From NCBI RefSeq assembly GCF_001651805.1, contig NZ_CP015839.1, positions 4,402,001 to 4,466,000 of the forward strand: a stretch of 64,000 nt of DNA, read 5' to 3'. The stretch comes from Marinobacterium aestuarii (GTDB lineage: Bacteria > Pseudomonadota > Gammaproteobacteria > Pseudomonadales > Balneatricaceae). Position numbers and translations under genes: made by a program. The notes under the pieces are model-generated. The model had not been told where the DNA came from. It did not search any database and saw only the letters and a program-made list of their open reading frames with translations. Shown piece after piece: positions 1 to 64,000 of the stretch. Within the stretch, counting starts at the first letter, position 1; each line of letters starts with the position of its first letter.

Positions 1-861
1 CCCCTGTTGGCTGCTGGACTTTTCGCTCACGACATTACGCAAGGTTCCGATGCCCTCGATTGTGGCTTCGACGACATCCCCTGGGTTGAGGAACAGACCT
101 GTGCCCATTCCCACACCCGCAGGTGAGCCGGTGAAGAGGATGTCGCCGCAGGCGAAACTGGAGCGCTGCTGGACAAAGCTGACCAGTTGACCCACATCCC
201 AGGTCATCTCAGTGGTTGAACCATCCTGACGGATGTCGCCATTCACCTTGAGGGTCAGGCGCAAGCCGGGTGAACCCGCCGGAAATTCGTCCTTGGTAAC
301 AACCCAGGGGCCCACACCGGTAGTTCTGTCCTGGCTCTTGGCGGCGAACAGATCCATGCCGATACCCGCAGGGCCGCTGCGCTGCAAATCGCGGGCGCTG
401 ACGTCGTTGCCCACGGTATAGCCCAGCACGCAGGCAAGGGGATCTTCCAGATCCACATCGGAATTACCGATCACCGCCACCAGCTCAACCTCATGATCAA
501 GCTCTGCGGTCAGCGGTGGATAGCGAATCGGATCATTCGCGCCAATCAAGGCACCGTAGGCCTTGAGAAAGGCCACCGGTTGCGACGGCGCAGACAGGCC
601 AAAATCTTCCGCCAGATGCTTGGCATAGTTCGCGCCCGCCACGACCACCCTGTTCACCGGCGCTATGGGTGGCAACAGCCGCACCTTGGACAGCGCCAGG
701 GTTACATCGGAAAGGCATAACGCGCTTATTCCAGCACCGCCGGCAACCGCGGGCGCCCAGCTAGAGAACTCACCCTCTATAGGGTGCACTTCATCTCTGT
801 CTGGATCGACCACCGCCCAGAACGGGTCGGTCTGATTGTATGAGCAACGCGCAAGCTTCAT
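1..861 (-). CDS. Fumarylacetoacetate hydrolase (FAH) family enzyme, C-terminus cut off by the window edge
   Basis: The frame opens with ATG at 861 and stays open to base 1, so 287 residues are visible and the last few are outside the window. The protein has the FAH C-terminal fold signatures: an acidic metal-binding pair in LDHEVELV near residue 125, GYTVGNDVSARDLQ, and a FTGSPAGVGMG loop near the end. Members cleave or hydrate 2-oxo acids or acylpyruvates after aromatic ring cleavage, using Mg or Mn. Its ATG overlaps the stop of the upstream amidohydrolase (TGATG), so the two are probably translationally coupled. It is one of three FAH paralogues in this island. Which C-C bond it acts on cannot be read from sequence. 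Confidence 0.9.
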   Translation of the reverse strand, partial: MKLARCSYNQTDPFWAVVDPDRDEVHPIEGEFSSWAPAVAGGAGISALCLSDVTLALSKVRLLPPIAPVNRVVVAGANYAKHLAEDFGLSAPSQPVAFLKAYGALIGANDPIRYPPLTAELDHEVELVAVIGNSDVDLEDPLACVLGYTVGNDVSARDLQRSGPAGIGMDLFAAKSQDRTTGVGPWVVTKDEFPAGSPGLRLTLKVNGDIRQDGSTTEMTWDVGQLVSFVQQRSSFACGDILFTGSPAGVGMGTGLFLNPGDVVEATIEGIGTLRNVVSEKSSSQQG

Positions 862-1937
862 CAGACATCCACCTTGCCTACTTTTGCCGGATCCAGATGC
901 AGCAGCTCGCAGGCATTTTTCCAGCGGATCTTCTGCAGATCTTCATCCGACAGGTGCAGGCCGTCGGTAAGGTCATGGCGAACGGCATCGCTGCCGCCAA
1001 AGTTGGACCCGTAAAGCACCCGGTCGGCGCCGATTACATCAACCATTGCCTGGCGCATCGGCAGCTCGTGCAGCTCCACGTCAAAGTAGAAGTTGGACAT
1101 ATACTCCAAGAATGGCTTCTTGTTGTTGTACAGGTCCAGATTCGGGTTGGTCTGAGCCATGCGCCCCAGCTGGTAAGGCACGAAACCGCCCCCGTGGGTA
1201 ATGTACACCTTCAGATTCGGGAAACGATCCAGCACACCACCATTGATCAGGTACCAGAAGCACTTGGTCTCATCGTAGTTCATGCCGACTATAGCAGTGG
1301 TCTCGTAACGATCGGTATTGGCCTCCTTGCCCCAGGTCACCGACTGGTTATAACCATGTACGAAGATGGGCACATCAAGATCGCAGAGCGCCTGCCATAC
1401 AGGATCCAGCTCAGGCGAGTCGTATTCCATGCCACCGAAATTGGAGCCACCGGCAACCAGACCTTTGGCGCCAAGTTCCGTAACGGCGCGACGAATTTCC
1501 TTGGCCGCTTCATGCGGTACGTTCAACGGCGCATGGGCCCAGAACATCAGGCGATTGGGCGCCTTGGAGCAATAGTCGGCCAGTACATCATTGACCGTGC
1601 GGGCAAAGGGAACGGCAAATTCAGCCTCGGCCCAGTACATGTAGCAGTGGCTCGGGACCGACAGCACCTGGGCATCCTGGCCCGCGGCATCCATCGCTGC
1701 CAGACGGTTGCTCGGGTCACGCCACTTGGCCATGTATTCTTCAACGTTCAGTGTCTCACCGCGCGCATGCGCCTCGCGCAGCGCCTTTTTTCGCTCCGGG
1801 GCACCAAGCGACAAAATCCAGTCACCCACACGCAGCTTGATGTCGCCATCGGGCTGGGCTTCAAAGGCCGGCCCCCAATAGGGATGCTGGTCATAGTAAT
1901 CAGGATGGGGAGCATGGGCGTGCAGGTCGATAAGCAT
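861..1937 (-). CDS. Amidohydrolase-2 (ACMSD-like) family metal-dependent hydrolase or decarboxylase
   Basis: This 358-residue TIM-barrel protein belongs to the amidohydrolase-2 family, which includes decarboxylases and hydrolases of ring-cleavage products. The HxH metal motif is at residues 6-8, and further histidines sit in VPIFVHG (194) and VYITHGGG (248). The position that normally carries the catalytic Asp in a GSD or GTD motif reads YGSNFGG, with Asn at 312. I chose ATG at 1937 because CCGAGG lies 8 bases upstream; a GTG at 1961 would add eight residues but has no such site. It is coupled to the following FAH gene. A palindromic operator candidate lies about 130 bases upstream. A role in degrading a ring-cleavage intermediate is inferred from context. 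Confidence 0.88.
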   Translation of the reverse strand: MLIDLHAHAPHPDYYDQHPYWGPAFEAQPDGDIKLRVGDWILSLGAPERKKALREAHARGETLNVEEYMAKWRDPSNRLAAMDAAGQDAQVLSVPSHCYMYWAEAEFAVPFARTVNDVLADYCSKAPNRLMFWAHAPLNVPHEAAKEIRRAVTELGAKGLVAGGSNFGGMEYDSPELDPVWQALCDLDVPIFVHGYNQSVTWGKEANTDRYETTAIVGMNYDETKCFWYLINGGVLDRFPNLKVYITHGGGFVPYQLGRMAQTNPNLDLYNNKKPFLEYMSNFYFDVELHELPMRQAMVDVIGADRVLYGSNFGGSDAVRHDLTDGLHLSDEDLQKIRWKNACELLHLDPAKVGKVDV

Positions 1938-2256
1938 GTTCAGAACCTCGGAAAGTGGCACTTTTTGTGATTATGGGATGCTGGTTTTGTGGCCCGGCAG
2001 ACACGGCCAGAGCAACTGAATATGCGCCTGCCAAACCCGCATCTAACCCAGAGCATAAAATCAATTTGATCAGAAATCAAAATTCTGTTCATTTTATTTC
2101 GTGGAATGCTCAAAATCACATGCCTGAGCCTTCTCGCAGGCACAGCGGGGCCGGGATGCTTTTTGCCATCAAAACGTGCTTAGGACTGGAAAGGTGTAGC
2201 GGGAATGCACTTGAGGCCCTCAGTGTCTGAAGGCCCTGCGCACTCGGGAGAAAGCG
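1938..2256. other. Intergenic region with promoter and operator for the amidohydrolase operon
   Basis: This 319-base stretch has no gene. Its centre (about 2050-2100) is AT-rich and holds the dyad at 2067-2091. The rest, nearer the TetR gene end, shows nothing recognisable. Confidence 0.6.
2067..2091. promoter_or_regulatory. Operator candidate, dyad 1 (site H)
   Basis: TGATCA-N13-TGTTCA. This is one of the most symmetrical members of the ACA-N13-TGT family seen in eight promoter regions here. The inner flanks extend the symmetry (TGATCAGAA and TTCTGTTCA). It lies 130 bases upstream of the amidohydrolase start. Confidence 0.5.
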
Positions 2257-2988
2257 TCAGCGACGCGAGCGGGAGGAGGAACCTGCAGTCAGAGCAACGA
2301 TCAACTTTTTGACCCTCACCGGCAAAAGGCGCCGGCTACCGCCTTCCGGCACGAGCAATTCGCTCAACACATAGCGGATAATCATTTCACAAATCAATTC
2401 ACGATCGAGCTTGGCGCCAAGACGGGCATCCCACTCGTCGAAAACGATGTCGAGCTGATCCTGAAAGCGCACAATTGAATCGTGAAAGATGCGTCTAAAG
2501 AAGCTCAGTGCATAATCGGGCGCCACCACCAGAAGGCGCCGGGCTCGGCTTTGCTCAAGATAAGTGTCCAGATAGGCGATCAATGCGTTCAGTCGCGCCT
2601 CAGGATCGGTGATATCACCGAGAACCTCTGTCAGAGCGCTGTGGAAGCTGTCGCGCTTGTGCCGGGAAAAGGTATCCAGCAAGTCGTCCTGAGAAGAGAA
2701 ATAACGGTAAAAAGTTCCGCGTGAAACCCCGGCCACCTGGCAAAGGTCAAGGATCGAAATGCGGTCAGCTCCGGAGCGCAGCACCACCTCTTCAGTGGCC
2801 GCCAGAATATTGGCAATGGTCTCTTCCGAGCGCCGATTCGGTTTCACCTGACCGCCGTTCCTCGATGTCACAGCATTTTTTTTCGCGACTTTCTTGCCGG
2901 CTGGCAGCGCCTTTACGGCCCTGGATGACTTTTTGCTGACAGGCGCAGCAGCCCCGGTTTCTTCAGGTCTGGCGGCGGATTTTGGCAT
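2257..2988 (-). CDS. TetR-family transcriptional regulator with basic N-terminal tail
   Basis: This is a TetR-type repressor of about 243 residues. The helix-turn-helix spans roughly residues 77-99 and includes VAGVSRGTFYRYF. The ligand-binding C-terminal half has no recognisable subfamily signature. The first 50 residues, before the DNA-binding domain, are unusually rich in Lys, Ala and Arg, giving a basic tail that most TetR proteins lack. I chose ATG at 2988; a TTG three codons earlier is possible. The gene is divergent from the acyl-CoA ligase, so the 178-base spacer may carry its operator. It is a candidate for control of the island, but the target is not known. Confidence 0.9.
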   Translation of the reverse strand: MPKSAARPEETGAAAPVSKKSSRAVKALPAGKKVAKKNAVTSRNGGQVKPNRRSEETIANILAATEEVVLRSGADRISILDLCQVAGVSRGTFYRYFSSQDDLLDTFSRHKRDSFHSALTEVLGDITDPEARLNALIAYLDTYLEQSRARRLLVVAPDYALSFFRRIFHDSIVRFQDQLDIVFDEWDARLGAKLDRELICEMIIRYVLSELLVPEGGSRRLLPVRVKKLIVALTAGSSSRSRR

Positions 2989-3085
2989 CGATTGCAATCC
3001 CTAGAGTTAAATAAAAAACAGACTATCACATGACTTGAGGCTATCTTTCACTTTCTGTTCAACTTTTTCCTAAAGACATTCGACT

Positions 3086-3102
3086 AATTTCTATTTAGAA
3101 TT
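3086..3102. promoter_or_regulatory. Inverted repeat in the tetR/acyl-CoA ligase divergent promoter
   Basis: TTCTA-TT-TAGAA at 3089-3100 inside an AT-rich stretch. It is a possible operator for the adjacent TetR protein. Its half-site spacing differs by two bases from the ATTCT-N6-AGAAT dyads elsewhere in the window. Confidence 0.3.
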
Positions 3103-3166
3103 GCATTCCAACATCAAAATAATATTCGCATCCCATTGATGGGAGAGCCACCAAAGGAGGCAAGTC

Positions 3167-4798
3167 ATGAATGGTATCGGGAATCCGGAGACATGGGCAG
3201 TCGGTGAAAATGACACGGTTATCGCAGCATTAGATCGTGCAGTAGCGCGGCATCCAGAGAGAGTCCTGCTGGACTTTAGCGGAAAACTGTACACATATTC
3301 AGATGTTGACTCACTATCGACCAAAATGGCGCACTCCCTGGCCAGCCTCGGGGTTAAGCCGAACCATACTGTGCTAACCATGCTGGACAACAACATCGAT
3401 GCTGTCATCTGCTGGCTGGCAATCAACAAGCTATGCGCCGTCAGCGTGCCGATAAACACTGCGCTCAAAGGCGAGTTCCTGCGCCACCAGATCGCCGATA
3501 CAGGGACGCACCTAGTCATATGCGAGGCAGGCTACCTGACACGCATGACCCCCCTCGCCGATCAGCTCAGTGAAGTGACTCAGATACTTCACCGCGGCGC
3601 ACTGGAGCAGCCCGCTGCTTGCAGCATTCCGATCGCCGCCCTCGATGCCTACCGCGGCACCGATGCAACGCCTCTCTCCAGCAAGCCGCAGCCGTCGGAC
3701 CTCGCCTGCCTGATCTACACATCCGGAACGACCGGGCCTTCAAAAGGCTGCATGATTAGCTACAACTTCATGTGTAATCTGGCTCGCCTGCAGCTTCGTG
3801 CTGGCCCGGCCACCGAAGACGACGTAACCATCACGCCGCTGCCCCTGTTTCACATGAATGCCCTGTGCGTCAGCATCATCGCCAGCATTATGGTGGGCGC
3901 TCGAGCAGCGATACTGCCGCGCTTCTCGGTGTCCGGCTTCTGGCCGGAGGTCGAACGATCCGGCGCCACCATTGCCTCTATTCTCGGCGGCATGGGTGGC
4001 CTTCTGGCCCAGGCGCCGGACAACGATGCCATGAAACGCTGCGTCGGCCAGATCCACACCGCCCGAGGCAACCCCTATACCGAGGAAACCAAGAAGATCT
4101 GGCGCGAGCGTTTCGGTACGCCGCTGGTTGGCGGAAATGGCTACGGCCTCACCGAAGCCTGTGTCATAACATCCCTGGCAGCGGGTGAGTACGCCGCGCC
4201 AGGCTCGTCAGGCAAGCGCATTCCTGACTTCGACGTGCGCATCATCGATGACAACGACCATGAGCTGCCGGCTAACACGCCCGGGGAAATCGTAGTTCGC
4301 CCGCTGCGCCCTGACATCATGTTCCAGGGCTACTGGAAGCGCCCGCAAGACACAATGAAACTGATGCGCAACATGTGGTTCCACACCGGCGATATCGGCA
4401 AGTTCGATGATGAGGGCTTCTTCTACTTTGTCGACCGCAAGAAGGACTACCTGCGCAGACGCGGCGAAAATATTTCCAGCTTCGAGATGGAAGCAGCCTT
4501 CGCTGTGCACCCCGCCCTGGCCGAAGTTGCGGTGCATGCAGTGCCCTCGGACAAAGGCGAAGACGATGTCAAGGTCACAGCCATACTGCACGATGGAGCA
4601 GAGCTCGCGCCGGACGAGCTGTTCCATTGGGCGACCGACTCGGTGCCTTACTATGCCCTGCCCCGATACATCGAGTTCCGTACCAGCCTGCCAAAAAATC
4701 CCCAGGGCCGCATATTGAAATACCAGTTGCGCGATGAAGGAAAAACCGCCGACACCTGGGACCTGGAAGATACTGACATCAAGGTGGCGAAGACCTAA
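3167..4798 (+). CDS. AMP-forming acyl-CoA synthetase (carboxylate-CoA ligase)
   Basis: This 543-residue protein is a full-length ANL-superfamily ligase. The phosphate-binding loop LIYTSGTTGPSKG is at residues 182-194. The adenine motif GYGLTEA is near 325, WFHTGDIG near 405, and the hinge DRKKDYLRRRGEN near 425. The C-terminal catalytic Lys lies in NPQGRILKYQL. It activates a carboxylic acid with ATP and CoA. Overall it looks closest to the crotonobetaine/carnitine-CoA ligase (CaiC-like) branch, but the substrate is unknown. In a diterpenoid-type pathway it would correspond in role to DitJ, activating the resin-acid carboxyl or a degradation product. A strong ribosome site, AAAGGAGG, precedes the ATG. 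A perfect hairpin follows the gene. Confidence 0.93.
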   Translation: MNGIGNPETWAVGENDTVIAALDRAVARHPERVLLDFSGKLYTYSDVDSLSTKMAHSLASLGVKPNHTVLTMLDNNIDAVICWLAINKLCAVSVPINTALKGEFLRHQIADTGTHLVICEAGYLTRMTPLADQLSEVTQILHRGALEQPAACSIPIAALDAYRGTDATPLSSKPQPSDLACLIYTSGTTGPSKGCMISYNFMCNLARLQLRAGPATEDDVTITPLPLFHMNALCVSIIASIMVGARAAILPRFSVSGFWPEVERSGATIASILGGMGGLLAQAPDNDAMKRCVGQIHTARGNPYTEETKKIWRERFGTPLVGGNGYGLTEACVITSLAAGEYAAPGSSGKRIPDFDVRIIDDNDHELPANTPGEIVVRPLRPDIMFQGYWKRPQDTMKLMRNMWFHTGDIGKFDDEGFFYFVDRKKDYLRRRGENISSFEMEAAFAVHPALAEVAVHAVPSDKGEDDVKVTAILHDGAELAPDELFHWATDSVPYYALPRYIEFRTSLPKNPQGRILKYQLRDEGKTADTWDLEDTDIKVAKT

Positions 4799-4871
4799 GA
4801 CAGTATCCATGCCGCGAGCACGCAGCTCGCGGCAAATGTGATGCTGGATCCGTAAGGACGCTGGATACGCA

Positions 4872-4903
4872 AAAAGGGTTGCACGCTAGCGTGCAACCCT
4901 TTT
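4872..4903. terminator. Bidirectional intrinsic terminator
   Basis: Perfect 16-base inverted repeat with arms AAAAGGGTTGCACGCT and AGCGTGCAACCCTTTT. A-runs and T-runs flank both sides. It lies between the convergent acyl-CoA ligase and SDR genes. Confidence 0.9.
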
Positions 4904-4942
4904 CTGTTCTGCTTGGTTCTACCCGCGCACTACAACTGTGGA

Positions 4943-5743
4943 TCAGTACTCCCTGGCAGGAACGTCTGCAGGACGCGAGTTATAACCCGGCAGATGCAAG
5001 CCACCGTCCACATGGATGGTTTCTCCGGTCACGAAACGCGACATCTCGGACGCAAGGAACACCACCACCGGCCCGATATCCTCTTCCGGCTCACCACAAC
5101 GCCCCAGGGGCCGCAACGCCGCCGAGTGCTCAGCGAACCCGGGATTCTCCGCGGCCAGCTTGTGAAAGGTCGCGCCCATGGCTGTCGGGGCTATAGCGTT
5201 TACCCGGATATTGAAGCGCCCCCACTCTGACGCGGCGCTGCGCGTTAAACCCACCACGGCCGACTTGGCAGCGTTATAGTCGCCATGCAACCAGGCCCCC
5301 ACCTCGGTATCGATCGAATAGAAGTTGATGATCTTGCCACCACCGCGCGCCCGCATGTGCGGCAATGCTGCCTTCATCGTCCACCAGGCCGCCCAGACAG
5401 TGGAGTTCAGGGTTTTCTCGAGCATGGCATCGGTCTTGTCCTCCAGCAGTACGTTCGGTGTCGGCGCGAAGGCATTGTTAACCAGAATATCCAAACCACC
5501 AAACTGATCGACCGCCGCCTGGATCGCCGCATCTATATCACGCTTGCTGGAAACGTCGGTTTTTATGAACAGCGCCCGGGCACCCAGTGCCTGTAGCTCT
5601 GCGGCCACAGCCCTGCCACTTTCCACATCAAGTTCGGCAACGACCACGGCCGCCCCCGCCTTGGCGAAGCTAAGTGCTACGCCCCGTCCAATACCACCAC
5701 CGGCGCCCGTGATCAGCGCCACCTGCTCGTTCAGCAGTCCCAT
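4943..5743 (-). CDS. Short-chain dehydrogenase/reductase (SDR)
   Basis: This is a classical SDR of 266 residues. The nucleotide-binding TGAGGGIGRG is at residues 13-22, the structural NNA near 88-90, and the catalytic pair in YNAAK. It interconverts an alcohol and a ketone using NAD(P). A good ribosome site, AGAGGAAG, precedes the ATG. A dyad-1 site sits only 24 bases upstream of the start, so it is probably in the same regulon as ditA1 and ditA3. The gene is divergent from a DUF2889 gene. The exact substrate is unknown; a hydroxy-terpenoid or a cis-diol are possibilities from context. Confidence 0.9.
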   Translation of the reverse strand: MGLLNEQVALITGAGGGIGRGVALSFAKAGAAVVVAELDVESGRAVAAELQALGARALFIKTDVSSKRDIDAAIQAAVDQFGGLDILVNNAFAPTPNVLLEDKTDAMLEKTLNSTVWAAWWTMKAALPHMRARGGGKIINFYSIDTEVGAWLHGDYNAAKSAVVGLTRSAASEWGRFNIRVNAIAPTAMGATFHKLAAENPGFAEHSAALRPLGRCGEPEEDIGPVVVFLASEMSRFVTGETIHVDGGLHLPGYNSRPADVPAREY

Positions 5744-5766
5744 AGGGAACTTCCTCTTGTTTTATG

Positions 5767-5791
5767 TATACAGTTTCTGTTTTTATGTTTA
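5767..5791. promoter_or_regulatory. Operator candidate, dyad 1 (site G)
   Basis: TATACA-N13-TGTTTA. It lies in the spacer between the SDR at 5743 and the DUF2889 gene at 5849, 24 and 58 bases from the two start codons. It is a degenerate copy with the same 13-base spacing. Confidence 0.4.
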
Positions 5792-5848
5792 AATACACTC
5801 TAGCCTAAGGTTCCAGGTATGCATAGAAAACTGTAAGGGTAACTAGAA

Positions 5849-6610
5849 ATGAGCACCTTTCACCGCCGAGTGGACATCACCTCGTTACAGCATCAGACTG
5901 CAGGTACAGTGCGCGCCGCGCTGGAAGACAACTTCCACCATTTTCGTGTCTGGGTACGCCACTATGATCGAGTGCTCACCGCCATCGGCGGCGAAGCCTT
6001 GCGCTACCCCTACTCCGCCTGCCCAGAGGCCACCGATCAGCTGCAACAGCTGGTCGGCATGCCACTTGATGCAATTGCCCATTCGGTAACACGACAGGTC
6101 GATGCACAACACCAATGCACTCACCTGCTCGATCTGGCGGGGCTGGCTATCGCAAATGCCGCCAGGCAGACAACCCGGCGCCGGTACGACATCCAGATTC
6201 CTCAGCGGGTCGACGGACACACCAGCGCCAGGTTGCTGCGAGATGGCTGCGAGCTGCTCACCTGGGAGCTGAAGGATTCAGTCGTCCAGGCCCCCGATCC
6301 CTATTGCAACATCAACTTGCGCCAGGGCATGGCGCGATGGGCACTGGACACTCTGCCTCATGAAGAGGCGGAAGCCGCATTGTTGCTGCGACGCTGCACG
6401 CTCATATCCCTGGGTCTGGAGAAAAATCTCGACGCCCAGGTACACGCGTCCAGCACCGGACTCTGCTACAGCCAACAGCCCGATCGGGCCGCCATCGCAG
6501 CAAGAATAATAGGGTCAACCTGGAACTTCAGTGAGCGGCAGCCAACACTCTGTGCCGACGACCAGCTCTGGCTCAGCCAGTTGACCCTGAGCCCTGCCGG
6601 TTCCGCCTGA
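5849..6610 (+). CDS. DUF2889 family protein of unknown function
   Basis: I recognise this 253-residue protein as a DUF2889 member. It has no signal peptide, no membrane segment and no classical cofactor motif. Conserved-looking stretches include RVWVRHYDRVLTAIGGEALR near the start and CPEATDQLQQL. It is convergent with ditA2 and divergent from an SDR whose promoter carries the dyad-1 site. Such genes recur in aromatic and terpenoid catabolic islands (from memory), but no reaction is established. The start is supported by AAGGG about 10 bases upstream. A strong hairpin overlaps its stop codon. Confidence 0.8.
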   Translation: MSTFHRRVDITSLQHQTAGTVRAALEDNFHHFRVWVRHYDRVLTAIGGEALRYPYSACPEATDQLQQLVGMPLDAIAHSVTRQVDAQHQCTHLLDLAGLAIANAARQTTRRRYDIQIPQRVDGHTSARLLRDGCELLTWELKDSVVQAPDPYCNINLRQGMARWALDTLPHEEAEAALLLRRCTLISLGLEKNLDAQVHASSTGLCYSQQPDRAAIAARIIGSTWNFSERQPTLCADDQLWLSQLTLSPAGSA

Positions 6611-6625
6611 AGGCGGCTCCGGCAG
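6594..6625. terminator. Strong GC hairpin between convergent genes, probable bidirectional terminator
   Basis: Arms CTGCCGG-tt-CCGCCT and AGGCGG-ct-CCGGCAG are separated by only GA. The hairpin overlaps the DUF2889 stop codon and lies just before the ditA2 stop. No T-run follows it, so termination is likely but not certain. Confidence 0.45.
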
Positions 6626-6644
6626 TGCGCGCAGGCCGTTCCTG

Positions 6645-7220
6645 TTAAAGGAATACCGCCAGGTTAGGTGTGCCCAATACGGCCTGGTCGATGATGACCT
6701 CCCGCCGCGCCAACTTGAAGCCGTCCTCGCAGACCCGCAACAGATCCCGGCGCTCGCCACTGATGATGTCGACGTGGTGATCCTTGAAGCGGTTGCGGGT
6801 CAGCAGCAGATAGCTGGTCACCACAAACTCGTCAGCCTTGGCGGTTTCCTCGACAAAGACATTGGTCACAAGACGACGCGTGCGCGACGGCGGATCCTCG
6901 GCCCAGGCGCTCTTGCCAGACAGGCGAAGTATGCGCCCCATGATTGAGCGATAGTCGTCATGATAATGCTGCACGCTACGCACGATACTGGCCGACTGCT
7001 CCGCCTGCACACGGGTATGCCGCAGCGGTACTGTATAAACCAGATCAGTGGCCAGACGCTCGCTCCATTCCTGTAGCCGAATCTGATCCAGCAGCGTGGC
7101 TTCCTCATACAGAAAAGTCACGACCTGGTTGTAGATATCCGAACCCACGGGGACACGCTTGATGCCAACCGGTGAACCCGGCTGGATCTGCGTGGAATCT
7201 CGTTCTTGAACTTGAGCCAT
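6645..7220 (-). CDS. ditA2: Ring-hydroxylating dioxygenase, beta subunit (DitA2-like)
   Basis: This 191-residue protein has the size and SnoaL/NTF2-like cone fold signatures of small subunits of Rieske dioxygenases, such as FLYEEATLLDQIRLQEW near residue 35 and a C-terminal half ending in QAVLGTPNLAVFL. It has no metal centre. It packs against the alpha subunit to form an alpha3beta3 enzyme. It follows the alpha gene by 56 bases in the same orientation and has its own ribosome site (GGGAG). The Dit name is an assignment by context and family, and substrate specificity is not proven. Confidence 0.88.
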   Translation of the reverse strand: MAQVQERDSTQIQPGSPVGIKRVPVGSDIYNQVVTFLYEEATLLDQIRLQEWSERLATDLVYTVPLRHTRVQAEQSASIVRSVQHYHDDYRSIMGRILRLSGKSAWAEDPPSRTRRLVTNVFVEETAKADEFVVTSYLLLTRNRFKDHHVDIISGERRDLLRVCEDGFKLARREVIIDQAVLGTPNLAVFL

Positions 7221-7276
7221 AAGAAAACTCCCTGAAGCTAATTGTTATGACAGAGAAACAAGGGGGGAATGAGCGA

Positions 7277-8674
7277 TCAATCTTCCGCCATCATCAGCTC
7301 ATGCCAGTACAACCACCAGTGCCACTGGGTATCGTCTTTGGTGAAGCCTTCGTTGACAATACCTGGTCCCGGCCAACCCTCAGGTGCACCGGTTTCAAAG
7401 CAGGCTTGATATTTCAAGGTGCTCTTACGCCCCATAGCGCCCTTGGCGGACAAAGTCATGTGCGGCCAGGTATCGGAGTCGTCCTGCTCAACCATACCCG
7501 AGGTGCCAAACAACTGGATGGTCTGCTTGAGCATCTTCTCGCGCAGTTCGGCCGGCGCATCCTTCTCGGCAAATATCCAGTTAACGAATTCCAGCTTGTC
7601 CGGCCCATGCGGCACATAGGCGTGCAGCGTCATGGAACCGACCACCGAACCATCGGGCTGCGGGATATAGACAAAACCAAAGAGTATGTTGGGGAACATA
7701 CCGCCAACCTGCGGTGGCATGGTGGTCAATACCTGTAGTTGCTCATCACTAAGATTGCGTGCCAGCTGCTCGACCATTTCACCGGTCATGCCGGCCGGAG
7801 GCAGGGCATCGAGCTTTTCCTGGACCGACAGTTCGGCCGGGTCAAGCCCGGTGAGACGCTTGATCTTGCGGGCCAGGTCGATGCAACGTAACGCATGACC
7901 ATGGGGCGAGCTGATTTCCACACCGATCATTTCCGGACTCAGGTCAGTCCCCTCGCCCTCGCCCTCGCCTTTCTTGGCATAGTTGCCCACTTCGCCGAGC
8001 CAGCGGTGCAAGGTCAGTGTGTGGAAGCCGTCGGCAGCCGACTGCTCTCCGGCAGTTTTCCAGTTGGCATTGACAATAAAGCGCTGCGGCGGACCGAGCA
8101 CTTCCATGCCCTTGTCGCTGCGACAGAACAGCATGTCGTAATACCATTTGGCGTCACCGAGGAACTCCTCGAAGGATGGCCCCTCGATATTCCAGGTGGC
8201 GAAAATAAGACCTCCGTAGAGCGTCGTGCGCGCCTTTCGCAGACCCAGTTCTTCCTTGGGCGTCATCTTGCCGTGCATGCACTCGCGCTCGATTGGCGAA
8301 CCGATGAAGTCGCCATTGGTACGGAAGGCCCAGCCGTGATAGATGCACTTGTGGATCTGAGTGTTGCCGCAATCGGCAGTGCTAATACGCATGCCGCGGT
8401 GCGGGCAGACGTTGAGGGATACGAAGACTTCGCCCTCTTTGCCTCGGGCGACGATGACCGAGTCCGAGCCCAGATCGCGCACGATGAAGTCCCCTGAATT
8501 GGGGATCTCCGACTCATGTCCGAGCAGAATCCAGGACTTGCCGAAGATTTTTTCCATCTCCAGCTCATAGATTTCCCGATCGGACAGCACACGCATCTGC
8601 ACTTCTCGGGTCGAGGGGTAAATCAAATCCGAAACCTTGGTTCCGTCGGACAACACAGGGCTTTTTGTTAGCAT
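7277..8674 (-). CDS. ditA1: Rieske ring-hydroxylating dioxygenase, alpha subunit (DitA1-like)
   Basis: This is the catalytic subunit, 465 residues. The Rieske [2Fe-2S] ligands are in CPHRG (C90, H92) and CIYHGW (C110, H113). The mononuclear iron site is in ADGFHTLTLH (D215, H218, H223), with a distal carboxylate probably in EQDDSDTW near residue 410. It adds O2 across an aromatic bond to give a cis-dihydrodiol. In the dit pathway the homologous enzyme hydroxylates 7-oxodehydroabietic acid at C11 and C12. Electrons would come from the ferredoxin encoded 9 kb away, as in known dit clusters. AGGAG precedes the ATG. A dyad-1 operator lies 49 bases upstream. The dioxygenase family is secure; the substrate is inferred. 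Confidence 0.9.
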   Translation of the reverse strand: MLTKSPVLSDGTKVSDLIYPSTREVQMRVLSDREIYELEMEKIFGKSWILLGHESEIPNSGDFIVRDLGSDSVIVARGKEGEVFVSLNVCPHRGMRISTADCGNTQIHKCIYHGWAFRTNGDFIGSPIERECMHGKMTPKEELGLRKARTTLYGGLIFATWNIEGPSFEEFLGDAKWYYDMLFCRSDKGMEVLGPPQRFIVNANWKTAGEQSAADGFHTLTLHRWLGEVGNYAKKGEGEGEGTDLSPEMIGVEISSPHGHALRCIDLARKIKRLTGLDPAELSVQEKLDALPPAGMTGEMVEQLARNLSDEQLQVLTTMPPQVGGMFPNILFGFVYIPQPDGSVVGSMTLHAYVPHGPDKLEFVNWIFAEKDAPAELREKMLKQTIQLFGTSGMVEQDDSDTWPHMTLSAKGAMGRKSTLKYQACFETGAPEGWPGPGIVNEGFTKDDTQWHWWLYWHELMMAED

Positions 8675-8722
8675 AATTGTCTCCTGTTAATGGCACAGAG
8701 TGTATGAAGCCAGGGTAAATAT

Positions 8723-8747
8723 AAGACACTTTTACCAATAATGTATA
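8723..8747. promoter_or_regulatory. Operator candidate, dyad 1 (site A) in the ditA1 promoter
   Basis: AAGACA-N13-TGTATA, containing the strict form ACACTTTT-N8-TGTA shared with sites B, C and D. On the gene strand a -10-like TATATT follows within a few bases, so the site would overlap the promoter. Confidence 0.6.
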
Positions 8748-8848
8748 TCTTTATAGCTTTTCATCTGCGAGAACCTTTGCGATCTCACACCTGGGCCCCT
8801 GCTCTGCCTGCCCCGGCGGGCATTCCAGAGCAGGGAGCGCTCGGGTCA

Positions 8849-9826
8849 TCAGACGCGGGTACGCAACACGCCGATACCGTCGATTTCCAGCTCCACCAGA
8901 TCACCGGGTCTCAGGTAGCGCAGCTGTTCCAGGCCACAGCCATTACCAACCGTACCCGACCCCAGGAACTCACCGGGATAGAGGGTTTCGGAGCGCGAGA
9001 CATGGGCAATGACATCCTCAAACTGCCAGCGCATGTCACGGGTGTTGCCGCGCCCCCACTCCTCACCGTTAACCCGCGCCACCATATTCAGGTCGTAGGG
9101 GTCACCCAGCTCATCCGCTGTCACCAGACAGGGCCCCATGATATTGCCGGTGTCGAAATCCTTGCTTTTCGCAGGACCGAGCATCCCTGGCATCTCCCTG
9201 GCTTGAGCATCCCGGGCACTCATGTCATTGAAAATGGTGTAGCCGACAATATGCGAGCGCGCGTCCTCCCGACGGATATCCTTGCCACGCTTGCCGATGT
9301 AGCAACCGAACTCCAACTCGAAATCCATCGCCTTGCTGAAACTTGGCCACTGGAATTCATCATCAGCGCCGATAACGGCGAAGCGATTGCATTTGTAATA
9401 AATTGGCTGGCGATTGAAGGTATCGATAACGCGATCGTCGGCCCGGGTATTCATCGCCCTCAGGGTCGCTTCCGGGTCGGGCGTCTGCAGCGCACGGGCG
9501 CGGCGTGCAGCGGCGAAGCTCTGGCGCAAATGCAACTCGAAGCACGAACAGTCCCGCATCTGCGGCGGAGGCTGAATCGGCGCCCGCAGCTTGACCGCCG
9601 AACGCTCCAGCACGGCATCAGCCGGCGCCCGGGCCACCAGGGAGCGGGCCAGATCGAGCGCCGCATCACCGGACTCCACCAACGCCAGAACGCTAGCGAG
9701 CTGGGGGCTATCGCCGCCTTTCAAAGTACGGTAGGCCTGCTGCAGGTCAAGCACGGCCTGGTCGCTGTCGATCAGTACACCGGCTCGCTCGAAACCGGTG
9801 TCATCAGCAAAGGTTACGAGTCGCAT
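8849..9826 (-). CDS. FAH family hydrolase (second paralogue)
   Basis: This 325-residue protein has a longer N-terminal part than the other two FAH paralogues here. The C-terminal catalytic domain starts near residue 100. The acidic metal motif is MDFELEFGCYIG, followed by GYTIFNDMSARDAQ and FLGSGTVGNGCG. The family hydrolyses or hydrates 2-oxo-enoic or acylpyruvic acids. It lies 49 bases downstream of an SDR in the same orientation, probably as an operon driven from site B. GGGAG lies about 11 bases before the ATG. A role in cleaving the ring-fission product is likely, but three candidates exist in the island. Confidence 0.9.
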   Translation of the reverse strand: MRLVTFADDTGFERAGVLIDSDQAVLDLQQAYRTLKGGDSPQLASVLALVESGDAALDLARSLVARAPADAVLERSAVKLRAPIQPPPQMRDCSCFELHLRQSFAAARRARALQTPDPEATLRAMNTRADDRVIDTFNRQPIYYKCNRFAVIGADDEFQWPSFSKAMDFELEFGCYIGKRGKDIRREDARSHIVGYTIFNDMSARDAQAREMPGMLGPAKSKDFDTGNIMGPCLVTADELGDPYDLNMVARVNGEEWGRGNTRDMRWQFEDVIAHVSRSETLYPGEFLGSGTVGNGCGLEQLRYLRPGDLVELEIDGIGVLRTRV

Positions 9827-9875
9827 CAGCTATCGACTCCCATAAAAACGAGCGAGCAGGACCTGGATACGCGCT

Positions 9876-10577
9876 TCATACGCGCCCACTCACAGGCAGG
9901 CAGGCCCCCGTGATCACCGCGGCCTCGTCCGACAGCAGGAAGGCAATAACGCCGGCCAAAGCCGCCGGCGATACCCAACGGCTGGCATCGGCTTCCGGCA
10001 TGTCGGCGCGATTGGAAGGGGTGTCGATGATGCTGGGCATTACTGCATTGACCGTCACGCCCTGATCCTTGACTTCTTCGGCCAAGGCTTCGGTTAAACG
10101 CGCCACGCCGGCCTTGGAGGCCGCGTACGCGCCCATACCCTGACCCGCCTTCAGTGACGCCAGGGCACCGATGTTCACAATGCGCCCTGCAGGTGAGGCC
10201 AGCAGGTGCGGCAGTGCTGCCTGACAGCTGACCACTGCCGTCTTCACGTTCATCTGGTACATCCGGTCCCAGGTTTCCAGGCTACCGGCTTCCAGGGTTT
10301 CCCAGGCAAAGCCACCGGCGACGTTCACCAGCCCATCAATGCGACCGAAGTGCTCGGCAACCTGTGCCAGTGCAGCCTTGGCCGACTCGGCAGAGGTCAG
10401 ATCAACGCCTCCCAATGACAGTAGGTTCTGCATATCGAGCAAGGATTTCGGGGCTTCGGCACGGTCGAGCAACGCCACGCGCGCGCCGCGCTCCAGCAAC
10501 GATTGCCCAAGAGCGCGGCCCAATACGCCGAAACCGCCGGTTACGATGACATTCTTGCCTTGCAGAGACTGGGACAT
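9876..10577 (-). CDS. SDR-family oxidoreductase
   Basis: This SDR has 233 residues from ATG at 10577, preceded by GAGG. An in-frame ATG further upstream at 10670 would run through the operator and is unlikely. The cofactor motif is TGGFGVLG and the catalytic pair is in YAASK. The position of the usual catalytic Ser, 13 residues before the Tyr, is Ala within NIGALAS, which is seen in some SDR subgroups. It heads a two-gene unit with the FAH gene. It is divergent from the DUF35/thiolase pair, and the dyad-1 site lies between them. Confidence 0.87.
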   Translation of the reverse strand: MSQSLQGKNVIVTGGFGVLGRALGQSLLERGARVALLDRAEAPKSLLDMQNLLSLGGVDLTSAESAKAALAQVAEHFGRIDGLVNVAGGFAWETLEAGSLETWDRMYQMNVKTAVVSCQAALPHLLASPAGRIVNIGALASLKAGQGMGAYAASKAGVARLTEALAEEVKDQGVTVNAVMPSIIDTPSNRADMPEADASRWVSPAALAGVIAFLLSDEAAVITGACLPVSGRV

Positions 10578-10644
10578 AGGTACAGATCCTCTTGTTGTTT
10601 TCAGTTCGACCATAGCCAAGCATGGCCAGTCAGACGCTAGAAAT

Positions 10645-10669
10645 ATGACACTTTTCAAAAATATGTACA
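10645..10669. promoter_or_regulatory. Operator candidate, dyad 1 (site B) in a divergent promoter
   Basis: ATGACA-N13-TGTACA, including strict ACACTTTT-N8-TGTA. It is 68 bases from the SDR start on one side and 48 bases from the DUF35 gene start on the other, so one site may serve both directions. Confidence 0.6.
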
Positions 10670-10716
10670 AATGATAATGTTAAACCTGAGTCAAAACCAG
10701 ACCCCGGGGTTCTCCA

Positions 10717-11115
10717 ATGACAAGAAAACTGCCCGCCCTCAATGACGACAATCGCGCCTTCTGGCAGGGCGGCGAGCGGGGTGAATTACTGATCCACTAT
10801 TGCAGTGGCTGTGCGCGCTTCTTTCATCCGCCGGGGCCGATCTGCCCCGATTGCGCCAGCCTGGAGGTCGATGCCAGAGCCGTATCCGGCAAGGGCACGG
10901 TGCTGAGCTATACACTGAACTATCAGCCGTGGATCCCCGAGCTCGAGGTTCCCTATGTGGTTGCGATTATCGAGCTGGCCGACCAACCGTCGCTTCGCTT
11001 CATCAGCAATGTCGTTAACATGGACCCAATGGAGGTGCACATTGGCATGCCGGTGAAGGTGCGCTTTCTTAACGTCGAGGATGTTTGGCTACCACTGTTC
11101 GAGAGGGATCAATAA
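10717..11115 (+). CDS. Zinc-ribbon/OB-fold DUF35 protein, partner of the thiolase-like protein
   Basis: This small protein of 132 residues has a four-Cys zinc ribbon (C29, C32, C43, C46) and then an OB-fold with GKGTVLSYTLNYQPW. DUF35 proteins normally work as a complex with an SCP-x type thiolase-like partner, either as acyl-CoA-binding subunits or as part of retro-aldolases such as ChsH2/Ltp2 of steroid side-chain degradation. The stop codon overlaps the start of the thiolase-like gene (TAATG), so the two are made together. I infer a CoA-thioester carbon-carbon cleaving complex. Confidence 0.9.
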   Translation: MTRKLPALNDDNRAFWQGGERGELLIHYCSGCARFFHPPGPICPDCASLEVDARAVSGKGTVLSYTLNYQPWIPELEVPYVVAIIELADQPSLRFISNVVNMDPMEVHIGMPVKVRFLNVEDVWLPLFERDQ

Positions 11116-12305
11116 TGTTCGATCATCGCTACGAGAAAGACGTCGCTATCACCGGTATCGGCCAGTCAGAAGTGGGTCGGCCGTCATCGAAGTCCGCCAT
11201 GCGCCTGACCGTGGATGCCTGCCTGGAAGCCATAAGCGATGCCGGGCTCGAGCGCAGTGACATCGACGGCGTGGCCTGCTGGCCGGGTGACAACAACAAT
11301 GGTGACCCCTTCTCGCCGGTCGGCCCCGGCGCACTGAAAAACGCCCTGGGGCTAAACGTCAACTGGTTTGGCGGTGGCTACGAAGGCCCCGGGCCTCTGG
11401 CCGGGGTGATCAACGGCGCCATGGCCATTGCGGCGGGCATGTGCAAGCACGTGCTGGTCTTTCGCACCATTACCGAGGCGTCGGCACGTGTACATAACAA
11501 GCAGGCGGGGGCACTCAGCAACAAGACCCAGGGGCGCGACAGCAGCTTTTCCTGGCAATGGTTTACGCCCTTCAATGTCATGTCCGGCATCAACCTGATG
11601 GCCCTGTATGCACAGCGCCATTTTCATGAATATGGCACTCAGCCGGAACAACTCGCGCAGATCGCCCTGACCTGCCGGCAGAACGCCCAGCGCAACCCCA
11701 AGGCCATCTATCGCTCACCGATGACGATGGATGACTACATGCAATCACGGATGATCTCCACACCGCTGCGCATGTTCGATTGCGACGTGCATTGCGATGC
11801 CTCCACGGCCATTGTGCTGTCGCGCCGTGATGCGGCGCGCGACACACGCCAGCCCCCCATTCGTATCGAGGCAATGGGCGCGGCACTCAACCAGCCCTGG
11901 TCCTGGGATCAGATATCACTGACCGAAATGGCCGCCTTCGATGTCGCCAAGATGATGTGGTCACGCACTGACTATGGTCCTAAAGATGTCGACTCGGCAC
12001 AGTTGTACGATGGCTTCTCGATACTCACCATGATCTGGCTGGAAGCCCTCGGGCTCTGCCCGGTCGGGCACAGTGGTGAATTCGTCGCCGGTGGCAAGCG
12101 CATTGCGCTGGACGGAGAACTGCCCATCAACACCAACGGCGGCCAACTGTCCGGCGGGCGCACCCATGGCCTGGGTTATGTTCATGAAGCCTGTTTACAA
12201 CTGTGGGGCCGGGCTGATGGCCGCCAGGCCGCCAATCAGCATGTTGCAGCGGTCGCCGCGGGCGGTGGACCACTGGGGGGCAGCTTGCTGCTGGTCAGGG
12301 ACTGA
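11115..12305 (+). CDS. SCP-x type thiolase-like protein, possible retro-aldolase (DitF-like)
   Basis: This 396-residue protein from ATG at 11115 has the thiolase fold with AITGIGQSEVGR at the start and NTNGGQLSGGRTHGLGY near residue 345. The C-terminal HVAAVAAGGGPLGG motif is also present. It belongs to the lipid-transfer/SCP-x branch. YDGFSI near residue 300 is where Ltp2-type aldolases place a catalytic Tyr (from memory). With the overlapping DUF35 gene it may form a retro-aldolase or a thiolase. The dit cluster also has a member of this family (DitF). It is convergent with the IclR gene, with only nine bases between stops. Confidence 0.85.
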   Translation: MFDHRYEKDVAITGIGQSEVGRPSSKSAMRLTVDACLEAISDAGLERSDIDGVACWPGDNNNGDPFSPVGPGALKNALGLNVNWFGGGYEGPGPLAGVINGAMAIAAGMCKHVLVFRTITEASARVHNKQAGALSNKTQGRDSSFSWQWFTPFNVMSGINLMALYAQRHFHEYGTQPEQLAQIALTCRQNAQRNPKAIYRSPMTMDDYMQSRMISTPLRMFDCDVHCDASTAIVLSRRDAARDTRQPPIRIEAMGAALNQPWSWDQISLTEMAAFDVAKMMWSRTDYGPKDVDSAQLYDGFSILTMIWLEALGLCPVGHSGEFVAGGKRIALDGELPINTNGGQLSGGRTHGLGYVHEACLQLWGRADGRQAANQHVAAVAAGGGPLGGSLLLVRD

Positions 12306-12314
12306 GCTGAGCCT

Positions 12315-13112
12315 TCAGGACAGCACTGTCGCCACTTCAGCGCAGAACTCGATAAGCGCGGCCCCGAGCTCTTCAATTCCCTCGGGGTCTCGCTGCCCGC
12401 GAAACATGACTGCCGACACCGTGAAGTCGATGGAACCGGAGGCGGAGTAAACCGGGGCAGCCACGGCCAGAATACCGATCGAGAAATGCCCATCGTCCAT
12501 CGCCCAGCCACGCTCGGCGGCCAGGCGAACCTCCTCGCGATAGGCTGTGAAGCTCAGCGGCCGCGCCCAGCGAATGCGCTCGAAGTTCGCCTGAATATCC
12601 GGATCGTCGAGATTTACCTGGGTCGCGAACAATCTGCCACTGGCGCCCATCAGCATCGGCAAGCGCTGGCCTTCAGCCATATCAATACGCACATCCGCAG
12701 GGCTGGCGGCAGAACTGACGATAACAATTCGGTCAGGTCCCACCCGTCGCCACAGCGTAACCGTCACCCGCTGCTGGGCCGCCAGGTTTTGCAACAGCGG
12801 CTTGGCCAGTTGCACGCGCTGGCCCTGGGTCACCAACTGCTCGACCAGACGGGCAAGCCCTGCACCCGCCGAATAACGCTTGGACATGGGATTGAAATCG
12901 ACGACATCCTCCACCACCAGTGTGCGCAGAATATTGAAGCAGGTACTCGGATTGATCGACAACTGCCGGGCAATGTCGACCGAACGCTCCGGCGAACCAA
13001 CCTGGCTCAGGTGACGGAGAATGCGCACCGCATTGACGACCGGCTTCACCGTGACGACGGATGCGGCCTTGTTGTTATCATTGGGAGCGTCGACATCTGT
13101 GCTGTCCATAGG
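12315..13112 (-). CDS. ditR: IclR-family transcriptional regulator (DitR-like)
   Basis: This is an IclR protein of about 265 residues. The winged helix lies near residues 20-80 and includes ILRHLSQ and SIDIARQLSINPSTCFNILR-like sequence. The effector-binding domain follows, with LPMLMGASGRLFAT near residue 160. In the dit cluster the IclR protein DitR activates ditA3 when inducer is present. Here the gene lies between the thiolase gene and the ditA3 operon. ATG at 13112 is preferred; a TTG at 13142 would add ten residues. A 16-base palindrome, ATTCT-N6-AGAAT, lies 37 bases upstream and recurs at two other promoters, suggesting autoregulation. Confidence 0.85.
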   Translation of the reverse strand, partial: PMDSTDVDAPNDNNKAASVVTVKPVVNAVRILRHLSQVGSPERSVDIARQLSINPSTCFNILRTLVVEDVVDFNPMSKRYSAGAGLARLVEQLVTQGQRVQLAKPLLQNLAAQQRVTVTLWRRVGPDRIVIVSSAASPADVRIDMAEGQRLPMLMGASGRLFATQVNLDDPDIQANFERIRWARPLSFTAYREEVRLAAERGWAMDDGHFSIGILAVAAPVYSASGSIDFTVSAVMFRGQRDPEGIEELGAALIEFCAEVATVLS

Positions 13113-13148
13113 AGTTTCTCGGGTAATGTGGCTTGAAGACAAAGCATC

Positions 13149-13164
13149 ATTCTATATCGAGAAT
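13149..13164. promoter_or_regulatory. Operator candidate, dyad 2, in front of the IclR gene
   Basis: ATTCT-ATATCG-AGAAT. The same half-sites with the same 6-base spacing occur at 18254-18269 and 40954-40969. A 16-base palindrome fits the usual size of IclR-family boxes. Confidence 0.5.
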
Positions 13165-13218
13165 AAAATAGTCACACGAATTTAATACGGAAATCTTATA
13201 TCCAGCCGCGCGTGCGAC

Positions 13219-14853
13219 TCAAACCACATCCACCGGCGATTGATAGATATATCGCCTGGGTGCCAATGGCTCGAAACGAAACCGAGACAAGCTACGTTCA
13301 AGCACTTCATCGGCCAGGGTCACCCGCTCCTGCTGACGCAGGTAGTCCAGCCAGGATTCGACAATAAAGCGCTCGACGTAATGATCGGTTTGCGCGAGGT
13401 CACGATAAAGTCGCCAGTTCTGCGCGCCGTTGCGCCGCCGCGACTGGCCGACGGCATAGACGATGCGCAGGAAGTCGTCACGCTCCTCAGCGCCTACCTG
13501 ATAACTGATTTCCACGCAGACCGGCCCATCGTCATGGGACACGTCGCCCGCCAGCACCAGCACCGGCTTGTCGGTCTGCTGCGCGTCGGCGAAATCAGCT
13601 TCCCGACCCATGGCAATGGTCCCGCCGCGGGTCAACAGCACCCCCAGCAGAATGCTCGTGGCCGACAGCAGCAGGCTGTTTTCCAGCCCTAGATACTGCG
13701 CCAGCGCCCCCCACAGGACGCCACCCACAGCCATTGAGCCCATCAGCACCAGCAGGTACACCGAGGCGACGCGGGCACGCACCCAGTTCGCCGCATAAGT
13801 CTGCACCACAGTGGAGATAGTCGCGTTTACCGCCATCCAGCCCATGCCGGCGAGCAGCAGCATCGCACAGACCACCAGCTTGCTGTTCGACAGTGCCGCC
13901 GCGAACGTTGCCGCCGCGAACGCGAAAGCGCCGGCGACGATTAGCCGGCGCAGCGGAAAACGACGATAGACACTGGTCAGGCTGAGAGCGGCCAGCACTG
14001 CACCTGCCCCCATGAAAGCCATCAGCAGGCCATAACCACCTGCGCCCATGCCCAGCTCGTGCTTGGCCACCAGCGGCATCAGCGCCCAGAGCGCACTGGC
14101 ACAACTGGTGAAGACGAACACCTGTTTGAGCGCGCTGGACAACACATCCGAGTGGCGGATATAGCGCAGGCCGCTGCGCATGCCGCCGACCAGGGTCTCC
14201 GGCGGCAGATCATCTACACGGGTTTTGGCTGGTAGCTGGAAAATGATGAAAACAATGACCGCGGCCATGCACAGGGCGATGACCAGGAACACCGAGGCGC
14301 TGTTCCACCAGGCAATCAGTGCGCCGGCCAGAGCCGGACCCAGGGCGCGGGTGGCATTGATCGAGATGCCGCTGAGGGATACCGCCGCCGGAACCTGCTC
14401 GCGCGGGATCACGCCGACCAGCGTGGTCATCCAGGCCGTCATGCCCAGCGCACTGCCGCTGCCAAGGACGAAGGTGAACAGCAGCAGCGACCAGGCCTGC
14501 AGCAGGTCGAACCAGGCCAGCAGACAGAGCACCGCGGCAGCACCGAGAATCGCCGACTGGGTGAGCAACAGCAGGCGGCGCGGGTCCATGCGATCAGCGA
14601 GCACCCCGCCCGGCAGGCCGAACAGGAACACCGGCAGGGTGATCGCGGTCTGCACCAGCGAGACCATCAAGGGTGAGGCCGACAACAGGGTCATAATCCA
14701 GGCTGCGCCGACCGTCTGCATCCAGATCGCCATATTGGCCACCGCACAGGCAAGCCACAGCCCCACAAACAACTTGTGGCGCAGCGGCGCCCAGAACGGG
14801 GCATACTCGGGTCTCGTTACGCTCACCGGAGCGCCTTGCCTGTTCAGGCTCAT
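13219..14853 (-). CDS. MFS transporter with C-terminal soluble extension
   Basis: The protein is 544 residues. About 12 membrane segments cover residues 25-415, starting with LFVGLWLACAVANMAIWMQ. A soluble tail of some 115 residues follows, with SYQVGAEERDDFLRIV and a HYVERFIVESWLDYL-like stretch. This arrangement matches the MFS_3 (enterobactin-exporter-like) family. It probably moves a substrate or toxic intermediate across the inner membrane; the direction is not known. Its ATG overlaps the stop of the upstream FAH gene (ATGA), making it the last gene of the ditA3-SDR-ditC-FAH-MFS unit. It could play the DitE role. Confidence 0.88.
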   Translation of the reverse strand: MSLNRQGAPVSVTRPEYAPFWAPLRHKLFVGLWLACAVANMAIWMQTVGAAWIMTLLSASPLMVSLVQTAITLPVFLFGLPGGVLADRMDPRRLLLLTQSAILGAAAVLCLLAWFDLLQAWSLLLFTFVLGSGSALGMTAWMTTLVGVIPREQVPAAVSLSGISINATRALGPALAGALIAWWNSASVFLVIALCMAAVIVFIIFQLPAKTRVDDLPPETLVGGMRSGLRYIRHSDVLSSALKQVFVFTSCASALWALMPLVAKHELGMGAGGYGLLMAFMGAGAVLAALSLTSVYRRFPLRRLIVAGAFAFAAATFAAALSNSKLVVCAMLLLAGMGWMAVNATISTVVQTYAANWVRARVASVYLLVLMGSMAVGGVLWGALAQYLGLENSLLLSATSILLGVLLTRGGTIAMGREADFADAQQTDKPVLVLAGDVSHDDGPVCVEISYQVGAEERDDFLRIVYAVGQSRRRNGAQNWRLYRDLAQTDHYVERFIVESWLDYLRQQERVTLADEVLERSLSRFRFEPLAPRRYIYQSPVDVV

Positions 14854-15728
14854 GCGGGCCGCCCCAGCCGCCCGACCTCCCGCGCCGGATGCAGGCGACG
14901 TGACGCGCCGACGCGGTTGCGTAGCGCACCTATGCCCTGGATGTGCGCCTCGACCCTGTCTCCAGGCTTCAGGAAGCGCCCGTTTTCCAGGCCTACGCCA
15001 TGGGTCGAGCCGGTGAACAGCAGGTCGCCGGGGCGCAGTTCGATGCGTGCATCGAGGTAATTGAGCAATTCATCGACGGGAAAGATCATGTTGCGGGTAT
15101 TGTCCTGCTGGCGGCGCTCGCCGTTGACGCTCAGACTCATCTCCAGCGCTGGTTGCCCGCTGCCGCCCAGTTCATCAAGGGTGGTGATCCAGGGGCCCAG
15201 GGGTGTGGTGCGATCCATTGCCTTCTGGGTGAGCAGGTCAAGGCGACCGATCTGGCGGCCGGCGTCGCGGGCACTAATATCATTGCCCACCGTATAACCG
15301 AGCAGGCAACTGCTCGCCTGTGGCTCATCCAGCAAAGGCCGGGCAAGCATCGCCACCAGTTCGACTTCGTAATCCAGCTCGGCCGTCAGTACCGGGTACT
15401 GGATATCATCCAGCGCACCCAGCAACGCCGACTCCGGCTTCATATAGGCCAAGGTGTGCGCCGGAGCCTCAGTGCCCAGGCGCTGCAGATGACTCAGGTA
15501 GTTCAAGCCAACGCCAAAAACCCGGGCACCGGGCTGCAGCGGAGGCAAGAGCCGGCAGCGAGCCAGCTCGATAGGCTCCTCGGCCAGATCCAGCGCTGCA
15601 ATCCCCCGCTGCGCCAGCACGCCCAGCCACTCAGCAAAAGGCGCACGAATGCGTCTCAGCGGACCGGATGGCGACTCCAGCAGAGCCCAGAATGCCTCGC
15701 CACTAATGTCAACGCGCGCCAGACGCAT
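14850..15728 (-). CDS. FAH family hydrolase (third paralogue), next to the extradiol dioxygenase
   Basis: The protein is 292 residues. It has the metal motif AELDYEVELVAML near residue 120, then GYTVGNDISARDAG and LLFTGSTHGVG. It resembles the partial FAH at the window start more than the one at 8849. It starts two bases after the ditC stop and overlaps the MFS start, so it is tightly co-translated with ring cleavage. That placement makes it the best candidate for hydrolysing or hydrating the extradiol product. Confirmation of the reaction would need enzymology. Confidence 0.9.
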   Translation of the reverse strand: MRLARVDISGEAFWALLESPSGPLRRIRAPFAEWLGVLAQRGIAALDLAEEPIELARCRLLPPLQPGARVFGVGLNYLSHLQRLGTEAPAHTLAYMKPESALLGALDDIQYPVLTAELDYEVELVAMLARPLLDEPQASSCLLGYTVGNDISARDAGRQIGRLDLLTQKAMDRTTPLGPWITTLDELGGSGQPALEMSLSVNGERRQQDNTRNMIFPVDELLNYLDARIELRPGDLLFTGSTHGVGLENGRFLKPGDRVEAHIQGIGALRNRVGASRRLHPAREVGRLGRPA

Positions 15729-15730
15729 GC

Positions 15731-16672
15731 TTAGCGCTTGCTGACCAGGTACTCGGGATCCAGCACTTCCTCGGGCGTACGTACACTCGGACCGAGGATG
15801 GGCCCGACCATCTCGTGCCCCCAGACGCTCAGCACTTCGGGATTGAGTTCATAGGGGTCGCCCTGCCAGGGTTCGATCTCGGCAATGGTCTCGAACGCAA
15901 AGCCCGACGGATTGAAATGATAGAAGGACACATGCGGATCCTGGCAATGCTGCCCCAGGGTCATCATCATCGGCAATTCGCGTTTCCTGACGATGTCGTA
16001 GGTCTCGCCAACATCGCGGATACTGTTCACAACGATGCCCACATGCTGAACCCCCATGCGACCGGGCCCGTGTCCATAGGCTATATCATGGCTGGTGTGA
16101 GTGTTGAGCTTGGAGCGGAAGAATCCGGTACGCCCTTTACCCGCACCGGCGCCGTACCAGTGAAATCCCATCACTTCCAGGAGAAAATGCTCCAGCTCAG
16201 GCGTGTATTCGGGCGTGATCAACACCACATGACCGGCACCGCGCTCGTCCGCCAGGAAGCCGCCGTGGGGGCGGCCTGGCTGAAAGGAGCGCGGTGTCCA
16301 TTTCTGCGCATAGAACAGTTCATGCTGATAGCCCACCGGATCACGGAAGCGAATCAGCTCGCGCACCCCGCGTTTCTCACAGAGTTCGGCATCACCACGG
16401 GTAAATTCGACACCGGCGGCGGTGAACTTCTTCAAGGCATCCTCGAACGCCATGCGCCCGACAGCCTCCCAGCCGATGTAGGCGATACGGTCGATCTTGC
16501 CAGGATGGAAGGCGAAGCGATGACGCCGGTCGTCGATGCGGAAGTAGAGGGAATCAGGATCGCTCTGGGGCGAGCGGCCAATACCGAACCCCATCACCTG
16601 CGGGCCATACTCACGCCAGGCTTCGATGTCCGCAGTTTCGAAACCCATGTAGCCAATGCCAATGATGTCCAT
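15731..16672 (-). CDS. ditC: Extradiol ring-cleavage dioxygenase (DitC-like, type I VOC fold)
   Basis: This two-domain vicinal-oxygen-chelate enzyme is 313 residues, the size of BphC. The Fe(II) ligands are all present: H148 in GHVVLI, H210 in GVQHVGI, and E261 in FAFETIAE. H195 (THTSHDI) and Y251 match second-sphere catalytic residues of BphC. It cleaves a catechol next to the hydroxyls. In the dit pathway the substrate is the dihydroxylated abietane ring. It is followed at once by an FAH gene and preceded by an SDR. AGGTG lies before the ATG. The function as an extradiol dioxygenase is strong; the terpenoid substrate is inferred. Confidence 0.9.
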   Translation of the reverse strand: MDIIGIGYMGFETADIEAWREYGPQVMGFGIGRSPQSDPDSLYFRIDDRRHRFAFHPGKIDRIAYIGWEAVGRMAFEDALKKFTAAGVEFTRGDAELCEKRGVRELIRFRDPVGYQHELFYAQKWTPRSFQPGRPHGGFLADERGAGHVVLITPEYTPELEHFLLEVMGFHWYGAGAGKGRTGFFRSKLNTHTSHDIAYGHGPGRMGVQHVGIVVNSIRDVGETYDIVRKRELPMMMTLGQHCQDPHVSFYHFNPSGFAFETIAEIEPWQGDPYELNPEVLSVWGHEMVGPILGPSVRTPEEVLDPEYLVSKR

Positions 16673-16779
16673 GACGGTTCACCTGTTCTTATTCGATTTT
16701 TTTCGTACCGGGCTTAGGCTGATGCCTGCGCGGACGGTAGTAATTTGGCACATCTGCACAGCAGCACTGCCCAGATCTA

Positions 16780-17541
16780 TTAAACGGCCAACAGGCCACC
16801 GTCGATAACGAAATCGGAGCCCGTGATAAACGAGGCTTCACTGGAGGCCACAAACACTGCCATGGCGACCACTTCCTCCGGCTCGCCGGGGCGATCCATA
16901 AGCACGCCATCAAGCAAGGCTGCACGGGCCGCGGGGTTCTCGAGAAATGCCGCTGTGCCTGGCGTGGCGATGAACCCCGGGCTCAGGCTGACCGCGCGAA
17001 TTCCCACAGGCGCACCCTCCACCGCCAGCTGACGAGTAAAGGAAACCACCGCCCCTTTGGCAGCGGCATGGGCCGCGATACCGGCGACCTTGGAGCCACC
17101 CCAGGCAGCCGTCGATGACACATTGATAATCACCCCGCGTTGCTCGGCGAGGTAATCCCATGCGTATTTGGTGGTGTAGAACAGCAGATCGATTTCATTG
17201 CGCATGGTGTAGCGCCAATCCTCGACGCTAAACTCGCTGACGGGGCCAAAGCGCGCCGCCGAAGCGTTATTGTAAAGAATATCGATGCGCCCATGCTCGG
17301 CCGCGGCTGACTCGACCCATGCCTGGGCCTGTTCATGATCGCCGAGATCAACAGGGGCATAGCCATGCAGCTGCAAGCCTTCGGCCTGTAGCAAGGCGGA
17401 CGTTTCCTCATGCCCATCCGCATTGAAATCACACCCCACCACAATGGCGCCTTCACGGGCGAACTGCAGTGCGGCAACCCTGCCCTGACCACCGCCTGTA
17501 CCCGTAATCAGGGCAACCTTACCTTCCAAACGACCTGTCAT
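16780..17541 (-). CDS. SDR-family oxidoreductase with His in place of the catalytic Tyr
   Basis: This SDR has 253 residues from ATG at 17541, preceded by GGAGGGG. TGTGGGQGR is at the N-terminus and NNAS near residue 85. The usual YxxxK reads HAAAK (AAHAAAKGAVV), so the Tyr is replaced by His. I have seen similar His-containing SDRs among annotated dehydrogenases, so this need not mean loss of function. It lies between ditA3 and ditC and could oxidise the cis-dihydrodiol to the catechol. That role is from position and is not proven. Confidence 0.87.
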   Translation of the reverse strand: MTGRLEGKVALITGTGGGQGRVAALQFAREGAIVVGCDFNADGHEETSALLQAEGLQLHGYAPVDLGDHEQAQAWVESAAAEHGRIDILYNNASAARFGPVSEFSVEDWRYTMRNEIDLLFYTTKYAWDYLAEQRGVIINVSSTAAWGGSKVAGIAAHAAAKGAVVSFTRQLAVEGAPVGIRAVSLSPGFIATPGTAAFLENPAARAALLDGVLMDRPGEPEEVVAMAVFVASSEASFITGSDFVIDGGLLAV

Positions 17542-17591
17542 CCGCCCCTCCATCATTCATCTGTGATTGCGACCGCTGTTTCACAAAAAAC

Positions 17592-17828
17592 TCAGGCTTT
17601 GCCAGTCTCAGGTGTGATGTCTTCGAGCCAGATCGCCTCGGCGGGACAGGCTGCCGCACCTTCTCGAGCCTCTTCCTCAAGCTCGGGCGGGACTATATTG
17701 TCGTCCAGGTAGACCAAACCATCAGCATCCAGCTTGTAAATGCTGGGGCAGATGGCGGCACACAAGCCGTAACCACAGCACCGGCTGCGGTCGGCCACTA
17801 CTTGAAATCGCGCTTTCTCGGAACTCAT
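17592..17828 (-). CDS. ditA3: Small [3Fe-4S]/[4Fe-4S]-type ferredoxin (DitA3-like)
   Basis: A 78-residue ferredoxin with CCGYGLCAAICP (C17, C18, C23, C27) and a distal CP at C60. The pattern is C-x5-C-xn-CP, in which the residue at the third cluster position varies; here it is Tyr20. C27 offers a possible extra ligand, so three- or four-iron clusters are both conceivable. The dioxygenase of the dit cluster is unusual in using such a ferredoxin rather than a Rieske one. ATG at 17828 follows AAGGAG. It heads the SDR-ditC-FAH-MFS unit, and a strict dyad-1 site lies 37 bases upstream. It could alternatively serve the P450. Confidence 0.87.
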   Translation of the reverse strand: MSSEKARFQVVADRSRCCGYGLCAAICPSIYKLDADGLVYLDDNIVPPELEEEAREGAAACPAEAIWLEDITPETGKA

Positions 17829-17864
17829 ATTATTCTCCTTATCAGGTACCACCAAACAAGATAA

Positions 17865-17889
17865 TGAACACTTTTAACTCATTTGTAAA
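17865..17889. promoter_or_regulatory. Operator candidate, dyad 1 (site C) in the ditA3 promoter
   Basis: TGAACA-N13-TGTAAA with strict ACACTTTT-N8-TGTA. It is 37 bases upstream of the ditA3 start. Confidence 0.6.
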
Positions 17890-18028
17890 TATTTCGATCC
17901 AACCAGGAAGTTCTAGCTGATACCGCTAGTATAGAGCGCCAAGCTGGAGCCCTGGGTTACTTGACGCAGCCTGGACTGGCATTAAATCGCCAGGAAAAGG
18001 GCTAAAAGGCTCACAAAAGAACATAATA

Positions 18029-18053
18029 TGAACATTTTTTAAAATTATGATCA
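18029..18053. promoter_or_regulatory. Operator candidate, dyad 1 (site E)
   Basis: TGAACA-N13-TGATCA, extended to TATGAACAT and ATGATCATA arms (8 of 9 symmetrical). It is 201 bases upstream of ditA3 and 292 bases upstream of the MFS start. Confidence 0.5.
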
Positions 18054-18227
18054 TACAAAAACCCCATTGCCGTCGACAGCCATAGGCGTGCAACGCGACG
18101 CGTCACAGCTACCCGCCCTCCGCAACCTGCTCCTGCAGTACGCGCCAGAGCACAGGCGCATCCCCTTTATAGTTGTTTTTTTACTCTGAAGCAGACCGGA
18201 GCAGCATGACTAGACAGGCGACTCACA

Positions 18228-18278
18228 CTGATATATTCTGCATACGAGATTTTATTCTTATATCAGAATATCTATCAG
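18228..18278. promoter_or_regulatory. Nested inverted repeats upstream of the MFS operon, including dyad 2
   Basis: The outer arms are CTGATATATTCTG (18228-18240) and CAGAATATCTATCAG (18264-18278), which pair with a two-base offset. Inside lies ATTCT-TATATC-AGAAT at 18254-18269, the same dyad as in front of the IclR gene. It is 76 bases upstream of the MFS start. Confidence 0.5.
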
Positions 18279-18344
18279 CTGCGCAACCAAGAGATAATGC
18301 CCAGCTGCTCGGCAAAAATAAGACCCATAACAGGTGCCTGCCCG

Positions 18345-19613
18345 ATGTCCCATCCAACTAGCGACGCTGCCATTGATTTCACTGAGTTTCGGCAAGGCTG
18401 GAGAATGCTTATTCTCGCGGTCGCCGGGGTGGCGGTTAGCATCAACGCTGCACTACTGTACGGTTTTGGCACCCTGGTGCTCCCGCTGGAGCAGGCCTTC
18501 GGCTGGAGCAAGAGCGAGCTGCAGGTCTCGATCACCTTCCTCTTCGGTGGCGCCGTAATTTCCCTGCAACTGGTCGGATGGTTCAATCTGCGTCACGGCA
18601 TGAAGCGGGTCACCGTGATCTCGCTAATATTGCTGTCGCTGGGTTACCTTTTAACCACGCAGCTAACCCCATCGATCTGGTCCCTCTACCTGGCCTTTGC
18701 ATTGCTACCGATCGTCGGCATGGGAGCGCTGGCCGTAACCTGGACCCAGTTGCTCAGCCTCTGGTATGAACGCAATCGCGGCCTGGCGCTGGCAATCGGC
18801 CTCTCGGGTACCGGCCTCACCGCAGCCACTATTCCGCGCTTGCTGGCCTGGGGCATTGAGCAATGGGACTGGCGTGCAGCCTTCGTCATTCTTGCCCTGC
18901 TCAACCTGCTGCTGTTACTGCCGTTGACGCTGCTCTGGTTCAAGGTACCGGGAAGCGACATGTCAAATCAGCAACACCGGGGCAACAAACTGCCGGCGCT
19001 GCAGGGCATGAGCTTTAAGGAAGGCATGGCGTCCCGCAAGTTCTGGACCTGTAACCTGGCGCTCGGTCTGGTGATCTCCTCCATCGTCGGCATGGTCACC
19101 AGTACGGTGCCGATGCTGCAGAGTCGTGGACTGACGGCCAGCGATGCCAGCCTCATTTTCAGCGGCTTTGGCGTCTCACTGATTTTCGGCCGCCTGCTGA
19201 TCGGTTATCTGCTGGATCGCCACTGGCCTCCAGGCGTGGCCGCGATTAGCCTGGCACTGCCGGCCATCGGCTGCCTGATCTATCTCAGTGGCACCCAGGA
19301 TTTCATGCTATTGCTAAGCGCCGCCATTCTGGTGGGGTTTGGAGCCGGCGCGGAGTTCGACATCGCCGCCTTTCTCGTCGCCCGCTATTTCGGCCTGCGC
19401 GAATACGGCCGGCTGTTTGGCGTTCATCAGGGACTCAACACCGTCGCCTCGGCGCTGGCACCGCTGCTATTCGCCCTATTGCTCAGCCGCACCGGCTCCT
19501 ACTCGGCGATGCTGCTGTATTCCATGGCCTGCTGCCTTGTCGGCCCCTTGTTGTTGCTGACCCTGGGCCGCGCTCCACGTTTTTCCGCGCAGCCACTTCC
19601 CGCCCTTGCTTAA
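18345..19613 (+). CDS. MFS transporter, monocarboxylate/OFA-like
   Basis: This transporter has 422 residues and about 12 membrane helices. FGTLVLPLEQAFGWSKSELQ is in the first third and WYERNRGLALAI in the cytoplasmic loop region. I start it at ATG 18345 because the N-terminus then matches the paralogue at 23015-24289 (both have an acidic EFR-GWR lead-in). An upstream in-frame ATG at 18297 lacks support. It heads a unit with a ferredoxin and its reductase, and dyad 2 lies upstream. It is likely a permease for the acid substrate, comparable in role to DitE; the substrate is inferred. Confidence 0.88.
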   Translation: MSHPTSDAAIDFTEFRQGWRMLILAVAGVAVSINAALLYGFGTLVLPLEQAFGWSKSELQVSITFLFGGAVISLQLVGWFNLRHGMKRVTVISLILLSLGYLLTTQLTPSIWSLYLAFALLPIVGMGALAVTWTQLLSLWYERNRGLALAIGLSGTGLTAATIPRLLAWGIEQWDWRAAFVILALLNLLLLLPLTLLWFKVPGSDMSNQQHRGNKLPALQGMSFKEGMASRKFWTCNLALGLVISSIVGMVTSTVPMLQSRGLTASDASLIFSGFGVSLIFGRLLIGYLLDRHWPPGVAAISLALPAIGCLIYLSGTQDFMLLLSAAILVGFGAGAEFDIAAFLVARYFGLREYGRLFGVHQGLNTVASALAPLLFALLLSRTGSYSAMLLYSMACCLVGPLLLLTLGRAPRFSAQPLPALA

Positions 19614-19626
19614 AAGGAATCAGATA

Positions 19627-19947
19627 ATGCCCACGCTAACGCTCGTCGAACACAACGGTACCGAACACCAGGTAACTGGCGAAATTGGCCAATCGGTCAT
19701 GCAGGCGGCCATGTTTGCCTCGGTTCCCGGAATCCAGGGCGACTGCGGCGGTGCCTGCAGTTGCGCCACCTGCCACGCTTACGTCGACGATCAGTGGCAA
19801 GCACAAGTGGCTGAGGCCGAAGGAGCCGAGGCCGACATGCTGGAATATGCATCCGAGCGTCGTGCCTCGAGCCGCCTGACGTGCCAGCTGGTCATCAGCG
19901 AAGCGCTTGAGGGCCTGGTGTTGCACCTGCCCGAGTCACAATATTAA
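19627..19947 (+). CDS. [2Fe-2S] ferredoxin, putidaredoxin/adrenodoxin type
   Basis: This is a 106-residue plant/vertebrate-type ferredoxin. The cluster ligands are C40, C46 and C49 in CGGACSCATC, and a fourth Cys lies in LTCQLV near 86, the spacing of the P450-serving group. It passes electrons from the reductase encoded next to it to an oxygenase, most simply the P450 at 26321-27610. AAGGA precedes ATG 19627. The spacing to the reductase gene is 43 bases. Confidence 0.93.
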   Translation: MPTLTLVEHNGTEHQVTGEIGQSVMQAAMFASVPGIQGDCGGACSCATCHAYVDDQWQAQVAEAEGAEADMLEYASERRASSRLTCQLVISEALEGLVLHLPESQY

Positions 19948-19990
19948 ATCCCGCACTCCAGTCGCGGCACCCTAATAAGAAGGAGATTCC

Positions 19991-21226
19991 ATGTCACTCG
20001 CCTCGGTAGTAATTGTCGGCGCAGGCCAAGCCGGTTTTCAGGTCGCCACGTCTTTGCGGCAGTCCGGTTATGAAGGGCGCATCAGCCTGATTGGCGATGA
20101 ACCTGGCCTCCCTTACCAGCGCCCCCCCTTGTCCAAGGCCTATCTGCTCGGCAAGATCGGCGCCACTAACCTGCTATTTCGCCCTGAAAAATTCTACACA
20201 GAGCAACGCATCGAACTACGGCATGATCGCGCGACGGCTATCGACCGACAGAATCGACGCCTGCTGCTCGAGGGCGGAGAAGCCCTGGGTTACGATCACC
20301 TGATCCTGGCCACAGGCGCGCACAACCGCCCTCTGCCGGTCCCCGGCGCAGAGCTCGAGGGCGTATTTGGTATCAAGACCAAGGTCGATGCCGACACCCT
20401 GGCACCGCTTTCCAAACAGGCGCGCAACGTGGTGGTCATTGGTGCCGGCTTCATCGGCCTGGAGTTCGCTGCGGTGGCCGCATCCCTGGGCTGCGCGGTA
20501 CATGTACTGGAGCTGGGCGACCGGCCTATGGCGCGCGCGATCAGTCGCGAGATGTCTGAACTCTTCAGTCAGGCTCACCGCCGCTGGGGCGTTCATCTGG
20601 ACTTCCGCCAGGGCCTGACCCGGGTAATCGGCGAAAACGGCCGCGTCACCGGTGTGGAAACATCGGACGGGCGCATACTGGACGCCGACCTGGTGGTCTT
20701 CGGCATAGGCGTGATTCCCAACACCCAACTGGCAAGCGAAGCCGGCCTGGAAATCGCCAACGGGATCAAGGTCGACGCCCGCCTGCTCACATCCGATCCC
20801 CATATCTCCGCCATCGGCGATGTCGCCTGCTTCCCCTGCCTGCAGAATGACGAACAGCTGACCCGCCTCGAGTCAGTGCAGAACGCGGTGGATCACGGGC
20901 GGGCCGTGGCGGCCCGGCTGATGGGCAAACCGGCGCCCTATGTCGCACTGCCATGGTTCTGGACGGATCAGGGTGACTTGAAGCTACAGATCGCAGGCCT
21001 TTCTATCGGCTATGACAGCACAGTGGTCATCGGCTCGGTGGAGGACGCTCAAGTCTCGGTATTGTGCTTTCGCGGGGAGCAGTTAATCGCGGTCGAATCG
21101 TGCAATCGCCCCGGGGACCACCTGGCGGCACGCAAGATCCTGTCCCGCCAGCCGGCACTTGGCCCAGCGGAAGCCGCCGCGCCCGGCTTCGAGCTCAAGG
21201 TCTGGGAAGCCGCCAACCGCGATTGA
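19991..21226 (+). CDS. Ferredoxin reductase (FAD, NADH; putidaredoxin-reductase type)
   Basis: The protein is 411 residues. It has an FAD-binding VIVGAGQAGFQVA at the N-terminus, an NAD-binding VVVIGAGFIGLEFAA near residue 148, and the second FAD motif ISAIGDVACFP near 275. It takes electrons from NADH to the [2Fe-2S] ferredoxin next door, completing a class I P450 or three-component oxygenase chain. It may also reduce the DitA3-type ferredoxin, since no other reductase is visible in the window. The ribosome site is AAGGAG. Confidence 0.93.
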   Translation: MSLASVVIVGAGQAGFQVATSLRQSGYEGRISLIGDEPGLPYQRPPLSKAYLLGKIGATNLLFRPEKFYTEQRIELRHDRATAIDRQNRRLLLEGGEALGYDHLILATGAHNRPLPVPGAELEGVFGIKTKVDADTLAPLSKQARNVVVIGAGFIGLEFAAVAASLGCAVHVLELGDRPMARAISREMSELFSQAHRRWGVHLDFRQGLTRVIGENGRVTGVETSDGRILDADLVVFGIGVIPNTQLASEAGLEIANGIKVDARLLTSDPHISAIGDVACFPCLQNDEQLTRLESVQNAVDHGRAVAARLMGKPAPYVALPWFWTDQGDLKLQIAGLSIGYDSTVVIGSVEDAQVSVLCFRGEQLIAVESCNRPGDHLAARKILSRQPALGPAEAAAPGFELKVWEAANRD

Positions 21227-21237
21227 TCCCCCTGGCG

Positions 21238-21260
21238 CCGCGCCCGTAACCGGGGCGCGG
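21238..21260. other. GC-rich hairpin between reductase and MFS genes
   Basis: Arms CCGCGCCC and GGGCGCGG with a seven-base loop and no T-run. It may act as an mRNA-stability or partial-termination element within the operon. Confidence 0.35.
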
Positions 21261-21303
21261 TGCGCGCCTCGGGACACATACAGAACCCGCAAGGCGACGA
21301 CGG

Positions 21304-22512
21304 ATGAATGTCAGTACGAAACCCCTTCCAGCCGGCCTGTCGATTATGTCGATCGTCTGCTTCAATTTTGTCTCCTATATAGGTAACGGGCTGCCGCTGG
21401 CCGTGCTGCCTGGTCATGTACTGAATACCCTGGGATTCGGCAGCACCATGGCCGGCCTGGTGATAGGCGTGCAATACCTGACGACCCTGCTTTCGCGCCC
21501 ACTGGCCGGACAGCTGGCCGACCGCTTCGGCGCCAAGCGCACTGTGATGACGGGGCTCGCCATCCTCACGGGCAGCGGCCTGCTGACCGCAGTGGCGATC
21601 ATTCTGCCGACGTCCCCCTGGGGCTGCCTGGCACTCCTGATGGCCGGCCGGATCCTCCAGGGCATAGCGTCGGCCCTGATATCCACGCCCAGCTGCAGTT
21701 GGGCCATAGGCCTGCATGGCCCCTCACGCACCGCGCAGGTCATGTCCTGGAACGGTATCGCCGCCTACGGCGGCACGGCCATAGGCGCACCGCTGGGCGT
21801 GCTGATACGCGATCACCTCGGGCTTGCCGGCATCGGTGTCTGTATTACCCTGCTCGGTTTCATGCCCCTGCTGTTCGCCCGGACCAGACGCCCGGCACCC
21901 TTGCTGCCAGGCGTGCGGCTACCCTTTCGCAGCGTTTTCATGGCTGTGCTGCCCAACGGTCTCGCCGTCGCCTGCAGCTCGGCGGGGTTCGGCAGCTTGA
22001 CCGCCTTCATCGCCCTGTACTTCGACAGCCTGGGGTGGGACAACGCGGCCTACTGCCTGAGCGCCTTCGGTGTCGCTTTTATCCTAACCAGACTGGCCTC
22101 ACCCAATGCGCTGCCGCGCTTTGGCGCCTACCGGGTGGTCAGGGTCTGCATGGCAGTGCAGACTCTGGGGCTGCTGCTCGTCTGGCTGGCGCCCTCACCC
22201 CTGGTGGCAATCCTCGGCTCCGCACTGACCGGCCTGGGTGTTTCCTGGGTCTATCCGGGACTGGCGGTGGAAACCCTGGCGCGCACACCGGAGGCCAATC
22301 GCAATTCGGCCCTGAGCACGCTTTCGCTGTTCTTCGATCTGGCAGTGGGACTGGCGGGGCCGGTGATGGGGCTGGTCGTTGCCGGATTCGGCCTGGCACA
22401 GGTGTTCTTCTGCTCGGCCCTGTTATCAGCCATGGGTTGTGCGCTGGTGCTGAGCCTGCATTGGCGTCAGCCCGCAGCTCAATCTGCAGAGACCCTAAAA
22501 ACACCCGGCTAA
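21304..22512 (+). CDS. MFS transporter, YhhS/YfcJ-like
   Basis: This transporter has 402 residues and about 12 helices. The cytoplasmic-loop motif GQLADRFGAKRTVMTG is near residue 75. It resembles the UPF0226 (YhhS/YfcJ) group rather than the two OFA-like transporters nearby. It is the last gene of the MFS-ferredoxin-reductase unit, 77 bases after the reductase. An efflux role is plausible. The ribosome site is weak, and ATG at 21304 is the first in frame. Confidence 0.87.
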   Translation: MNVSTKPLPAGLSIMSIVCFNFVSYIGNGLPLAVLPGHVLNTLGFGSTMAGLVIGVQYLTTLLSRPLAGQLADRFGAKRTVMTGLAILTGSGLLTAVAIILPTSPWGCLALLMAGRILQGIASALISTPSCSWAIGLHGPSRTAQVMSWNGIAAYGGTAIGAPLGVLIRDHLGLAGIGVCITLLGFMPLLFARTRRPAPLLPGVRLPFRSVFMAVLPNGLAVACSSAGFGSLTAFIALYFDSLGWDNAAYCLSAFGVAFILTRLASPNALPRFGAYRVVRVCMAVQTLGLLLVWLAPSPLVAILGSALTGLGVSWVYPGLAVETLARTPEANRNSALSTLSLFFDLAVGLAGPVMGLVVAGFGLAQVFFCSALLSAMGCALVLSLHWRQPAAQSAETLKTPG

Positions 22513-22626
22513 CGCTTTAGTGTCCCGCACCAGCAAGCTGGAGTTACCCGAAGTTGGGCCACGCGCCGCAAGGCCCCGCGGCCTTACCGCTCGAGCGCGG
22601 CCCATCACCGCGCCCTCTGTGTCCTG

Positions 22627-22977
22627 TCAGACTTTGATGAAATAACGCACCCAGAGCCTGCCGTCCTGGAAGCGGTACAGTTCCATGGTTTCAATACCGC
22701 CACTGCCATCGCGCAAGGCGTTGCGATGATGACAGGCGGCTTCCTCACCATTAATGATGGTTTCCTTGACCTCGACACGAAAACGCGGCTGCTGGTTTTC
22801 CCACATGCCTTCCAGAATCTGCCAGGGGTCCGTTGGCAAGGGACGACCGACATACTCGATGCTCAGGCCAGCGGGCGACACACTGCGGTAATGCGCGAAG
22901 AACCCTTCTTTGTCACCCTTGTTCCAGCATTCAACCTGGCCATGCAGGAACTGCTCAATAGCGTCTTTTGCACTCAT
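22627..22977 (-). CDS. SnoaL/NTF2-like small protein
   Basis: This 116-residue protein has the cystatin-like alpha+beta pattern of NTF2/SnoaL proteins: an N-terminal helix with HGQVECWNKGDKEGFFAHY, then strands ending in ELYRFQDGRLWVRYF. Members are isomerases, dehydratases or small hydrolases acting on cyclic substrates. No catalytic set can be assigned with confidence. It is last in the flavoenzyme-P450-unknown-SDR-MFS unit. A strong GAGGAGAG lies before ATG. Confidence 0.8.
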   Translation of the reverse strand: MSAKDAIEQFLHGQVECWNKGDKEGFFAHYRSVSPAGLSIEYVGRPLPTDPWQILEGMWENQQPRFRVEVKETIINGEEAACHHRNALRDGSGGIETMELYRFQDGRLWVRYFIKV

Positions 22978-23014
22978 AGCTCTCTCCTCGATTTACATTG
23001 GTCTCGCACGCCCG

Positions 23015-24289
23015 TTAGGCATGCTGTTGTTGGCCCACCACCCTTGCTGTCGGCCTTAGCCAGAACAGAATCGACGGGCCTATGATGGCGCAGGCCAGGC
23101 AGCACAGCAGTAACGCCGAATAACCACCGTAGGCTTCATAGAGGCGGCCAAAAAAAATCGGCATCAGGCCGCTGCAGATGGTGACCAGCGCCAGGTGCAG
23201 ACCGAAGATCCGCGCGTAATCGCGCAGCCCGAAATAACGCGCCATCAGGAAGGCCGCCAGGTCGAATTCCGCACCGGCACTGGCACCAATGCACAGGGTC
23301 GCGAGCACCAGCAGCGCCATGCTCTGCACGCCGCCAAACAGGAAAATTACACAGCCAATGGCCGGCAGCGCCAGACTAACCGCCGCGACCAGGATAGGCC
23401 TGTAGCGATCCAGCAGATAGCCCACCAGCAGGCGCCCGGCAATGATGGAAACACCGAAACTGCTGAAAATCTGGCTCGCCGCCTGAGCGGAAAGCCCCTT
23501 GCTCTGCAGCATCGGCACTATATTGGTGACCATGCCTACGGTCAGGCACACCGACAGAATCAGGGCGATATTGAAACTCCAGTACAGCGGCGAGCGCAGC
23601 ACCTGACGGTAGCAAGTCCCCCCCAGCGGCGGTCCGGTCTCAGCGCCCATGGGCAAGCCTGAGGCCCGTTCGTTCGGCAAGCGCAGCCAGAACAGGGCCA
23701 TCGGCAGGGTAAGCAGCAGCGGCATTGCCGCCAGGGTGAAAAAGCCCGCCTGCCAGCCGAACTGCGCGATCAGCCGCTCCAGCAGTAGCGGCAGCACCAC
23801 TGCCATGAGTCCGGTACCACAGAGAATGACTGCCAGGGCCAGGCCGCGGTTGCGTTCGAACCACAGGTTCACCAGTTGCGTCCAACTGATGGCGATGGTC
23901 CCGGCGCAGACCAGCGGCATGGCGAAGTACGCCAGGTACAGCCAGCCGATGGAATGCTCGATCCGGGTGATCGCCGCATAGCCGATGACCTGCAGCACGA
24001 TAGAGACGATCGCCACTCGCCGCAGGCCGAAGCGGCGGTAGAGGGGGCCGACCAGTTGGGTAGAGATGGCCACACCGGCGAACAAAAAGGTGATAGACGC
24101 CTGCAGATCACCCCGGCTCCAGCCAAAGGCCTGTTCGAGGGGGATCACCAGGGTGCCGAAACCGTATAGCAGGCCCACGCTGATGCTGGTGCAGATACCG
24201 GCCAGGCCGAGCAGGAGCACGCGCCAGCCACGCCTGAACTCGCCGAGGTCAATGGCGACTTTGTTTGTCGAAGGGGATGTGTCAGTCAT
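23015..24289 (-). CDS. MFS transporter, paralogue of the one at 18345
   Basis: This transporter has 424 residues and about 12 helices. It is clearly related to the transporter at 18345-19613, with shared LLYGFGTLV-PLEQAFGWS, WTQL-LW-ERNRGLALA and AGAEFD-AAFL-ARYFGLR stretches. Two copies may handle different congeners or different intermediates. AGGAG precedes ATG. It follows an SDR by 57 bases in the same orientation. Confidence 0.9.
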   Translation of the reverse strand: MTDTSPSTNKVAIDLGEFRRGWRVLLLGLAGICTSISVGLLYGFGTLVIPLEQAFGWSRGDLQASITFLFAGVAISTQLVGPLYRRFGLRRVAIVSIVLQVIGYAAITRIEHSIGWLYLAYFAMPLVCAGTIAISWTQLVNLWFERNRGLALAVILCGTGLMAVVLPLLLERLIAQFGWQAGFFTLAAMPLLLTLPMALFWLRLPNERASGLPMGAETGPPLGGTCYRQVLRSPLYWSFNIALILSVCLTVGMVTNIVPMLQSKGLSAQAASQIFSSFGVSIIAGRLLVGYLLDRYRPILVAAVSLALPAIGCVIFLFGGVQSMALLVLATLCIGASAGAEFDLAAFLMARYFGLRDYARIFGLHLALVTICSGLMPIFFGRLYEAYGGYSALLLCCLACAIIGPSILFWLRPTARVVGQQQHA

Positions 24290-24346
24290 AGAGTAACTCC
24301 TGACGCGGCCGGTCAGCCCGCGGACCGGCTGCGCAAAACGGGTTCA

Positions 24347-25132
24347 TTACGCCTTGAGGACGTCGTCCACTTTTGGCATGGCAACCATGGTGGCGCCGCC
24401 GTCGACCAGCAACGAGGTGCCCGTTATATAGGACGCCTCGCTGGACGTCAGGAAGAGTGCGGCCGAAGCGATGTCCGCCGACTCGCCCAGTCGCGCTACC
24501 GGAAAGTGGGCCGCCAACTTGTGTGGCAAGTCATCACCTAGGGTATGCAGCATATGATCGGTGCCGATTAAGCCAGGTTCGATCACATTAACCAGAATAT
24601 TCAGTGCACCGAACTCCACCGCCAGGCCACGGGCAAAGGCATTCATGAATGCCTTGCTGGAGCCGTAAGGGATCAATGTCGGGGTGTACTTGCGGTTGGC
24701 CTCGCCGGAGGAAATAAAAATGATCCGCCCCTTGTCCTGTGCTCTGCAAAGGTACGGAGCCGCGTCCTTGGCAAGCCAGAACAACGATTGAATATTGCTG
24801 CGCACTATGTGATCGAAGGTGTCATCTGACATTTCGCTGATCAGGCCGCGAGCCGTATCGGCCGCGCAGTGCACCAGGATATCCAGGGCACCGAAGGTCT
24901 CGACCGCGCCCTCGATCATGGATTTGATCGCCGCGCGGTCGGCGATATCGCCGCCCACTAGGCAGGCCTGTGCGCCAAGCGCCAGGATCTGTGCGATGGT
25001 TTCTTCGCCGTACTTTGCGGTGCGGGCAGAGACCACCACCTGCGCGCCCTCCCGGGCATAGGCCAAGGCGATGGCGCGGCCCATGCCACGGCCGGCACCG
25101 GTGACGAGCACGACCTTGTCTTTGTATCTCAT
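24347..25132 (-). CDS. SDR-family oxidoreductase
   Basis: This SDR has 261 residues from ATG 25132 (AGAAGG upstream). The cofactor motif is TGAGRGMGRA and the catalytic residues are in FISSGEAN and YGSSK. The classical tetrad looks intact. It belongs to the flavoenzyme-P450 unit, so it may oxidise an alcohol made by the P450 to a ketone, for example a 7-hydroxy to 7-oxo conversion in an abietane. That step is inference. Confidence 0.88.
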   Translation of the reverse strand: MRYKDKVVLVTGAGRGMGRAIALAYAREGAQVVVSARTAKYGEETIAQILALGAQACLVGGDIADRAAIKSMIEGAVETFGALDILVHCAADTARGLISEMSDDTFDHIVRSNIQSLFWLAKDAAPYLCRAQDKGRIIFISSGEANRKYTPTLIPYGSSKAFMNAFARGLAVEFGALNILVNVIEPGLIGTDHMLHTLGDDLPHKLAAHFPVARLGESADIASAALFLTSSEASYITGTSLLVDGGATMVAMPKVDDVLKA

Positions 25133-25229
25133 CGACAGCCTTCTCTTATTTTTTGCTGCTAAAGGCTCCCGCGGCACTCAGACCGACGGGAGGCACATCG
25201 TCGTTATTTCTCGGGTAGTAGGCTGGGCT

Positions 25230-26261
25230 TCAGAGATCCCGGCCCGGCACATTGCGTGCCGAACCATTGCGCCGGTCGGACTCGCCCCAGCCCAGCCAGT
25301 GCGATGGCTCGCGGGTATCACCCACCCGGCGCCAGCGCCCTTCCTGCTGCGCGGTGATCGGGAAGCCGCCGACGAAGTCGATCATTTCGCCCCTGGGGTC
25401 AGGAAGGAACTCCCACTCTTCCTTGCCGTCGAGCAGGATACCCGCCGACGCCAGGAAGTAACTGCCATCCTTGTGGGTAGTCTGCCCTTCAATATCAGTG
25501 GTCACCCGCACGTCACCCTTATCGTTGGTGAAGATGGCGTAACCGAGGTGATCATGGCCAACCATGAAGGACCCTGCGTCCCAACTGCCGTCTTTGTACA
25601 CGGTAACGAACGACCACCAGATGACGTGCTTGTTGTTGTTGACCACCAGATCCTTCTTGAAGTGAATGGCCCCTCCTTCAGCCATGTAGAACTGGTCGAG
25701 CGCCATTGCCCCTTTCACCCGCTTGCCTTCGCAGACACCGGAGAGTTCCCACAGCTGCGACACATAGAAGGTGCCCCACTCCACCCCCGGCAAATACCAC
25801 TGCAGGCCCGGCCCGAGCAGCCGGCCTTCCAGCTCGAACAGCCCCTCCTCCCGCCATGTCAGACGCTCGCTGTTGGCGCTGATCTCCCAGCCGTTGCCGG
25901 CCTCACCGGGCTGGCTGGCCCAGCGCACGGTGTCGCCATCAAGGGTCTGCTGCGGCATGGGGGTCAGTGCCTGCAGGGCCATTTTCGCGTGATCCATGCG
26001 CAGGTTGACGCCATCGACATGATTATTCAGGTAGAAAAACTTGGTCGGGTTAGGCGTGCCGCCAGGCGCCAGTAGCGAGCGCACGAACGAATAGATGTTG
26101 CCGTCCTCGTCGCGCACCGAACCAAAGGGCGAGGACTTGCTCAATTGCAGCCCGAAGAAGCCGCGGCTGCCGCCCATCGCCGCGCCGCTGACCTGGTGCG
26201 GGCCGACCAGTTGCTGAAAGCCGAAGTCGCCGCGCTCGGGAATTGTCTTGAAAGTTTTCAT
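25230..26261 (-). CDS. Unrecognised protein encoded next to the P450
   Basis: I do not recognise this family with confidence. The 343 residues have no signal peptide or membrane helix and are rich in Trp, Gly and Asp. Repeated WY/WW-type strands (GLQWYLPGVEWG, KHVIWWSFVTVYKDGSW) suggest a beta-rich, lipocalin or AttH/CrtC-like fold. Single His and Asp residues such as in NNHVDGVNLRMDH and VGHDHLGY could form an active site. It sits between the P450 and an SDR in one unit and is likely soluble. ATG at 26261 has the better ribosome site (AAGAG); one at 26270 is possible. A hydratase or isomerase for a terpenoid is a guess. Confidence 0.8.
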   Translation of the reverse strand: MKTFKTIPERGDFGFQQLVGPHQVSGAAMGGSRGFFGLQLSKSSPFGSVRDEDGNIYSFVRSLLAPGGTPNPTKFFYLNNHVDGVNLRMDHAKMALQALTPMPQQTLDGDTVRWASQPGEAGNGWEISANSERLTWREEGLFELEGRLLGPGLQWYLPGVEWGTFYVSQLWELSGVCEGKRVKGAMALDQFYMAEGGAIHFKKDLVVNNNKHVIWWSFVTVYKDGSWDAGSFMVGHDHLGYAIFTNDKGDVRVTTDIEGQTTHKDGSYFLASAGILLDGKEEWEFLPDPRGEMIDFVGGFPITAQQEGRWRRVGDTREPSHWLGWGESDRRNGSARNVPGRDL

Positions 26262-26320
26262 CAGGATCATCTCTTATCGTTATCGTCGACAGTCACGTAT
26301 GACAGATGGGATAGCGACGC

Positions 26321-27610
26321 TCAGTCCCAGATCACCGGCAACGATGCGACACCGCGCAACTGTGCACCCTCAATAACAGGGGTCGGTTGCGACGGGTCCA
26401 GACGAATGTTGGGGAACAGGTCGAGAATGGCGTTGATCGAGCAGCTGATCTCGACCTTGGCGATAAACTGGCCAATGCACATGTGCGGGCCAAAACCAAA
26501 GCCAAAAGCAGGCTTGAGCTTGCGGTCGATATCGAACTCATCGGGGTTGTCGAAGGCTTCCTCATCGCGGTTGGCGGAGACCACCATGCACTGTACAAAG
26601 GACCCCTTGTGAATCTTCACTCCATGGAACTCCACATCCTTGGCGGTCTCGCGCACCTTGAAGGTAGCCACTGGTTCGTAGCGCGCGGTTTCATCCATCA
26701 GCTTGGCAATCAGCGAGCGATCACTCCTGACCCTTTCCAGCAGGCCCGGGGTCGTCAGCAGCAAGGCCATTACCGAACTGAACATGCGCGTGGTAGTTTC
26801 GCCAGCGGCGGGCAGCAGCGAGCGCGTGAAGGTAATCACCTCGTGATCATCCAGCGTGCGCCCTTCAAATTCGGCACGCAACAGACGCCCGACCACATCG
26901 TCACCCGGACTGCCTTCGGCACGGCGACGCACCACTACGTCCTGAATGGCGTCATACAGACCCTTTACCGCGATCCCAGCGTTTTGGCGGGCCTCGGCCA
27001 TTTTCGCAGGATCAATCTGATTGCCGCCGACCATCGCCAGCGCCCAGGCCGCGTACTGCTTGTACTTGGATGGGTCATCAGAGGGAAAGCCCATCAGCGC
27101 GTACATGATACGGATCGGCAACTCCAGGCCGAACTGCATCAGGTCGGCCTTCTTCTGCGACACCAGCGGCTCCAGGAAGTCCTTGCGGATCACCTCGTCG
27201 ATCTGCCCCCGCCACTTGTTCACGTTCTCGGGCATGAATGCCGGTTGTAGCAGGGCGCGCACCTTGCGGTGCGGCTCGCCGTCCATCGCCAGGATCACCA
27301 GGCCATCAAAGAAGGCGCCCAGGCCCTCGGCGATAAAACCACTGGTGTAGGTATTGCCGTCGCGCAGCACCGCCATCACGTCCTTGTACTTGAACAGGGC
27401 GAAGGTCGGCCGAGTCCCCTGCTGGATTCCGGCATTGGTCGGTACACCGAACTGGGTGATGAAATCACCTTCGTAAACCGGCGATTTCAGGCGCTGCTCA
27501 CGGCACACCGCATGGATATCCAGGCTAGTACCGAGGTAGGTCTTGGATACCGCGGCATAGGCGCTCTTTAGATCAATCTCGGTTTCGGTACGCTTGTCAC
27601 TCATGGTCAT
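26321..27610 (-). CDS. Cytochrome P450 monooxygenase
   Basis: This is a full-length soluble bacterial P450 of 429 residues. The haem loop is FGFGPHMCIG with Cys378. The I-helix oxygen motif is AAGETTTR, and the ExxR pair appears as ETAR. It hydroxylates a hydrophobic substrate with electrons from ferredoxin and reductase. Those are encoded in the 19.6-21.2 kb operon. Known dit clusters contain P450s (DitQ, DitU) for early hydroxylation of abietanes. It is 95 bases downstream of the flavoenzyme gene. Two ATGs, at 27610 and 27604, are equally possible. Confidence 0.93.
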   Translation of the reverse strand: MTMSDKRTETEIDLKSAYAAVSKTYLGTSLDIHAVCREQRLKSPVYEGDFITQFGVPTNAGIQQGTRPTFALFKYKDVMAVLRDGNTYTSGFIAEGLGAFFDGLVILAMDGEPHRKVRALLQPAFMPENVNKWRGQIDEVIRKDFLEPLVSQKKADLMQFGLELPIRIMYALMGFPSDDPSKYKQYAAWALAMVGGNQIDPAKMAEARQNAGIAVKGLYDAIQDVVVRRRAEGSPGDDVVGRLLRAEFEGRTLDDHEVITFTRSLLPAAGETTTRMFSSVMALLLTTPGLLERVRSDRSLIAKLMDETARYEPVATFKVRETAKDVEFHGVKIHKGSFVQCMVVSANRDEEAFDNPDEFDIDRKLKPAFGFGFGPHMCIGQFIAKVEISCSINAILDLFPNIRLDPSQPTPVIEGAQLRGVASLPVIWD

Positions 27611-27705
27611 TTCTCACTCGTTAAAATTGTTATTTTCGCGGTCATTGTCACTGAATCATCTAGGCACGGCTTAAGGTTCAGAGCCCAAAAGCGGGACGAG
27701 CCTGC

Positions 27706-29364
27706 TCAGGTGCCTGGTGTGGTCTGGCCAACAGCTTTCTGGCTCGCAGCCTCTGAGGTTTCGGTACGCGCACTTGTGCGCTTGCCCAGATATCGATTGA
27801 CACGCTGGGCCGCAAGACGCCCCGCCATGCCATTAACACCGCCGCCGGGGTGAATACCGGCACTGCCGAAATAAAGTCCTTCGACCGGCAGGGTGTCGCC
27901 GCCCAAGCCCAGGGCCGGACGCATCCTGCTGGAACGCAGAGTAGAGGTGTCTATGTGCACAACACAGCCATTCACCGTATTCAAACGTGCGCTGAAGTCC
28001 GGTGCCGCTTCAAGCCGGCGACCAATGATGGTGTCTTCGTTAACGCCCTCAATGTACTCACTGATCTGGCTGATCAGTTGATCGGCGACCCGCTCGCGCA
28101 GTGCATCCCAGCCTTCGACGGGATTGACCGGCATGGCCGGCGGGTAGATGTACAGAACGTCCTGGCCACTGGGTGCCTGGGACGGGTCGACAGCGCTGGG
28201 GGCGGCAAAGGTGATGTAGGGCAAGCTTGGCAACTCGCCACGCGCACTGGCCGCGAAGTTTTCCAGCACAGCCTCGGCGGTACCAATTAGCAGGCAGGCC
28301 TTGCGCAGGTCGACGCCGTCGCCACGCTTGGCCTCAAAACGCGGCACCGAGATCTGCCCGTTCAGGGCCAGGTCGAGCTTGACCGGCCCTGCACCATGGG
28401 CGTTGGCCGGTGCCATCGCCACTCGGGTCAGCAGTTTCTGCTCAATCGCACCCGGCGTGACCATCTCCAGCGCCACCTTGGGATGGCAGCTGGCGACCAC
28501 CACCCGGGCGTTGAACTCCTGGCCATCCTGCAGTCGAACCCCACGAACCTTGCCGTCCACGGCGACGATTTCTGCCACCGATGCCGAGGTCATCACCTCG
28601 CCCCCCAGCTCTTCAAAGCGCGAACGCAGGGCATCACTGAGCTTCTGCATGCCACCGATCACCCGACCCACGCCAAAACGGTGCAAGAAGGCCACCAGGG
28701 CGTAGTAAATACCACTGCCATCCGCTGTGATTACACCGGCAAGGCCTGTCAGGGCACTCATGGCGGAAATCGTCACCGGGTGTTCGAAACGCTCCAGCGC
28801 CGCCTGATAGGCAGAACCGGTCATCAGCGCCATCAATTCAGGCTTGAGCTTGCGATTACGCAACACTGAACCCAGAACCTTGAGTTTGGTACCCAGATTG
28901 AACCGGGCCGGATCAGCCCGCATCATTGGCAGTGCCATGTCGATAAAGGCATCCAGTACCTTGACGAACTCCAGGTAGGCGTCAGCATCGCGAGGGCTGT
29001 AACGACGGATTTCCTCGGCAGTTCTGTAGGCGTCACGCCAGAACACCACCGAGGTGCCGTCCGGGTGCAGATAGACATAACCAGGCGAGTACTCGACCGC
29101 TTGAAAGCCGTGGCGTTCCAGCTCAAGTTCGCGCGGCACATGGGCATGCACCCGCATCGACATCATATCCAGTGCACAGGGGTGTACCAGATGCTCGGGC
29201 GCCTCCGGGATCAGATAGCCAGAGGATGCCATGCCGCCGACCTTGCCCTGAGCCTCCAATATCATCACCTTTTTGCCCTCAGCAGCCAGGTAGCACCCGG
29301 CTGTCAGGCCATTGTGTCCGCCCCCGACAACGAGGACATCGAATTCGGTATTACTCAACGACAT
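27706..29364 (-). CDS. FAD oxidoreductase of the phytoene-desaturase/PYROXD2-like family
   Basis: This flavoprotein has 552 residues. The dinucleotide motif VVGGGHNGLTAGCYLA is at residues 11-26, followed by VMILEA, and GGMQKL and YFGSAGIHPGGGVNGMAGR occur near the C-terminus. Relatives desaturate or isomerise isoprenoids. It heads the P450 unit. In a pathway for non-aromatic abietanes, a desaturase that aromatises the C ring would be needed, and this protein is a candidate for that step; this is inference. GGAGAG precedes ATG. Confidence 0.88.
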   Translation of the reverse strand: MSLSNTEFDVLVVGGGHNGLTAGCYLAAEGKKVMILEAQGKVGGMASSGYLIPEAPEHLVHPCALDMMSMRVHAHVPRELELERHGFQAVEYSPGYVYLHPDGTSVVFWRDAYRTAEEIRRYSPRDADAYLEFVKVLDAFIDMALPMMRADPARFNLGTKLKVLGSVLRNRKLKPELMALMTGSAYQAALERFEHPVTISAMSALTGLAGVITADGSGIYYALVAFLHRFGVGRVIGGMQKLSDALRSRFEELGGEVMTSASVAEIVAVDGKVRGVRLQDGQEFNARVVVASCHPKVALEMVTPGAIEQKLLTRVAMAPANAHGAGPVKLDLALNGQISVPRFEAKRGDGVDLRKACLLIGTAEAVLENFAASARGELPSLPYITFAAPSAVDPSQAPSGQDVLYIYPPAMPVNPVEGWDALRERVADQLISQISEYIEGVNEDTIIGRRLEAAPDFSARLNTVNGCVVHIDTSTLRSSRMRPALGLGGDTLPVEGLYFGSAGIHPGGGVNGMAGRLAAQRVNRYLGKRTSARTETSEAASQKAVGQTTPGT

Positions 29365-30438
29365 ATCTTCTCTCCATGGCCGGTCGATAGGACGCCAGCC
29401 GACTTGTAGTGCATTTCAATAACGAGGTCCGTTGCCAGATCCTCCATGCGTGGACACAGAGCCATGCAATCAAAGTGCAGGTCACTTTATTCGATGGTCA
29501 GGAACCAATGGCATGCAAAGGATTGCGGCAGTCCCGCCTGCGCCTGGCGCAAAGGTCGCCGCCGGACAACCCGGTTCCTGCGTAATCTGCGCTGACCGGT
29601 ACAAGCCGCTCAGCGTAAAAAGTGTCCGTTCAGCAAGGGTCCACGCTGAGGTTAAAAACCGGGCACAGCAGGCTCGCACGTTTGAAGCGCGGTGTTTCCA
29701 CGCTGTGCTGGCCACTATGTGTTTCTCAGGGTCTGAATCTTTATCCCCGTCGCCGCAATCAAAATGATGAGCGCCCGATAACTTGAAACAGTTGGCTGAA
29801 AATTCATAAGGCCAATCTCCGTTGTTATATTTTTCGAGAAGTTCGCAACGCCGATCGCCGCGGTTGCCAGCTAATACCCTAGCGAATATGCAGCCAAAGC
29901 AGCAGCCAATCCGTTTTACCCTGAGTAAAACGAAAATCACTTGATACGCGGGCCGGCAAAAAGCACATTTTCTATCAGCGCCATCGATCCGGTTACACAA
30001 TCAAGGTGACTCATCAGGAATTGCCAGCAATGGCGCCTGTATCGCTGCCTGCCCTAGGTAAAGGGCGCACAATTCAATGGCTATGGCTGAGTTGAATGGA
30101 TATAATTTCACGCGAAGTCTACCTCCTGGCAGGAGGACCGCTTATTAACGAATAACGCCGTCCACACACTTATACAGCTGCTGGAAAGCCGTTCACCCAG
30201 CTCAATAAGCCAGCGCCAATCTCGGTTTCAGCGCATCGAAAGCGCCACTGCAAAAACACTTTCCACCGTGCAGACACCATCGCATTACCCATTATCATGG
30301 CGCTGACATGCACCCTCTGCAGACGTATCTCGGGTGGCCGCGCATGCTTAAGTGCCACCGAGCGATTACGCTCGAACAGTGCCTTATTGAAGCCTCTGGC
30401 AGGGCAAGGCGACAGCTAAATGGGACATAGCCAATAAA
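29365..30438. other. Gene-free gap of about 1.07 kb between flavoenzyme and TetR genes
   Basis: I find no credible gene. Open frames here have biased, low-complexity composition with many Cys and Arg and no family signature. One hairpin with perfect arms CGTTTTAC and GTAAAACG (29912-29932) is present. The promoter of the flavoenzyme unit and that of the TetR gene must lie here, but neither dyad type is seen. Confidence 0.6.
29912..29932. other. Short hairpin in the gene-free gap
   Basis: CGTTTTAC-CCTGA-GTAAAACG, an 8-base perfect stem. It could be an operator or RNA hairpin. No T-run follows on either strand. Confidence 0.3.
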
Positions 30439-31089
30439 ATGAAGAAAACCTCAGTTCGCACCGAACCCAATAAACGCGATACCTTGAACCGCTTGCTGGA
30501 CGTCGCTCGTCAGGAGTTTTCCAAAAAAGGCCTGAGCGGCGCACGTATTGAGGATATAGCCCGCGGAGCCGGGATTACCAAACAGCTCATTTATCACTAT
30601 TACGGGTCGAAAGAGCGACTCTTCAGTGCCGTACTGGATGAATCATCCCAACGCATCATGGCCGAACTCATCGCCCTTGAAGTCGAACACCTGGCACCGA
30701 CGGCAGCCCTGCGCGCATTACTCAACTGCTGCTTCGATCAATACAGGGATGATCCGTTTTTGGGCGCCCTGGCCCTGGAGGGCATTCGCTACCATGACGC
30801 CAATGACACGCCTCGCAACATCTTTGCTGACCGGTCACCTGCCCTGGCGGAAAAGTTCGACAATATTCTTAAACGCGGCGCGCAATGCGGGGAGTTCAAA
30901 ACCGTGGAGGATACGCGGCTGTTTCTTGCAACAGCCGCCCTGCTCACCTCAGGCGGCTTTACCAATCACTACTCCGTATCGGTGCTGATCGGTGTCGATA
31001 CGCGCTCAGCACAGGGCATGCAGCTGTGGCGGCAGTACTCTGCCGACTTCATCATATCGAGCATCAGCCTCACACCCACCCCGGTGTAA
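30439..31089 (+). CDS. TetR-family transcriptional regulator
   Basis: This regulator has 216 residues. The helix-turn-helix near residues 32-54 contains RGAGITKQLIYHYYGSKE, of the type seen in RutR-like repressors. The C-terminal ligand domain resembles the TetR_C family that follows such HTHs. It is divergent from the flavoenzyme-P450 unit across 1.07 kb and convergent with the SDR at 31157. It may control either neighbouring unit, but no operator could be matched to it. The ribosome site is weak. Confidence 0.9.
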   Translation: MKKTSVRTEPNKRDTLNRLLDVARQEFSKKGLSGARIEDIARGAGITKQLIYHYYGSKERLFSAVLDESSQRIMAELIALEVEHLAPTAALRALLNCCFDQYRDDPFLGALALEGIRYHDANDTPRNIFADRSPALAEKFDNILKRGAQCGEFKTVEDTRLFLATAALLTSGGFTNHYSVSVLIGVDTRSAQGMQLWRQYSADFIISSISLTPTPV

Positions 31090-31103
31090 ACCGCCCCAGG
31101 CAA

Positions 31104-31128
31104 CCGGGTAGTAAACGCCTTTACCCGG
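31104..31128. terminator. Hairpin between convergent TetR and SDR genes
   Basis: Outer arms CCGGGTA and TACCCGG around an 11-base loop. No clear T-run on either side, so it is a weak terminator candidate. Confidence 0.4.
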
Positions 31129-31156
31129 AGCACTCCAGCAGCCGGCACAAAACCAA

Positions 31157-31987
31157 TTACATGCCACCCCTACCCGACTGCTCGAAGAATTCGCGCATCG
31201 CGACCAACGAGGGGGTGTGACTGCTAAAGCCACCGTCGGCCACCAGGGTGGACCCGGTAACGAAGGACGCGTCATCCGATGCGAGGAAAGCCACTACATT
31301 GGCAATATCCCGGGGCGTCCCGAGTTCAGGAGTCATGTGGTTGTCGCGCAGGATATCCAGCAATTGCGCGGGCATGGACTCATGGGCGTTCTCGGCTGGC
31401 GCCAGGCCAATCTGCACGGCATTGGCACGGATGCCCTGCTTGCCGTACTGCGCGGCGACCAGCCGCGGCAACATGATCAACGCCGCCTTAGAGGTGGCAT
31501 AGCCGGTCAGGGAAAGATCGCCCTGCACACCCAGTCCTGAGGTCGCGAAGATCACCGAACCTTTACCCTGCTTGAGCATGACGGGAATACTGTATTTGCA
31601 GCACAACACGGCCCCACGCAGGTTCACGGCAATCGCCCGATCCCAGGCGGCCATGTCCAGGTTGCAGATATCCCGGTCGCTCTGACGTTGGCCTACATCC
31701 AGCACTGCCGCATTGTTGTGCAGGATGTCGATGCGGCCGAAACGCTCAACCACCGCCGCCACCATGGCCTCGACCGACTCTTCGGAGGACACGTCGGTGC
31801 ACAGGCCCATTGCCTGGCCACCCTGCGCCTCAATCGACTCGGCGACCTGCTGCGCCGCCTCGCCATTAATATCGACGACTGCAATATGGGCGCCATGGGA
31901 CGACAGCACGCGGGCGCACTCTGCGCCCAGACCGCCGCCGGAACCCGTAATGATGGCAACGCGGCCATCCAGTTTTCCTGTTGTCAT
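31157..31987 (-). CDS. SDR-family oxidoreductase
   Basis: This SDR has 276 residues. TGSGGGLGAE is the cofactor motif, NNAA is near residue 90, and the catalytic Ser and Tyr/Lys are in IFATSGLG and YATSK. It is last in the DUF1302-to-SDR unit and follows an enoyl-CoA hydratase by 39 bases. It may act on the 3-hydroxyacyl-CoA made by that hydratase, which would complete a beta-oxidation-like pair. AAAGAG precedes ATG. Confidence 0.88.
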   Translation of the reverse strand: MTTGKLDGRVAIITGSGGGLGAECARVLSSHGAHIAVVDINGEAAQQVAESIEAQGGQAMGLCTDVSSEESVEAMVAAVVERFGRIDILHNNAAVLDVGQRQSDRDICNLDMAAWDRAIAVNLRGAVLCCKYSIPVMLKQGKGSVIFATSGLGVQGDLSLTGYATSKAALIMLPRLVAAQYGKQGIRANAVQIGLAPAENAHESMPAQLLDILRDNHMTPELGTPRDIANVVAFLASDDASFVTGSTLVADGGFSSHTPSLVAMREFFEQSGRGGM

Positions 31988-32026
31988 GCTAATTCTCTTT
32001 TCTTGTTGTTCATCTGGGGAAAGCCT

Positions 32027-32845
32027 TCATTCACCGGTGAAGCGCGGCGCACGTTTCTCACTGAAGGCTCTAGCCGCCTCTTTCGCATCCAGGGTGGTCG
32101 TCAGCAAGGCGAACAGATCAAGCTCGAGGTCCAGACCACTCTTGAGGTCCAATTCCAGCGATGCGCGGGCGGCCCGCTTGACATACAACGAGGCCATCGG
32201 CGGCTTGCTGGCAATGCGTTGGGCGAACTCGCTCACCTCGTTCAGGAAGCTTGCAGCATCGGCGGCCAAGCGACTGATCAAACCGATCTGCCGCGCCTCT
32301 TCTGCCCCCATCCGGTCACCGGAAAGCAACATATCCACAGCGCGTCCAGGGGCTACAACCCGCGCGAGACGCTGGGTACCACCACCACCCGGTATCAGAC
32401 CCAGGCCGGTTTCAGGCAGGGCAAAAATGGCGTTCGGCGACGCAAAGCGAATATCACAGGCCAGCGCGAGTTCAAGCCCACCGCCCATGCAGTAGCCATG
32501 GATCGCGGCAATGATTGGCTTGGCGACCTGATCCAGCGACTCAATCCAGCGCGCCCGCTGCATACGCTGGCGCACCTGCAGGGGGGGCTCATCACCACGC
32601 TGCTCCTTGATATCTGCACCAGCACAGAAGCCACGTTCACCTTCGCCACGGATGACGATGACTCGAACCTGCGAATCCTTGTCCAGCAGCGCCAGGGCCT
32701 CTGGCACGCCCTGGCGAATCTGGTCGTTGATGGCGTTAATCTGCCCAGGCCGAGTCAGCACAATCCAGCCAACGGCCGCATCGCGCTCAATGCGTACCGT
32801 CTCGTTAATCACCCGGGGAAACTGTTGGCTGATATCGGCACTCAT
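32027..32845 (-). CDS. Enoyl-CoA hydratase/isomerase (crotonase family)
   Basis: This crotonase has 272 residues from ATG 32845. The oxyanion-hole loops are GFCAGADIKE and HGYCMGGGLELALACD. Both catalytic Glu positions, in GGGLELAL and FALPETGLG, are present, so true hydratase activity is plausible. It hydrates enoyl-CoA in side-chain or ring beta-oxidation. Its ATG overlaps the stop of the upstream VOC gene by ATGA. An in-frame GTG at 32854 is an alternative start but sits directly against GAGGA. Confidence 0.92.
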   Translation of the reverse strand: MSADISQQFPRVINETVRIERDAAVGWIVLTRPGQINAINDQIRQGVPEALALLDKDSQVRVIVIRGEGERGFCAGADIKEQRGDEPPLQVRQRMQRARWIESLDQVAKPIIAAIHGYCMGGGLELALACDIRFASPNAIFALPETGLGLIPGGGGTQRLARVVAPGRAVDMLLSGDRMGAEEARQIGLISRLAADAASFLNEVSEFAQRIASKPPMASLYVKRAARASLELDLKSGLDLELDLFALLTTTLDAKEAARAFSEKRAPRFTGE

Positions 32846-33813
32846 ACAGGACACTCCTCGAACTCGAAGACTTGGCCGTCCAGCTCTTTGGGATCAATCT
32901 TGATCAGAGACTTGCCACCGACCGCCTCGGACGACTCGATCCACTGGAAGGCCGTGCCACGGGCGCGCAGGTCTTCCGCCTTGGCGGCCAGATCGTTGAC
33001 GCCGATGCGGATGTAGTAAGGACCCGGCCCCCAGTTGTTCAGGTAATGACCGGCATCGGTGTTCCAGGTGGTTGCTTCGATGATGTCCAGGGTCGCGCTG
33101 TTGGCGACGGTGAACCCCATACGCGCGCGGCGATACCCCTCGCTGCCGATGTTTTCCACGGCACCGCTGGGCTCCCAATCGAGGTTGGTCGACACCTTGC
33201 GCAGGGTTTCATCCAGGTCACGTACCAGATAGCCGCGTGCCGTCACCCTTACCATATCGCCCGGTTTAGAATCGCGCGGCTGGGCCGGTGGCAGGGCATA
33301 GGTTTCCGCCGGCATCTGCAGCGGTTCGGTCGGCATGATCTCGATGCACAAACCGCCGTCTACAGAGGGCTGGTAGTAAGGTTGTTCCGGGGTGGCGCCA
33401 AGCCAAAGACGATCAAACGGCATTTCCGGCGTACGCTGAGCCATGCGAAACGGCAAGCGGCGACGCATCAGCTTGTCTACCAGGGCGTCGAACTTGTCGC
33501 CATGCAGGGCCAGGACAATCGAATGGGTGATCATTGGCCGATGATGGCCCTGGAAATCCTTCAGGCTTTCGAGAAAATCATGGAACAGCGGATCGCCGGG
33601 GTTTGGCCTGTCAAGATGCCACTGCGGTTCAACCCGCGTGGGAGCTACTGCCAACGACTTGTGCACACGCAGGAAATGCGCAATGTACGGATGGTTATCA
33701 AACGCCTGGCGCCAGCGCTCATGCTTGTAGATGCCGAGTTTATCCACCAGCTTTTCCGTCATCCCATCGGGATCCGGAACCATCATGTCAGCACTCATCA
33801 ATAGTTCGAACAT
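32842..33813 (-). CDS. Two-module VOC/glyoxalase-fold protein
   Basis: This protein has 323 residues with two VOC repeats. Histidines occur in MITHSIVLALH and a Glu in GLCIEIMP, but the metal triad of ditC is not reproduced, so extradiol activity is unlikely. The second module ends VFEFEECPV. Similar proteins occur in catabolic operons as isomerases or binding proteins. ATG 33813 has GGAG 9 bases upstream; earlier starts do not. It follows the RND gene and overlaps the hydratase gene. Confidence 0.78.
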   Translation of the reverse strand: MFELLMSADMMVPDPDGMTEKLVDKLGIYKHERWRQAFDNHPYIAHFLRVHKSLAVAPTRVEPQWHLDRPNPGDPLFHDFLESLKDFQGHHRPMITHSIVLALHGDKFDALVDKLMRRRLPFRMAQRTPEMPFDRLWLGATPEQPYYQPSVDGGLCIEIMPTEPLQMPAETYALPPAQPRDSKPGDMVRVTARGYLVRDLDETLRKVSTNLDWEPSGAVENIGSEGYRRARMGFTVANSATLDIIEATTWNTDAGHYLNNWGPGPYYIRIGVNDLAAKAEDLRARGTAFQWIESSEAVGGKSLIKIDPKELDGQVFEFEECPV

Positions 33814-33908
33814 AACACTCATCTCCAATAACTGGCCATGACACACGCATGACCGCTGAGTCAGCTGATCCCAGCCGCACGGGCAGGTCGATCAATGCAC
33901 GGTAATCA

Positions 33909-36392
33909 CTAAACTTCTGCTTTGGCCCTCTGCGCCAAAGCGGGGGCAACCTGATCACGGCTTGCGAATTCGGGCGGTGCCACATTCCTGTCAGGATTAA
34001 GCAGAAAGTGCGACAGGGCCGGGATAAGTACCAGGGCACCGAGCATGTTCCACAGAAACATGAAGGTCAGCAGAATGCCCATGTCGGCCTGGAACTTGAT
34101 TGGCGACCAGGCCCAGGTAATAACGCCGGCGGCCATGGTCAGACCAATCAGGGCGACGACCCGTCCAGTGAAATCGAGCGATCGGCGATAGGCCACCGCC
34201 AGCGAACCACCACGCTCCTGCACCGCAAGCTGCACACTGAGCAGATAGAGCGCGTAGTCCACACCGACTCCGACACCCACTGCGATTACCGGCAAGGTGG
34301 CGACCTTGAGACCTATCCCCAGCCAGACCATCAGCGCCTTGCAGATGATGGTGGTCATGATCAGCGGAATAAGCGCCACCACGGTGGCTCGCCAGCTACG
34401 AAAGGTCAGCATGCACAGCAGTGCCGTGGCGCCATAGACCGCCAGATACATGGTAAAGATGCCCTTCTCCACCTCGATGTTGGTAGCCGCTTCGATTCCG
34501 GCATTGCCTGCGGCGAGGAGAAACTGGACTGGCTGCTCGGCGTCAGCCGCGGTGTTGTTCTTGTCAGCAAAGGTCTCGGCGACCTGAAGTACGCGATTCA
34601 GGGTATCTGCCTTATGGTCCGTCAGATAGGCAATCAGCGGTGTGACCGAACATTGCTGGTTGGTGATGCCGGGCGAAGAAATCATTGCCGCATCCACCGA
34701 CGAATTGGTGATCGCCTGGTCGCGACTGATGGTCAGCCACTTCGGACTGCCCTCGGCCATGCCCGAGGTGACGAAGCGCACGGTTTCGGCCAGCGAACTG
34801 GTCGTCTGCACCCCCTCGGTCTGCTGCAGCTGCCAGGCGAGGCGATCCATGGACTGGAGCGTCTGATAGAGCCGGCAGCTGTCCTGATTGGTTTTAACGA
34901 TAACCGCAAACTGATCACTGGACAGACCGTAATGTTCAGTGATGTAAGCAACGTCGCGGTTGTAGCGTGAATCGGCGCGCAGCTCAGGTGCACCGGGATC
35001 AAGATCGCCGACCTTGAGATCCAGCATCACCAGGCTACAGACCGCAGTCACAACCACAGAGACAGCAATCACCCCAGTGGCCCAGGGCCGCTCGGTGAGT
35101 CGATCGAGCCCGTGCCAGACATGTCCCAGCGCACTGCGGTTCTGTTCGCCGGCACGATCCTTTTCGATCGCAAAGAGCGCAGCCTTTTTACTCACGCCGA
35201 TGTACGAGAGTGCCACCGGGATCAGCAACAACTTGGTAAAGATCAGCACAGCAACGCCGATGCTGGTCGTCAGGGCCAGGTCACGAATCACCGGGATATC
35301 AATGATCACCAGGACTGCGAAGCCGACAATATTGGTCAGCAACGCCGTCAGCCCCGTGAGGAACAAGCGACGGAAGGTATAGCGGGCCGCCACATACTTG
35401 TGCGTCCCGCGACCGATGTCCTGCAGGATGCCGTTCATCTTCTGCGTGCCGTGGGACAGACCGATGGCGAAGATCAGGAACGGCACCAAAATCGAGTACG
35501 GATCTAGTTCGTAGCCGAGCAACTGCATCAGCCCCAACAACCAGACCACCCCCGCAACCGCAATACCGACCAATAAAAGGGTGCTACGCAGGCAACGGGT
35601 ATAGAAATAGACAAAGAGCGCGGCAATCACCACAGAGATGCCGAAGAACAGCATCACCGCATAGAGCCCGTCGATCAGGTCGCCCACCAGCTTGCTGAAG
35701 CCGACGATGCGAATATTGATCTTGTCGCTCTGCAGTGAGCGGATCTGCTCTTCCAGAAGCGTAGAAAACTCTCCGTAGTTAAGCGCCTGACCGGTCTCAG
35801 GATGGATGTCGAGCAAGGGTGCCACTATCATGCTCGACGTAGCGTCGTTGGCTACCATACTGCCGACGATACCCGCACGACCGATGTTGCGGCGCAGGGC
35901 ACTGATCGAGGCCTCGCTGCCATCGTAGTCGGCCGGCATCACCGCGCCGCCATCGATACCCTGCTCTGTGACTTCCTTCCAGCGTACAATCGGCATCCAC
36001 AATGATTTCATCCAGGAGCGATCGATACCGGGAATCAGATAGAGAGTGTCATTGACCTCCTGCAGCGCCTGCAAGTATTCAGGATCATAAATATCACCCT
36101 GCTTGCTCTCCACCACTACCCGAATACTGTTGCCCAATCCCGGCAGCTGATCTTTATAGGCCAGATAGTTTTTGATGTAAGGACTGGCGCTGGGAATCAT
36201 CCGCTCGAAACTGGCGTTGACCTCAAGTTTGGTAGCAAAAAAGCCGAGCACAAGCGTAGCGAGCAGGCAGCTCATCACCACCAGCATGCGGTTGCTGAAA
36301 ATAATTCGCTCCAGGAGCCCACCTGACGACTTGTCAAAGTCCGCAAGGTCCTGAATCACCGGCATTCCGCTGTTGTATTTTTGCTCTACCAT
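33909..36392 (-). CDS. RND-superfamily (MMPL/HAE3-like) transporter
   Basis: This transporter has 827 residues. It shows the MMPL pattern: one membrane helix near residue 35, a large periplasmic loop, five helices (about 255-410, including ILVPFLIFAIGLSHG), then a sixth, a second loop and a final helix group ending near residue 800. Such proteins carry hydrophobic molecules such as sterol-like compounds or lipids. It sits with DUF1302, DUF1329 and YCF48 genes, a set I have repeatedly seen together in proteobacterial genomes. Uptake or efflux of a hydrophobic substrate is inferred. Periplasmic loops face the YCF48 protein. Confidence 0.9.
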   Translation of the reverse strand: MVEQKYNSGMPVIQDLADFDKSSGGLLERIIFSNRMLVVMSCLLATLVLGFFATKLEVNASFERMIPSASPYIKNYLAYKDQLPGLGNSIRVVVESKQGDIYDPEYLQALQEVNDTLYLIPGIDRSWMKSLWMPIVRWKEVTEQGIDGGAVMPADYDGSEASISALRRNIGRAGIVGSMVANDATSSMIVAPLLDIHPETGQALNYGEFSTLLEEQIRSLQSDKINIRIVGFSKLVGDLIDGLYAVMLFFGISVVIAALFVYFYTRCLRSTLLLVGIAVAGVVWLLGLMQLLGYELDPYSILVPFLIFAIGLSHGTQKMNGILQDIGRGTHKYVAARYTFRRLFLTGLTALLTNIVGFAVLVIIDIPVIRDLALTTSIGVAVLIFTKLLLIPVALSYIGVSKKAALFAIEKDRAGEQNRSALGHVWHGLDRLTERPWATGVIAVSVVVTAVCSLVMLDLKVGDLDPGAPELRADSRYNRDVAYITEHYGLSSDQFAVIVKTNQDSCRLYQTLQSMDRLAWQLQQTEGVQTTSSLAETVRFVTSGMAEGSPKWLTISRDQAITNSSVDAAMISSPGITNQQCSVTPLIAYLTDHKADTLNRVLQVAETFADKNNTAADAEQPVQFLLAAGNAGIEAATNIEVEKGIFTMYLAVYGATALLCMLTFRSWRATVVALIPLIMTTIICKALMVWLGIGLKVATLPVIAVGVGVGVDYALYLLSVQLAVQERGGSLAVAYRRSLDFTGRVVALIGLTMAAGVITWAWSPIKFQADMGILLTFMFLWNMLGALVLIPALSHFLLNPDRNVAPPEFASRDQVAPALAQRAKAEV

Positions 36393-36426
36393 GTCTGCTC
36401 ACTCATTAAAGATTCGTGGCGGCGAG

Positions 36427-37581
36427 TCATTTTGCCTCGGCGATCTCGACGATGTTGGCGCCGGAAAAACGGGTTACAACCAGCGCGTTGGCCCTGGAGG
36501 TTGCACTGGCGGAATACACCTCTCCAGCTATCGCCACTTGCAGGGAAGTCACCTCCAGGCTGCCGAGGTCCATGCCGACCATCGCGCCACTCTGGCTGAC
36601 CAGAATCAGCTGACCGCCCTGCTCGACCGCACTGACCAGGCTGGTTTTGAGGCCGGTGTCGACCTGCAGCCAGTCCTGCCCCTGATCGCGACTAACGAAC
36701 AGATTTCCACGCAGGCCATACACCGCCAGCAAGTCCCTGAATGCACGTACACCAAAAAAGGTGCCGCTGTAGGGCGTAGTCAACATCACAAAGTGACCGG
36801 AAGACGGATCCTGGCGCATCAGCACGCCCTGTTCGCCACTGATAAAGAATTCGCCCTGATGCTCGGCAAGCGCATACAGGTGCATGCGCCTATCATTGTC
36901 GGTCAGCTCGACCCAGGGTTCCCAGCTCGCACCGTTATCGCTGCTGCGCAGAATCATTCCGAAAGCACCAATAACAAAACCGGTGCCGCTCGCATCGAAC
37001 AACACATCCAGCAGCGGTGCAGCCAGCACATCCGGATTGGCCGCCGTACTCATCCCCAGGCTAATCTCGCCGAGCATGTCCTGCGCCACCAGATCGCCAT
37101 TATCGGCACGCTGGCCATAAACCTTGCGCAGCAGACTCAACAGGCTGCGACCGTCCAGCTGTACCGTCCAACTGAGACCACCGTCATTGCTGTGCAGCAC
37201 GACCGAGTCATGCCCTACGATCCAGCCATGCAGGGCGTCACGAAAGCGTACCTGCACCAGATCGCTGGAAACCGGGCTCGGCACCTGCTCCCAGCTCACA
37301 CCGGCATCGGTGGAGCGTTGAATAAGCCCGCGCGGGCCAACGCTAATCAGATCTTCACCGGCACGTGCCACACCGATGACCGGTGCCGGCAGTTGCAGAT
37401 CGAATTTGGGCGCCGGCTCGCGCAGCGGATCGAACACTGCTGTCGCTGCAGCCTGGGCAGGAGTCATTGCCAGCACGCAGGAAATCAACGCAGTGCCTAG
37501 CAACCAGGAGCCATACCGCAAGCGACATGGCAGCAAGGAATCCCGCAGTAAGCGGAACAATTGAGTATCGCGGCCAATCAT
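36427..37581 (-). CDS. YCF48/BNR-repeat beta-propeller periplasmic protein
   Basis: This protein has 384 residues with an N-terminal membrane or signal segment (LLGTALISCVLAMTPAQA) and then repeated S-D-G-G-x-S-W type blades (STDAGVSWEQV, SNDGGLSWTVQ, SSDNGASWEPW, SRDQGQDWLQV). This is the YCF48/photosystem-assembly-like propeller. It is probably an accessory to the RND transporter. I use ATG 37581 with GAGG upstream; a TTG at 37596 opens the frame earlier. The gap of 34 bases to the RND gene suggests co-translation. Confidence 0.85.
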   Translation of the reverse strand: MIGRDTQLFRLLRDSLLPCRLRYGSWLLGTALISCVLAMTPAQAAATAVFDPLREPAPKFDLQLPAPVIGVARAGEDLISVGPRGLIQRSTDAGVSWEQVPSPVSSDLVQVRFRDALHGWIVGHDSVVLHSNDGGLSWTVQLDGRSLLSLLRKVYGQRADNGDLVAQDMLGEISLGMSTAANPDVLAAPLLDVLFDASGTGFVIGAFGMILRSSDNGASWEPWVELTDNDRRMHLYALAEHQGEFFISGEQGVLMRQDPSSGHFVMLTTPYSGTFFGVRAFRDLLAVYGLRGNLFVSRDQGQDWLQVDTGLKTSLVSAVEQGGQLILVSQSGAMVGMDLGSLEVTSLQVAIAGEVYSASATSRANALVVTRFSGANIVEIAEAK

Positions 37582-37676
37582 TATTTTTATCCTCAACCGC
37601 CCAGAGGTTGGGGCCCGCTCAGCGCGTTACCGTGCGAGAGCCCACACCACTGTTTGGAGAACGTTAGCGTCGGTAA

Positions 37677-37703
37677 GCGACACCTGTCTTTGCCAGGTGT
37701 CGC
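37677..37703. other. Perfect hairpin between DUF1329 and YCF48 genes
   Basis: GCGACACCTG-TCTTTGC-CAGGTGTCGC, a ten-base stem lying inside the DUF1302-to-SDR unit. No T-run follows. It could protect the upstream mRNA or cause partial termination so that the two outer-membrane proteins are made in excess. Confidence 0.5.
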
Positions 37704-37712
37704 CTCAACGCA

Positions 37713-39077
37713 TTAGCGCTGGGTTATCCGGGAGACTATTGCTTCAGGCTTCATCTCACGCTCGGAACGTGGCTCTGCTTCAAACTTGTAGCCGCCTTTC
37801 AAGCCGTCGTTGATCAGGGCGTACATGCCCTTGTTGAAGTCATAGATAACGTTCTTGACGTTGTAAGGGATGTCCTTGTCGTAGAGCTGCACACCGCTGA
37901 GGAACATGGCGCGGTACAGATCGTCATTCTTGTCCCAGGCGTCATACAAGCCTACACCAAAGGTGTCTTCATCGAGGTAGTAGGTACGCTTGCTGTAAAC
38001 GTGGCGCATACCCGGCTTAAGAGTTGCCTCAACCACCCATACACGGTGCAGTTCCCAACGCTCACACTCTGGATTGGCGTGATTCGCGCTAAACTGCTCT
38101 TCCTGTTTGCAATCGAAATAGAACTTGTAGGCGTTATAGGGGATATACATCTCCTTGCGGCCCACCAGCTTGTAGTCGAAGCGTTCCTGGCTGCCGGAGA
38201 ACATCTGCAGCTCGTCGAACAGGGTTACACCACCCTGACTGGCCACCGGGGTATCAAAGGCAAACTCCGGCGCCAATTTGATGCGTCGCTGACCCGGCGT
38301 ATAGCTCCAGGCACGTCGCGGCTTGGCCAGCGGATCCAGGTAATCGGCCAGTACTATTACTTCACCAGCCCGTCGCGCCGGATACATGTTCAGGGAATAG
38401 ACCCGTGAATACATCAGCGGATCGCGATCCTCCTGATCGACCTGGTAATAGGGCATTTCCTCGAAAGTTGCCTGCTCAGCGCTCTTGGTAACCTGGCCGT
38501 TAGTGTCGATGACCCAGCTATTGGAGGAGGCCGTCGTCGCAAAGCCACCACCGATTTTGTATCGCAGCTGCTGGTTCCAGATCAGCTCATTACCGGTGGT
38601 GGGTATCGGGAATGGAAGGCCGCCACGACAGGCTGGATCAACCGCCAGGCCGTCCTTCTGGATATTGCATCCAGTGGCATTACGCACCGTTGCATCCACC
38701 ACGGTCTGAGGGTAGGCCGCTGTGCGGTGGCTGGGATAGATGTCCAGGTAGTATTCAGGATACTTCCTGAGCAGGGTTTTCTGCCCCTCGCTCAGCTTGT
38801 CTGCGTACTGATCGACGTTTTGCGAATTGATCCTGAACAGCGCTTTCTCATCTTTGTAGGGATCGATCCAAAAACCGCTGTCTGGCTTGAACCCGGCGGG
38901 AGCCTCACGCAGCCCCCCCTCATAGGCAGGGATAGTACCTTCGGCATTGCCGGCCTGGATGGCACCCCAGGGAGTGAGAGACTTGCCGAGTTTAGCCGCC
39001 TCTTCCGGGCTGACGGCCGCCAGCGCGCACGCCGACAAACCACTCAGGATGATGCTAAATGCGAGTTGGAATTTCAT
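37713..39077 (-). CDS. DUF1329 family protein (outer-membrane lipoprotein-carrier-like)
   Basis: This 454-residue secreted protein has signal FSIILSGLSACALAA. LSAC could be a lipobox, but ALA-A is also a type I cleavage site. The body has the DUF1329 pattern with ARRAGEVIVLADYLDP and RHVYSKRTYYLDEDTFG near the C-terminus. The fold is related to LolA/LolB carriers, suggesting transfer of a hydrophobic molecule between membranes. The ATG at 39077 starts the signal peptide; a longer frame upstream is not credible. Confidence 0.9.
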   Translation of the reverse strand: MKFQLAFSIILSGLSACALAAVSPEEAAKLGKSLTPWGAIQAGNAEGTIPAYEGGLREAPAGFKPDSGFWIDPYKDEKALFRINSQNVDQYADKLSEGQKTLLRKYPEYYLDIYPSHRTAAYPQTVVDATVRNATGCNIQKDGLAVDPACRGGLPFPIPTTGNELIWNQQLRYKIGGGFATTASSNSWVIDTNGQVTKSAEQATFEEMPYYQVDQEDRDPLMYSRVYSLNMYPARRAGEVIVLADYLDPLAKPRRAWSYTPGQRRIKLAPEFAFDTPVASQGGVTLFDELQMFSGSQERFDYKLVGRKEMYIPYNAYKFYFDCKQEEQFSANHANPECERWELHRVWVVEATLKPGMRHVYSKRTYYLDEDTFGVGLYDAWDKNDDLYRAMFLSGVQLYDKDIPYNVKNVIYDFNKGMYALINDGLKGGYKFEAEPRSEREMKPEAIVSRITQR

Positions 39078-39102
39078 GTCTGTTCCCCCGGTCTTGTAAT
39101 TA

Positions 39103-40764
39103 TTAAAAGGAGCTTTTGTAGGTGAAGGCCAGCCAGCCGCGGTCAGTTCCGCCGACGTTGCCGTTACCGTTGACCATGGGATCACCGTTAACGTTGGTGG
39201 AGTTCTTTTCCTGTGCGGAGCTATCGGCATAGCGCAGGCTGAACTCATGCTGCGAGCGGTACGTCATCTTGGCGCCAACCGACCAGGAGAGCGCGCCTTC
39301 GCTGCCACCACCCGCACTGGCGGCGTTGCCGCTCAGGCCGTAGCTGACCGTCAGCGGGACATCCAGAGACCAGGAGGGGAAAATTTCAACGTACTGCGGG
39401 GTGTAGTTCAGCGCGATGCCGTAGTAATCCTTGGTCGAGCAGCCATCGGACTTGTCGCCAGCCCCGCCTGTTCGGACATCCTTGCAACCCGCGAAGCCCT
39501 CACCCTTGTACAATTCCGAATGGGAGGTAACCTTGTTCAGGTGGCTATAGGCGAACTCGGCCACCAGCGTCGAGTTGTCGGCCAGCCAGTAACGTGGAAC
39601 GCCGTAAATAACGTTGGCCACGAAGTGTATGGTGTCACCACGCGGACCTTCATCGTCCACCAGACTAACGCCTGTGGCGTTGAGTGCTCCGCCCTTGCGG
39701 TAGGACAGGTCGGCACCCACCGATGCTGCACCAACGGCGGTTGAGATACTCACGCCATACTGTTTGACGTCACGCGGGTAGACCAGGCGGTATTCACCAG
39801 TACCCATATCGACCTGCGGCGCCAGCCATGCCTGGTAGTCATCGAATTCACGGTAGTAGCCGCCGACCGTGGCTTCGATGGCCTCGATATCCAGCTTGCC
39901 CATCACCCCCCAGTTCTGACCATCGCGGCCGCGTTTGGACTCGGCATGGCTGAGGTTGAAACCAGGTGCTGCCGGCAAGCGGTCAGGGCCCTCGAAGAAC
40001 GGATCTGCGGCGCCAAAATAGGTGCCTCCGTAGGGGAAACGGGTGTTGTCCCACTCGTACATGTATTGCGCGGCAATCGACAGGTTATCAGTGACCTGAG
40101 CCTTGCCCGAGATCTGACCAATCGGCAAAAACACTTCCTTGGTCTCGATACCCGGGCTGGTTACGGCTTTCACCGCATCCAGAGGCGCCTGCGAGTAGGA
40201 CATCGCATGCGCACCGATCAGCAATCCCTCACCCCAGAACAGCGCATGGCGGCCGACTTTCAGGTTTACAGGCGTCGCACCTATATTGAAATTGGTCCAG
40301 ACAAAGGCATCGAGGATCTCACCCGACGGGCCCTTGACGTAGCGCTCAACCTCGCCGCTATAGCGATCATTGTTATAGCTGGTGTCCATCCCCGCAACGC
40401 TGCTACTGACCGAAGTGTCGTCGTAGGCGTTGTCGTACCAGCCGGCAGCGCTGACGCGCCCGCCAAAATGGTGCTTGTAAGCCACGTCAAATTCGGAGAA
40501 CACATCCAGACGATTTGTCACGATATCGCCCTGATCGAACTTGCCGTCGGACTCGTCGAAATTCGGGTTGTTGAGGATATTCTGATCCTGATCCTCAATG
40601 CGCCAGCCCAGGTTGTAGCGCGCGGTATTGTCCCAGCGCATGCGGATATCGGGGTTGCCGACATCGATCTGCATCGCCGTGGCGCTGCCTGCACAGCTCA
40701 TGATCATAAGCGCCAGGACACTGCGAGGCATCGAGACGCGATCAAGATTACTCATCATCTTCAT
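39103..40764 (-). CDS. DUF1302 family outer-membrane beta-barrel protein
   Basis: This 553-residue protein has a type I signal peptide ending SATA and then a long beta-strand pattern with alternating aromatic residues, ending in TYKSSF with the terminal Phe typical of barrels. DUF1302 proteins are large porin-like barrels found with DUF1329. This one likely admits the hydrophobic growth substrate. AGGAG precedes ATG 40764. It is the first gene of the unit and has a dyad-2 site 190 bases upstream. Confidence 0.9.
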   Translation of the reverse strand: MKMMSNLDRVSMPRSVLALMIMSCAGSATAMQIDVGNPDIRMRWDNTARYNLGWRIEDQDQNILNNPNFDESDGKFDQGDIVTNRLDVFSEFDVAYKHHFGGRVSAAGWYDNAYDDTSVSSSVAGMDTSYNNDRYSGEVERYVKGPSGEILDAFVWTNFNIGATPVNLKVGRHALFWGEGLLIGAHAMSYSQAPLDAVKAVTSPGIETKEVFLPIGQISGKAQVTDNLSIAAQYMYEWDNTRFPYGGTYFGAADPFFEGPDRLPAAPGFNLSHAESKRGRDGQNWGVMGKLDIEAIEATVGGYYREFDDYQAWLAPQVDMGTGEYRLVYPRDVKQYGVSISTAVGAASVGADLSYRKGGALNATGVSLVDDEGPRGDTIHFVANVIYGVPRYWLADNSTLVAEFAYSHLNKVTSHSELYKGEGFAGCKDVRTGGAGDKSDGCSTKDYYGIALNYTPQYVEIFPSWSLDVPLTVSYGLSGNAASAGGGSEGALSWSVGAKMTYRSQHEFSLRYADSSAQEKNSTNVNGDPMVNGNGNVGGTDRGWLAFTYKSSF

Positions 40765-40953
40765 ATCTGCTCCTTTTGCTCTTTTTGTTCTTTGTTCTTG
40801 TTTTAACAACTTAAGACTAGCTATTTGTGCCTTCTCCACCTTCTGAACCCCACAGAGCGGCAGAAATAACTGAACAAATACAACATAACCGTTCCACTTA
40901 TCCTAAGACATACAATAGCGGACAAAAACACATAATTCCACATAAAGATTTCA

Positions 40954-40969
40954 ATTCTTTATATAGAAT
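40954..40969. promoter_or_regulatory. Operator candidate, dyad 2, upstream of DUF1302
   Basis: ATTCT-TTATAT-AGAAT, the same 16-base palindrome as in front of the IclR gene and the MFS-ferredoxin operon. Confidence 0.5.
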
Positions 40970-41073
40970 ATTATGCCCCGCTAATCTCAAACAGACCTGA
41001 TTTTTGGAGTGGAATTGGCGGATCCTGCTGCCCGGCGCGTGTGCCTCACACCCAGGCGCCCAGACCACAAATA

Positions 41074-41098
41074 AAAACATATATTTAAATTATGTTCA
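41074..41098. promoter_or_regulatory. Operator candidate, dyad 1 (site F)
   Basis: AAAACA-N13-TGTTCA. Read toward the SDR gene at 41222 it has the same orientation as sites A to D relative to their genes. It is 124 bases upstream of the start. Confidence 0.45.
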
Positions 41099-41221
41099 TA
41101 ATCAACTTTCTTCTGTATCCCGAATTGGCTTTAATAAGATTAGCAGCCAAGCGGTTGTGCACCACAAAAAGGCTAGCCGTGCGCCTCTCAAAGGCCCCAC
41201 GTCCATTCAACAGGAGGATTC

Positions 41222-42064
41222 ATGAATATTGATCTCAGCGGCAAACGCGTGATCGTGACCGGTGCTTCTCGCGGCATAGGCCTGGCAATCGCCCAAGCCT
41301 TTGCTACTGAAGGCGCATGTGTTGCTATCTGCGCGCGAACAGAAGGCGCCGTGGCCAAGGCAGGCCAGGCGCTGCAAGCCACTGCCCAGGCCGTTATCGC
41401 CCGTGCGGTCGATGTTACTGACAGCCCAGCCGTCCAGGCATTCGTCAAGGAAGTGGCAGACAGCTGGGGCGGCGTGGACGTTCTGGTCAATAATGCCGGC
41501 CAGGGCAAAGGCGGTAATCTGGATACCCTCAGCCCGGAAGACATCCTCGAGCATGCGAACATCCTGCAGATGGGACATTTCCGCTTTGCTCAGGCGGTAG
41601 TGCCTTACATGCGCAAACAGCAATGGGGGCGGATCATCGAGATCAACGCCCTGGCCGGTACCATTCCGACCCCGGAAGGCATACCGTCGGTGATTAATCG
41701 CGCCGCCTGCGTGGCCCTGTCACGCTCTCTGGGCATGTCCCTGGCCAAGGACAACATACTGGTTAACAGTCTGAACATGGGCTGGATCGACACCGGACAG
41801 TGGGACCGCCACTACAGGGAGATGGGGCCAGGCGTAAGCCGCGAAGAGTTCGACGCCATGGTCATGAAAGTGGTACCCATTGGACGCTACGGCAAGCCCG
41901 AAGACGTAGCAGGCATGGCCCTGTTCCTGGCCAGCGAATATGCCAGTTTCATCAGCGCCGCCTCAATTGATATTGCCGGTGGCATGGGCGGGCAGATCGC
42001 CTACTTCCCAACGCTGAAACGCGACTTCGCCGCAGCGATGCGCGAACGCAACAGCAATACCTAG
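41222..42064 (+). CDS. SDR-family protein lacking the usual catalytic Tyr/Lys
   Basis: This protein has 280 residues. The cofactor motif TGASRGIGLA is intact and NNAG is present. Where YxxxK is expected the sequence is IPSVINRAACVAL, that is Ser and Arg. It may be a divergent dehydrogenase or have another role, as in some hydratase-like SDR subgroups. CAGGAGG precedes ATG. It is followed 90 bases later by a glutathione peroxidase gene. Confidence 0.85.
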   Translation: MNIDLSGKRVIVTGASRGIGLAIAQAFATEGACVAICARTEGAVAKAGQALQATAQAVIARAVDVTDSPAVQAFVKEVADSWGGVDVLVNNAGQGKGGNLDTLSPEDILEHANILQMGHFRFAQAVVPYMRKQQWGRIIEINALAGTIPTPEGIPSVINRAACVALSRSLGMSLAKDNILVNSLNMGWIDTGQWDRHYREMGPGVSREEFDAMVMKVVPIGRYGKPEDVAGMALFLASEYASFISAASIDIAGGMGGQIAYFPTLKRDFAAAMRERNSNT

Positions 42065-42154
42065 ACATTCAACCTGTGCTCCCGCTAATGCAGAAAAACG
42101 CCAGGAGTGCCGGATTGTGCAAAGCCAGCCGTCCCATAAATCAGGATTAACGCC

Positions 42155-42706
42155 ATGACTAAGTCGCTATACGACATACCGCTTAAAACCATCGAAGGCT
42201 CTCCCCTTACGCTTGAGAAGTTCAAGGGCAAGGTACTGCTGATTGTCAACGTCGCCTCGAAGTGCGGCCTTACGCCGCAATATGCCGGCCTTGAAACCCT
42301 GTACGATGAAATGCGCGTCCAGGGCTTCGAAGTGCTGGGTTTCCCGGCAAACGACTTCCAGGGTCAGGAACCCGGTAGCGACGAAGAAATTCAGGCGTTC
42401 TGCGACCTCAACTACAAGGTGCAATTTCCACTGTTCGCCAAGATTGCGGTAACCGGTGTCGAGCAACATCCGCTCTACAGCGCGCTGACTGCAGCCTGTC
42501 CGACGGCGACCGGTGAGGGGCCCATGCGTGAACGCCTGAAAGGCTATGGCATCGAAGCGGAAAAACCACCGGCCGTGCAGTGGAACTTCGAGAAATTTCT
42601 GATCAGCCGCGGTGGCAGGGTCGTCGGGCGCTTCGCGCCGGATATCACAGCACAGGACCCAGGTCTGCGCCAGGCGATAGAGGCACAGCTAGGCACCAGC
42701 GCTTAG
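42155..42706 (+). CDS. Glutathione peroxidase (Cys type)
   Basis: This peroxidase has 183 residues. The peroxidatic Cys is in NVASKCGLTP at residue 36, with the Gln in FPANDFQGQEPG and the Trp in VQWNFEKFL completing the tetrad. It reduces peroxides using glutathione or thioredoxin in the cytoplasm. Oxygenase-rich pathways generate peroxide, so its place here makes sense. It may be co-transcribed with the SDR upstream. Confidence 0.93.
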   Translation: MTKSLYDIPLKTIEGSPLTLEKFKGKVLLIVNVASKCGLTPQYAGLETLYDEMRVQGFEVLGFPANDFQGQEPGSDEEIQAFCDLNYKVQFPLFAKIAVTGVEQHPLYSALTAACPTATGEGPMRERLKGYGIEAEKPPAVQWNFEKFLISRGGRVVGRFAPDITAQDPGLRQAIEAQLGTSA

Positions 42707-43050
42707 CATGCTCGGCCGCCGTCCCTTTGGTTACAACGGCCTGTGGCACTCTGATTAGAGTGCCCGGGCCGACTGTAGCGCGACGCCTAGGGATATGCCG
42801 GTCATGATCAGGCAGGGGCTGAGCACCTGAACGACCTCAGCTGGCTACACCAAGCCGCGCCAGGCACAACCTGCTTTTGTCGCCAGAATGCGCCCGGCGG
42901 TGACCAGTGTTTGCTGGCCAAGCGGGTGACTCAGTAGTCAGCTTGCAGCAAGCTGCAGCTGCATCACAGCCTTTCACCAATGCAGCAACAACTAAACATA
43001 CCCAGCCGTTACCGCCCGTCAGGGTATCCGCTTAAAAAGGGAAACCAGGA
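42707..43050. other. Gene-free stretch between convergent genes
   Basis: 344 bases with the hairpin at 42737-42771 and a small inverted repeat AGCTTG-CAG-CAAGCT at 42940-42954. I see no gene. Confidence 0.6.
42737..42771. terminator. Hairpin downstream of the glutathione peroxidase gene
   Basis: Inner stem GGCACTCT-GATT-AGAGTGCC with outer CGGCC and GGCCG pairing. The hairpin is strong but has no T-run. Confidence 0.4.
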
Positions 43051-43977
43051 TCAGCCGCGTATGCGTGCGGTGATCTTGGCATGGGGGCCGGCCTGCTGTG
43101 CAGCCCAGGCCTCGGCGGCCTGATCCAGACTGTAGTCGACGTAATCGACCTGGATCTGCTGTTCCCTGGCGATCCGCAACAGGCGCAGCCAGATTTGCTC
43201 GCGGTCCGCTGGCGGACGCTGGCCGGTGCCGATGCACGACAGAGAACGAAACAGCAGATCGGCAATATCCAGGTTGAGCTGACGCCCGGCCCCGGTACCA
43301 ATGGTCATAATCCGTGCGCCCCAGTTGGTCGCTTTAAGCGAGGTCAGCATGGGCTGGCCGCAAACCAGATCGAGCACCACATCAAAGCCGCCGCCGGATG
43401 CATCCTTGAGTGCCGCCACGTCATCGGCTCCGCCCAGTGTCACCACCTCATCGGCGATGCCTCGGGATTTCAGCCGCAGCAGAGCGTCCTCGGAGCGCGC
43501 CGCCCCCACCACCTTACCGGCGCCCATGCCACGCGCCAACTGCAGGGCAATTTGTCCGAGGGTTCCGGTGGCACCGAGGACCAGTACCTTCTCACCCTTC
43601 TGAATCTCGGCCTGTTCCAGCGGCACTATGGCCCCAGTGGCGGCGATGCCCATGCTGATGGCGGTCCTGTCATCGACGTCATCCGGCAGATCCCAAACCT
43701 CCGCAGACGGCACTACAGTGCGCTCGGCCCAGGCGCCAAAGGGCAACAGTGAGCGTTCGCCAAAATATACACGACGGCCATCAGGCGCACGACCAACACC
43801 TTCGCCACGGATCACGCAAGGGTACTCCACGCCCAGGCGATAGGCACCCAGCACATCCCATCCCCCCAGGCCGGCGGTATCAACCTCGATCAACACCGAG
43901 CCTTCCTGCGGCTCAGGTTCACGGAATTCACCCACTACGGGCGGAGCGTTACGTTCGGTAATAACTGCAGCACGCAT
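43051..43977 (-). CDS. Quinone oxidoreductase-like medium-chain dehydrogenase
   Basis: This zinc-independent MDR protein has 308 residues. The NADPH motif is VLGATGTLGQIALQ near residue 135. The structural and catalytic zinc Cys residues of alcohol dehydrogenases are absent. It probably reduces an enone or quinone. A strict dyad-1 site is 53 bases upstream, linking it to the catabolic regulon. GGAGG precedes ATG. Confidence 0.9.
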   Translation of the reverse strand: MRAAVITERNAPPVVGEFREPEPQEGSVLIEVDTAGLGGWDVLGAYRLGVEYPCVIRGEGVGRAPDGRRVYFGERSLLPFGAWAERTVVPSAEVWDLPDDVDDRTAISMGIAATGAIVPLEQAEIQKGEKVLVLGATGTLGQIALQLARGMGAGKVVGAARSEDALLRLKSRGIADEVVTLGGADDVAALKDASGGGFDVVLDLVCGQPMLTSLKATNWGARIMTIGTGAGRQLNLDIADLLFRSLSCIGTGQRPPADREQIWLRLLRIAREQQIQVDYVDYSLDQAAEAWAAQQAGPHAKITARIRG

Positions 43978-44288
43978 ATTGCCTCCATTACAAATTCTTG
44001 TTGTTGGCGCTTATTGCTCGGATACAATATGAACACTTTTAAGTATTTTGTATATATTTTTAATCCAATTGCAGTGTCTACACCCGGTTGAACAGCGGAT
44101 CGCTCTCCAGGCCCAGCCACAACGGCGGCCAGTGTCAGTTTGGGATTACACAAGCTGCTAGATGGGGAATAACCGCAAGCTGGATGCAATCCAGCTGAAC
44201 ATCATGCACGGGGCTGGAGACTTCTGCGGGCAGATCACTGCAGGTTTGAGCCGGAATAGTCGCTAAAAAGTGGCCGCGGGCGGCAACC
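43978..44288. other. Promoter region of the quinone oxidoreductase-like gene
   Basis: 311 bases. Site D lies at 44030-44054 within AT-rich DNA. The remainder up to folM shows nothing recognisable. This appears to be the right-hand end of the catabolic island. Confidence 0.6.
44030..44054. promoter_or_regulatory. Operator candidate, dyad 1 (site D)
   Basis: TGAACA-N13-TGTATA with strict ACACTTTT-N8-TGTA. On the gene strand a -10-like CATATT follows immediately. Confidence 0.6.
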
Positions 44289-44996
44289 TCAGGACCTTCG
44301 CAGATCGCGGCCGCCGTTCAGCTCCATACAGGTACCGGTGGCGTAGGTGCTGTTCATCAGGTAACGCACAGCCTCGTACACCACCTCAGGCCCGGGCTCA
44401 ATTCCCATTGCCGACTTGGCGAGGGTTTTGGTTCGGTACGCCTGCGGGTCATCCTCGTTGAACATGATCATCGACGGTGCGATGGTGTTGACCTTGATAT
44501 GGGGCGACAGCTTCGCGGCGAAGGACTGCGCCAGGCTTTCGAGCCCGGCCTTGGTCGCACAATAGGCCAGGTGCTTGGCACTGCCCCGCTGCGCGACATA
44601 ATCCGAGATATGAATAATATCCGCTGGCATCCCGCTATCGAACAGATCGGCGCACTGCTGGTTGATCATGTAGGGCGCCTGCATGTGGACCATGAACATT
44701 TTCTGAAAGGCGTCGTCTGCGCTGCGGTCATTGAGCCAGAGCGAGGCATTGTGGATGATGGCCCGCAGGTGAACCTTCCGCTCCCGCAGAGTATCGATCA
44801 GCCCCTGGATGCCCTCAAGCGTGGAAAAATCCGCCTGCAGCACCTCTATGCCAGCAAGCGACCCGGTTTTCCATTCCGGCCTCAGGTGAGTGCAAGTGAT
44901 GATGACCCTATAACCATCGGCCACCAGTCGCCGCGCACAGTGCAGGCCTATGCGCTGCCCACCGCCGGTTATCAGTACTCTAGGTTCGTCGATCAT
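44289..44996 (-). CDS. folM: Dihydromonapterin reductase FolM
   Basis: This 235-residue pterin-reducing SDR has TGGGQRIGLHCA at the N-terminus and YCATK with NTIAPSMIMF. The insert and C-terminal MELNGGRDLR pattern are those of FolM. It reduces dihydromonapterin, supplying tetrahydromonapterin, and has weak dihydrofolate reductase activity. It lies downstream of a CYTH protein, folX and a folE remnant in the same direction. ATG 44996 has GGGAG close upstream; a TTG at 45008 is rejected. Confidence 0.9.
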   Translation of the reverse strand: MIDEPRVLITGGGQRIGLHCARRLVADGYRVIITCTHLRPEWKTGSLAGIEVLQADFSTLEGIQGLIDTLRERKVHLRAIIHNASLWLNDRSADDAFQKMFMVHMQAPYMINQQCADLFDSGMPADIIHISDYVAQRGSAKHLAYCATKAGLESLAQSFAAKLSPHIKVNTIAPSMIMFNEDDPQAYRTKTLAKSAMGIEPGPEVVYEAVRYLMNSTYATGTCMELNGGRDLRRS

Positions 44997-45143
44997 CGTA
45001 ACTCCCAATTAAGCTCCCGGGCAGAGTATGCCCCAGAACACGCCATAATAGATGCAGCAGCAGGTTGAGAATGGCCCGGCGTGCTGAAAGCACAGACGCC
45101 ACGGCAACCCAACTCGGCTGCCGTTGCATTCGGAATACAGCGC

Positions 45144-46277
45144 CTAGATCCCCGCTGTGCGGCGCAGCCACTGCTGCAGCAGGTGTTGCGAGTCCGCTAT
45201 GTTGGCACCGGCCGCCGGCTCGGAATCCCGCAGCCAACCCCCAAACGTCAGGCTTCCCTGACCGTTAGCAACAGACGTACGTCCCGCTTTCCAGTCTTCC
45301 CGGTGCAGCCAGGCCGCGAGATTCAGGAACAGCTGTCCCCATTGCGGATCCGCCACCCGGGCATCAAACAGGGCCGGATCGTCACCGGACTGCAGGGCAT
45401 CCGTGAGCCTCACCAGTGGTGGCAGCAGCCCTTCCACCGAGTGCCGGCTGATTATTCGATCGAACAACAGGAAAAAGGCCCGCAGTTGCAGAAGCTGGAC
45501 GCTGAGGTCCCGCAGCAGAGCCGGATCCCGGGCAAAGCGATATTGCTCAGCGAGGCGCTGTATGTAACCCAGAAGATACCAGCCCGCGTCGGCCATCACG
45601 CAGTCGACGCGCGTTATCGGTGTCCAGTCAGGCAAGGCCGGCTTCAATTCATAACTGGCGGCATCAAACAGCCGGTAGCCACGTTCCGACTTGCTGATGT
45701 CGCAGGGCATCAACGGCAGTTCAGCCGCCAGATCACAAGCCAGTTCAAGCAGAGCCTCGACTGGACCCTGGCGAATCTCGAGTTCGACCTCGCAGATCAC
45801 CTCTTCACGGCTGCCCGCCACGACCTTTCCCTGATCCAGCGCGACCTCCACCTCCACCGGTTGCCCGCGGTAGTCCCAGAGCAGCCGTGCGCGACTGCGA
45901 CTGAAGTCTGTAGTAAAAACGGGCAACAGCCTGGTTTTGTCCAGATCATTCAGCTGCGCAGGCCAGCACGCGGCATCCAGCACACTCAGGTCAAGTTGTG
46001 GGGCATCGTAGTACCAATCCCATTCGGTGCGGACCGAAAGGCCCGCGACACTCTGGCCTCGGGTCTTCAGCGTCTGAATGCACTGGTCGCCATCGCGACG
46101 CATGCGCAGTGCCACCCTCGCGTCATTTAGCCGGCGGTCGACACTGTCGTAATACTGGTTGTAAATCACCCCGCCCGTCCAGTCGCCGCACAACCGCGCG
46201 ATGATCAGGGGGTGACGCCGCAGATCGTTCATCGTCTGTTCGCTGACACGCAGCTTGATTTCAGTTTCATCGTACAT
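45144..46277 (-). CDS. CYTH (triphosphate tunnel metalloenzyme)/CHAD-like protein
   Basis: This protein has 377 residues from ATG 46277 with GGAG upstream. The N-terminal YDETEIKLRV gives the ExExK signature of CYTH triphosphatases, followed by YYDSVDRRL and VALRMRRDG. The C-terminal 170 residues are helical and His-containing, as in CHAD domains, though divergent. Family members hydrolyse inorganic triphosphate or bind polyphosphate. It lies inside the pterin gene run. An upstream extension of the frame to 46583 overlaps folX and is not used. Confidence 0.85.
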   Translation of the reverse strand: MYDETEIKLRVSEQTMNDLRRHPLIIARLCGDWTGGVIYNQYYDSVDRRLNDARVALRMRRDGDQCIQTLKTRGQSVAGLSVRTEWDWYYDAPQLDLSVLDAACWPAQLNDLDKTRLLPVFTTDFSRSRARLLWDYRGQPVEVEVALDQGKVVAGSREEVICEVELEIRQGPVEALLELACDLAAELPLMPCDISKSERGYRLFDAASYELKPALPDWTPITRVDCVMADAGWYLLGYIQRLAEQYRFARDPALLRDLSVQLLQLRAFFLLFDRIISRHSVEGLLPPLVRLTDALQSGDDPALFDARVADPQWGQLFLNLAAWLHREDWKAGRTSVANGQGSLTFGGWLRDSEPAAGANIADSQHLLQQWLRRTAGI

Positions 46278-46512
46278 CTGGGTCTCTCCGAATGGGCATT
46301 TCCCATGAAGCCGGACCGCACGCCGCTTTGGTACACAGCGATACGAAACGTCCTTGGGCCCCGAAAACCTCAACGGCAGTGCGCAGGGGCGCTGGCGCAC
46401 TACCGGATAACGCAGCTCAATGCTGGCAATTTCGGTGCGTTCAGCGCCAGCTTGTGCCCTTAGGTGAGAGCCGGGACTGTTTTTGCGTTCATGGGAACTG
46501 CAGTGGCCAGTG

Positions 46513-46884
46513 TTAGCGCGCGGCTGACAGCGTGATGGAAACTGAGTCCGAAAAGCGCAGTGCATGCGGCTTATCCGCCTCAACTTCGACGTAGCAGGCT
46601 TTCGGCTCGCGCATCACCAGTTGCAGCACTTCGTTGACCAGGCTCTCGAGCAACAAAAAGCGTCCCTCCTCGACATGCCGGATAACAGCCTTGGTGATGG
46701 TACGATAATTCAGCGCATGGTCGATATCATCGTGCTGCAGAGCACCGTCGACCCGGTAGTGAATACGGATATTGAGGATCAGATCCTGCTGTTTTCGCAG
46801 CTCCTCATCGTTGATTCCAATGAAGGTACGCAGTCTCAGATTCTTTATATTTATCCGGGCAAGCCCGGGTTCCAGCCTGTTCAT
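46513..46884 (-). CDS. folX: Dihydroneopterin triphosphate epimerase FolX
   Basis: This protein has 123 residues with the FolB/FolX fold: RINIKNLRLRTFIGINDEE at the N-terminus and LLESLVNEVLQLV containing the catalytic region. It epimerises dihydroneopterin triphosphate to the monapterin form, the step before FolM. The start is one base after the folE remnant stop, with AGGA upstream, so it was originally coupled to folE. Confidence 0.9.
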   Translation of the reverse strand: MNRLEPGLARINIKNLRLRTFIGINDEELRKQQDLILNIRIHYRVDGALQHDDIDHALNYRTITKAVIRHVEEGRFLLLESLVNEVLQLVMREPKACYVEVEADKPHALRFSDSVSITLSAAR

Positions 46885-46885
46885 C

Positions 46886-47122
46886 TTATTTTTTTCCTAT
46901 CAGTTGCAGGAATTCAGCGCGCATCCCCGAGAACTCGCGGAAGACGCCGAGCCTCACCGAGGCACTAGCACCGAATTCTGTTACTCCACTCCACGCATCA
47001 TTACTGCATATGTGCTGCGCCTCGACCGCTGACGCCTTGCCTGCAATACCGGTCTCCTGCAGGATATAATCTGCTATCCGCAGCCTCAGGTTCTCCTGCA
47101 TCGGCAACTGGCGCGCACGCAT
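46886..47122 (-). pseudogene. folE: C-terminal remnant of GTP cyclohydrolase I (folE)
   Basis: The 78-residue frame aligns in my reading with only the last 75 or so residues of FolE: RARQLPMQENL, then AVEAQHIC (the third zinc Cys) and MRAEFLQLI at the end. Normal FolE is about 180-220 residues, so the first two zinc ligands and the active-site half are missing. In-frame upstream codons reach a TAA at 47138-47140, and the homology stops at the ATG. The gene is broken but keeps tight spacing to folX. It probably makes no active enzyme. Confidence 0.75.
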
Positions 47123-47413
47123 GCAGACAACGCACCCTTAACTGTCTGCGCAAGCGATTTGCTCTACCCGTAGCCCAGATACAACATCACCTTGACGCTC
47201 TTCTGGGCGCATCACACAGACCTTCGGGCTCGAGATTCTCACATAGTCTGAAGAGATTGTCCTGATAATAGGGTTGTTCGCCCTGGAATCACTACCTGAC
47301 ATATAGGTGCTGAATGCCCGATCTGCGACCCATCGCGCCGGCAGGCAGTCGCGTTACCTGCGAACTATCCTTCTATGTATTAGATACGAATTTGCAGCCT
47401 GTGAGCAAAGTCC

Positions 47414-50400
47414 ATGCAATGTGACGACTGTGGCTTTGAGTGCCCGGACGAATCCAGATTCTGCGGCCACTGTGGTTCCCGCCTGAAAAGCCGTTGTCGA
47501 TCCTGCGGCCATGAAAACGACATTGGGACGGGATCTTGTCAGCAGTGTGGCCAGGCCCTGGGCATTAATGGCCATGGGGACACAGCTCCGATTAAAACGC
47601 TATCCGCCCCCCCTGGATCACCCGTAAAGCCAGCGGACGACTCTGCGCCCTCGCTCAGGGTGGCAGGAGAATTGCGCGGCGAACGCAAGATTATTACTGC
47701 ACTTTTTGCCGATATCGTGGGGTCCACCGCCCTGATCCAGGGGCTCGACCCCGAAGATGTCCAACATCTGATTGAGCCTGTGCTGGAACTGATGGTGGAG
47801 GCCGTCCAGCACTACGAAGGTTATGTGGCAAACACCCTGGGCGATGGCATTCTGGCAATGTTCGGCGCGCCGGTGGCACATGAGGATCACCCCCAGCGTG
47901 CGCTGTACGCGGCATTACGCATGCAGACGCGGATTCAGCAAAGGCCCCCCCGTCAGTCGGCGCAGAGTAAGCCGCTGCAGATCAGGGTGGGGATACACAC
48001 AGGCGAGGTACTGATCCGGGCTGTCACGGCTGCGGACCTGCATGTGGACTACAGCCCGGTCGGACAGGCAATTCATTTGGCGTCTCGACTGGAGGGGGTG
48101 GCATCCCCAGGTGCGGTGGTCGTTAGCCAGGATACTTTTAGGGTGGCCACCGGGTATTTCGAATTCAGTGAGCTCGGACTTGTTACCGTCAAGGGGCTGG
48201 CGTCACCCGTTTTAGCCTATCAGCTACAGAGTGAGGGGCTTATGCGAACACGCCTGCAAGTCGCTGCGCTCAGGGGGTTGCAGCGGTTTATCGGGCGCAA
48301 GGCCGAGGTGAAGCTGCTATTGAGCTCCTTTGAGCAGTCGTGTGGTGGCTTGGGGCAGGTCGTCAGGATTGTCGGCGAACCGGGAGTAGGCAAATCAAGG
48401 GTATTCCTCGAAGCCAAGAATGCATTCCGGGGGCGGTGCCGAATACTGGAAGCGGCGGCTTTGTCACACAGGCGTTCCTTCGCCTGTCTGCCGTTGATCG
48501 AACTGCTGCAGGATTATTTCAAGCTCGATGATGGCGACGGCGATGCGGTTCGCCGAGGTAAAATCGACGCCGCCTTTGACGCTCAAGGCTCGGAGGTGGC
48601 GGCAGAAAAATCATATATCCTTTTTATGCTCGGACTGGCAGCCTCCGGCTCCCCGCTGGAGCAAATGGAATCCACTCTGCGCCGCGAGCGCACTTTCGAT
48701 GCCATCCGGCGATTACTGATCAGGGAAAGCCGCGCACAGCCCCTGGTTGTCATCATCGAAGACCTGCAGTGGCTCGATTCGGAGACCGAAGGTTTTATCG
48801 ATTTCCTGATCGATAGCATCACCGGCGAGCCGATACTGCTGCTGCTGAGTCATCGTCCGGAGTACCGACACACCTGGGATAACTTCATCAACTGCAGGGA
48901 AATACGTCTCACGCCTTTCGGCGTGGAGGAGACCGGTCAACTCTTATCGGCGCTGCTGGGCGATGATGCGTCGCTCGACGAACTCAAGGCCCGAATCCGA
49001 GCCTTGACCGAGGGGAATCCATTTTTCATGCAAGAGGTGGTGCAGGCACTGGTTGAACAGCAGAAAATCCAGGGGCCTGCAGGCAGGCGTCGACCGGTCG
49101 GGCGCCCTGCCGAGCTGAATATTCCTGGGACTGTGCAAGGGGTGCTAAGTGCCCGTATCGACCGACTGCCAAATCCCGAAAAAGACCTGCTTCAAATACT
49201 CGCGGTCATCGGCAGGACTTTTCCCTGGAGTCTGCTGCAACAGATCGTGGATCTGCCCCCAGAGACGCTTCGCAACCTCCTGACCCGCCTTGAGGGCGCC
49301 GAATTTCTCTATCAGCGCCCAGCTTTTCCCGAAGTGGTTTACGGTTTCACCCATGCACTGACACAGGAAGTGTCATACCAGTCGGTGCCCCGCGAGCGAC
49401 GCCGGGAACTCCACGAATGTACCGCCCGGGCTATCGAAACCCTGCATGCTGGCCATCTCGATGAACAATGCAGTGCTTTGGCACATCATTACAGTTTAGG
49501 CGCTCATGCCTCCAAGGCACTGTATTACCTGCAACGTGCCGGGCTGCAGGCGGTGCGTCGATCCTCGCACGATGAAGCTATCAAACACTTTACCGAGGCC
49601 CTGGCCTGGCTTGAGCGTCTGCCGCCGGGCGTTGACCGGACCTTTCTGGAGCTGCAACTGCGGCTATCCCTGGGACCCGTGTGGATGGCCCGCAGGGGAT
49701 ATGCATCCGATGAGGTGGACAAGACCTATTCTCGTGCACTGGAGCTCTGCGCCCAGGCCGGGGACGATTCACTGCGCTTTACCGCGCTGTCGGGGCTGGT
49801 GACCTTCTATGTCGCCAAAGGGGAACTCGCCACGGCGCGAAGGCTGGCGGAACAACTGTTAAGTCTCGCCGACCGGGCGCGGAATGAGGTACTAAAACTC
49901 GAGGCCCTGGGGATCTTGGGAGCGGTACTGTTCAAACAGGGCGAGCTGCAGATTGCGCTGGCGCGGCTTGAGCAGGGATTGACGATCTACGAGGCAAAAA
50001 AACATGCCAGACTGGCGTTTGTCTATGGCCTTGACTCGGGTGTGCTTTGCCTGTCTTTTTCAGCGCTTATCCTGGCGATGTCTGGGCAGACAACACAGGC
50101 ACTTGAGCGCAGCGATGCAGCGCTCTCGCTGAGCCGCGAACTGTCTCATCCCGTCTCTCTCGCCTTTGCACTGGAATATGCCGCTGAGCTTTACCAGATA
50201 TACCGAGATACCGCTAGGGTACGGACCTGTGCCGAGGCCGCCATCGAAGTGTCGCAGGAGCACGGCCTTGTCTACCGCCAGGCCTTCGGAACCGTGCTGC
50301 TTGGCTGGGCGCTGGCCGTCAGCAGCCAGCCTGCTGAAGGTATAGACAAGATTCGCAGCGGGTTGGCCGCGTACCGCGGGACAGGGGCCGAGTTGGTGTT

Positions 50401-50821
50401 ACCGCACTTATTGGGGCAGCTGGCCGAAGCCCTTGGTATGGCGGGCGACATCGATCAGGCGCTAGCCGCCATTGAAGAGGCCAAAGGATTTGCGGACAAA
50501 AATGGGGAGCGCGTTTACCTGTCCGACATTCTCCGGCTCGAGGCTGAATTGCTGATCCGATCGGCAGGCACTGAAGCATCAAGCGACGAATGTCACGTTC
50601 GAGCTGAGACCGGTCTGCAGCAAGCCACTTCCATCGCCCGGGATCAGGGCAATTGGTTGTTCGAATTGCGTGCTTTACTGTCGCTGCATCAGTTAATGAC
50701 CGGGCAAGGACGCGGCAAGGAAGCCCGGCAACTGCTGCTGGGGTTCAACCAAAATCTGCTAGGCAATCTTGACATGGAAGAGCTGAAAACGCTCAGGCGA
50801 TTGACGCTACAACCCACCTGA
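47414..50821 (+). CDS. Zinc-ribbon, class III nucleotide cyclase, AAA/STAND ATPase, TPR protein
   Basis: This very large protein has 1135 residues. Order of parts: a double zinc ribbon (eight Cys in residues 1-45), a class III cyclase domain (residues about 90-270) with FADIVGST and LGDGILAMFG holding the two metal Asp residues, and a P-loop ATPase with VGEPGVGKSR near 322 and a Walker B-like VVIIEDLQWLD near 450. A helical repeat (TPR-like) region follows to the end. The Asn of the usual VNxAAR transition-state motif reads IHLASR, so His replaces Asn while Arg remains. It may make cAMP or sense a ligand. The ribosome site is weak. Confidence 0.9.
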   Translation: MQCDDCGFECPDESRFCGHCGSRLKSRCRSCGHENDIGTGSCQQCGQALGINGHGDTAPIKTLSAPPGSPVKPADDSAPSLRVAGELRGERKIITALFADIVGSTALIQGLDPEDVQHLIEPVLELMVEAVQHYEGYVANTLGDGILAMFGAPVAHEDHPQRALYAALRMQTRIQQRPPRQSAQSKPLQIRVGIHTGEVLIRAVTAADLHVDYSPVGQAIHLASRLEGVASPGAVVVSQDTFRVATGYFEFSELGLVTVKGLASPVLAYQLQSEGLMRTRLQVAALRGLQRFIGRKAEVKLLLSSFEQSCGGLGQVVRIVGEPGVGKSRVFLEAKNAFRGRCRILEAAALSHRRSFACLPLIELLQDYFKLDDGDGDAVRRGKIDAAFDAQGSEVAAEKSYILFMLGLAASGSPLEQMESTLRRERTFDAIRRLLIRESRAQPLVVIIEDLQWLDSETEGFIDFLIDSITGEPILLLLSHRPEYRHTWDNFINCREIRLTPFGVEETGQLLSALLGDDASLDELKARIRALTEGNPFFMQEVVQALVEQQKIQGPAGRRRPVGRPAELNIPGTVQGVLSARIDRLPNPEKDLLQILAVIGRTFPWSLLQQIVDLPPETLRNLLTRLEGAEFLYQRPAFPEVVYGFTHALTQEVSYQSVPRERRRELHECTARAIETLHAGHLDEQCSALAHHYSLGAHASKALYYLQRAGLQAVRRSSHDEAIKHFTEALAWLERLPPGVDRTFLELQLRLSLGPVWMARRGYASDEVDKTYSRALELCAQAGDDSLRFTALSGLVTFYVAKGELATARRLAEQLLSLADRARNEVLKLEALGILGAVLFKQGELQIALARLEQGLTIYEAKKHARLAFVYGLDSGVLCLSFSALILAMSGQTTQALERSDAALSLSRELSHPVSLAFALEYAAELYQIYRDTARVRTCAEAAIEVSQEHGLVYRQAFGTVLLGWALAVSSQPAEGIDKIRSGLAAYRGTGAELVLPHLLGQLAEALGMAGDIDQALAAIEEAKGFADKNGERVYLSDILRLEAELLIRSAGTEASSDECHVRAETGLQQATSIARDQGNWLFELRALLSLHQLMTGQGRGKEARQLLLGFNQNLLGNLDMEELKTLRRLTLQPT

Positions 50822-50998
50822 TCCGCTGTTATTAACCCGTATATGGTCTCCTCCTGTATGCCCGGCAATAGGGTGACTTAACCAGGTCACAGACCCTCTC
50901 ACCTATCTCCGATGCCGGTGCAGCCGCGCCCGCGAGGGGCGTTATACGCGATAACTTGCCCCCTGCAGCAACGTCGGACAACACGCATCCATGCAAAA

Positions 50999-51026
50999 AA
51001 AACGGTGCCATTTATGGCACCGTTTT
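50999..51026. terminator. Bidirectional intrinsic terminator
   Basis: AAAACGGTGCCAT-TT-ATGGCACCGTTTT, a perfect 13-base stem with an A-run and a T-run. It lies between the convergent cyclase and dehydrogenase genes. Confidence 0.9.
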
Positions 51027-51045
51027 ATCTTTCCACAAAACCCTG

Positions 51046-52095
51046 TCAGAGCGCGTTCTGCACCGCCTGGGCGAGCTCCGCTGTGCTGAGGCTTCCCCCC
51101 ATGTCCGGGGTCCCGGCACCGGCGCCGGTCACCGTCTCGATAGCGGTCATCAGCGCCGCAGCACCGGCGCTTTCACCCATATGCTGCAGCATCAGGGCAC
51201 CGGCCCAGAGGGTCGCCAGCGGGTTGGCCAGCCCCTTGCCCATGATATCGGGCGCCGAGCCATGCACCGGTTCGAACATGCCAGGACCGCCACTGACCGG
51301 ATTGATATTGGCCGAGGCGGCAAAGCCGAGCCCACCCTGGATTGCGGCACCTATGTCGCTGAGGATGTCACCAAACAGGTTGGAGGCAACCACTACATCC
51401 AGGGTCTCTGGATGGGTGATCATGCGCGCCGCTATGGCATCGACATGGTAACGGGTCACCTCTACGTCCGGGTAATCGGCGGCAACGCGGTCAGTCATTT
51501 CGTCCCAGAACACCATGCTGTGACGCTGGGCGTTGGACTTGGTGACCGAGGCCAGCTTGCCGCTGCGAAGGCGGGCCTGTTCGAAGCCGTAGCGCAGTAC
51601 ACGCTCGACACCTGCGCGGGTAAAGATGGAGGTTTCCACCGCCACTTCCAGGTCACCACCACGATGCACCCGGCCCCCGGCGCCACTGTACTCGCCTTCG
51701 GTGTTTTCACGGATGCACAGGATATCGAAGGTCTTTTCCGTGCGCAGCGGCCCCGTGACGCCCGCCAGCAACCGGTGCGGACGCTCGTTGACCGACAGAT
51801 CCAGACCCTGACGGATCGCCAGCAGCAGTTCGCGCAGCGAAATGTGATCCGGCACGGTCGCAGGCAACCCCACGGCGCCCAGGTAGATGGCATCGAAAGC
51901 CCGCAGCTGTTCGACGCCGTTCGCCGGCATCATCACACCCTGCTCCAGGTAATAATCGCAGGACCAGGGAAGCCAGTCACCCTCAAGACCAAAGCCCTGT
52001 TTGTCGGCGACAGCCTGCAGTACGGGCCAGGCAGCTTGCAACACTTCGGTGCCGATGCCATCACCTGGCAGCAGCGCAACGCGGTAGTTTTTCAT
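51046..52095 (-). CDS. Tartrate/isopropylmalate-type beta-decarboxylating dehydrogenase
   Basis: This protein has 349 residues. LPGDGIGTEV is at the N-terminus, ENTEGEYSGAGGRVHRG near residue 140 and the metal-binding DAIAARMI near 215; FGDILSDIGA follows. It belongs to the group containing tartrate dehydrogenase/decarboxylase (TtuC/DmlA), which oxidises D-malate, tartrate or related acids with NAD. It is next to a tripartite tricarboxylate transporter, suggesting that the imported acid is its substrate or a product. GGAAAATTC precedes ATG. Confidence 0.87.
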   Translation of the reverse strand: MKNYRVALLPGDGIGTEVLQAAWPVLQAVADKQGFGLEGDWLPWSCDYYLEQGVMMPANGVEQLRAFDAIYLGAVGLPATVPDHISLRELLLAIRQGLDLSVNERPHRLLAGVTGPLRTEKTFDILCIRENTEGEYSGAGGRVHRGGDLEVAVETSIFTRAGVERVLRYGFEQARLRSGKLASVTKSNAQRHSMVFWDEMTDRVAADYPDVEVTRYHVDAIAARMITHPETLDVVVASNLFGDILSDIGAAIQGGLGFAASANINPVSGGPGMFEPVHGSAPDIMGKGLANPLATLWAGALMLQHMGESAGAAALMTAIETVTGAGAGTPDMGGSLSTAELAQAVQNAL

Positions 52096-52246
52096 GAATT
52101 TTCCAAAGTAATTTTAAAGGTAATACTTAGCTTACGCAGGCCTTTTGAGTAAGGTAACTCAACAAAACTTATCAGGTGGATAACGATCTATTATGCAGCA
52201 CTGCCGGTCGAAGCCGCCCGACCGCTGCCCATCAGAGTGAAGCCAT

Positions 52247-53767
52247 TTAATGCGAGTTTTTAACTTGCGCCGCCTGCGCACGACGCTCCCGCCCCTGGCG
52301 ATACTGACGATAGATCGGTAAGCCAATGGAGATCAGCGACAGCAGAATAAAGCCCAGACTGATCGGCCGGCTGAAGAACACGGTCCAGTCGCCATCGTGC
52401 ATCGTCATGCCGCGGCGGAAGTTGGACTCCACCATGTAACCGAGAATCATGCCCAGCACCACCGGGGCACAGCTGAAGCCATAGCGGTTAAGGAAATAGC
52501 CGAAGACGCCGAAGAACAACAGTACCCAGGCCGACCCCAGGGTGCCGCTAATGCCGTAGGAACCGAGAATGCACATCACCAGAATGAACGGCAGCAGGTA
52601 GGAACGCGGCACCTGCAGCACCCGCACGAACAGCTTGATGCCGATCGACTGGAAACAGAACATGAAGATATTGGCGATCAGGAACGCGATGATGATGCCG
52701 TAGGCGATATTGGCCTGGCTTTCAAACAGCATCGGGCCAGGCTGCAGTCCATGAATCAGGAGCCCGCCCATCAGAATCGCTGCTGAAGCATCGCCGGGAA
52801 TGCCCAGCGTCATCATCGGAATCAGGGCGCCGCCGGTCATGCCGTTGTTGGCCGACTCGCAGGAAATGATGCCTTCGTTATGACCGCTGCCAAACTTCTC
52901 CGGCGTTTTCGAGATCCGTTTCGCCTGATCATAGGCCAGGAAGGAAGCGATGCTGCCGCCGGCACCCGGAATGGCACCGACCAGGGCCCCAATCAGCGAA
53001 CTGCTGGACCAGATTTTCCAGTGTCTGAAGGTCTCGCGAAAGCGTGGATAGGCGTTGCTGACCCGTACCCGCGCCTCAACATTGTTGCTCGGATTGACCG
53101 AAGTGGCATCGCTGATGATCTGCGACAACGCGAACAGACCTATGAGTGCCGGCATGAACTCGACACCGCCAATCAGATCCGGAACGCCCGCCGTGAGGCG
53201 CACCACGCCGGTGAGGGAATCTATACCGATCAGCGATATCAGCACACCGATCAGGCCTGCAATTATCCCCTTGATGATGGATTTGTCGGACACCGAGGCG
53301 ATGATCGTCAGGCCGAACAGACCCAGCGCAAAATACTCGATGGCACTGAATTTGAGCGCCACTTCGGCGATCACCGGCGACATAAAGGCAAAGATGACGA
53401 CACTGATAAGCCCGCCGATCAGCGACGAGACTATACACAGGCCCAGGGCCCGTCCGGGTTCGCCGTTGCGCGCCATCGGAAAGGCATCGAGGGTCGTCGC
53501 CACCGACGATGGCGTGCCGGGGATATTCAGCAGCGCCGCAGGAATGGAACCGCCGGAAATGGCGCCACAGTAAACCCCGAGCAGCATACCCATGCCGGTA
53601 ACCGGATCCATGCCAAAGGTCAGCGGCAGCAGCAGCGCGATACCCATGGTCGCGGTCAGACCCGGCAGGGCACCGAACACCAGACCGAGGATGGTGCCGA
53701 AGGCAATCGCCAGGAAAATATTGATGTTGAAAAACAAACTGGAGGCATCTGCGAAGTTGGCAAGCAT
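52247..53767 (-). CDS. tctA: Tripartite tricarboxylate transporter, large membrane subunit TctA
   Basis: This membrane protein has 506 residues with about 11-12 helices. The signature GLVFGALPGLTATMGIALLLP lies near residue 30 and GAIPGAGGSIASFLAYDQAK near 260, the two conserved TctA motifs. It is the transport channel partner of TctB and TctC. I start it at ATG 53767 with AGGGGA upstream; a TTG at 53773 is possible. Confidence 0.92.
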   Translation of the reverse strand: MLANFADASSLFFNINIFLAIAFGTILGLVFGALPGLTATMGIALLLPLTFGMDPVTGMGMLLGVYCGAISGGSIPAALLNIPGTPSSVATTLDAFPMARNGEPGRALGLCIVSSLIGGLISVVIFAFMSPVIAEVALKFSAIEYFALGLFGLTIIASVSDKSIIKGIIAGLIGVLISLIGIDSLTGVVRLTAGVPDLIGGVEFMPALIGLFALSQIISDATSVNPSNNVEARVRVSNAYPRFRETFRHWKIWSSSSLIGALVGAIPGAGGSIASFLAYDQAKRISKTPEKFGSGHNEGIISCESANNGMTGGALIPMMTLGIPGDASAAILMGGLLIHGLQPGPMLFESQANIAYGIIIAFLIANIFMFCFQSIGIKLFVRVLQVPRSYLLPFILVMCILGSYGISGTLGSAWVLLFFGVFGYFLNRYGFSCAPVVLGMILGYMVESNFRRGMTMHDGDWTVFFSRPISLGFILLSLISIGLPIYRQYRQGRERRAQAAQVKNSH

Positions 53768-53787
53768 GTTCAAATCCCCTACTCAGC

Positions 53788-54264
53788 TCAGGGCAGCGAC
53801 AGTTCGAAAAGAACTGAAAACACTAAATAAATAAAGCCGGTGGCCGCCCCCGAGAAGACTGCCGAGGCCAGCAGCGACCGCAGCGTAGGCCGGGCGCGCT
53901 TGACGAACCTGTCTACGATCTGGCGGAACGCGAACAGGAAACACAGCGTGCTGGCGACAAAGCCGGCCACGGACAGCAACAGCAGATACAACAGTATCGA
54001 CAGCAGCGTTACCCCAAGCGCAACGGCTTCATGGCGACTTAGCCCCACCAGAGCCCCTGAGTCCCGCTGAAAAAAGGTTTCCATGACCAATAGGTAACCG
54101 ACCAGCAGCATAATGATCAGGCTAATCCAGAATGGCATAAAGCCGGCACCGGGATCCCCCGCTACGCCCATTGCCGAAGGAATCGCGTGGGCCATGCTCA
54201 GGAAAAATCCGCCACTGACAATCAGCAGCACATAGAAAATTTGTCGTTCATTGATCCGCAACAT
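53788..54264 (-). CDS. tctB: Tripartite tricarboxylate transporter, small membrane subunit TctB
   Basis: This 158-residue protein has four predicted membrane helices and the compact size typical of TctB. It forms the membrane complex with TctA. It lies between tctC and tctA in the usual order, 20 bases before tctA. AGGTAACGCC precedes ATG. Confidence 0.88.
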   Translation of the reverse strand: MLRINERQIFYVLLIVSGGFFLSMAHAIPSAMGVAGDPGAGFMPFWISLIIMLLVGYLLVMETFFQRDSGALVGLSRHEAVALGVTLLSILLYLLLLSVAGFVASTLCFLFAFRQIVDRFVKRARPTLRSLLASAVFSGAATGFIYLVFSVLFELSLP

Positions 54265-54324
54265 GGCGTTACCTGTATCCGGGATGGTGACGCCGGCCCC
54301 GCCACTGCGGAACCGGCGCAGTGC

Positions 54325-55272
54325 TTACTGCTTGAGCTTTTTGGCCGTTGCAATAAAGGATTCGGCCAGGCCGGTCATGCGCAGATCCAGCGCCTCGCCC
54401 GGCGCCATGAAGTCGACCTGTGCGCCCTGGGCGGCGATCGTTTGACGGAACGCCGGATCCTGGGTCGCTACCTCAATCGCCTTGGCCCAGGCCGCGCGGA
54501 CTTCATCATCGACTCCGGCCGGCGCAGCGATGCCACGCCAGTTGGTCAGGGCAAAGTTATGCCCCAGTTCCTTCAGGGTCGGCACATCAGGATACTCTTC
54601 CAGACGCTGGTCACCCAGGCTGACAAGGGGACGCAGCTTGCCGGACTTGAGGCCCGAGGACAAATCACCCAGATTCAGCATCAGCGCGTCTATATGCCCG
54701 CCCATCGCCGCCAGCACCGCCTTGGAGGAGCCATCGTGGGGAATCTGCTTGGCCTGGTAACCGGCGACGTCCGCCAGCAGCTCACTGGCGACATGGGTTG
54801 AGCCGCCGAAGCCGGAGAAGCCGAAGGTCACCTTGGACGGATGCGCCTGCATGTCTTCCACCAGTTCGCCCCAGGTCTGCCAGGGGCCATCGGCACGCAC
54901 CGCCACCAGATAGTCTTCGGTCAGAACGTTGCCCAGATAGGAGAAGTCGGTGTGCTTGTAGGTCGCGTTACCCATGCCTTCGGTGGCGAAGATAACGTTG
55001 TTTGGAATAGTCACGGTGTAGCCGTCGGGCTTGGCGTTGGCCACCTTGGTAAAGCCGAGAATGCCCCCGCCACCCGGCAGGTTGGAGACCACTATGGTCT
55101 GGCCGAGGGATTTTTCCAGCGCCGGCTGCAGCGCACGTGCCAGTACATCAGTGCCACCGCCGGCACCATAGGGGATCACCATAGTGATGGCCTTGGTAGG
55201 GTACTCGGCGAAAGCGATGCCGGCGCTCAGCAGGCCGGCAAGGATGACGGAGCTCTTGGTCAGTTTATTCAT
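54325..55272 (-). CDS. tctC: Tripartite tricarboxylate transporter, periplasmic binding protein TctC (Bug family)
   Basis: This protein has 315 residues with signal VILAGLLSAGIAFA. The mature part begins YPTKAITMVIPYGAGGGTD, the classic Bug-family start, and PGGGGILGFTKVANAKPDGY follows. It binds a carboxylate ligand in the periplasm and delivers it to TctA/TctB. The ligand is probably a sugar acid or dicarboxylate handled by the neighbouring enzymes. Confidence 0.93.
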   Translation of the reverse strand: MNKLTKSSVILAGLLSAGIAFAEYPTKAITMVIPYGAGGGTDVLARALQPALEKSLGQTIVVSNLPGGGGILGFTKVANAKPDGYTVTIPNNVIFATEGMGNATYKHTDFSYLGNVLTEDYLVAVRADGPWQTWGELVEDMQAHPSKVTFGFSGFGGSTHVASELLADVAGYQAKQIPHDGSSKAVLAAMGGHIDALMLNLGDLSSGLKSGKLRPLVSLGDQRLEEYPDVPTLKELGHNFALTNWRGIAAPAGVDDEVRAAWAKAIEVATQDPAFRQTIAAQGAQVDFMAPGEALDLRMTGLAESFIATAKKLKQ

Positions 55273-55411
55273 GATGCTTCCTTATAGTTATCGGTGCTTG
55301 CATGGGGTTAATTGAAGCAGCTATCAGGTTCCCGGGGGTCCCTGATCGGCACTTTGAGTTGTGGTTGCACCGTCCTGGCGCCTTGCACGGGACTGGCGTC
55401 CCTCGAAACTA

Positions 55412-56236
55412 TCAATAGGGCCCGTTCACTGGCGCCGGCGCTGCCGCCTGCAGGTCGAACTCCGCGGCACGCCGTCGCACCGCCTGCATCAGCAGACTGA
55501 CGTCCAGCCCCACCGCAACAAAGGTCGCGCCCAGCGCCAGAAAACGCCGCGCCTGCTCAACGTCGCCGGTCAGGGTACCGGCAGCCTTGCCGCTGGCGAC
55601 AATGGTCGCGATCGCCCGCTCGATGGCTGCCTGTACCTCGGGATGCCCCGGGTTGCCCAGGTGCCCCATTGAGGCGGCGAGATCCGCCGGGCCGATAAAG
55701 ACGCCATCGACACCGTCCACCGCGCAGATCGCTTCAAGGTTTTCCAGCGCCCGGACAGTTTCAGCCTGTACCAGCAGACAGACCTCGTCAGCGGCGTGCA
55801 GCACATAGTCCGCCCGGCCGTTCCAGCGTGACGCCCGCGCCACGGCGGCACCGACACCACGAATGCCCAGGGGCGGATAACGTGTCGCCGCCACTGTCGC
55901 CGCTGCCTGTTCCGGCGTGTCCACCATCGGCACCAGCAGGGTCTGGACGCCTATATCCAGCAACTGCTTGATCAACGCAGGATCCCCCTGCACCGCACGC
56001 ACCACCGGATGGCCCCCGTAGGGTGCGACCGCCTGCAGCTGCGCCAGAGTACTGCGGACATCGTTGGGCGCATGTTCGCCGTCGATCAGCAGCCACTGAA
56101 AGCCCGCCGTGGCACACATTTCGGCGCTGTAGGCGCTGCCCATCGACAGCCAGAAACCCACCTGCGGCCGACCGTCTGCCAGCGCCTGTTTAAAGGGGTT
56201 GCCCGGTTGCAGGCCCGTGACCTGGGAATGCGGCAT
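55412..56236 (-). CDS. HpcH/HpaI family class II aldolase
   Basis: This aldolase has 274 residues. [13 protein letters not shown] near residue 50 supplies the catalytic His, [11 protein letters not shown] near 155 the metal Glu, and [12 protein letters not shown] near 182 the metal Asp. It cleaves 2-keto-3-deoxy acids to pyruvate plus an aldehyde; with a galactarate dehydratase upstream the likely substrate is 5-keto-4-deoxyglucarate (GarL-like). AGGAGG precedes ATG. It follows the aldehyde dehydrogenase by 33 bases. Confidence 0.9.
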
Positions 56237-56269
56237 GATGCCTCCTGGGGGAAAAGTGTGATTCTTGAC

Positions 56270-57745
56270 TCAGCGCAGGTTGCCCTGGCAGAGGTACTTG
56301 ATGTGCATGTAGTCATCCAGGCCATATTTCGAGCCTTCACGGCCGTAGCCCGACTCCTTGACGCCGCCAAAGGGCGCCGCCTCGGATGCCACGGCACCCT
56401 CATTGATACCGACAATACCGGTTTCCAGAGCATCGGCGACTCGCCAGATGCGGCTGACATTCTCGGAATAGAAATACCCTGCCAGCCCGAACGGCGTGTC
56501 GTTAGCCTGGCGTATCACGTCCTCTTCGCTCCTGAAGCGGAACAGCGGCGCCACCGGGCCAAAGGTCTCCTCATGACAGAGCAGCGCATCCTGTCCTGCG
56601 TCGGCGAGAACCGTCGGGGCTACATAATTGGGCCCCAATTCCGGGTGCACCCGTTGCCCCCCCGTCAAGACACGGCCACCGCGTGCGACGGCATCATCTA
56701 TATGGTGCAGAATTTTCTCCACCGCACGGGCATTGATCATGGGCCCGATCTGGGCTTTCGGGTCAGTCGCAGGGCCCACCTGCAGCGCCGCAACACGGGC
56801 GACCAGTTTGTCGGCAAAGCTATCGAACACCTTGTCCTGCACGTAGATCCGGTTAGGACAGACGCAGGTCTGGCCGCCGTTGCGAAATTTTGACACCATC
56901 AGTCCGTCGACGGCCGCGTCCAGATCAGCATCGTCAAAGACGATAAAGGGCGCGTTTCCGCCCAGTTCCAGCGACAGTTTTTTCAGCGTATCAGCCGAGG
57001 CCCGCGCCAGATGCTTGCCCACCGGGGTTGAGCCGGTGAAACTTATTTTGCGCACCCTCGCGTCCGCCAGCCAGACATCGACCAGGGCCGGCGTCTGTTC
57101 ACGTGAAGCGCACACAATGTTGATGACTCCCGCCGGTACGCCGGCCTCTTCCGCCAGGCGGATCAGCGCCAGCGAGGTCAGCGGGGTATCCTCCGCAGGC
57201 TTGGCAACCAGGGTGCAGCCCGCCGCCAGCGCCGGCGCAATCTTGCGCGCTATCATCGCCGCCGGAAAATTCCACGGGGTTATCACCGCCACGACACCGA
57301 CCGGCTCGCGCACTGTCATCATGCGCCGGCCCGGAACTGCCGGTGCGATCAGGTCGCCCTCGATTCGGCTGGCTTCCTCGGCAAACCACTCCACATAACT
57401 GGCGGCATAAAGCACCTCACCCTGACCTTCTGCCAGCGGCTTGCCCTGCTCCAGCGATACCAGCCGCCCCAGGTCCTCCTGATTCGCCAGGATGAGCGCA
57501 TGCCAGCGTTTAAGCAGCTGTCCGCGTGCTTTTGCCGGCGTCGCGCGCCAGCCAGCAAAAGCCGCCTGCGCCGCCTCGATCGCCGCCTCGGCATCCCTGG
57601 CACCACTGTCCGGCACGGCGGTAATCCGGCTCAGATCCGCCGGGTTGCACACCTCGAAAGTGGCACCATCGTGGGCGTCCAACCAGCGGCCGGAAACATA
57701 ATTCTGCGAGCGGATCAGGTCACCGCGACTCGGATTCAGGTTCAT
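56270..57745 (-). CDS. Succinate/ketoglutarate semialdehyde dehydrogenase-type aldehyde dehydrogenase
   Basis: This full-length ALDH has 491 residues. The general-base Glu is in LELGGNAPF and the nucleophile Cys in NGGQTCVCP; the NAD motif FTGSTPVGKHLA is near residue 240. It resembles GabD-type enzymes. It would oxidise the aldehyde formed by the aldolase (tartronate semialdehyde is normally reduced instead) or a 2-ketoglutarate semialdehyde from another branch. The exact substrate is open. Confidence 0.9.
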   Translation of the reverse strand: MNLNPSRGDLIRSQNYVSGRWLDAHDGATFEVCNPADLSRITAVPDSGARDAEAAIEAAQAAFAGWRATPAKARGQLLKRWHALILANQEDLGRLVSLEQGKPLAEGQGEVLYAASYVEWFAEEASRIEGDLIAPAVPGRRMMTVREPVGVVAVITPWNFPAAMIARKIAPALAAGCTLVAKPAEDTPLTSLALIRLAEEAGVPAGVINIVCASREQTPALVDVWLADARVRKISFTGSTPVGKHLARASADTLKKLSLELGGNAPFIVFDDADLDAAVDGLMVSKFRNGGQTCVCPNRIYVQDKVFDSFADKLVARVAALQVGPATDPKAQIGPMINARAVEKILHHIDDAVARGGRVLTGGQRVHPELGPNYVAPTVLADAGQDALLCHEETFGPVAPLFRFRSEEDVIRQANDTPFGLAGYFYSENVSRIWRVADALETGIVGINEGAVASEAAPFGGVKESGYGREGSKYGLDDYMHIKYLCQGNLR

Positions 57746-57824
57746 ACAGCTATTTCCTTGTTATTCAATCGGCGCCGTCGAGCGGGTCTTGCCCCAGGCC
57801 GCAGCCTGGGACCCAAAATAAGCC

Positions 57825-59360
57825 TTAACTGACAATGCCGACGTGCCAGGGAACGAATTCATGATCGCCCAGACCGAGCAGCTCGCTACAGGTCCGATCG
57901 CCCGAGGCCACCCGCAAGATAAGCTCGAAAATTTCCTGCCCCATCGCGTCTATGTCCAGGGTACCGTCGATCACCTGGCCACAATTGATGTCCATGTCCC
58001 GCGTCAGGCGCTGATACATGGGGGTATTGGACGCCAGCTTGATGGTCGGCGCCGGCTTGGAACCAAACATGGAACCGCGACCGGTGGTGAAGCAGATCAG
58101 GTTGGCGCCGCTGGCGATCTGGCCGGTTACCGCCACCGGGTCATAGCCCGGCGAATCCATAAACACAAAGCCCGCGGTCTCGATCGGTTCGGCGTATTCG
58201 TAGACTGCCTGTAGCGGTGTAGTTCCACCCTTCATCGCTGAACCTAGGGATTTTTCGACGATGTTTGCCAGGCCTCCGGCCTGATTACCAGGGCCCACAA
58301 CGCCGTTGAACTGGCCATTCTGGCCCCGGGTGTATTCCTCCCACCAGGCCAGGCGATCGAGCAGCTTTTGCCCCACTTCGCGACTGACGGCTCGGCGCGT
58401 CAGCATGAACTCGACGCCGTGTATCTCGGGTGTTTCCGACAGGATAGCGGTGCCGCCGTGGCGCACCAGGATATCCATAGCCGCGCCCAGAGCCGGGTTG
58501 GCCGAGATACCGGAGAAGCCGTCGGAGCCGCCACATTCGAGCCCTATCTTCAGGTGACTGGCACTGACCGGCGTGCGCTCAATGCGATTGGCCGTCGCCA
58601 GCATCGACTCGACCGCCGCTATGCCTGCCTCGATCGTTTCACGGGTACCGCCGGTATCCTGCATCACCAGGGTGCGCACCTCGCTGCCAACCTCAAGCCC
58701 CTGGGACGCGACCAGATCAGCGACCTGATTGCGCTCACAGCCAAGGCCCACGATCAGTACAGCCGCCAGGTTCGGGTGACGCGCATAGCCTGCCAGAGTC
58801 CTGCGCAGCACGTCGAAGTGATAACTCGGCGACGACATGCCGCAACCACTGGTCTGCGCGAAGGCCACAACACCGTCGACGTTGGGGTAATCGGCCAGGC
58901 GTTCGGGCGTGAAATGGGCGGAAATATGATTGATCACGGTCGCAGAACAGTTGACCGACGCCAGGATGCCGATGAAGTTACGGGTGGCGACACGGCCATC
59001 TGGCCGCACTATGCCCATAAAGGTGGCCCGTTCCGCGTGCGGTACATAGTCAACGGGCTTTACATCCTGGCTGAACGCCGGATCCTGTTTGTAGTCGACC
59101 TGCACCAGGTTGTGGGTATGCACATGCTCGCCGGCGTCTATATCCCGCGCCGCGACGCCAATCACCGTATCGTACTTTTTCACCGGCTCGCCTGCGGCAA
59201 TTCGCTGCGCGGCAACCTTGTGACCGGCCGGCACCTGGGCACCTACCCGCAATGCCAGCTCAGGCAACGCCTGACCCAGAGCAAGCTGGTCACGGGCGAT
59301 CAGAACATTGTCGTTGGCGTGCAGCCGGATCAGGGGCGACACGGTGGAGGAATTTTGCAT
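57825..59360 (-). CDS. Galactarate/altronate dehydratase family (UxaA/GarD)
   Basis: The protein has 511 residues from ATG 59360 (AGAGG upstream). An N-terminal SAF domain covers about residues 1-100; the GarD/UxaA catalytic domain follows, with GLGCERNQ, GLECGGSDGFSG and FTTGRGSMFG. It dehydrates a sugar acid such as galactarate or altronate to a 2-keto-3-deoxy product. First in the unit with the ALDH and aldolase, and divergent from LysR. Galactarate is the simplest fit, but altronate cannot be excluded. Confidence 0.9.
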   Translation of the reverse strand: MQNSSTVSPLIRLHANDNVLIARDQLALGQALPELALRVGAQVPAGHKVAAQRIAAGEPVKKYDTVIGVAARDIDAGEHVHTHNLVQVDYKQDPAFSQDVKPVDYVPHAERATFMGIVRPDGRVATRNFIGILASVNCSATVINHISAHFTPERLADYPNVDGVVAFAQTSGCGMSSPSYHFDVLRRTLAGYARHPNLAAVLIVGLGCERNQVADLVASQGLEVGSEVRTLVMQDTGGTRETIEAGIAAVESMLATANRIERTPVSASHLKIGLECGGSDGFSGISANPALGAAMDILVRHGGTAILSETPEIHGVEFMLTRRAVSREVGQKLLDRLAWWEEYTRGQNGQFNGVVGPGNQAGGLANIVEKSLGSAMKGGTTPLQAVYEYAEPIETAGFVFMDSPGYDPVAVTGQIASGANLICFTTGRGSMFGSKPAPTIKLASNTPMYQRLTRDMDINCGQVIDGTLDIDAMGQEIFELILRVASGDRTCSELLGLGDHEFVPWHVGIVS

Positions 59361-59444
59361 GCTGGGCCTCTGACCTGAAATTCTTTTATCGTTCTGGGAA
59401 CTGAAATCTGGGGTCAGTATGCGCCGGGGCCACATAAGGATAAA

Positions 59445-59467
59445 ATGAAACTATCGACTGTATTCAT
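59445..59467. promoter_or_regulatory. Inverted repeat in the dehydratase/LysR divergent promoter
   Basis: ATGAA-N13-TTCAT in the 139-base spacer. LysR proteins bind T-N11-A dyads in such positions, so this may be the operator, but only five bases per arm match. Confidence 0.35.
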
Positions 59468-59499
59468 AACCATTTAGTAATGTAGAGCCAGGAAGCACC

Positions 59500-60432
59500 A
59501 TGAGTGATATAGACCGGGTCCTCAGATCCAACCTCAAGCTGCGCCACCTGCAACTGCTGGTCGCACTTGATGAATTCCGCCATATCGGCCGCGTGGCCGA
59601 ATCCCTGGCGCTGACTCAGCCTGCGGTTTCCAAGATGCTGGCCGAAATTGAGCGCATGTTCGGCCTTGCACTCTTTTCCCGCTCGACGCGGGGCACCGAG
59701 CCCACCGCCTACGGCGAAACCGTGATCCGCTTCGCCCGCTCCGTCCAGGCCGATTTCGACCGCACCCGTGACGAGATCAACGCAGTCGCCAGTGGCGCAG
59801 CCGGCCGGGTCAGCATCGGGGCCATGGTCGTTGCGACACCGGTGTGGCTGGCCCAAGCCATTAGCCTGCTCAAGGCGCGCTCGTCCCAAACGACAGCCTT
59901 GATAGAGGAAGGCGACCTCAAGCGGTTACTGCCGCGCCTGCGGATGGGCGAGCTGGACCTGCTGGTCGGCCGACTGGAACCCGGCTACGCTGCACCCGAC
60001 CTCGACACCGAAGCCGTCTATGACGAGCCCATGTGTGTCGTTACCTGCGCCGATCATCCGATTGCGCACAAAGCCAGTGTCGACTGGCATGACCTCGCCA
60101 GCCTGCCCTGGGTTGTGCCGCCACCCTGGGCATCCTCGCGCATCAAGCTCAACCAGATGTTCTACAAGCATGGGCTCAATCCGCCGGTCGACCTGATCGA
60201 GTCGGCCTCCTTTCTGACCATCCTGACCTTTGTGCGTCAACGGCCGGCCATCGGCTATCTGGCGCAGGACGTCGCGCGGCATTTCGAAGCCCAGGGCTTG
60301 CTGAAGGTACTGGCGCTGGAAATTCCAGTCGAGTTACCGCCGGTGGGAATCATCACCATGCGAGGTCGCATCAGAACCCCGACCTGTACGCAGCTGATCG
60401 AATGCCTGAGACTGGCGGCGGCGCAGCGCTGA
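59500..60432 (+). CDS. LysR-family transcriptional regulator (GbpR-like)
   Basis: This regulator has 310 residues. The HTH near residues 20-60 contains LNLKL-like lead sequence, RHIGRVAESLALTQPAVSKM and RMFGLALFSRSTRG. The C-terminal effector domain resembles the galactose/sugar-acid LysR subgroup (GbpR). It probably activates the dehydratase-ALDH-aldolase-tct genes. AGGAAG precedes ATG. Confidence 0.93.
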   Translation: MSDIDRVLRSNLKLRHLQLLVALDEFRHIGRVAESLALTQPAVSKMLAEIERMFGLALFSRSTRGTEPTAYGETVIRFARSVQADFDRTRDEINAVASGAAGRVSIGAMVVATPVWLAQAISLLKARSSQTTALIEEGDLKRLLPRLRMGELDLLVGRLEPGYAAPDLDTEAVYDEPMCVVTCADHPIAHKASVDWHDLASLPWVVPPPWASSRIKLNQMFYKHGLNPPVDLIESASFLTILTFVRQRPAIGYLAQDVARHFEAQGLLKVLALEIPVELPPVGIITMRGRIRTPTCTQLIECLRLAAAQR

Positions 60433-60736
60433 GTATCGCCTCGAAGGGCTAAAGGGCTGCGGCATTTGCGTAATGACTTATTAACGAACGAACAGTGCCT
60501 GGCGACATCCGCCAATGGCAGCAACGCCATTGCGATGGTCGCAGCTGCGGAACCCGGGAGGGCATGGGAAGACAGGATTGGGTAATTCAGCGCTCCAGAG
60601 CGGTTTCAGTGCCGGAATGTTGCTGTGTACGTCACCCCGGTCTCCCGACAACACCCGAAGCCAGGGGGAAAACGGGGCACAGCAGGCGCGAGCTATGCGC
60701 CCACACCGGCCCCCTTCTGTTGTTTAGGAATCTTAT
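60433..60736. other. Gene-free stretch between LysR and codB
   Basis: 304 bases between two convergent genes. A short inverted repeat GGCGC-GAGCTAT-GCGCC lies near 60687-60703. I see no gene, promoter or clear terminator. Confidence 0.55.
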
Positions 60737-62038
60737 CTACGGATAACTGCGGCTCAGAGCAGCGCCTTCTTTACGGTAGATCAGCTTGTAAAACAGCACA
60801 TAGGCGAGCATGGCGGTAATAATCGCATTCAGCGGGGCAATGCTGAAAAGACCATCCGCCGGCGAGATCACAGACACACAGATGGCCGTGGCCCAGGCGG
60901 CCATCGCGGCCCAGTTGATATGCTTGAAGGCGTGTGTTGCCGGGTCCGGGTACTGGGTTTTGCAGCGCAGGTAGAAGTCGCTAATGATGATGCCGCCAAT
61001 CGGTGGCAGGGACACACTCAGGAACACCAGCCAGCTGACGAAATTGTTGTACAGGAAGTCCGCCAGAATGGTGCCCACGGCGCCGGCCGCCAGCACCAGA
61101 TGCACCCGTTTCAGGCCGGTGATATTGGTCAGCCCCAGGCCCGCGGCGTAAAGCGCGTTGTCATTGGTGGTCCAGATATTCAGCACCAGCAATGCGATGC
61201 CGGCGCCCAGCAGGCCCTGCTGCGCCAGCACTTCGGCGATATCGGACATGCCCGTAGCCGTGGCCCCCACGGCGCCAAAGATAAACATCAGGCTGTTACC
61301 GAAGGTGAAGCCGATAATGGTCGCGATCACGCCGACGCGCCGCGTTCTGGCATAGCGCACAAAGTCCGGCGTCAGGGTTGCGCCACTGATAAAGGAGCCG
61401 ACTGCCAGCGCAATACCCACCGCCATGCTCATGTTCTCCACCGGATTCAGATTCATCAGCGTATCGAGCCCCCCTTCGGTATCCGAAATCGCCGTGGCAA
61501 CGGAGGTAAAGCCGAGAATCAGGATGGCGGGCACGGCAATGGCGCTGAGCCATTCGATCGCCTTGAACCCCACCACAACGGTGTAGGTCATCACTATGCC
61601 GCCGCCGACGATCAGCGGCAGGTTGGGAATATCCATAAACTTGTTGATGGGATAGGCGAACATCGCTACACCGACGCCAAACCAGCCGATCTGGGTAATC
61701 GCCAGCATCATGGAGGGCAGCTTGGAGCCGAAAGTGCCAAAAGCGTACCTGGAAAGAATATGGGTAGAGAGATTGGTTTTCGCTGCTGCATATCCCAGCA
61801 GCGCACCATAGCCCCCCAGTATCAGGTTGCCGGCCAGGATGACGATAATCAGATCCGGCCAGAGTTTAAAGCCCTGCCCCAGGGTTCCGCCGGTCCACAT
61901 GCTGGCGGCGAAAAAGGTAAAGCCCAGCATCACCGCCGACATGGACAGCAGGCCGCGACGGGCGTTTTCGGGGACCGGGGTTAATGCATAGTCATCATGT
62001 TCAGCAGCATAGTTTTTATTTTCGTGCTGTTCAGACAT
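60737..62038 (-). CDS. codB: Cytosine permease CodB (NCS1 family)
   Basis: The protein has 433 residues from ATG 62038 (AGGAG upstream). About 12 helices are seen. LSMSAVMLGFTFFAASMWTGG at the N-terminus and GYGALLGYAAAKTNLSTHIL are NCS1/CodB signatures. It imports cytosine with H+ or Na+ across the inner membrane. It lies downstream of codA in the same orientation, the reverse of the E. coli order. Confidence 0.9.
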   Translation of the reverse strand: MSEQHENKNYAAEHDDYALTPVPENARRGLLSMSAVMLGFTFFAASMWTGGTLGQGFKLWPDLIIVILAGNLILGGYGALLGYAAAKTNLSTHILSRYAFGTFGSKLPSMMLAITQIGWFGVGVAMFAYPINKFMDIPNLPLIVGGGIVMTYTVVVGFKAIEWLSAIAVPAILILGFTSVATAISDTEGGLDTLMNLNPVENMSMAVGIALAVGSFISGATLTPDFVRYARTRRVGVIATIIGFTFGNSLMFIFGAVGATATGMSDIAEVLAQQGLLGAGIALLVLNIWTTNDNALYAAGLGLTNITGLKRVHLVLAAGAVGTILADFLYNNFVSWLVFLSVSLPPIGGIIISDFYLRCKTQYPDPATHAFKHINWAAMAAWATAICVSVISPADGLFSIAPLNAIITAMLAYVLFYKLIYRKEGAALSRSYP

Positions 62039-62080
62039 TGGAATGTCTCCTGTTGGGATAATGGGCGCCATCGGTGACTA

Positions 62081-62095
62081 CCGAGGGCACCTCGG
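62081..62095. other. Small hairpin between codA and codB
   Basis: CCGAGG-GCA-CCTCGG with no T-run. It may modulate codB expression relative to codA. Confidence 0.3.
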
Positions 62096-62173
62096 GTGTG
62101 ATAATTGCTCGTCTTTAAATAAAGTTCGCTGATAGAAACTGTTAATTACTCAATAACTGCAGAGCGCCGGCGG

Positions 62174-63454
62174 CTAAAACAGGCCTCTCGAAAAACTGAC
62201 CTCAGCCGGCCCCTCATTCAGTATCACCTGGGTGCGGGTCGGCTGCGTTTTGGCGATAACCTCGCCACGGCGGATCACAAACAACCGCGCGGGCCTCAGC
62301 TGCAGCGCCTCGACCACACTGCTGGCCTGCAGAATCACCATATCGGCGGGCTTGCCCACCTCCAGGCCGTAATCATCCAGCCCCAGCACCCGGGCGCCGT
62401 GGGTGGTCACAGCCCCATAGGCCTGCTGCATCTGCTTCAAGCCCGTCATCTGGGCCACGTGGGCGCCCATATGGGCCACATCCAGCATGTCGTGGGTGCC
62501 GTAGCTGTACCAGGGATCCATCACGCAATCGTGGCCGAAGGCGACGTTAATCCCCGCCGCCAGCATTTCCGGCACCCGGGTCATGCCACGGCGTTTGGGA
62601 TAAGTGTCATGACGCCCCTGCAGGGTAATATTGATCAGCGGGTTGGCAACCGCGTGCACACCGGCTTCGCGTATCAGCGGCAACAGCTTGCTGACGTAGT
62701 AGTTATCCATAGAGTGCATCGAGGTTAGATGGGAGCCGCAGACCCGCCCGTTCAGCCCCAGACGCTGGGTTTCTGCGGCCAGCACTTCGATGTGTCGCGA
62801 CAGCGGATCGTCCGATTCATCACAGTGCATATCGACCCGCAACCCGCGGCGCTCGGCGATCTCGCACAGCGCCCGGATGGAGGCCGAGCCGTCTGCCATG
62901 GTGCGCTCAAAATGGGGAATGCCGCCCACCACATCGACGCCCTTGTCCAGCGCCCGCAGCAGGTTTTCATGGGAGCGCGGGTAACGGTAGTAACCATCCT
63001 GGGGGAAGGCCACCAGCTGCAGGTCGATGTAGGGTTTCATCTGCTGGCGCACTTCCAGCAGGGCCTCCACCGCCAGCAGGCGATCGTCGCAGATATCCAC
63101 ATGGCTGCGAATGGCCAGAGTGCCGCGGGCGATGGACCAGCGGCACATCTCCAGCGCCCGCGCCTTGATGGCCTCCACGGTGAGATCCGGCTTGAGTTCG
63201 CCCCAGATGGCGATGCCCTCAAGCAGGGTGCCGCTGGCGTTCAGCCGCGGCTGACCCAGGCTCAGGGCCGAATCCATATGAAAGTGGCTGTCCACGAAGG
63301 GCGGCGATGCCAGCTGACCCTGGCCATCAATCTCGATGCTGGCCGACGCCTGGATGGCAGGCGCCATCTCGACAATACGCTTGTCCTTGATGGCAATATC
63401 AATGCCCTTGCGACCATCGGGCAAGTTCAGATTACGCACGAGCATATCCAGCAT
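62174..63454 (-). CDS. codA: Cytosine deaminase CodA (amidohydrolase family)
   Basis: This protein has 426 residues and aligns along its length with E. coli CodA as I remember it. Metal and catalytic residues are present: H57 and H59 (DSHFHMD), Gln152 in AFPQDG, H210 and E213 in MHCDES, H242 in SHLTSMH, and D309 in FGHDCVMDPW. The next residue, C310, is where E. coli has Asp314, a residue known to affect substrate choice. It deaminates cytosine to uracil, or a related base. GAGGA precedes ATG. Confidence 0.9.
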   Translation of the reverse strand: MLDMLVRNLNLPDGRKGIDIAIKDKRIVEMAPAIQASASIEIDGQGQLASPPFVDSHFHMDSALSLGQPRLNASGTLLEGIAIWGELKPDLTVEAIKARALEMCRWSIARGTLAIRSHVDICDDRLLAVEALLEVRQQMKPYIDLQLVAFPQDGYYRYPRSHENLLRALDKGVDVVGGIPHFERTMADGSASIRALCEIAERRGLRVDMHCDESDDPLSRHIEVLAAETQRLGLNGRVCGSHLTSMHSMDNYYVSKLLPLIREAGVHAVANPLINITLQGRHDTYPKRRGMTRVPEMLAAGINVAFGHDCVMDPWYSYGTHDMLDVAHMGAHVAQMTGLKQMQQAYGAVTTHGARVLGLDDYGLEVGKPADMVILQASSVVEALQLRPARLFVIRRGEVIAKTQPTRTQVILNEGPAEVSFSRGLF

Positions 63455-64000
63455 GCTTGAATCCTCAGACTAAAATGAGCTTCGTTTAAATACGCGACCA
63501 CAAACAGTCTTAAATATAAGGTCTGCCGACTGCCGCATTCAAACAATAAGATGGAGCCCGCCACTGTTGATGCATCGCCGGATAAAGCTCAGGCAATATA
63601 AAATCAATGCAAAAAAGCGCAAAGGCAGACGAATAAGCAGGTGAAGGTGTGAGCGGAAAATCAGGCGTTAACGAGGGTAAACAGCTTGGTTTGCTTCTGG
63701 TTGAACAGATAGATGGACAGCAAGGAGGGGGGAATAACATGAAAATGCCTGGCACGGGCTGCGCCGAGAAAAGACAGGCTTTGCGTCATCAGGGCGTATA
63801 ACAAGGTTATCAAGGCGAAGGGCTGCGTAAGCAGGGTCACCAACTGACAAGTGCTCGCAGGCAGTGCCTGCAGCCTCTGGAATGAATGACGGCAGCAGGA
63901 GGCATGATATTGCATCAGAATGCTCACCATGATCAGAACCTTTTATTATTGTATGCAGGCTGTGAGACCAGAAACATAGCAGCATTTTTACCACATGGTC
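63455..64000. other. Right end of the window, no certain gene
   Basis: 546 bases, AT-rich near 63470-63640 (codA promoter side). One doubtful small ORF is listed separately. No motif from the left-hand island is seen. Confidence 0.5.
63661..63930 (-). CDS. Doubtful small hydrophobic protein
   Basis: An 89-residue frame with one or two hydrophobic stretches (LVTLLTQPFALITLLYALM). AAAAGG lies 8 bases before the ATG and a TACAATAAT -10-like stretch slightly further up. I recognise no family. Competing frames of similar length overlap it, so it may not be a gene. Confidence 0.25.
   Translation of the reverse strand: MVSILMQYHASCCRHSFQRLQALPASTCQLVTLLTQPFALITLLYALMTQSLSFLGAARARHFHVIPPSLLSIYLFNQKQTKLFTLVNA

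Follow-up and report, generated by a model that had tools for sequence, protein, structure and literature searches.

A conserved 25-bp dyad at dit promoters of Marinobacterium aestuarii and its candidate TetR-type regulator

The dit cluster and its dyad sites

The window analyzed here, a 64,000-nucleotide stretch of contig NZ_CP015839.1 of M. aestuarii, carries a dit-type cluster with ditA1, encoding a dioxygenase alpha subunit with Rieske and Ring_hydroxyl_A domains (7277 to 8674, minus strand), and the ditA3 ferredoxin ORF (17592 to 17855, minus strand), which was named by gene order, has counterparts of 73 to 93% identity at the corresponding position of the Pseudomonas and Halopseudomonas loci shown, and probably starts at a codon internal to the called ORF. 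A CoA ligase gene of the AMP-binding type (3167 to 4798, plus strand) diverges from the gene of a TetR-type regulator, hereafter TetR-2257 (2257 to 2997, minus strand). An IclR-type regulator with IclR_C and HTH_IclR domains above cut-off is encoded at 12315 to 13142 (minus strand); by family and position, it is the candidate ortholog of DitR of P. abietaniphila (the gene name ditR is used in PMC12628601).

The first-pass annotation had described eight copies of an ACA-N13-TGT dyad (dyad A; fuller form roughly TGWACA-N13-TGTYYA), and the 25-mers that it quoted are present at all eight positions. Its strict form, ACACTTTT-N8-TGTA, is exact at the four sites for which it was claimed, namely, in the core promoters of ditA1 (8723 to 8747, minus strand, like the gene) and of ditA3 (17865 to 17889, minus strand), between an SDR gene (minus) and a DUF35-thiolase gene (plus) (10645 to 10669), and in the promoter of a quinone-oxidoreductase-like gene (44030 to 44054, minus strand). 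Site 10645 overlaps the mechanically called TTG start of the SDR ORF at 9876, the true start of which is probably internal to the called ORF. Exact ACA-N13-TGT is also found between the SDR gene at 4943 to 5743 (minus) and a DUF2889 gene (plus) (5767 to 5791) and between a DUF1302 gene (minus) and the SDR gene at 41222 (plus) (41074 to 41098). "Eight copies" was an overstatement, since the remaining two sites are degenerate: the one at 18029 to 18053 (plus strand), ahead of an MFS permease gene at 18297, reads ACA-N13-TGA, and the one at 2067 to 2091 (minus strand), 106 bp ahead of an Amidohydro_2 gene (861 to 1961, minus strand), reads TCA-N13-TGT.

As a loose pattern (TGAACA-N13-TGTTCA with up to 3 mismatches), the dyad shows no enrichment over shuffles in the window (24 occurrences versus 16.8 ± 4.0 expected, with 24 reached in 7 of 100 shuffles), and the claim would thus fail if it rested on this pattern alone. 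The strict pattern occurs at 5 places in the 5.19-Mb genome, and 4 of these fall in a single 35-kb stretch of the window; its reversed control occurs nowhere in the genome. With 0.034 occurrences expected per 35-kb stretch under an even spread, the probability of at least 4 is ~5e-8, for a stretch picked post hoc. The fifth place lies within an ORF (429 aa, L001 754-2043) and for that reason is taken as chance rather than as a further operator. The wider pattern TRNACA-N13-TGTNYA has 10 places in the genome versus 2 for its control, 3 of the 10 in or near the cluster; one of these 3 lies 4.2 kb left of the window, ahead of a 450-aa ORF. A weight matrix refined repeatedly on the loci picked up little more than AT-richness, and spacing statistics took its place: in the 5,219 intergenic bases of the cluster (counted with internal start positions for ditA3 and for the SDR gene at 9876), ACA-Nk-TGT occurs six times at k = 13 versus a mean of 0.76 at the 17 other spacings tested.

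Conservation and promoter position of the dyad

The decisive point for judging the dyad real is its conservation in other genomes. Ahead of dit genes in gamma- and betaproteobacterial dit clusters, the window's among them, the spacing of 13 stands far above other spacings. After de-duplication (sequences sharing <25% of 8-mers, with per-gene identity cut-offs and with the window and extra loci included), ACA-N13-TGT was present in all 32 ditA3 promoters, 25 of 26 DUF35, 19 of 21 SDR9876, 35 of 41 ditA1, and 28 of 37 SDR4943 promoters, so that sites 5767, 8723, 10645, and 17865 are conserved in the orthologous promoters. In 18 of 19 beta-proteobacterial ditR loci (L132 to L149, not L150), the dyad lies between ditR and ditA3. 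Counted per genome (ACA-N13-TGT outside matched genes, at most 300 bp from a gene start, at least 60% AT), at least one dyad-type promoter was found in 47 of the 48 genomes examined. The dyad-free genome, G117, has three DitA1-like genes at 54 to 58%, a TetR-2257 relative at only 31%, and no match to DitR at E 1e-5.

The outlying sites fared less well. The dyad of site 44030 recurs in 2 of 8 orthologous promoters with the window and in 1 of 7 outside it; that of site 41074 is present in 1 of 6 SDR41222 promoters, the window's own (0 of 5 outside the window), and in 1 of 2 DUF1302 promoters. For the two sites that are degenerate here, exact dyads are found 133 to 135 bp upstream of the MFS permease gene in L068, L070, L072, and L073, and in some other genomes ahead of the Amidohydro_2 gene, of which 11 of 39 promoters have the N13 spacing, including only two Pseudomonas rows, both off-consensus (L045 and L049).

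In the ditA1 and ditA3 promoters, the left arm overlaps the -35 element and the right arm abuts the -10. The -10-like hexamer that had been noted after the right arm is indeed visible at the four strict sites; among orthologous promoters, its score exceeds that of the flank on the other side in the ditA1 and ditA3 groups, and neither SDR group shows this. In many Burkholderiales, the ditA1 promoter has kept TGTACA, ~17 bases, and TATATT together with TGT within the spacer, the rest of which is divergent. The coincidence of the arms with the -35 and their contact with the -10 at ditA1 and ditA3 could mean that there is no operator and that the motif is a conserved sigma-70 promoter (-35 TGTACA, spacer of 17, -10 TATATT), but we regard this as very improbable: TGT within the spacer and the ACACTTTT-type letters are conserved, SDR4943 has the dyad although its flanking -10 is no better than the opposite side, and near-perfect TGAACA-N13-TGTTCA palindromes occur near ditR in Burkholderiales. 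Altogether, the genome scan, the spacing, and the conservation of the ditA1 footprint give good support to the earlier proposal of a regulon operator overlapping the promoters of several dit units.

Candidate regulators and palindrome B

Three local regulators had been left open as binders of the dyad, namely TetR-2257, a second TetR protein (TetR-30439), and the IclR protein at 12315. Of the 120 DitA1 relatives, 80 were taken in; 44 were used for the TetR-2257 and DitR ortholog searches and 39 for that of TetR-30439. The latter was rejected as the common regulator because 10 of these 39 dit genomes lacked a match to it at E 1e-35. TetR-2257 is now favored, and IclR 12315 appears less likely, since genomes lacking a DitR ortholog still have the dyad and another motif, palindrome B, is a better fit to DitR.

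TetR-2257 has the N-terminal TetR helix-turn-helix (TetR_N, PF00440, 38.3 bits against a cut-off of 24) and a predicted structure of ten helices, all-helical as in the family (mean pLDDT, 73.7; first 50 residues of low confidence), with TetR-family chains on top of its Foldseek matches. An ortholog is present in 42 of 44 dit genomes (E 1e-30). At E 1e-25, it was found in 3 of 390 sampled genomes of the order, the same 3 that have DitA1 at ≥70%, with no relatives outside dit clusters in this sample. The SRGTFYRY of its recognition helix is invariant among the relatives listed, so their operator should be common to them, and the dyad is their shared motif. Spongiibacter, Aestuariicella, Aromatoleum, and three Massilia/Telluria genomes (L165, L167, L168, L170, L172, and L174) have a dyad in the intergenic DNA beside a TetR-2257 copy, and the dyad spacing is present in 9 of 39 TetR-2257 promoters versus a mean of 0.06 for other spacings. 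The region between TetR-2257 and the CoA ligase gene has palindrome B and no convincing dyad in the window itself and in the majority of Pseudomonas and Burkholderiales rows, and thus the usual autoregulation is not seen.

Palindrome B, TAGAAT-N3-ATTCTA, lies with one mismatch at 3096 to 3110 (plus strand), 71 bp ahead of the CoA ligase gene. We found no published box for DitR in the open-licence literature covered, and we propose this motif, not the dyad, as its candidate. With up to two mismatches, it occurs in 29 of 35 CoA-ligase promoters versus 0.5 in shuffles, in none of 32 ditA3 promoters, and in 1 of 41 ditA1 promoters. Ahead of ditR itself, two mismatches are reached in only 4 of 36 promoters (0.3 expected), which speaks against the proposed role. 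Its GAA-N5-TTC core is that of the E. coli IclR box TGGAAATNATTTCCA, whereas the dyad, with N13 rather than N1-2 between TGAACA-like arms, fits neither of the IclR-family consensus boxes, GKTYCRYW3-4RYGRAMC and TGRAACAN1-2TGTTYCA, given in PMC8222616.

DitR orthologs were found in 41 of 44 dit genomes (E 1e-50). Pseudomaricurvus, Spongiibacter, and Aestuariicella have none at that cut-off, the best remaining protein being a 31% relative, and two further dyad genomes of one genus have none at E 1e-5; one DitR-less dyad genome has a single IclR protein, without a match to DitR at E 1e-4. Two distant IclR relatives (28 and 36%; two in 369 genomes of the class) have no convincing copy of either motif beside them and are hence uninformative on the operator.

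The main alternative binder of the dyad is DitR itself, which, perhaps as a tetramer, would contact the two arms and activate the dit promoters, leaving palindrome B at the CoA ligase to TetR-2257. In P. abietaniphila, DitR is reported to activate ditA3 in an inducer-dependent manner (Martin and Mohn, 2000), and ditA3 promoters have the dyad without palindrome B, which counts against our preferred reading, as do the dyads between ditR and ditA3 in beta-proteobacterial loci and the palindrome B of the TetR-2257/CoA-ligase intergenic region in most genomes. The half-site TGAACA resembles the IclR consensus TGRAACA, and the 19 bases between the dyad arms are near the 18 to 22 bases that often separate paired sites of IclR proteins (PMC8222616), although the N13 spacing departs from the N1-2 of that consensus. 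Two dyad genomes, L084 and L086, have DitR without a TetR-2257 match at E 1e-30, L084 carrying a partial gene at the contig end and L086 being a metagenome bin whose contig stops behind ditA2. The dyad was not confined to genomes with DitR: all five dyad genomes lacking a DitR ortholog have TetR-2257 and carry dyads ahead of at least four dit genes. Palindrome B with one mismatch is present in part of the genomes with DitR (31 of 42) and missing in 5 of 6 without it, where the one exception adjoins a distant IclR gene. The DitR-less genomes are mostly marine Gammaproteobacteria and may thus stand for few independent events. On this evidence, DitR as the binder of the dyad seems unlikely to us. 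Still less likely is a regulator encoded outside the cluster, to which the lack of a clear dyad in TetR-2257's own promoter in Pseudomonas might point; the motif accompanies the cluster in both Gamma- and Betaproteobacteria, and six genomes of the same genus, which may or may not carry dit genes, have no strict motif.

A model of dit regulation and its meaning

The best reading of these sequence patterns is that operator and regulon are new but of a known type, with a TetR-type repressor acting at the core promoter, and we consider it probable that TetR-2257 is the protein that binds the dyad. The dyad would then act as the principal on/off switch for resin-acid degradation. A TetR-2257 dimer occupying it would block RNA polymerase because the arms overlap the -35 and abut the -10 at ditA1 and ditA3. 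TetR-2257 would be freed by a ligand that arises as resin acids are degraded, possibly a CoA thioester produced by the CoA ligase encoded next to it. Its release would open, all at once, ditA1A2, the SDR/DUF35-thiolase pair, the 4943 SDR gene, the outlying units, and the ditA3 unit, to which ditR probably belongs judging by gene order. DitR would act through palindrome B, not the dyad, at the CoA-ligase promoter.

Tentatively, these steps could form a two-step cascade with exchangeable operators, in which DitR and palindrome B drive the CoA ligase, whose CoA thioester frees TetR-2257 from the dyad and thereby opens the other dit promoters. The reported activation of ditA3 by DitR would then be indirect, which would fit with DitR reportedly being not strictly required for growth. 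In 4 of 35 CoA-ligase promoters, the dyad is present and palindrome B absent; under such a cascade, Massilia, Aromatoleum, and a small marine genus would have swapped the CoA-ligase box for the dyad, and the same pathway would be wired there as a single-regulator loop.

KstR, the TetR repressor of cholesterol degradation, governs another polycyclic terpenoid regulon through a palindrome shorter than the dyad; it shares the TetR fold with TetR-2257 as one of the weaker Foldseek matches (TM-score 0.40, 19% identity). To our knowledge, the regulation of abietane diterpenoid catabolism has hardly been studied, DitR being the sole regulator that we know to have been tested. No operator for this catabolism was found in the portions of open-licence literature covered, and PMC6449761, on the regulation of aromatic metabolism in Betaproteobacteria, makes no mention of abietane, diterpen, DitR, PaaR, or TetR. 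The proposed arrangement resembles that of PaaR of Burkholderia cenocepacia, a TetR-type repressor of the phenylacetate genes whose operator lies in the core promoter of a catabolic pathway and for which a genome scan gave top scores at the pathway promoters (PMC2770484). PaaR, compared here by description, differs in its 15-bp repeat versus the 25-bp dyad with N13, and its role was established by mutants and operator mutation (same source), whereas that of TetR-2257 is deduced.

The conserved operator delimits a regulon and links a permease, an amidohydrolase, oxidoreductases, and P450s to the pathway. TetR-2257 thereby becomes a candidate TetR sensor for resin acids, and our comparison suggests that the wiring of one and the same cluster varies between lineages.

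Occurrence and spacing of the dyad

The dit-like (abietane diterpenoid) cluster occupies the first 45 kb of the window and encodes a CoA ligase, alpha and beta subunits of a ring-hydroxylating dioxygenase, FAH hydrolases, SDRs, DUF35 and thiolase proteins, an extradiol dioxygenase, a P450, and a ferredoxin, along with permeases and the regulators, one IclR (the DitR candidate) and two TetR. Past it, positions 47414-50821 encode a 1135-aa protein that combines zinc ribbon, cyclase, AAA, and TPR domains. All eight dyads proposed in the first-pass annotation as a shared operator were found (2067, 5767, 8723, 10645, 17865, 18029, 41074, and 44030), six of them as exact ACA-N13-TGT. The degenerate pattern did not exceed chance in the window, whereas the strict form shared by 8723, 10645, 17865, and 44030 did: the genome (a single contig of 5.19 Mb) holds five strict matches, four in the window and the fifth within an ORF, versus none in the reversed control. 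Read on the gene strand, the strict motif is TACA-N8-AAAAGTGT, identically oriented at ditA1 (dioxygenase alpha subunit), SDR, ditA3 (ferredoxin), and the quinone oxidoreductase-like gene (QOR). No strict motif was found in six same-genus genomes, and 4 of 390 genomes of the order have a DitA1 match at E 1e-120.

Named genomes with DitA1 were then scanned. Among the best 80 of 120 loci, where the nearest DitA1 is that of Pseudomonas borbori (95%), TACA-N8-AAAAGTGT occurs with at most one mismatch in 69 and was not found at that threshold in 11. Most Pseudomonas and Stutzerimonas loci carry it at two or three of ditA1, SDR, and ditA3. In Halopseudomonas, Paraburkholderia, Polaromonas, Aromatoleum, and Massilia, fewer of these promoters or different ones have it.

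Counting ACA-Nk-TGT across upstream regions de-duplicated via shared 8-mers, which lowers the relatedness of promoter sequences but leaves some, and repeating the count with more loci, gave a single clear peak at k=13. This spacing is present at ditA3 (32/32), DUF35 (25/26), SDR9876 (19/21), ditA1 (35/41), SDR4943 (28/37), and its divergent neighbor DUF2889 (26/35); at MFS18297 (9/18), several cases are the neighboring ditA3 site. Counts were 5/14 for P450, 11/39 for AmidoH, 9/39 for the TetR-type regulator TetR-2257, 8/36 for IclR, 2/8 for QOR, 7/35 for CoA ligase, 1/6 for SDR41222, 4/31 for FAH8849, 1/9 for FdR, 0/8 for x32842, and 0/9 for x25230 (numbers in gene names are window positions). 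Other spacings averaged 0 to 0.14 of promoters, k=11 being second highest at some genes (e.g., ditA1, 14/41; ditA3, 11/32). Palindromy is clearest outside Pseudomonas, e.g., TGAACAGAGTCATTGATTCTGTTCA next to ditR of Pelomonas. Many of the Betaproteobacteria at L132-L142, L144, and L145 have a second dyad past the ditR 3' end, often near-perfect.

Promoter geometry

The suggestion that a bound protein would cover the promoter is supported for two of four groups, since -10-like scores were higher past the right arm than on the opposite flank only at ditA1 (4.23 versus 3.71) and ditA3 (4.34 versus 3.62). They were no higher at SDR4943 (3.82 versus 4.04) or at SDR9876 (2.32 versus 3.89), where a gene runs divergently and the start codon is uncertain. 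At ditA1, a block of TGTACA, about 17 bases, and TATATT is conserved in many genomes from Pseudomonas through Azohydromonas, with TGT within the spacer; it is absent at ditA1 of some loci (e.g., L078, L079, L084, L099, L108, L112, L115).

A second conserved box

A conserved palindrome, TAGAAT-N3-ATTCTA, precedes the CoA ligase at 3096-3110. Across 36 de-duplicated rows of the TetR-2257/CoA ligase intergenic region, ATTCTA is kept and AGAAT stands three bases earlier in most. With at most two mismatches, the box occurs in 29/35 CoA ligase promoters versus 0.5 in shuffles, in 4/36 de-duplicated ditR promoters versus 0.3, in 1/41 ditA1 promoters, and in 0/32 ditA3 promoters. Upstream of ditR it is seen in P. 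borbori, two Stutzerimonas, Aromatoleum/Thauera, and the Massilia group; in Aestuariicella it lies before the distant IclR gene. With at most one mismatch, it is found in 31/42 genomes with DitR versus 1/6 without. At the CoA ligases of L168, L170, L174, and L194 the dyad replaces it; both are missing at L110, and at L094 three mismatches separate the box from the consensus. The E. coli IclR site TGGAAATNATTTCCA listed in PMC8222616 has the core GAA-N5-TTC in common with it.

Candidate regulators

Both TetR proteins and the IclR had been named as candidates for binding the dyad. TetR-30439 is present in 29/39 dit genomes; as the regulator, it would leave the dyads of the other ten unserved, unless the gene was missed there. 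DitR (12315-13142, minus strand) is present in 41/44 and was not found at E 1e-50 in Pseudomaricurvus (L108), Spongiibacter (L112), and Aestuariicella (L115), nor at E 1e-5 in G219 and G409, of one genus. These five genomes, behind which there may be few events, carry dyads before ditA3, SDR4943, the amidohydrolase, and FAH8849. Spongiibacter has a single IclR protein, with no match to DitR at E 1e-4, and Aestuariicella has a distant one (31% over 219 residues).

TetR-2257 (2257-2997, minus strand) is present in 42/44 dit genomes; of the two misses, L084 has a partial copy where its contig ends, and L086 is a metagenome bin with a contig that stops behind ditA2. Both have dyads. Within the order it occurs in 3/390 genomes, the same three with DitA1 of at least 70%. 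G117 (L196-L198) has three DitA1-like genes (54-58%), probably of another pathway, and a TetR-2257 relative of only 31%; neither DitR nor dyad promoters were found there. In the recognition helix, SRGTFYRY is invariant across a 16-sequence alignment and the listed relatives. The predicted structure of TetR-2257 shows the fold of its family (mean pLDDT 73.7), which does not inform on the operator. L176 (a Burkholderiaceae bin) and L180 (Pseudoduganella) contain three tandem TetR-2257 paralogs.

In the simplest scheme, the dyad is the putative operator of TetR-2257, and the second box that of DitR. Against it, the dyad is usually missing from TetR-2257's own promoter. In P. abietaniphila, DitR is an activator of ditA3, which also argues against this assignment; conjecturally, its effect on ditA3 could run via the CoA ligase and its product. 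A further point against TetR-2257 at the dyad is that IclR proteins can use sites 18-22 bases apart (PMC8222616). The proposed TetR-2257/DitR scheme resembles that of PaaR, a repressor of the TetR type in B. cenocepacia, for which several pathway operons carry inverted repeats between their -10 and -35 elements (PMC2770484). An exact dyad also lies 4.2 kb left of the window (L192, 13825-13849; genome position 4397824), before a 450-aa amidohydrolase-like ORF that adjoins a second P450, 61% identical to that of the window; given this site, the regulon may extend beyond the window.
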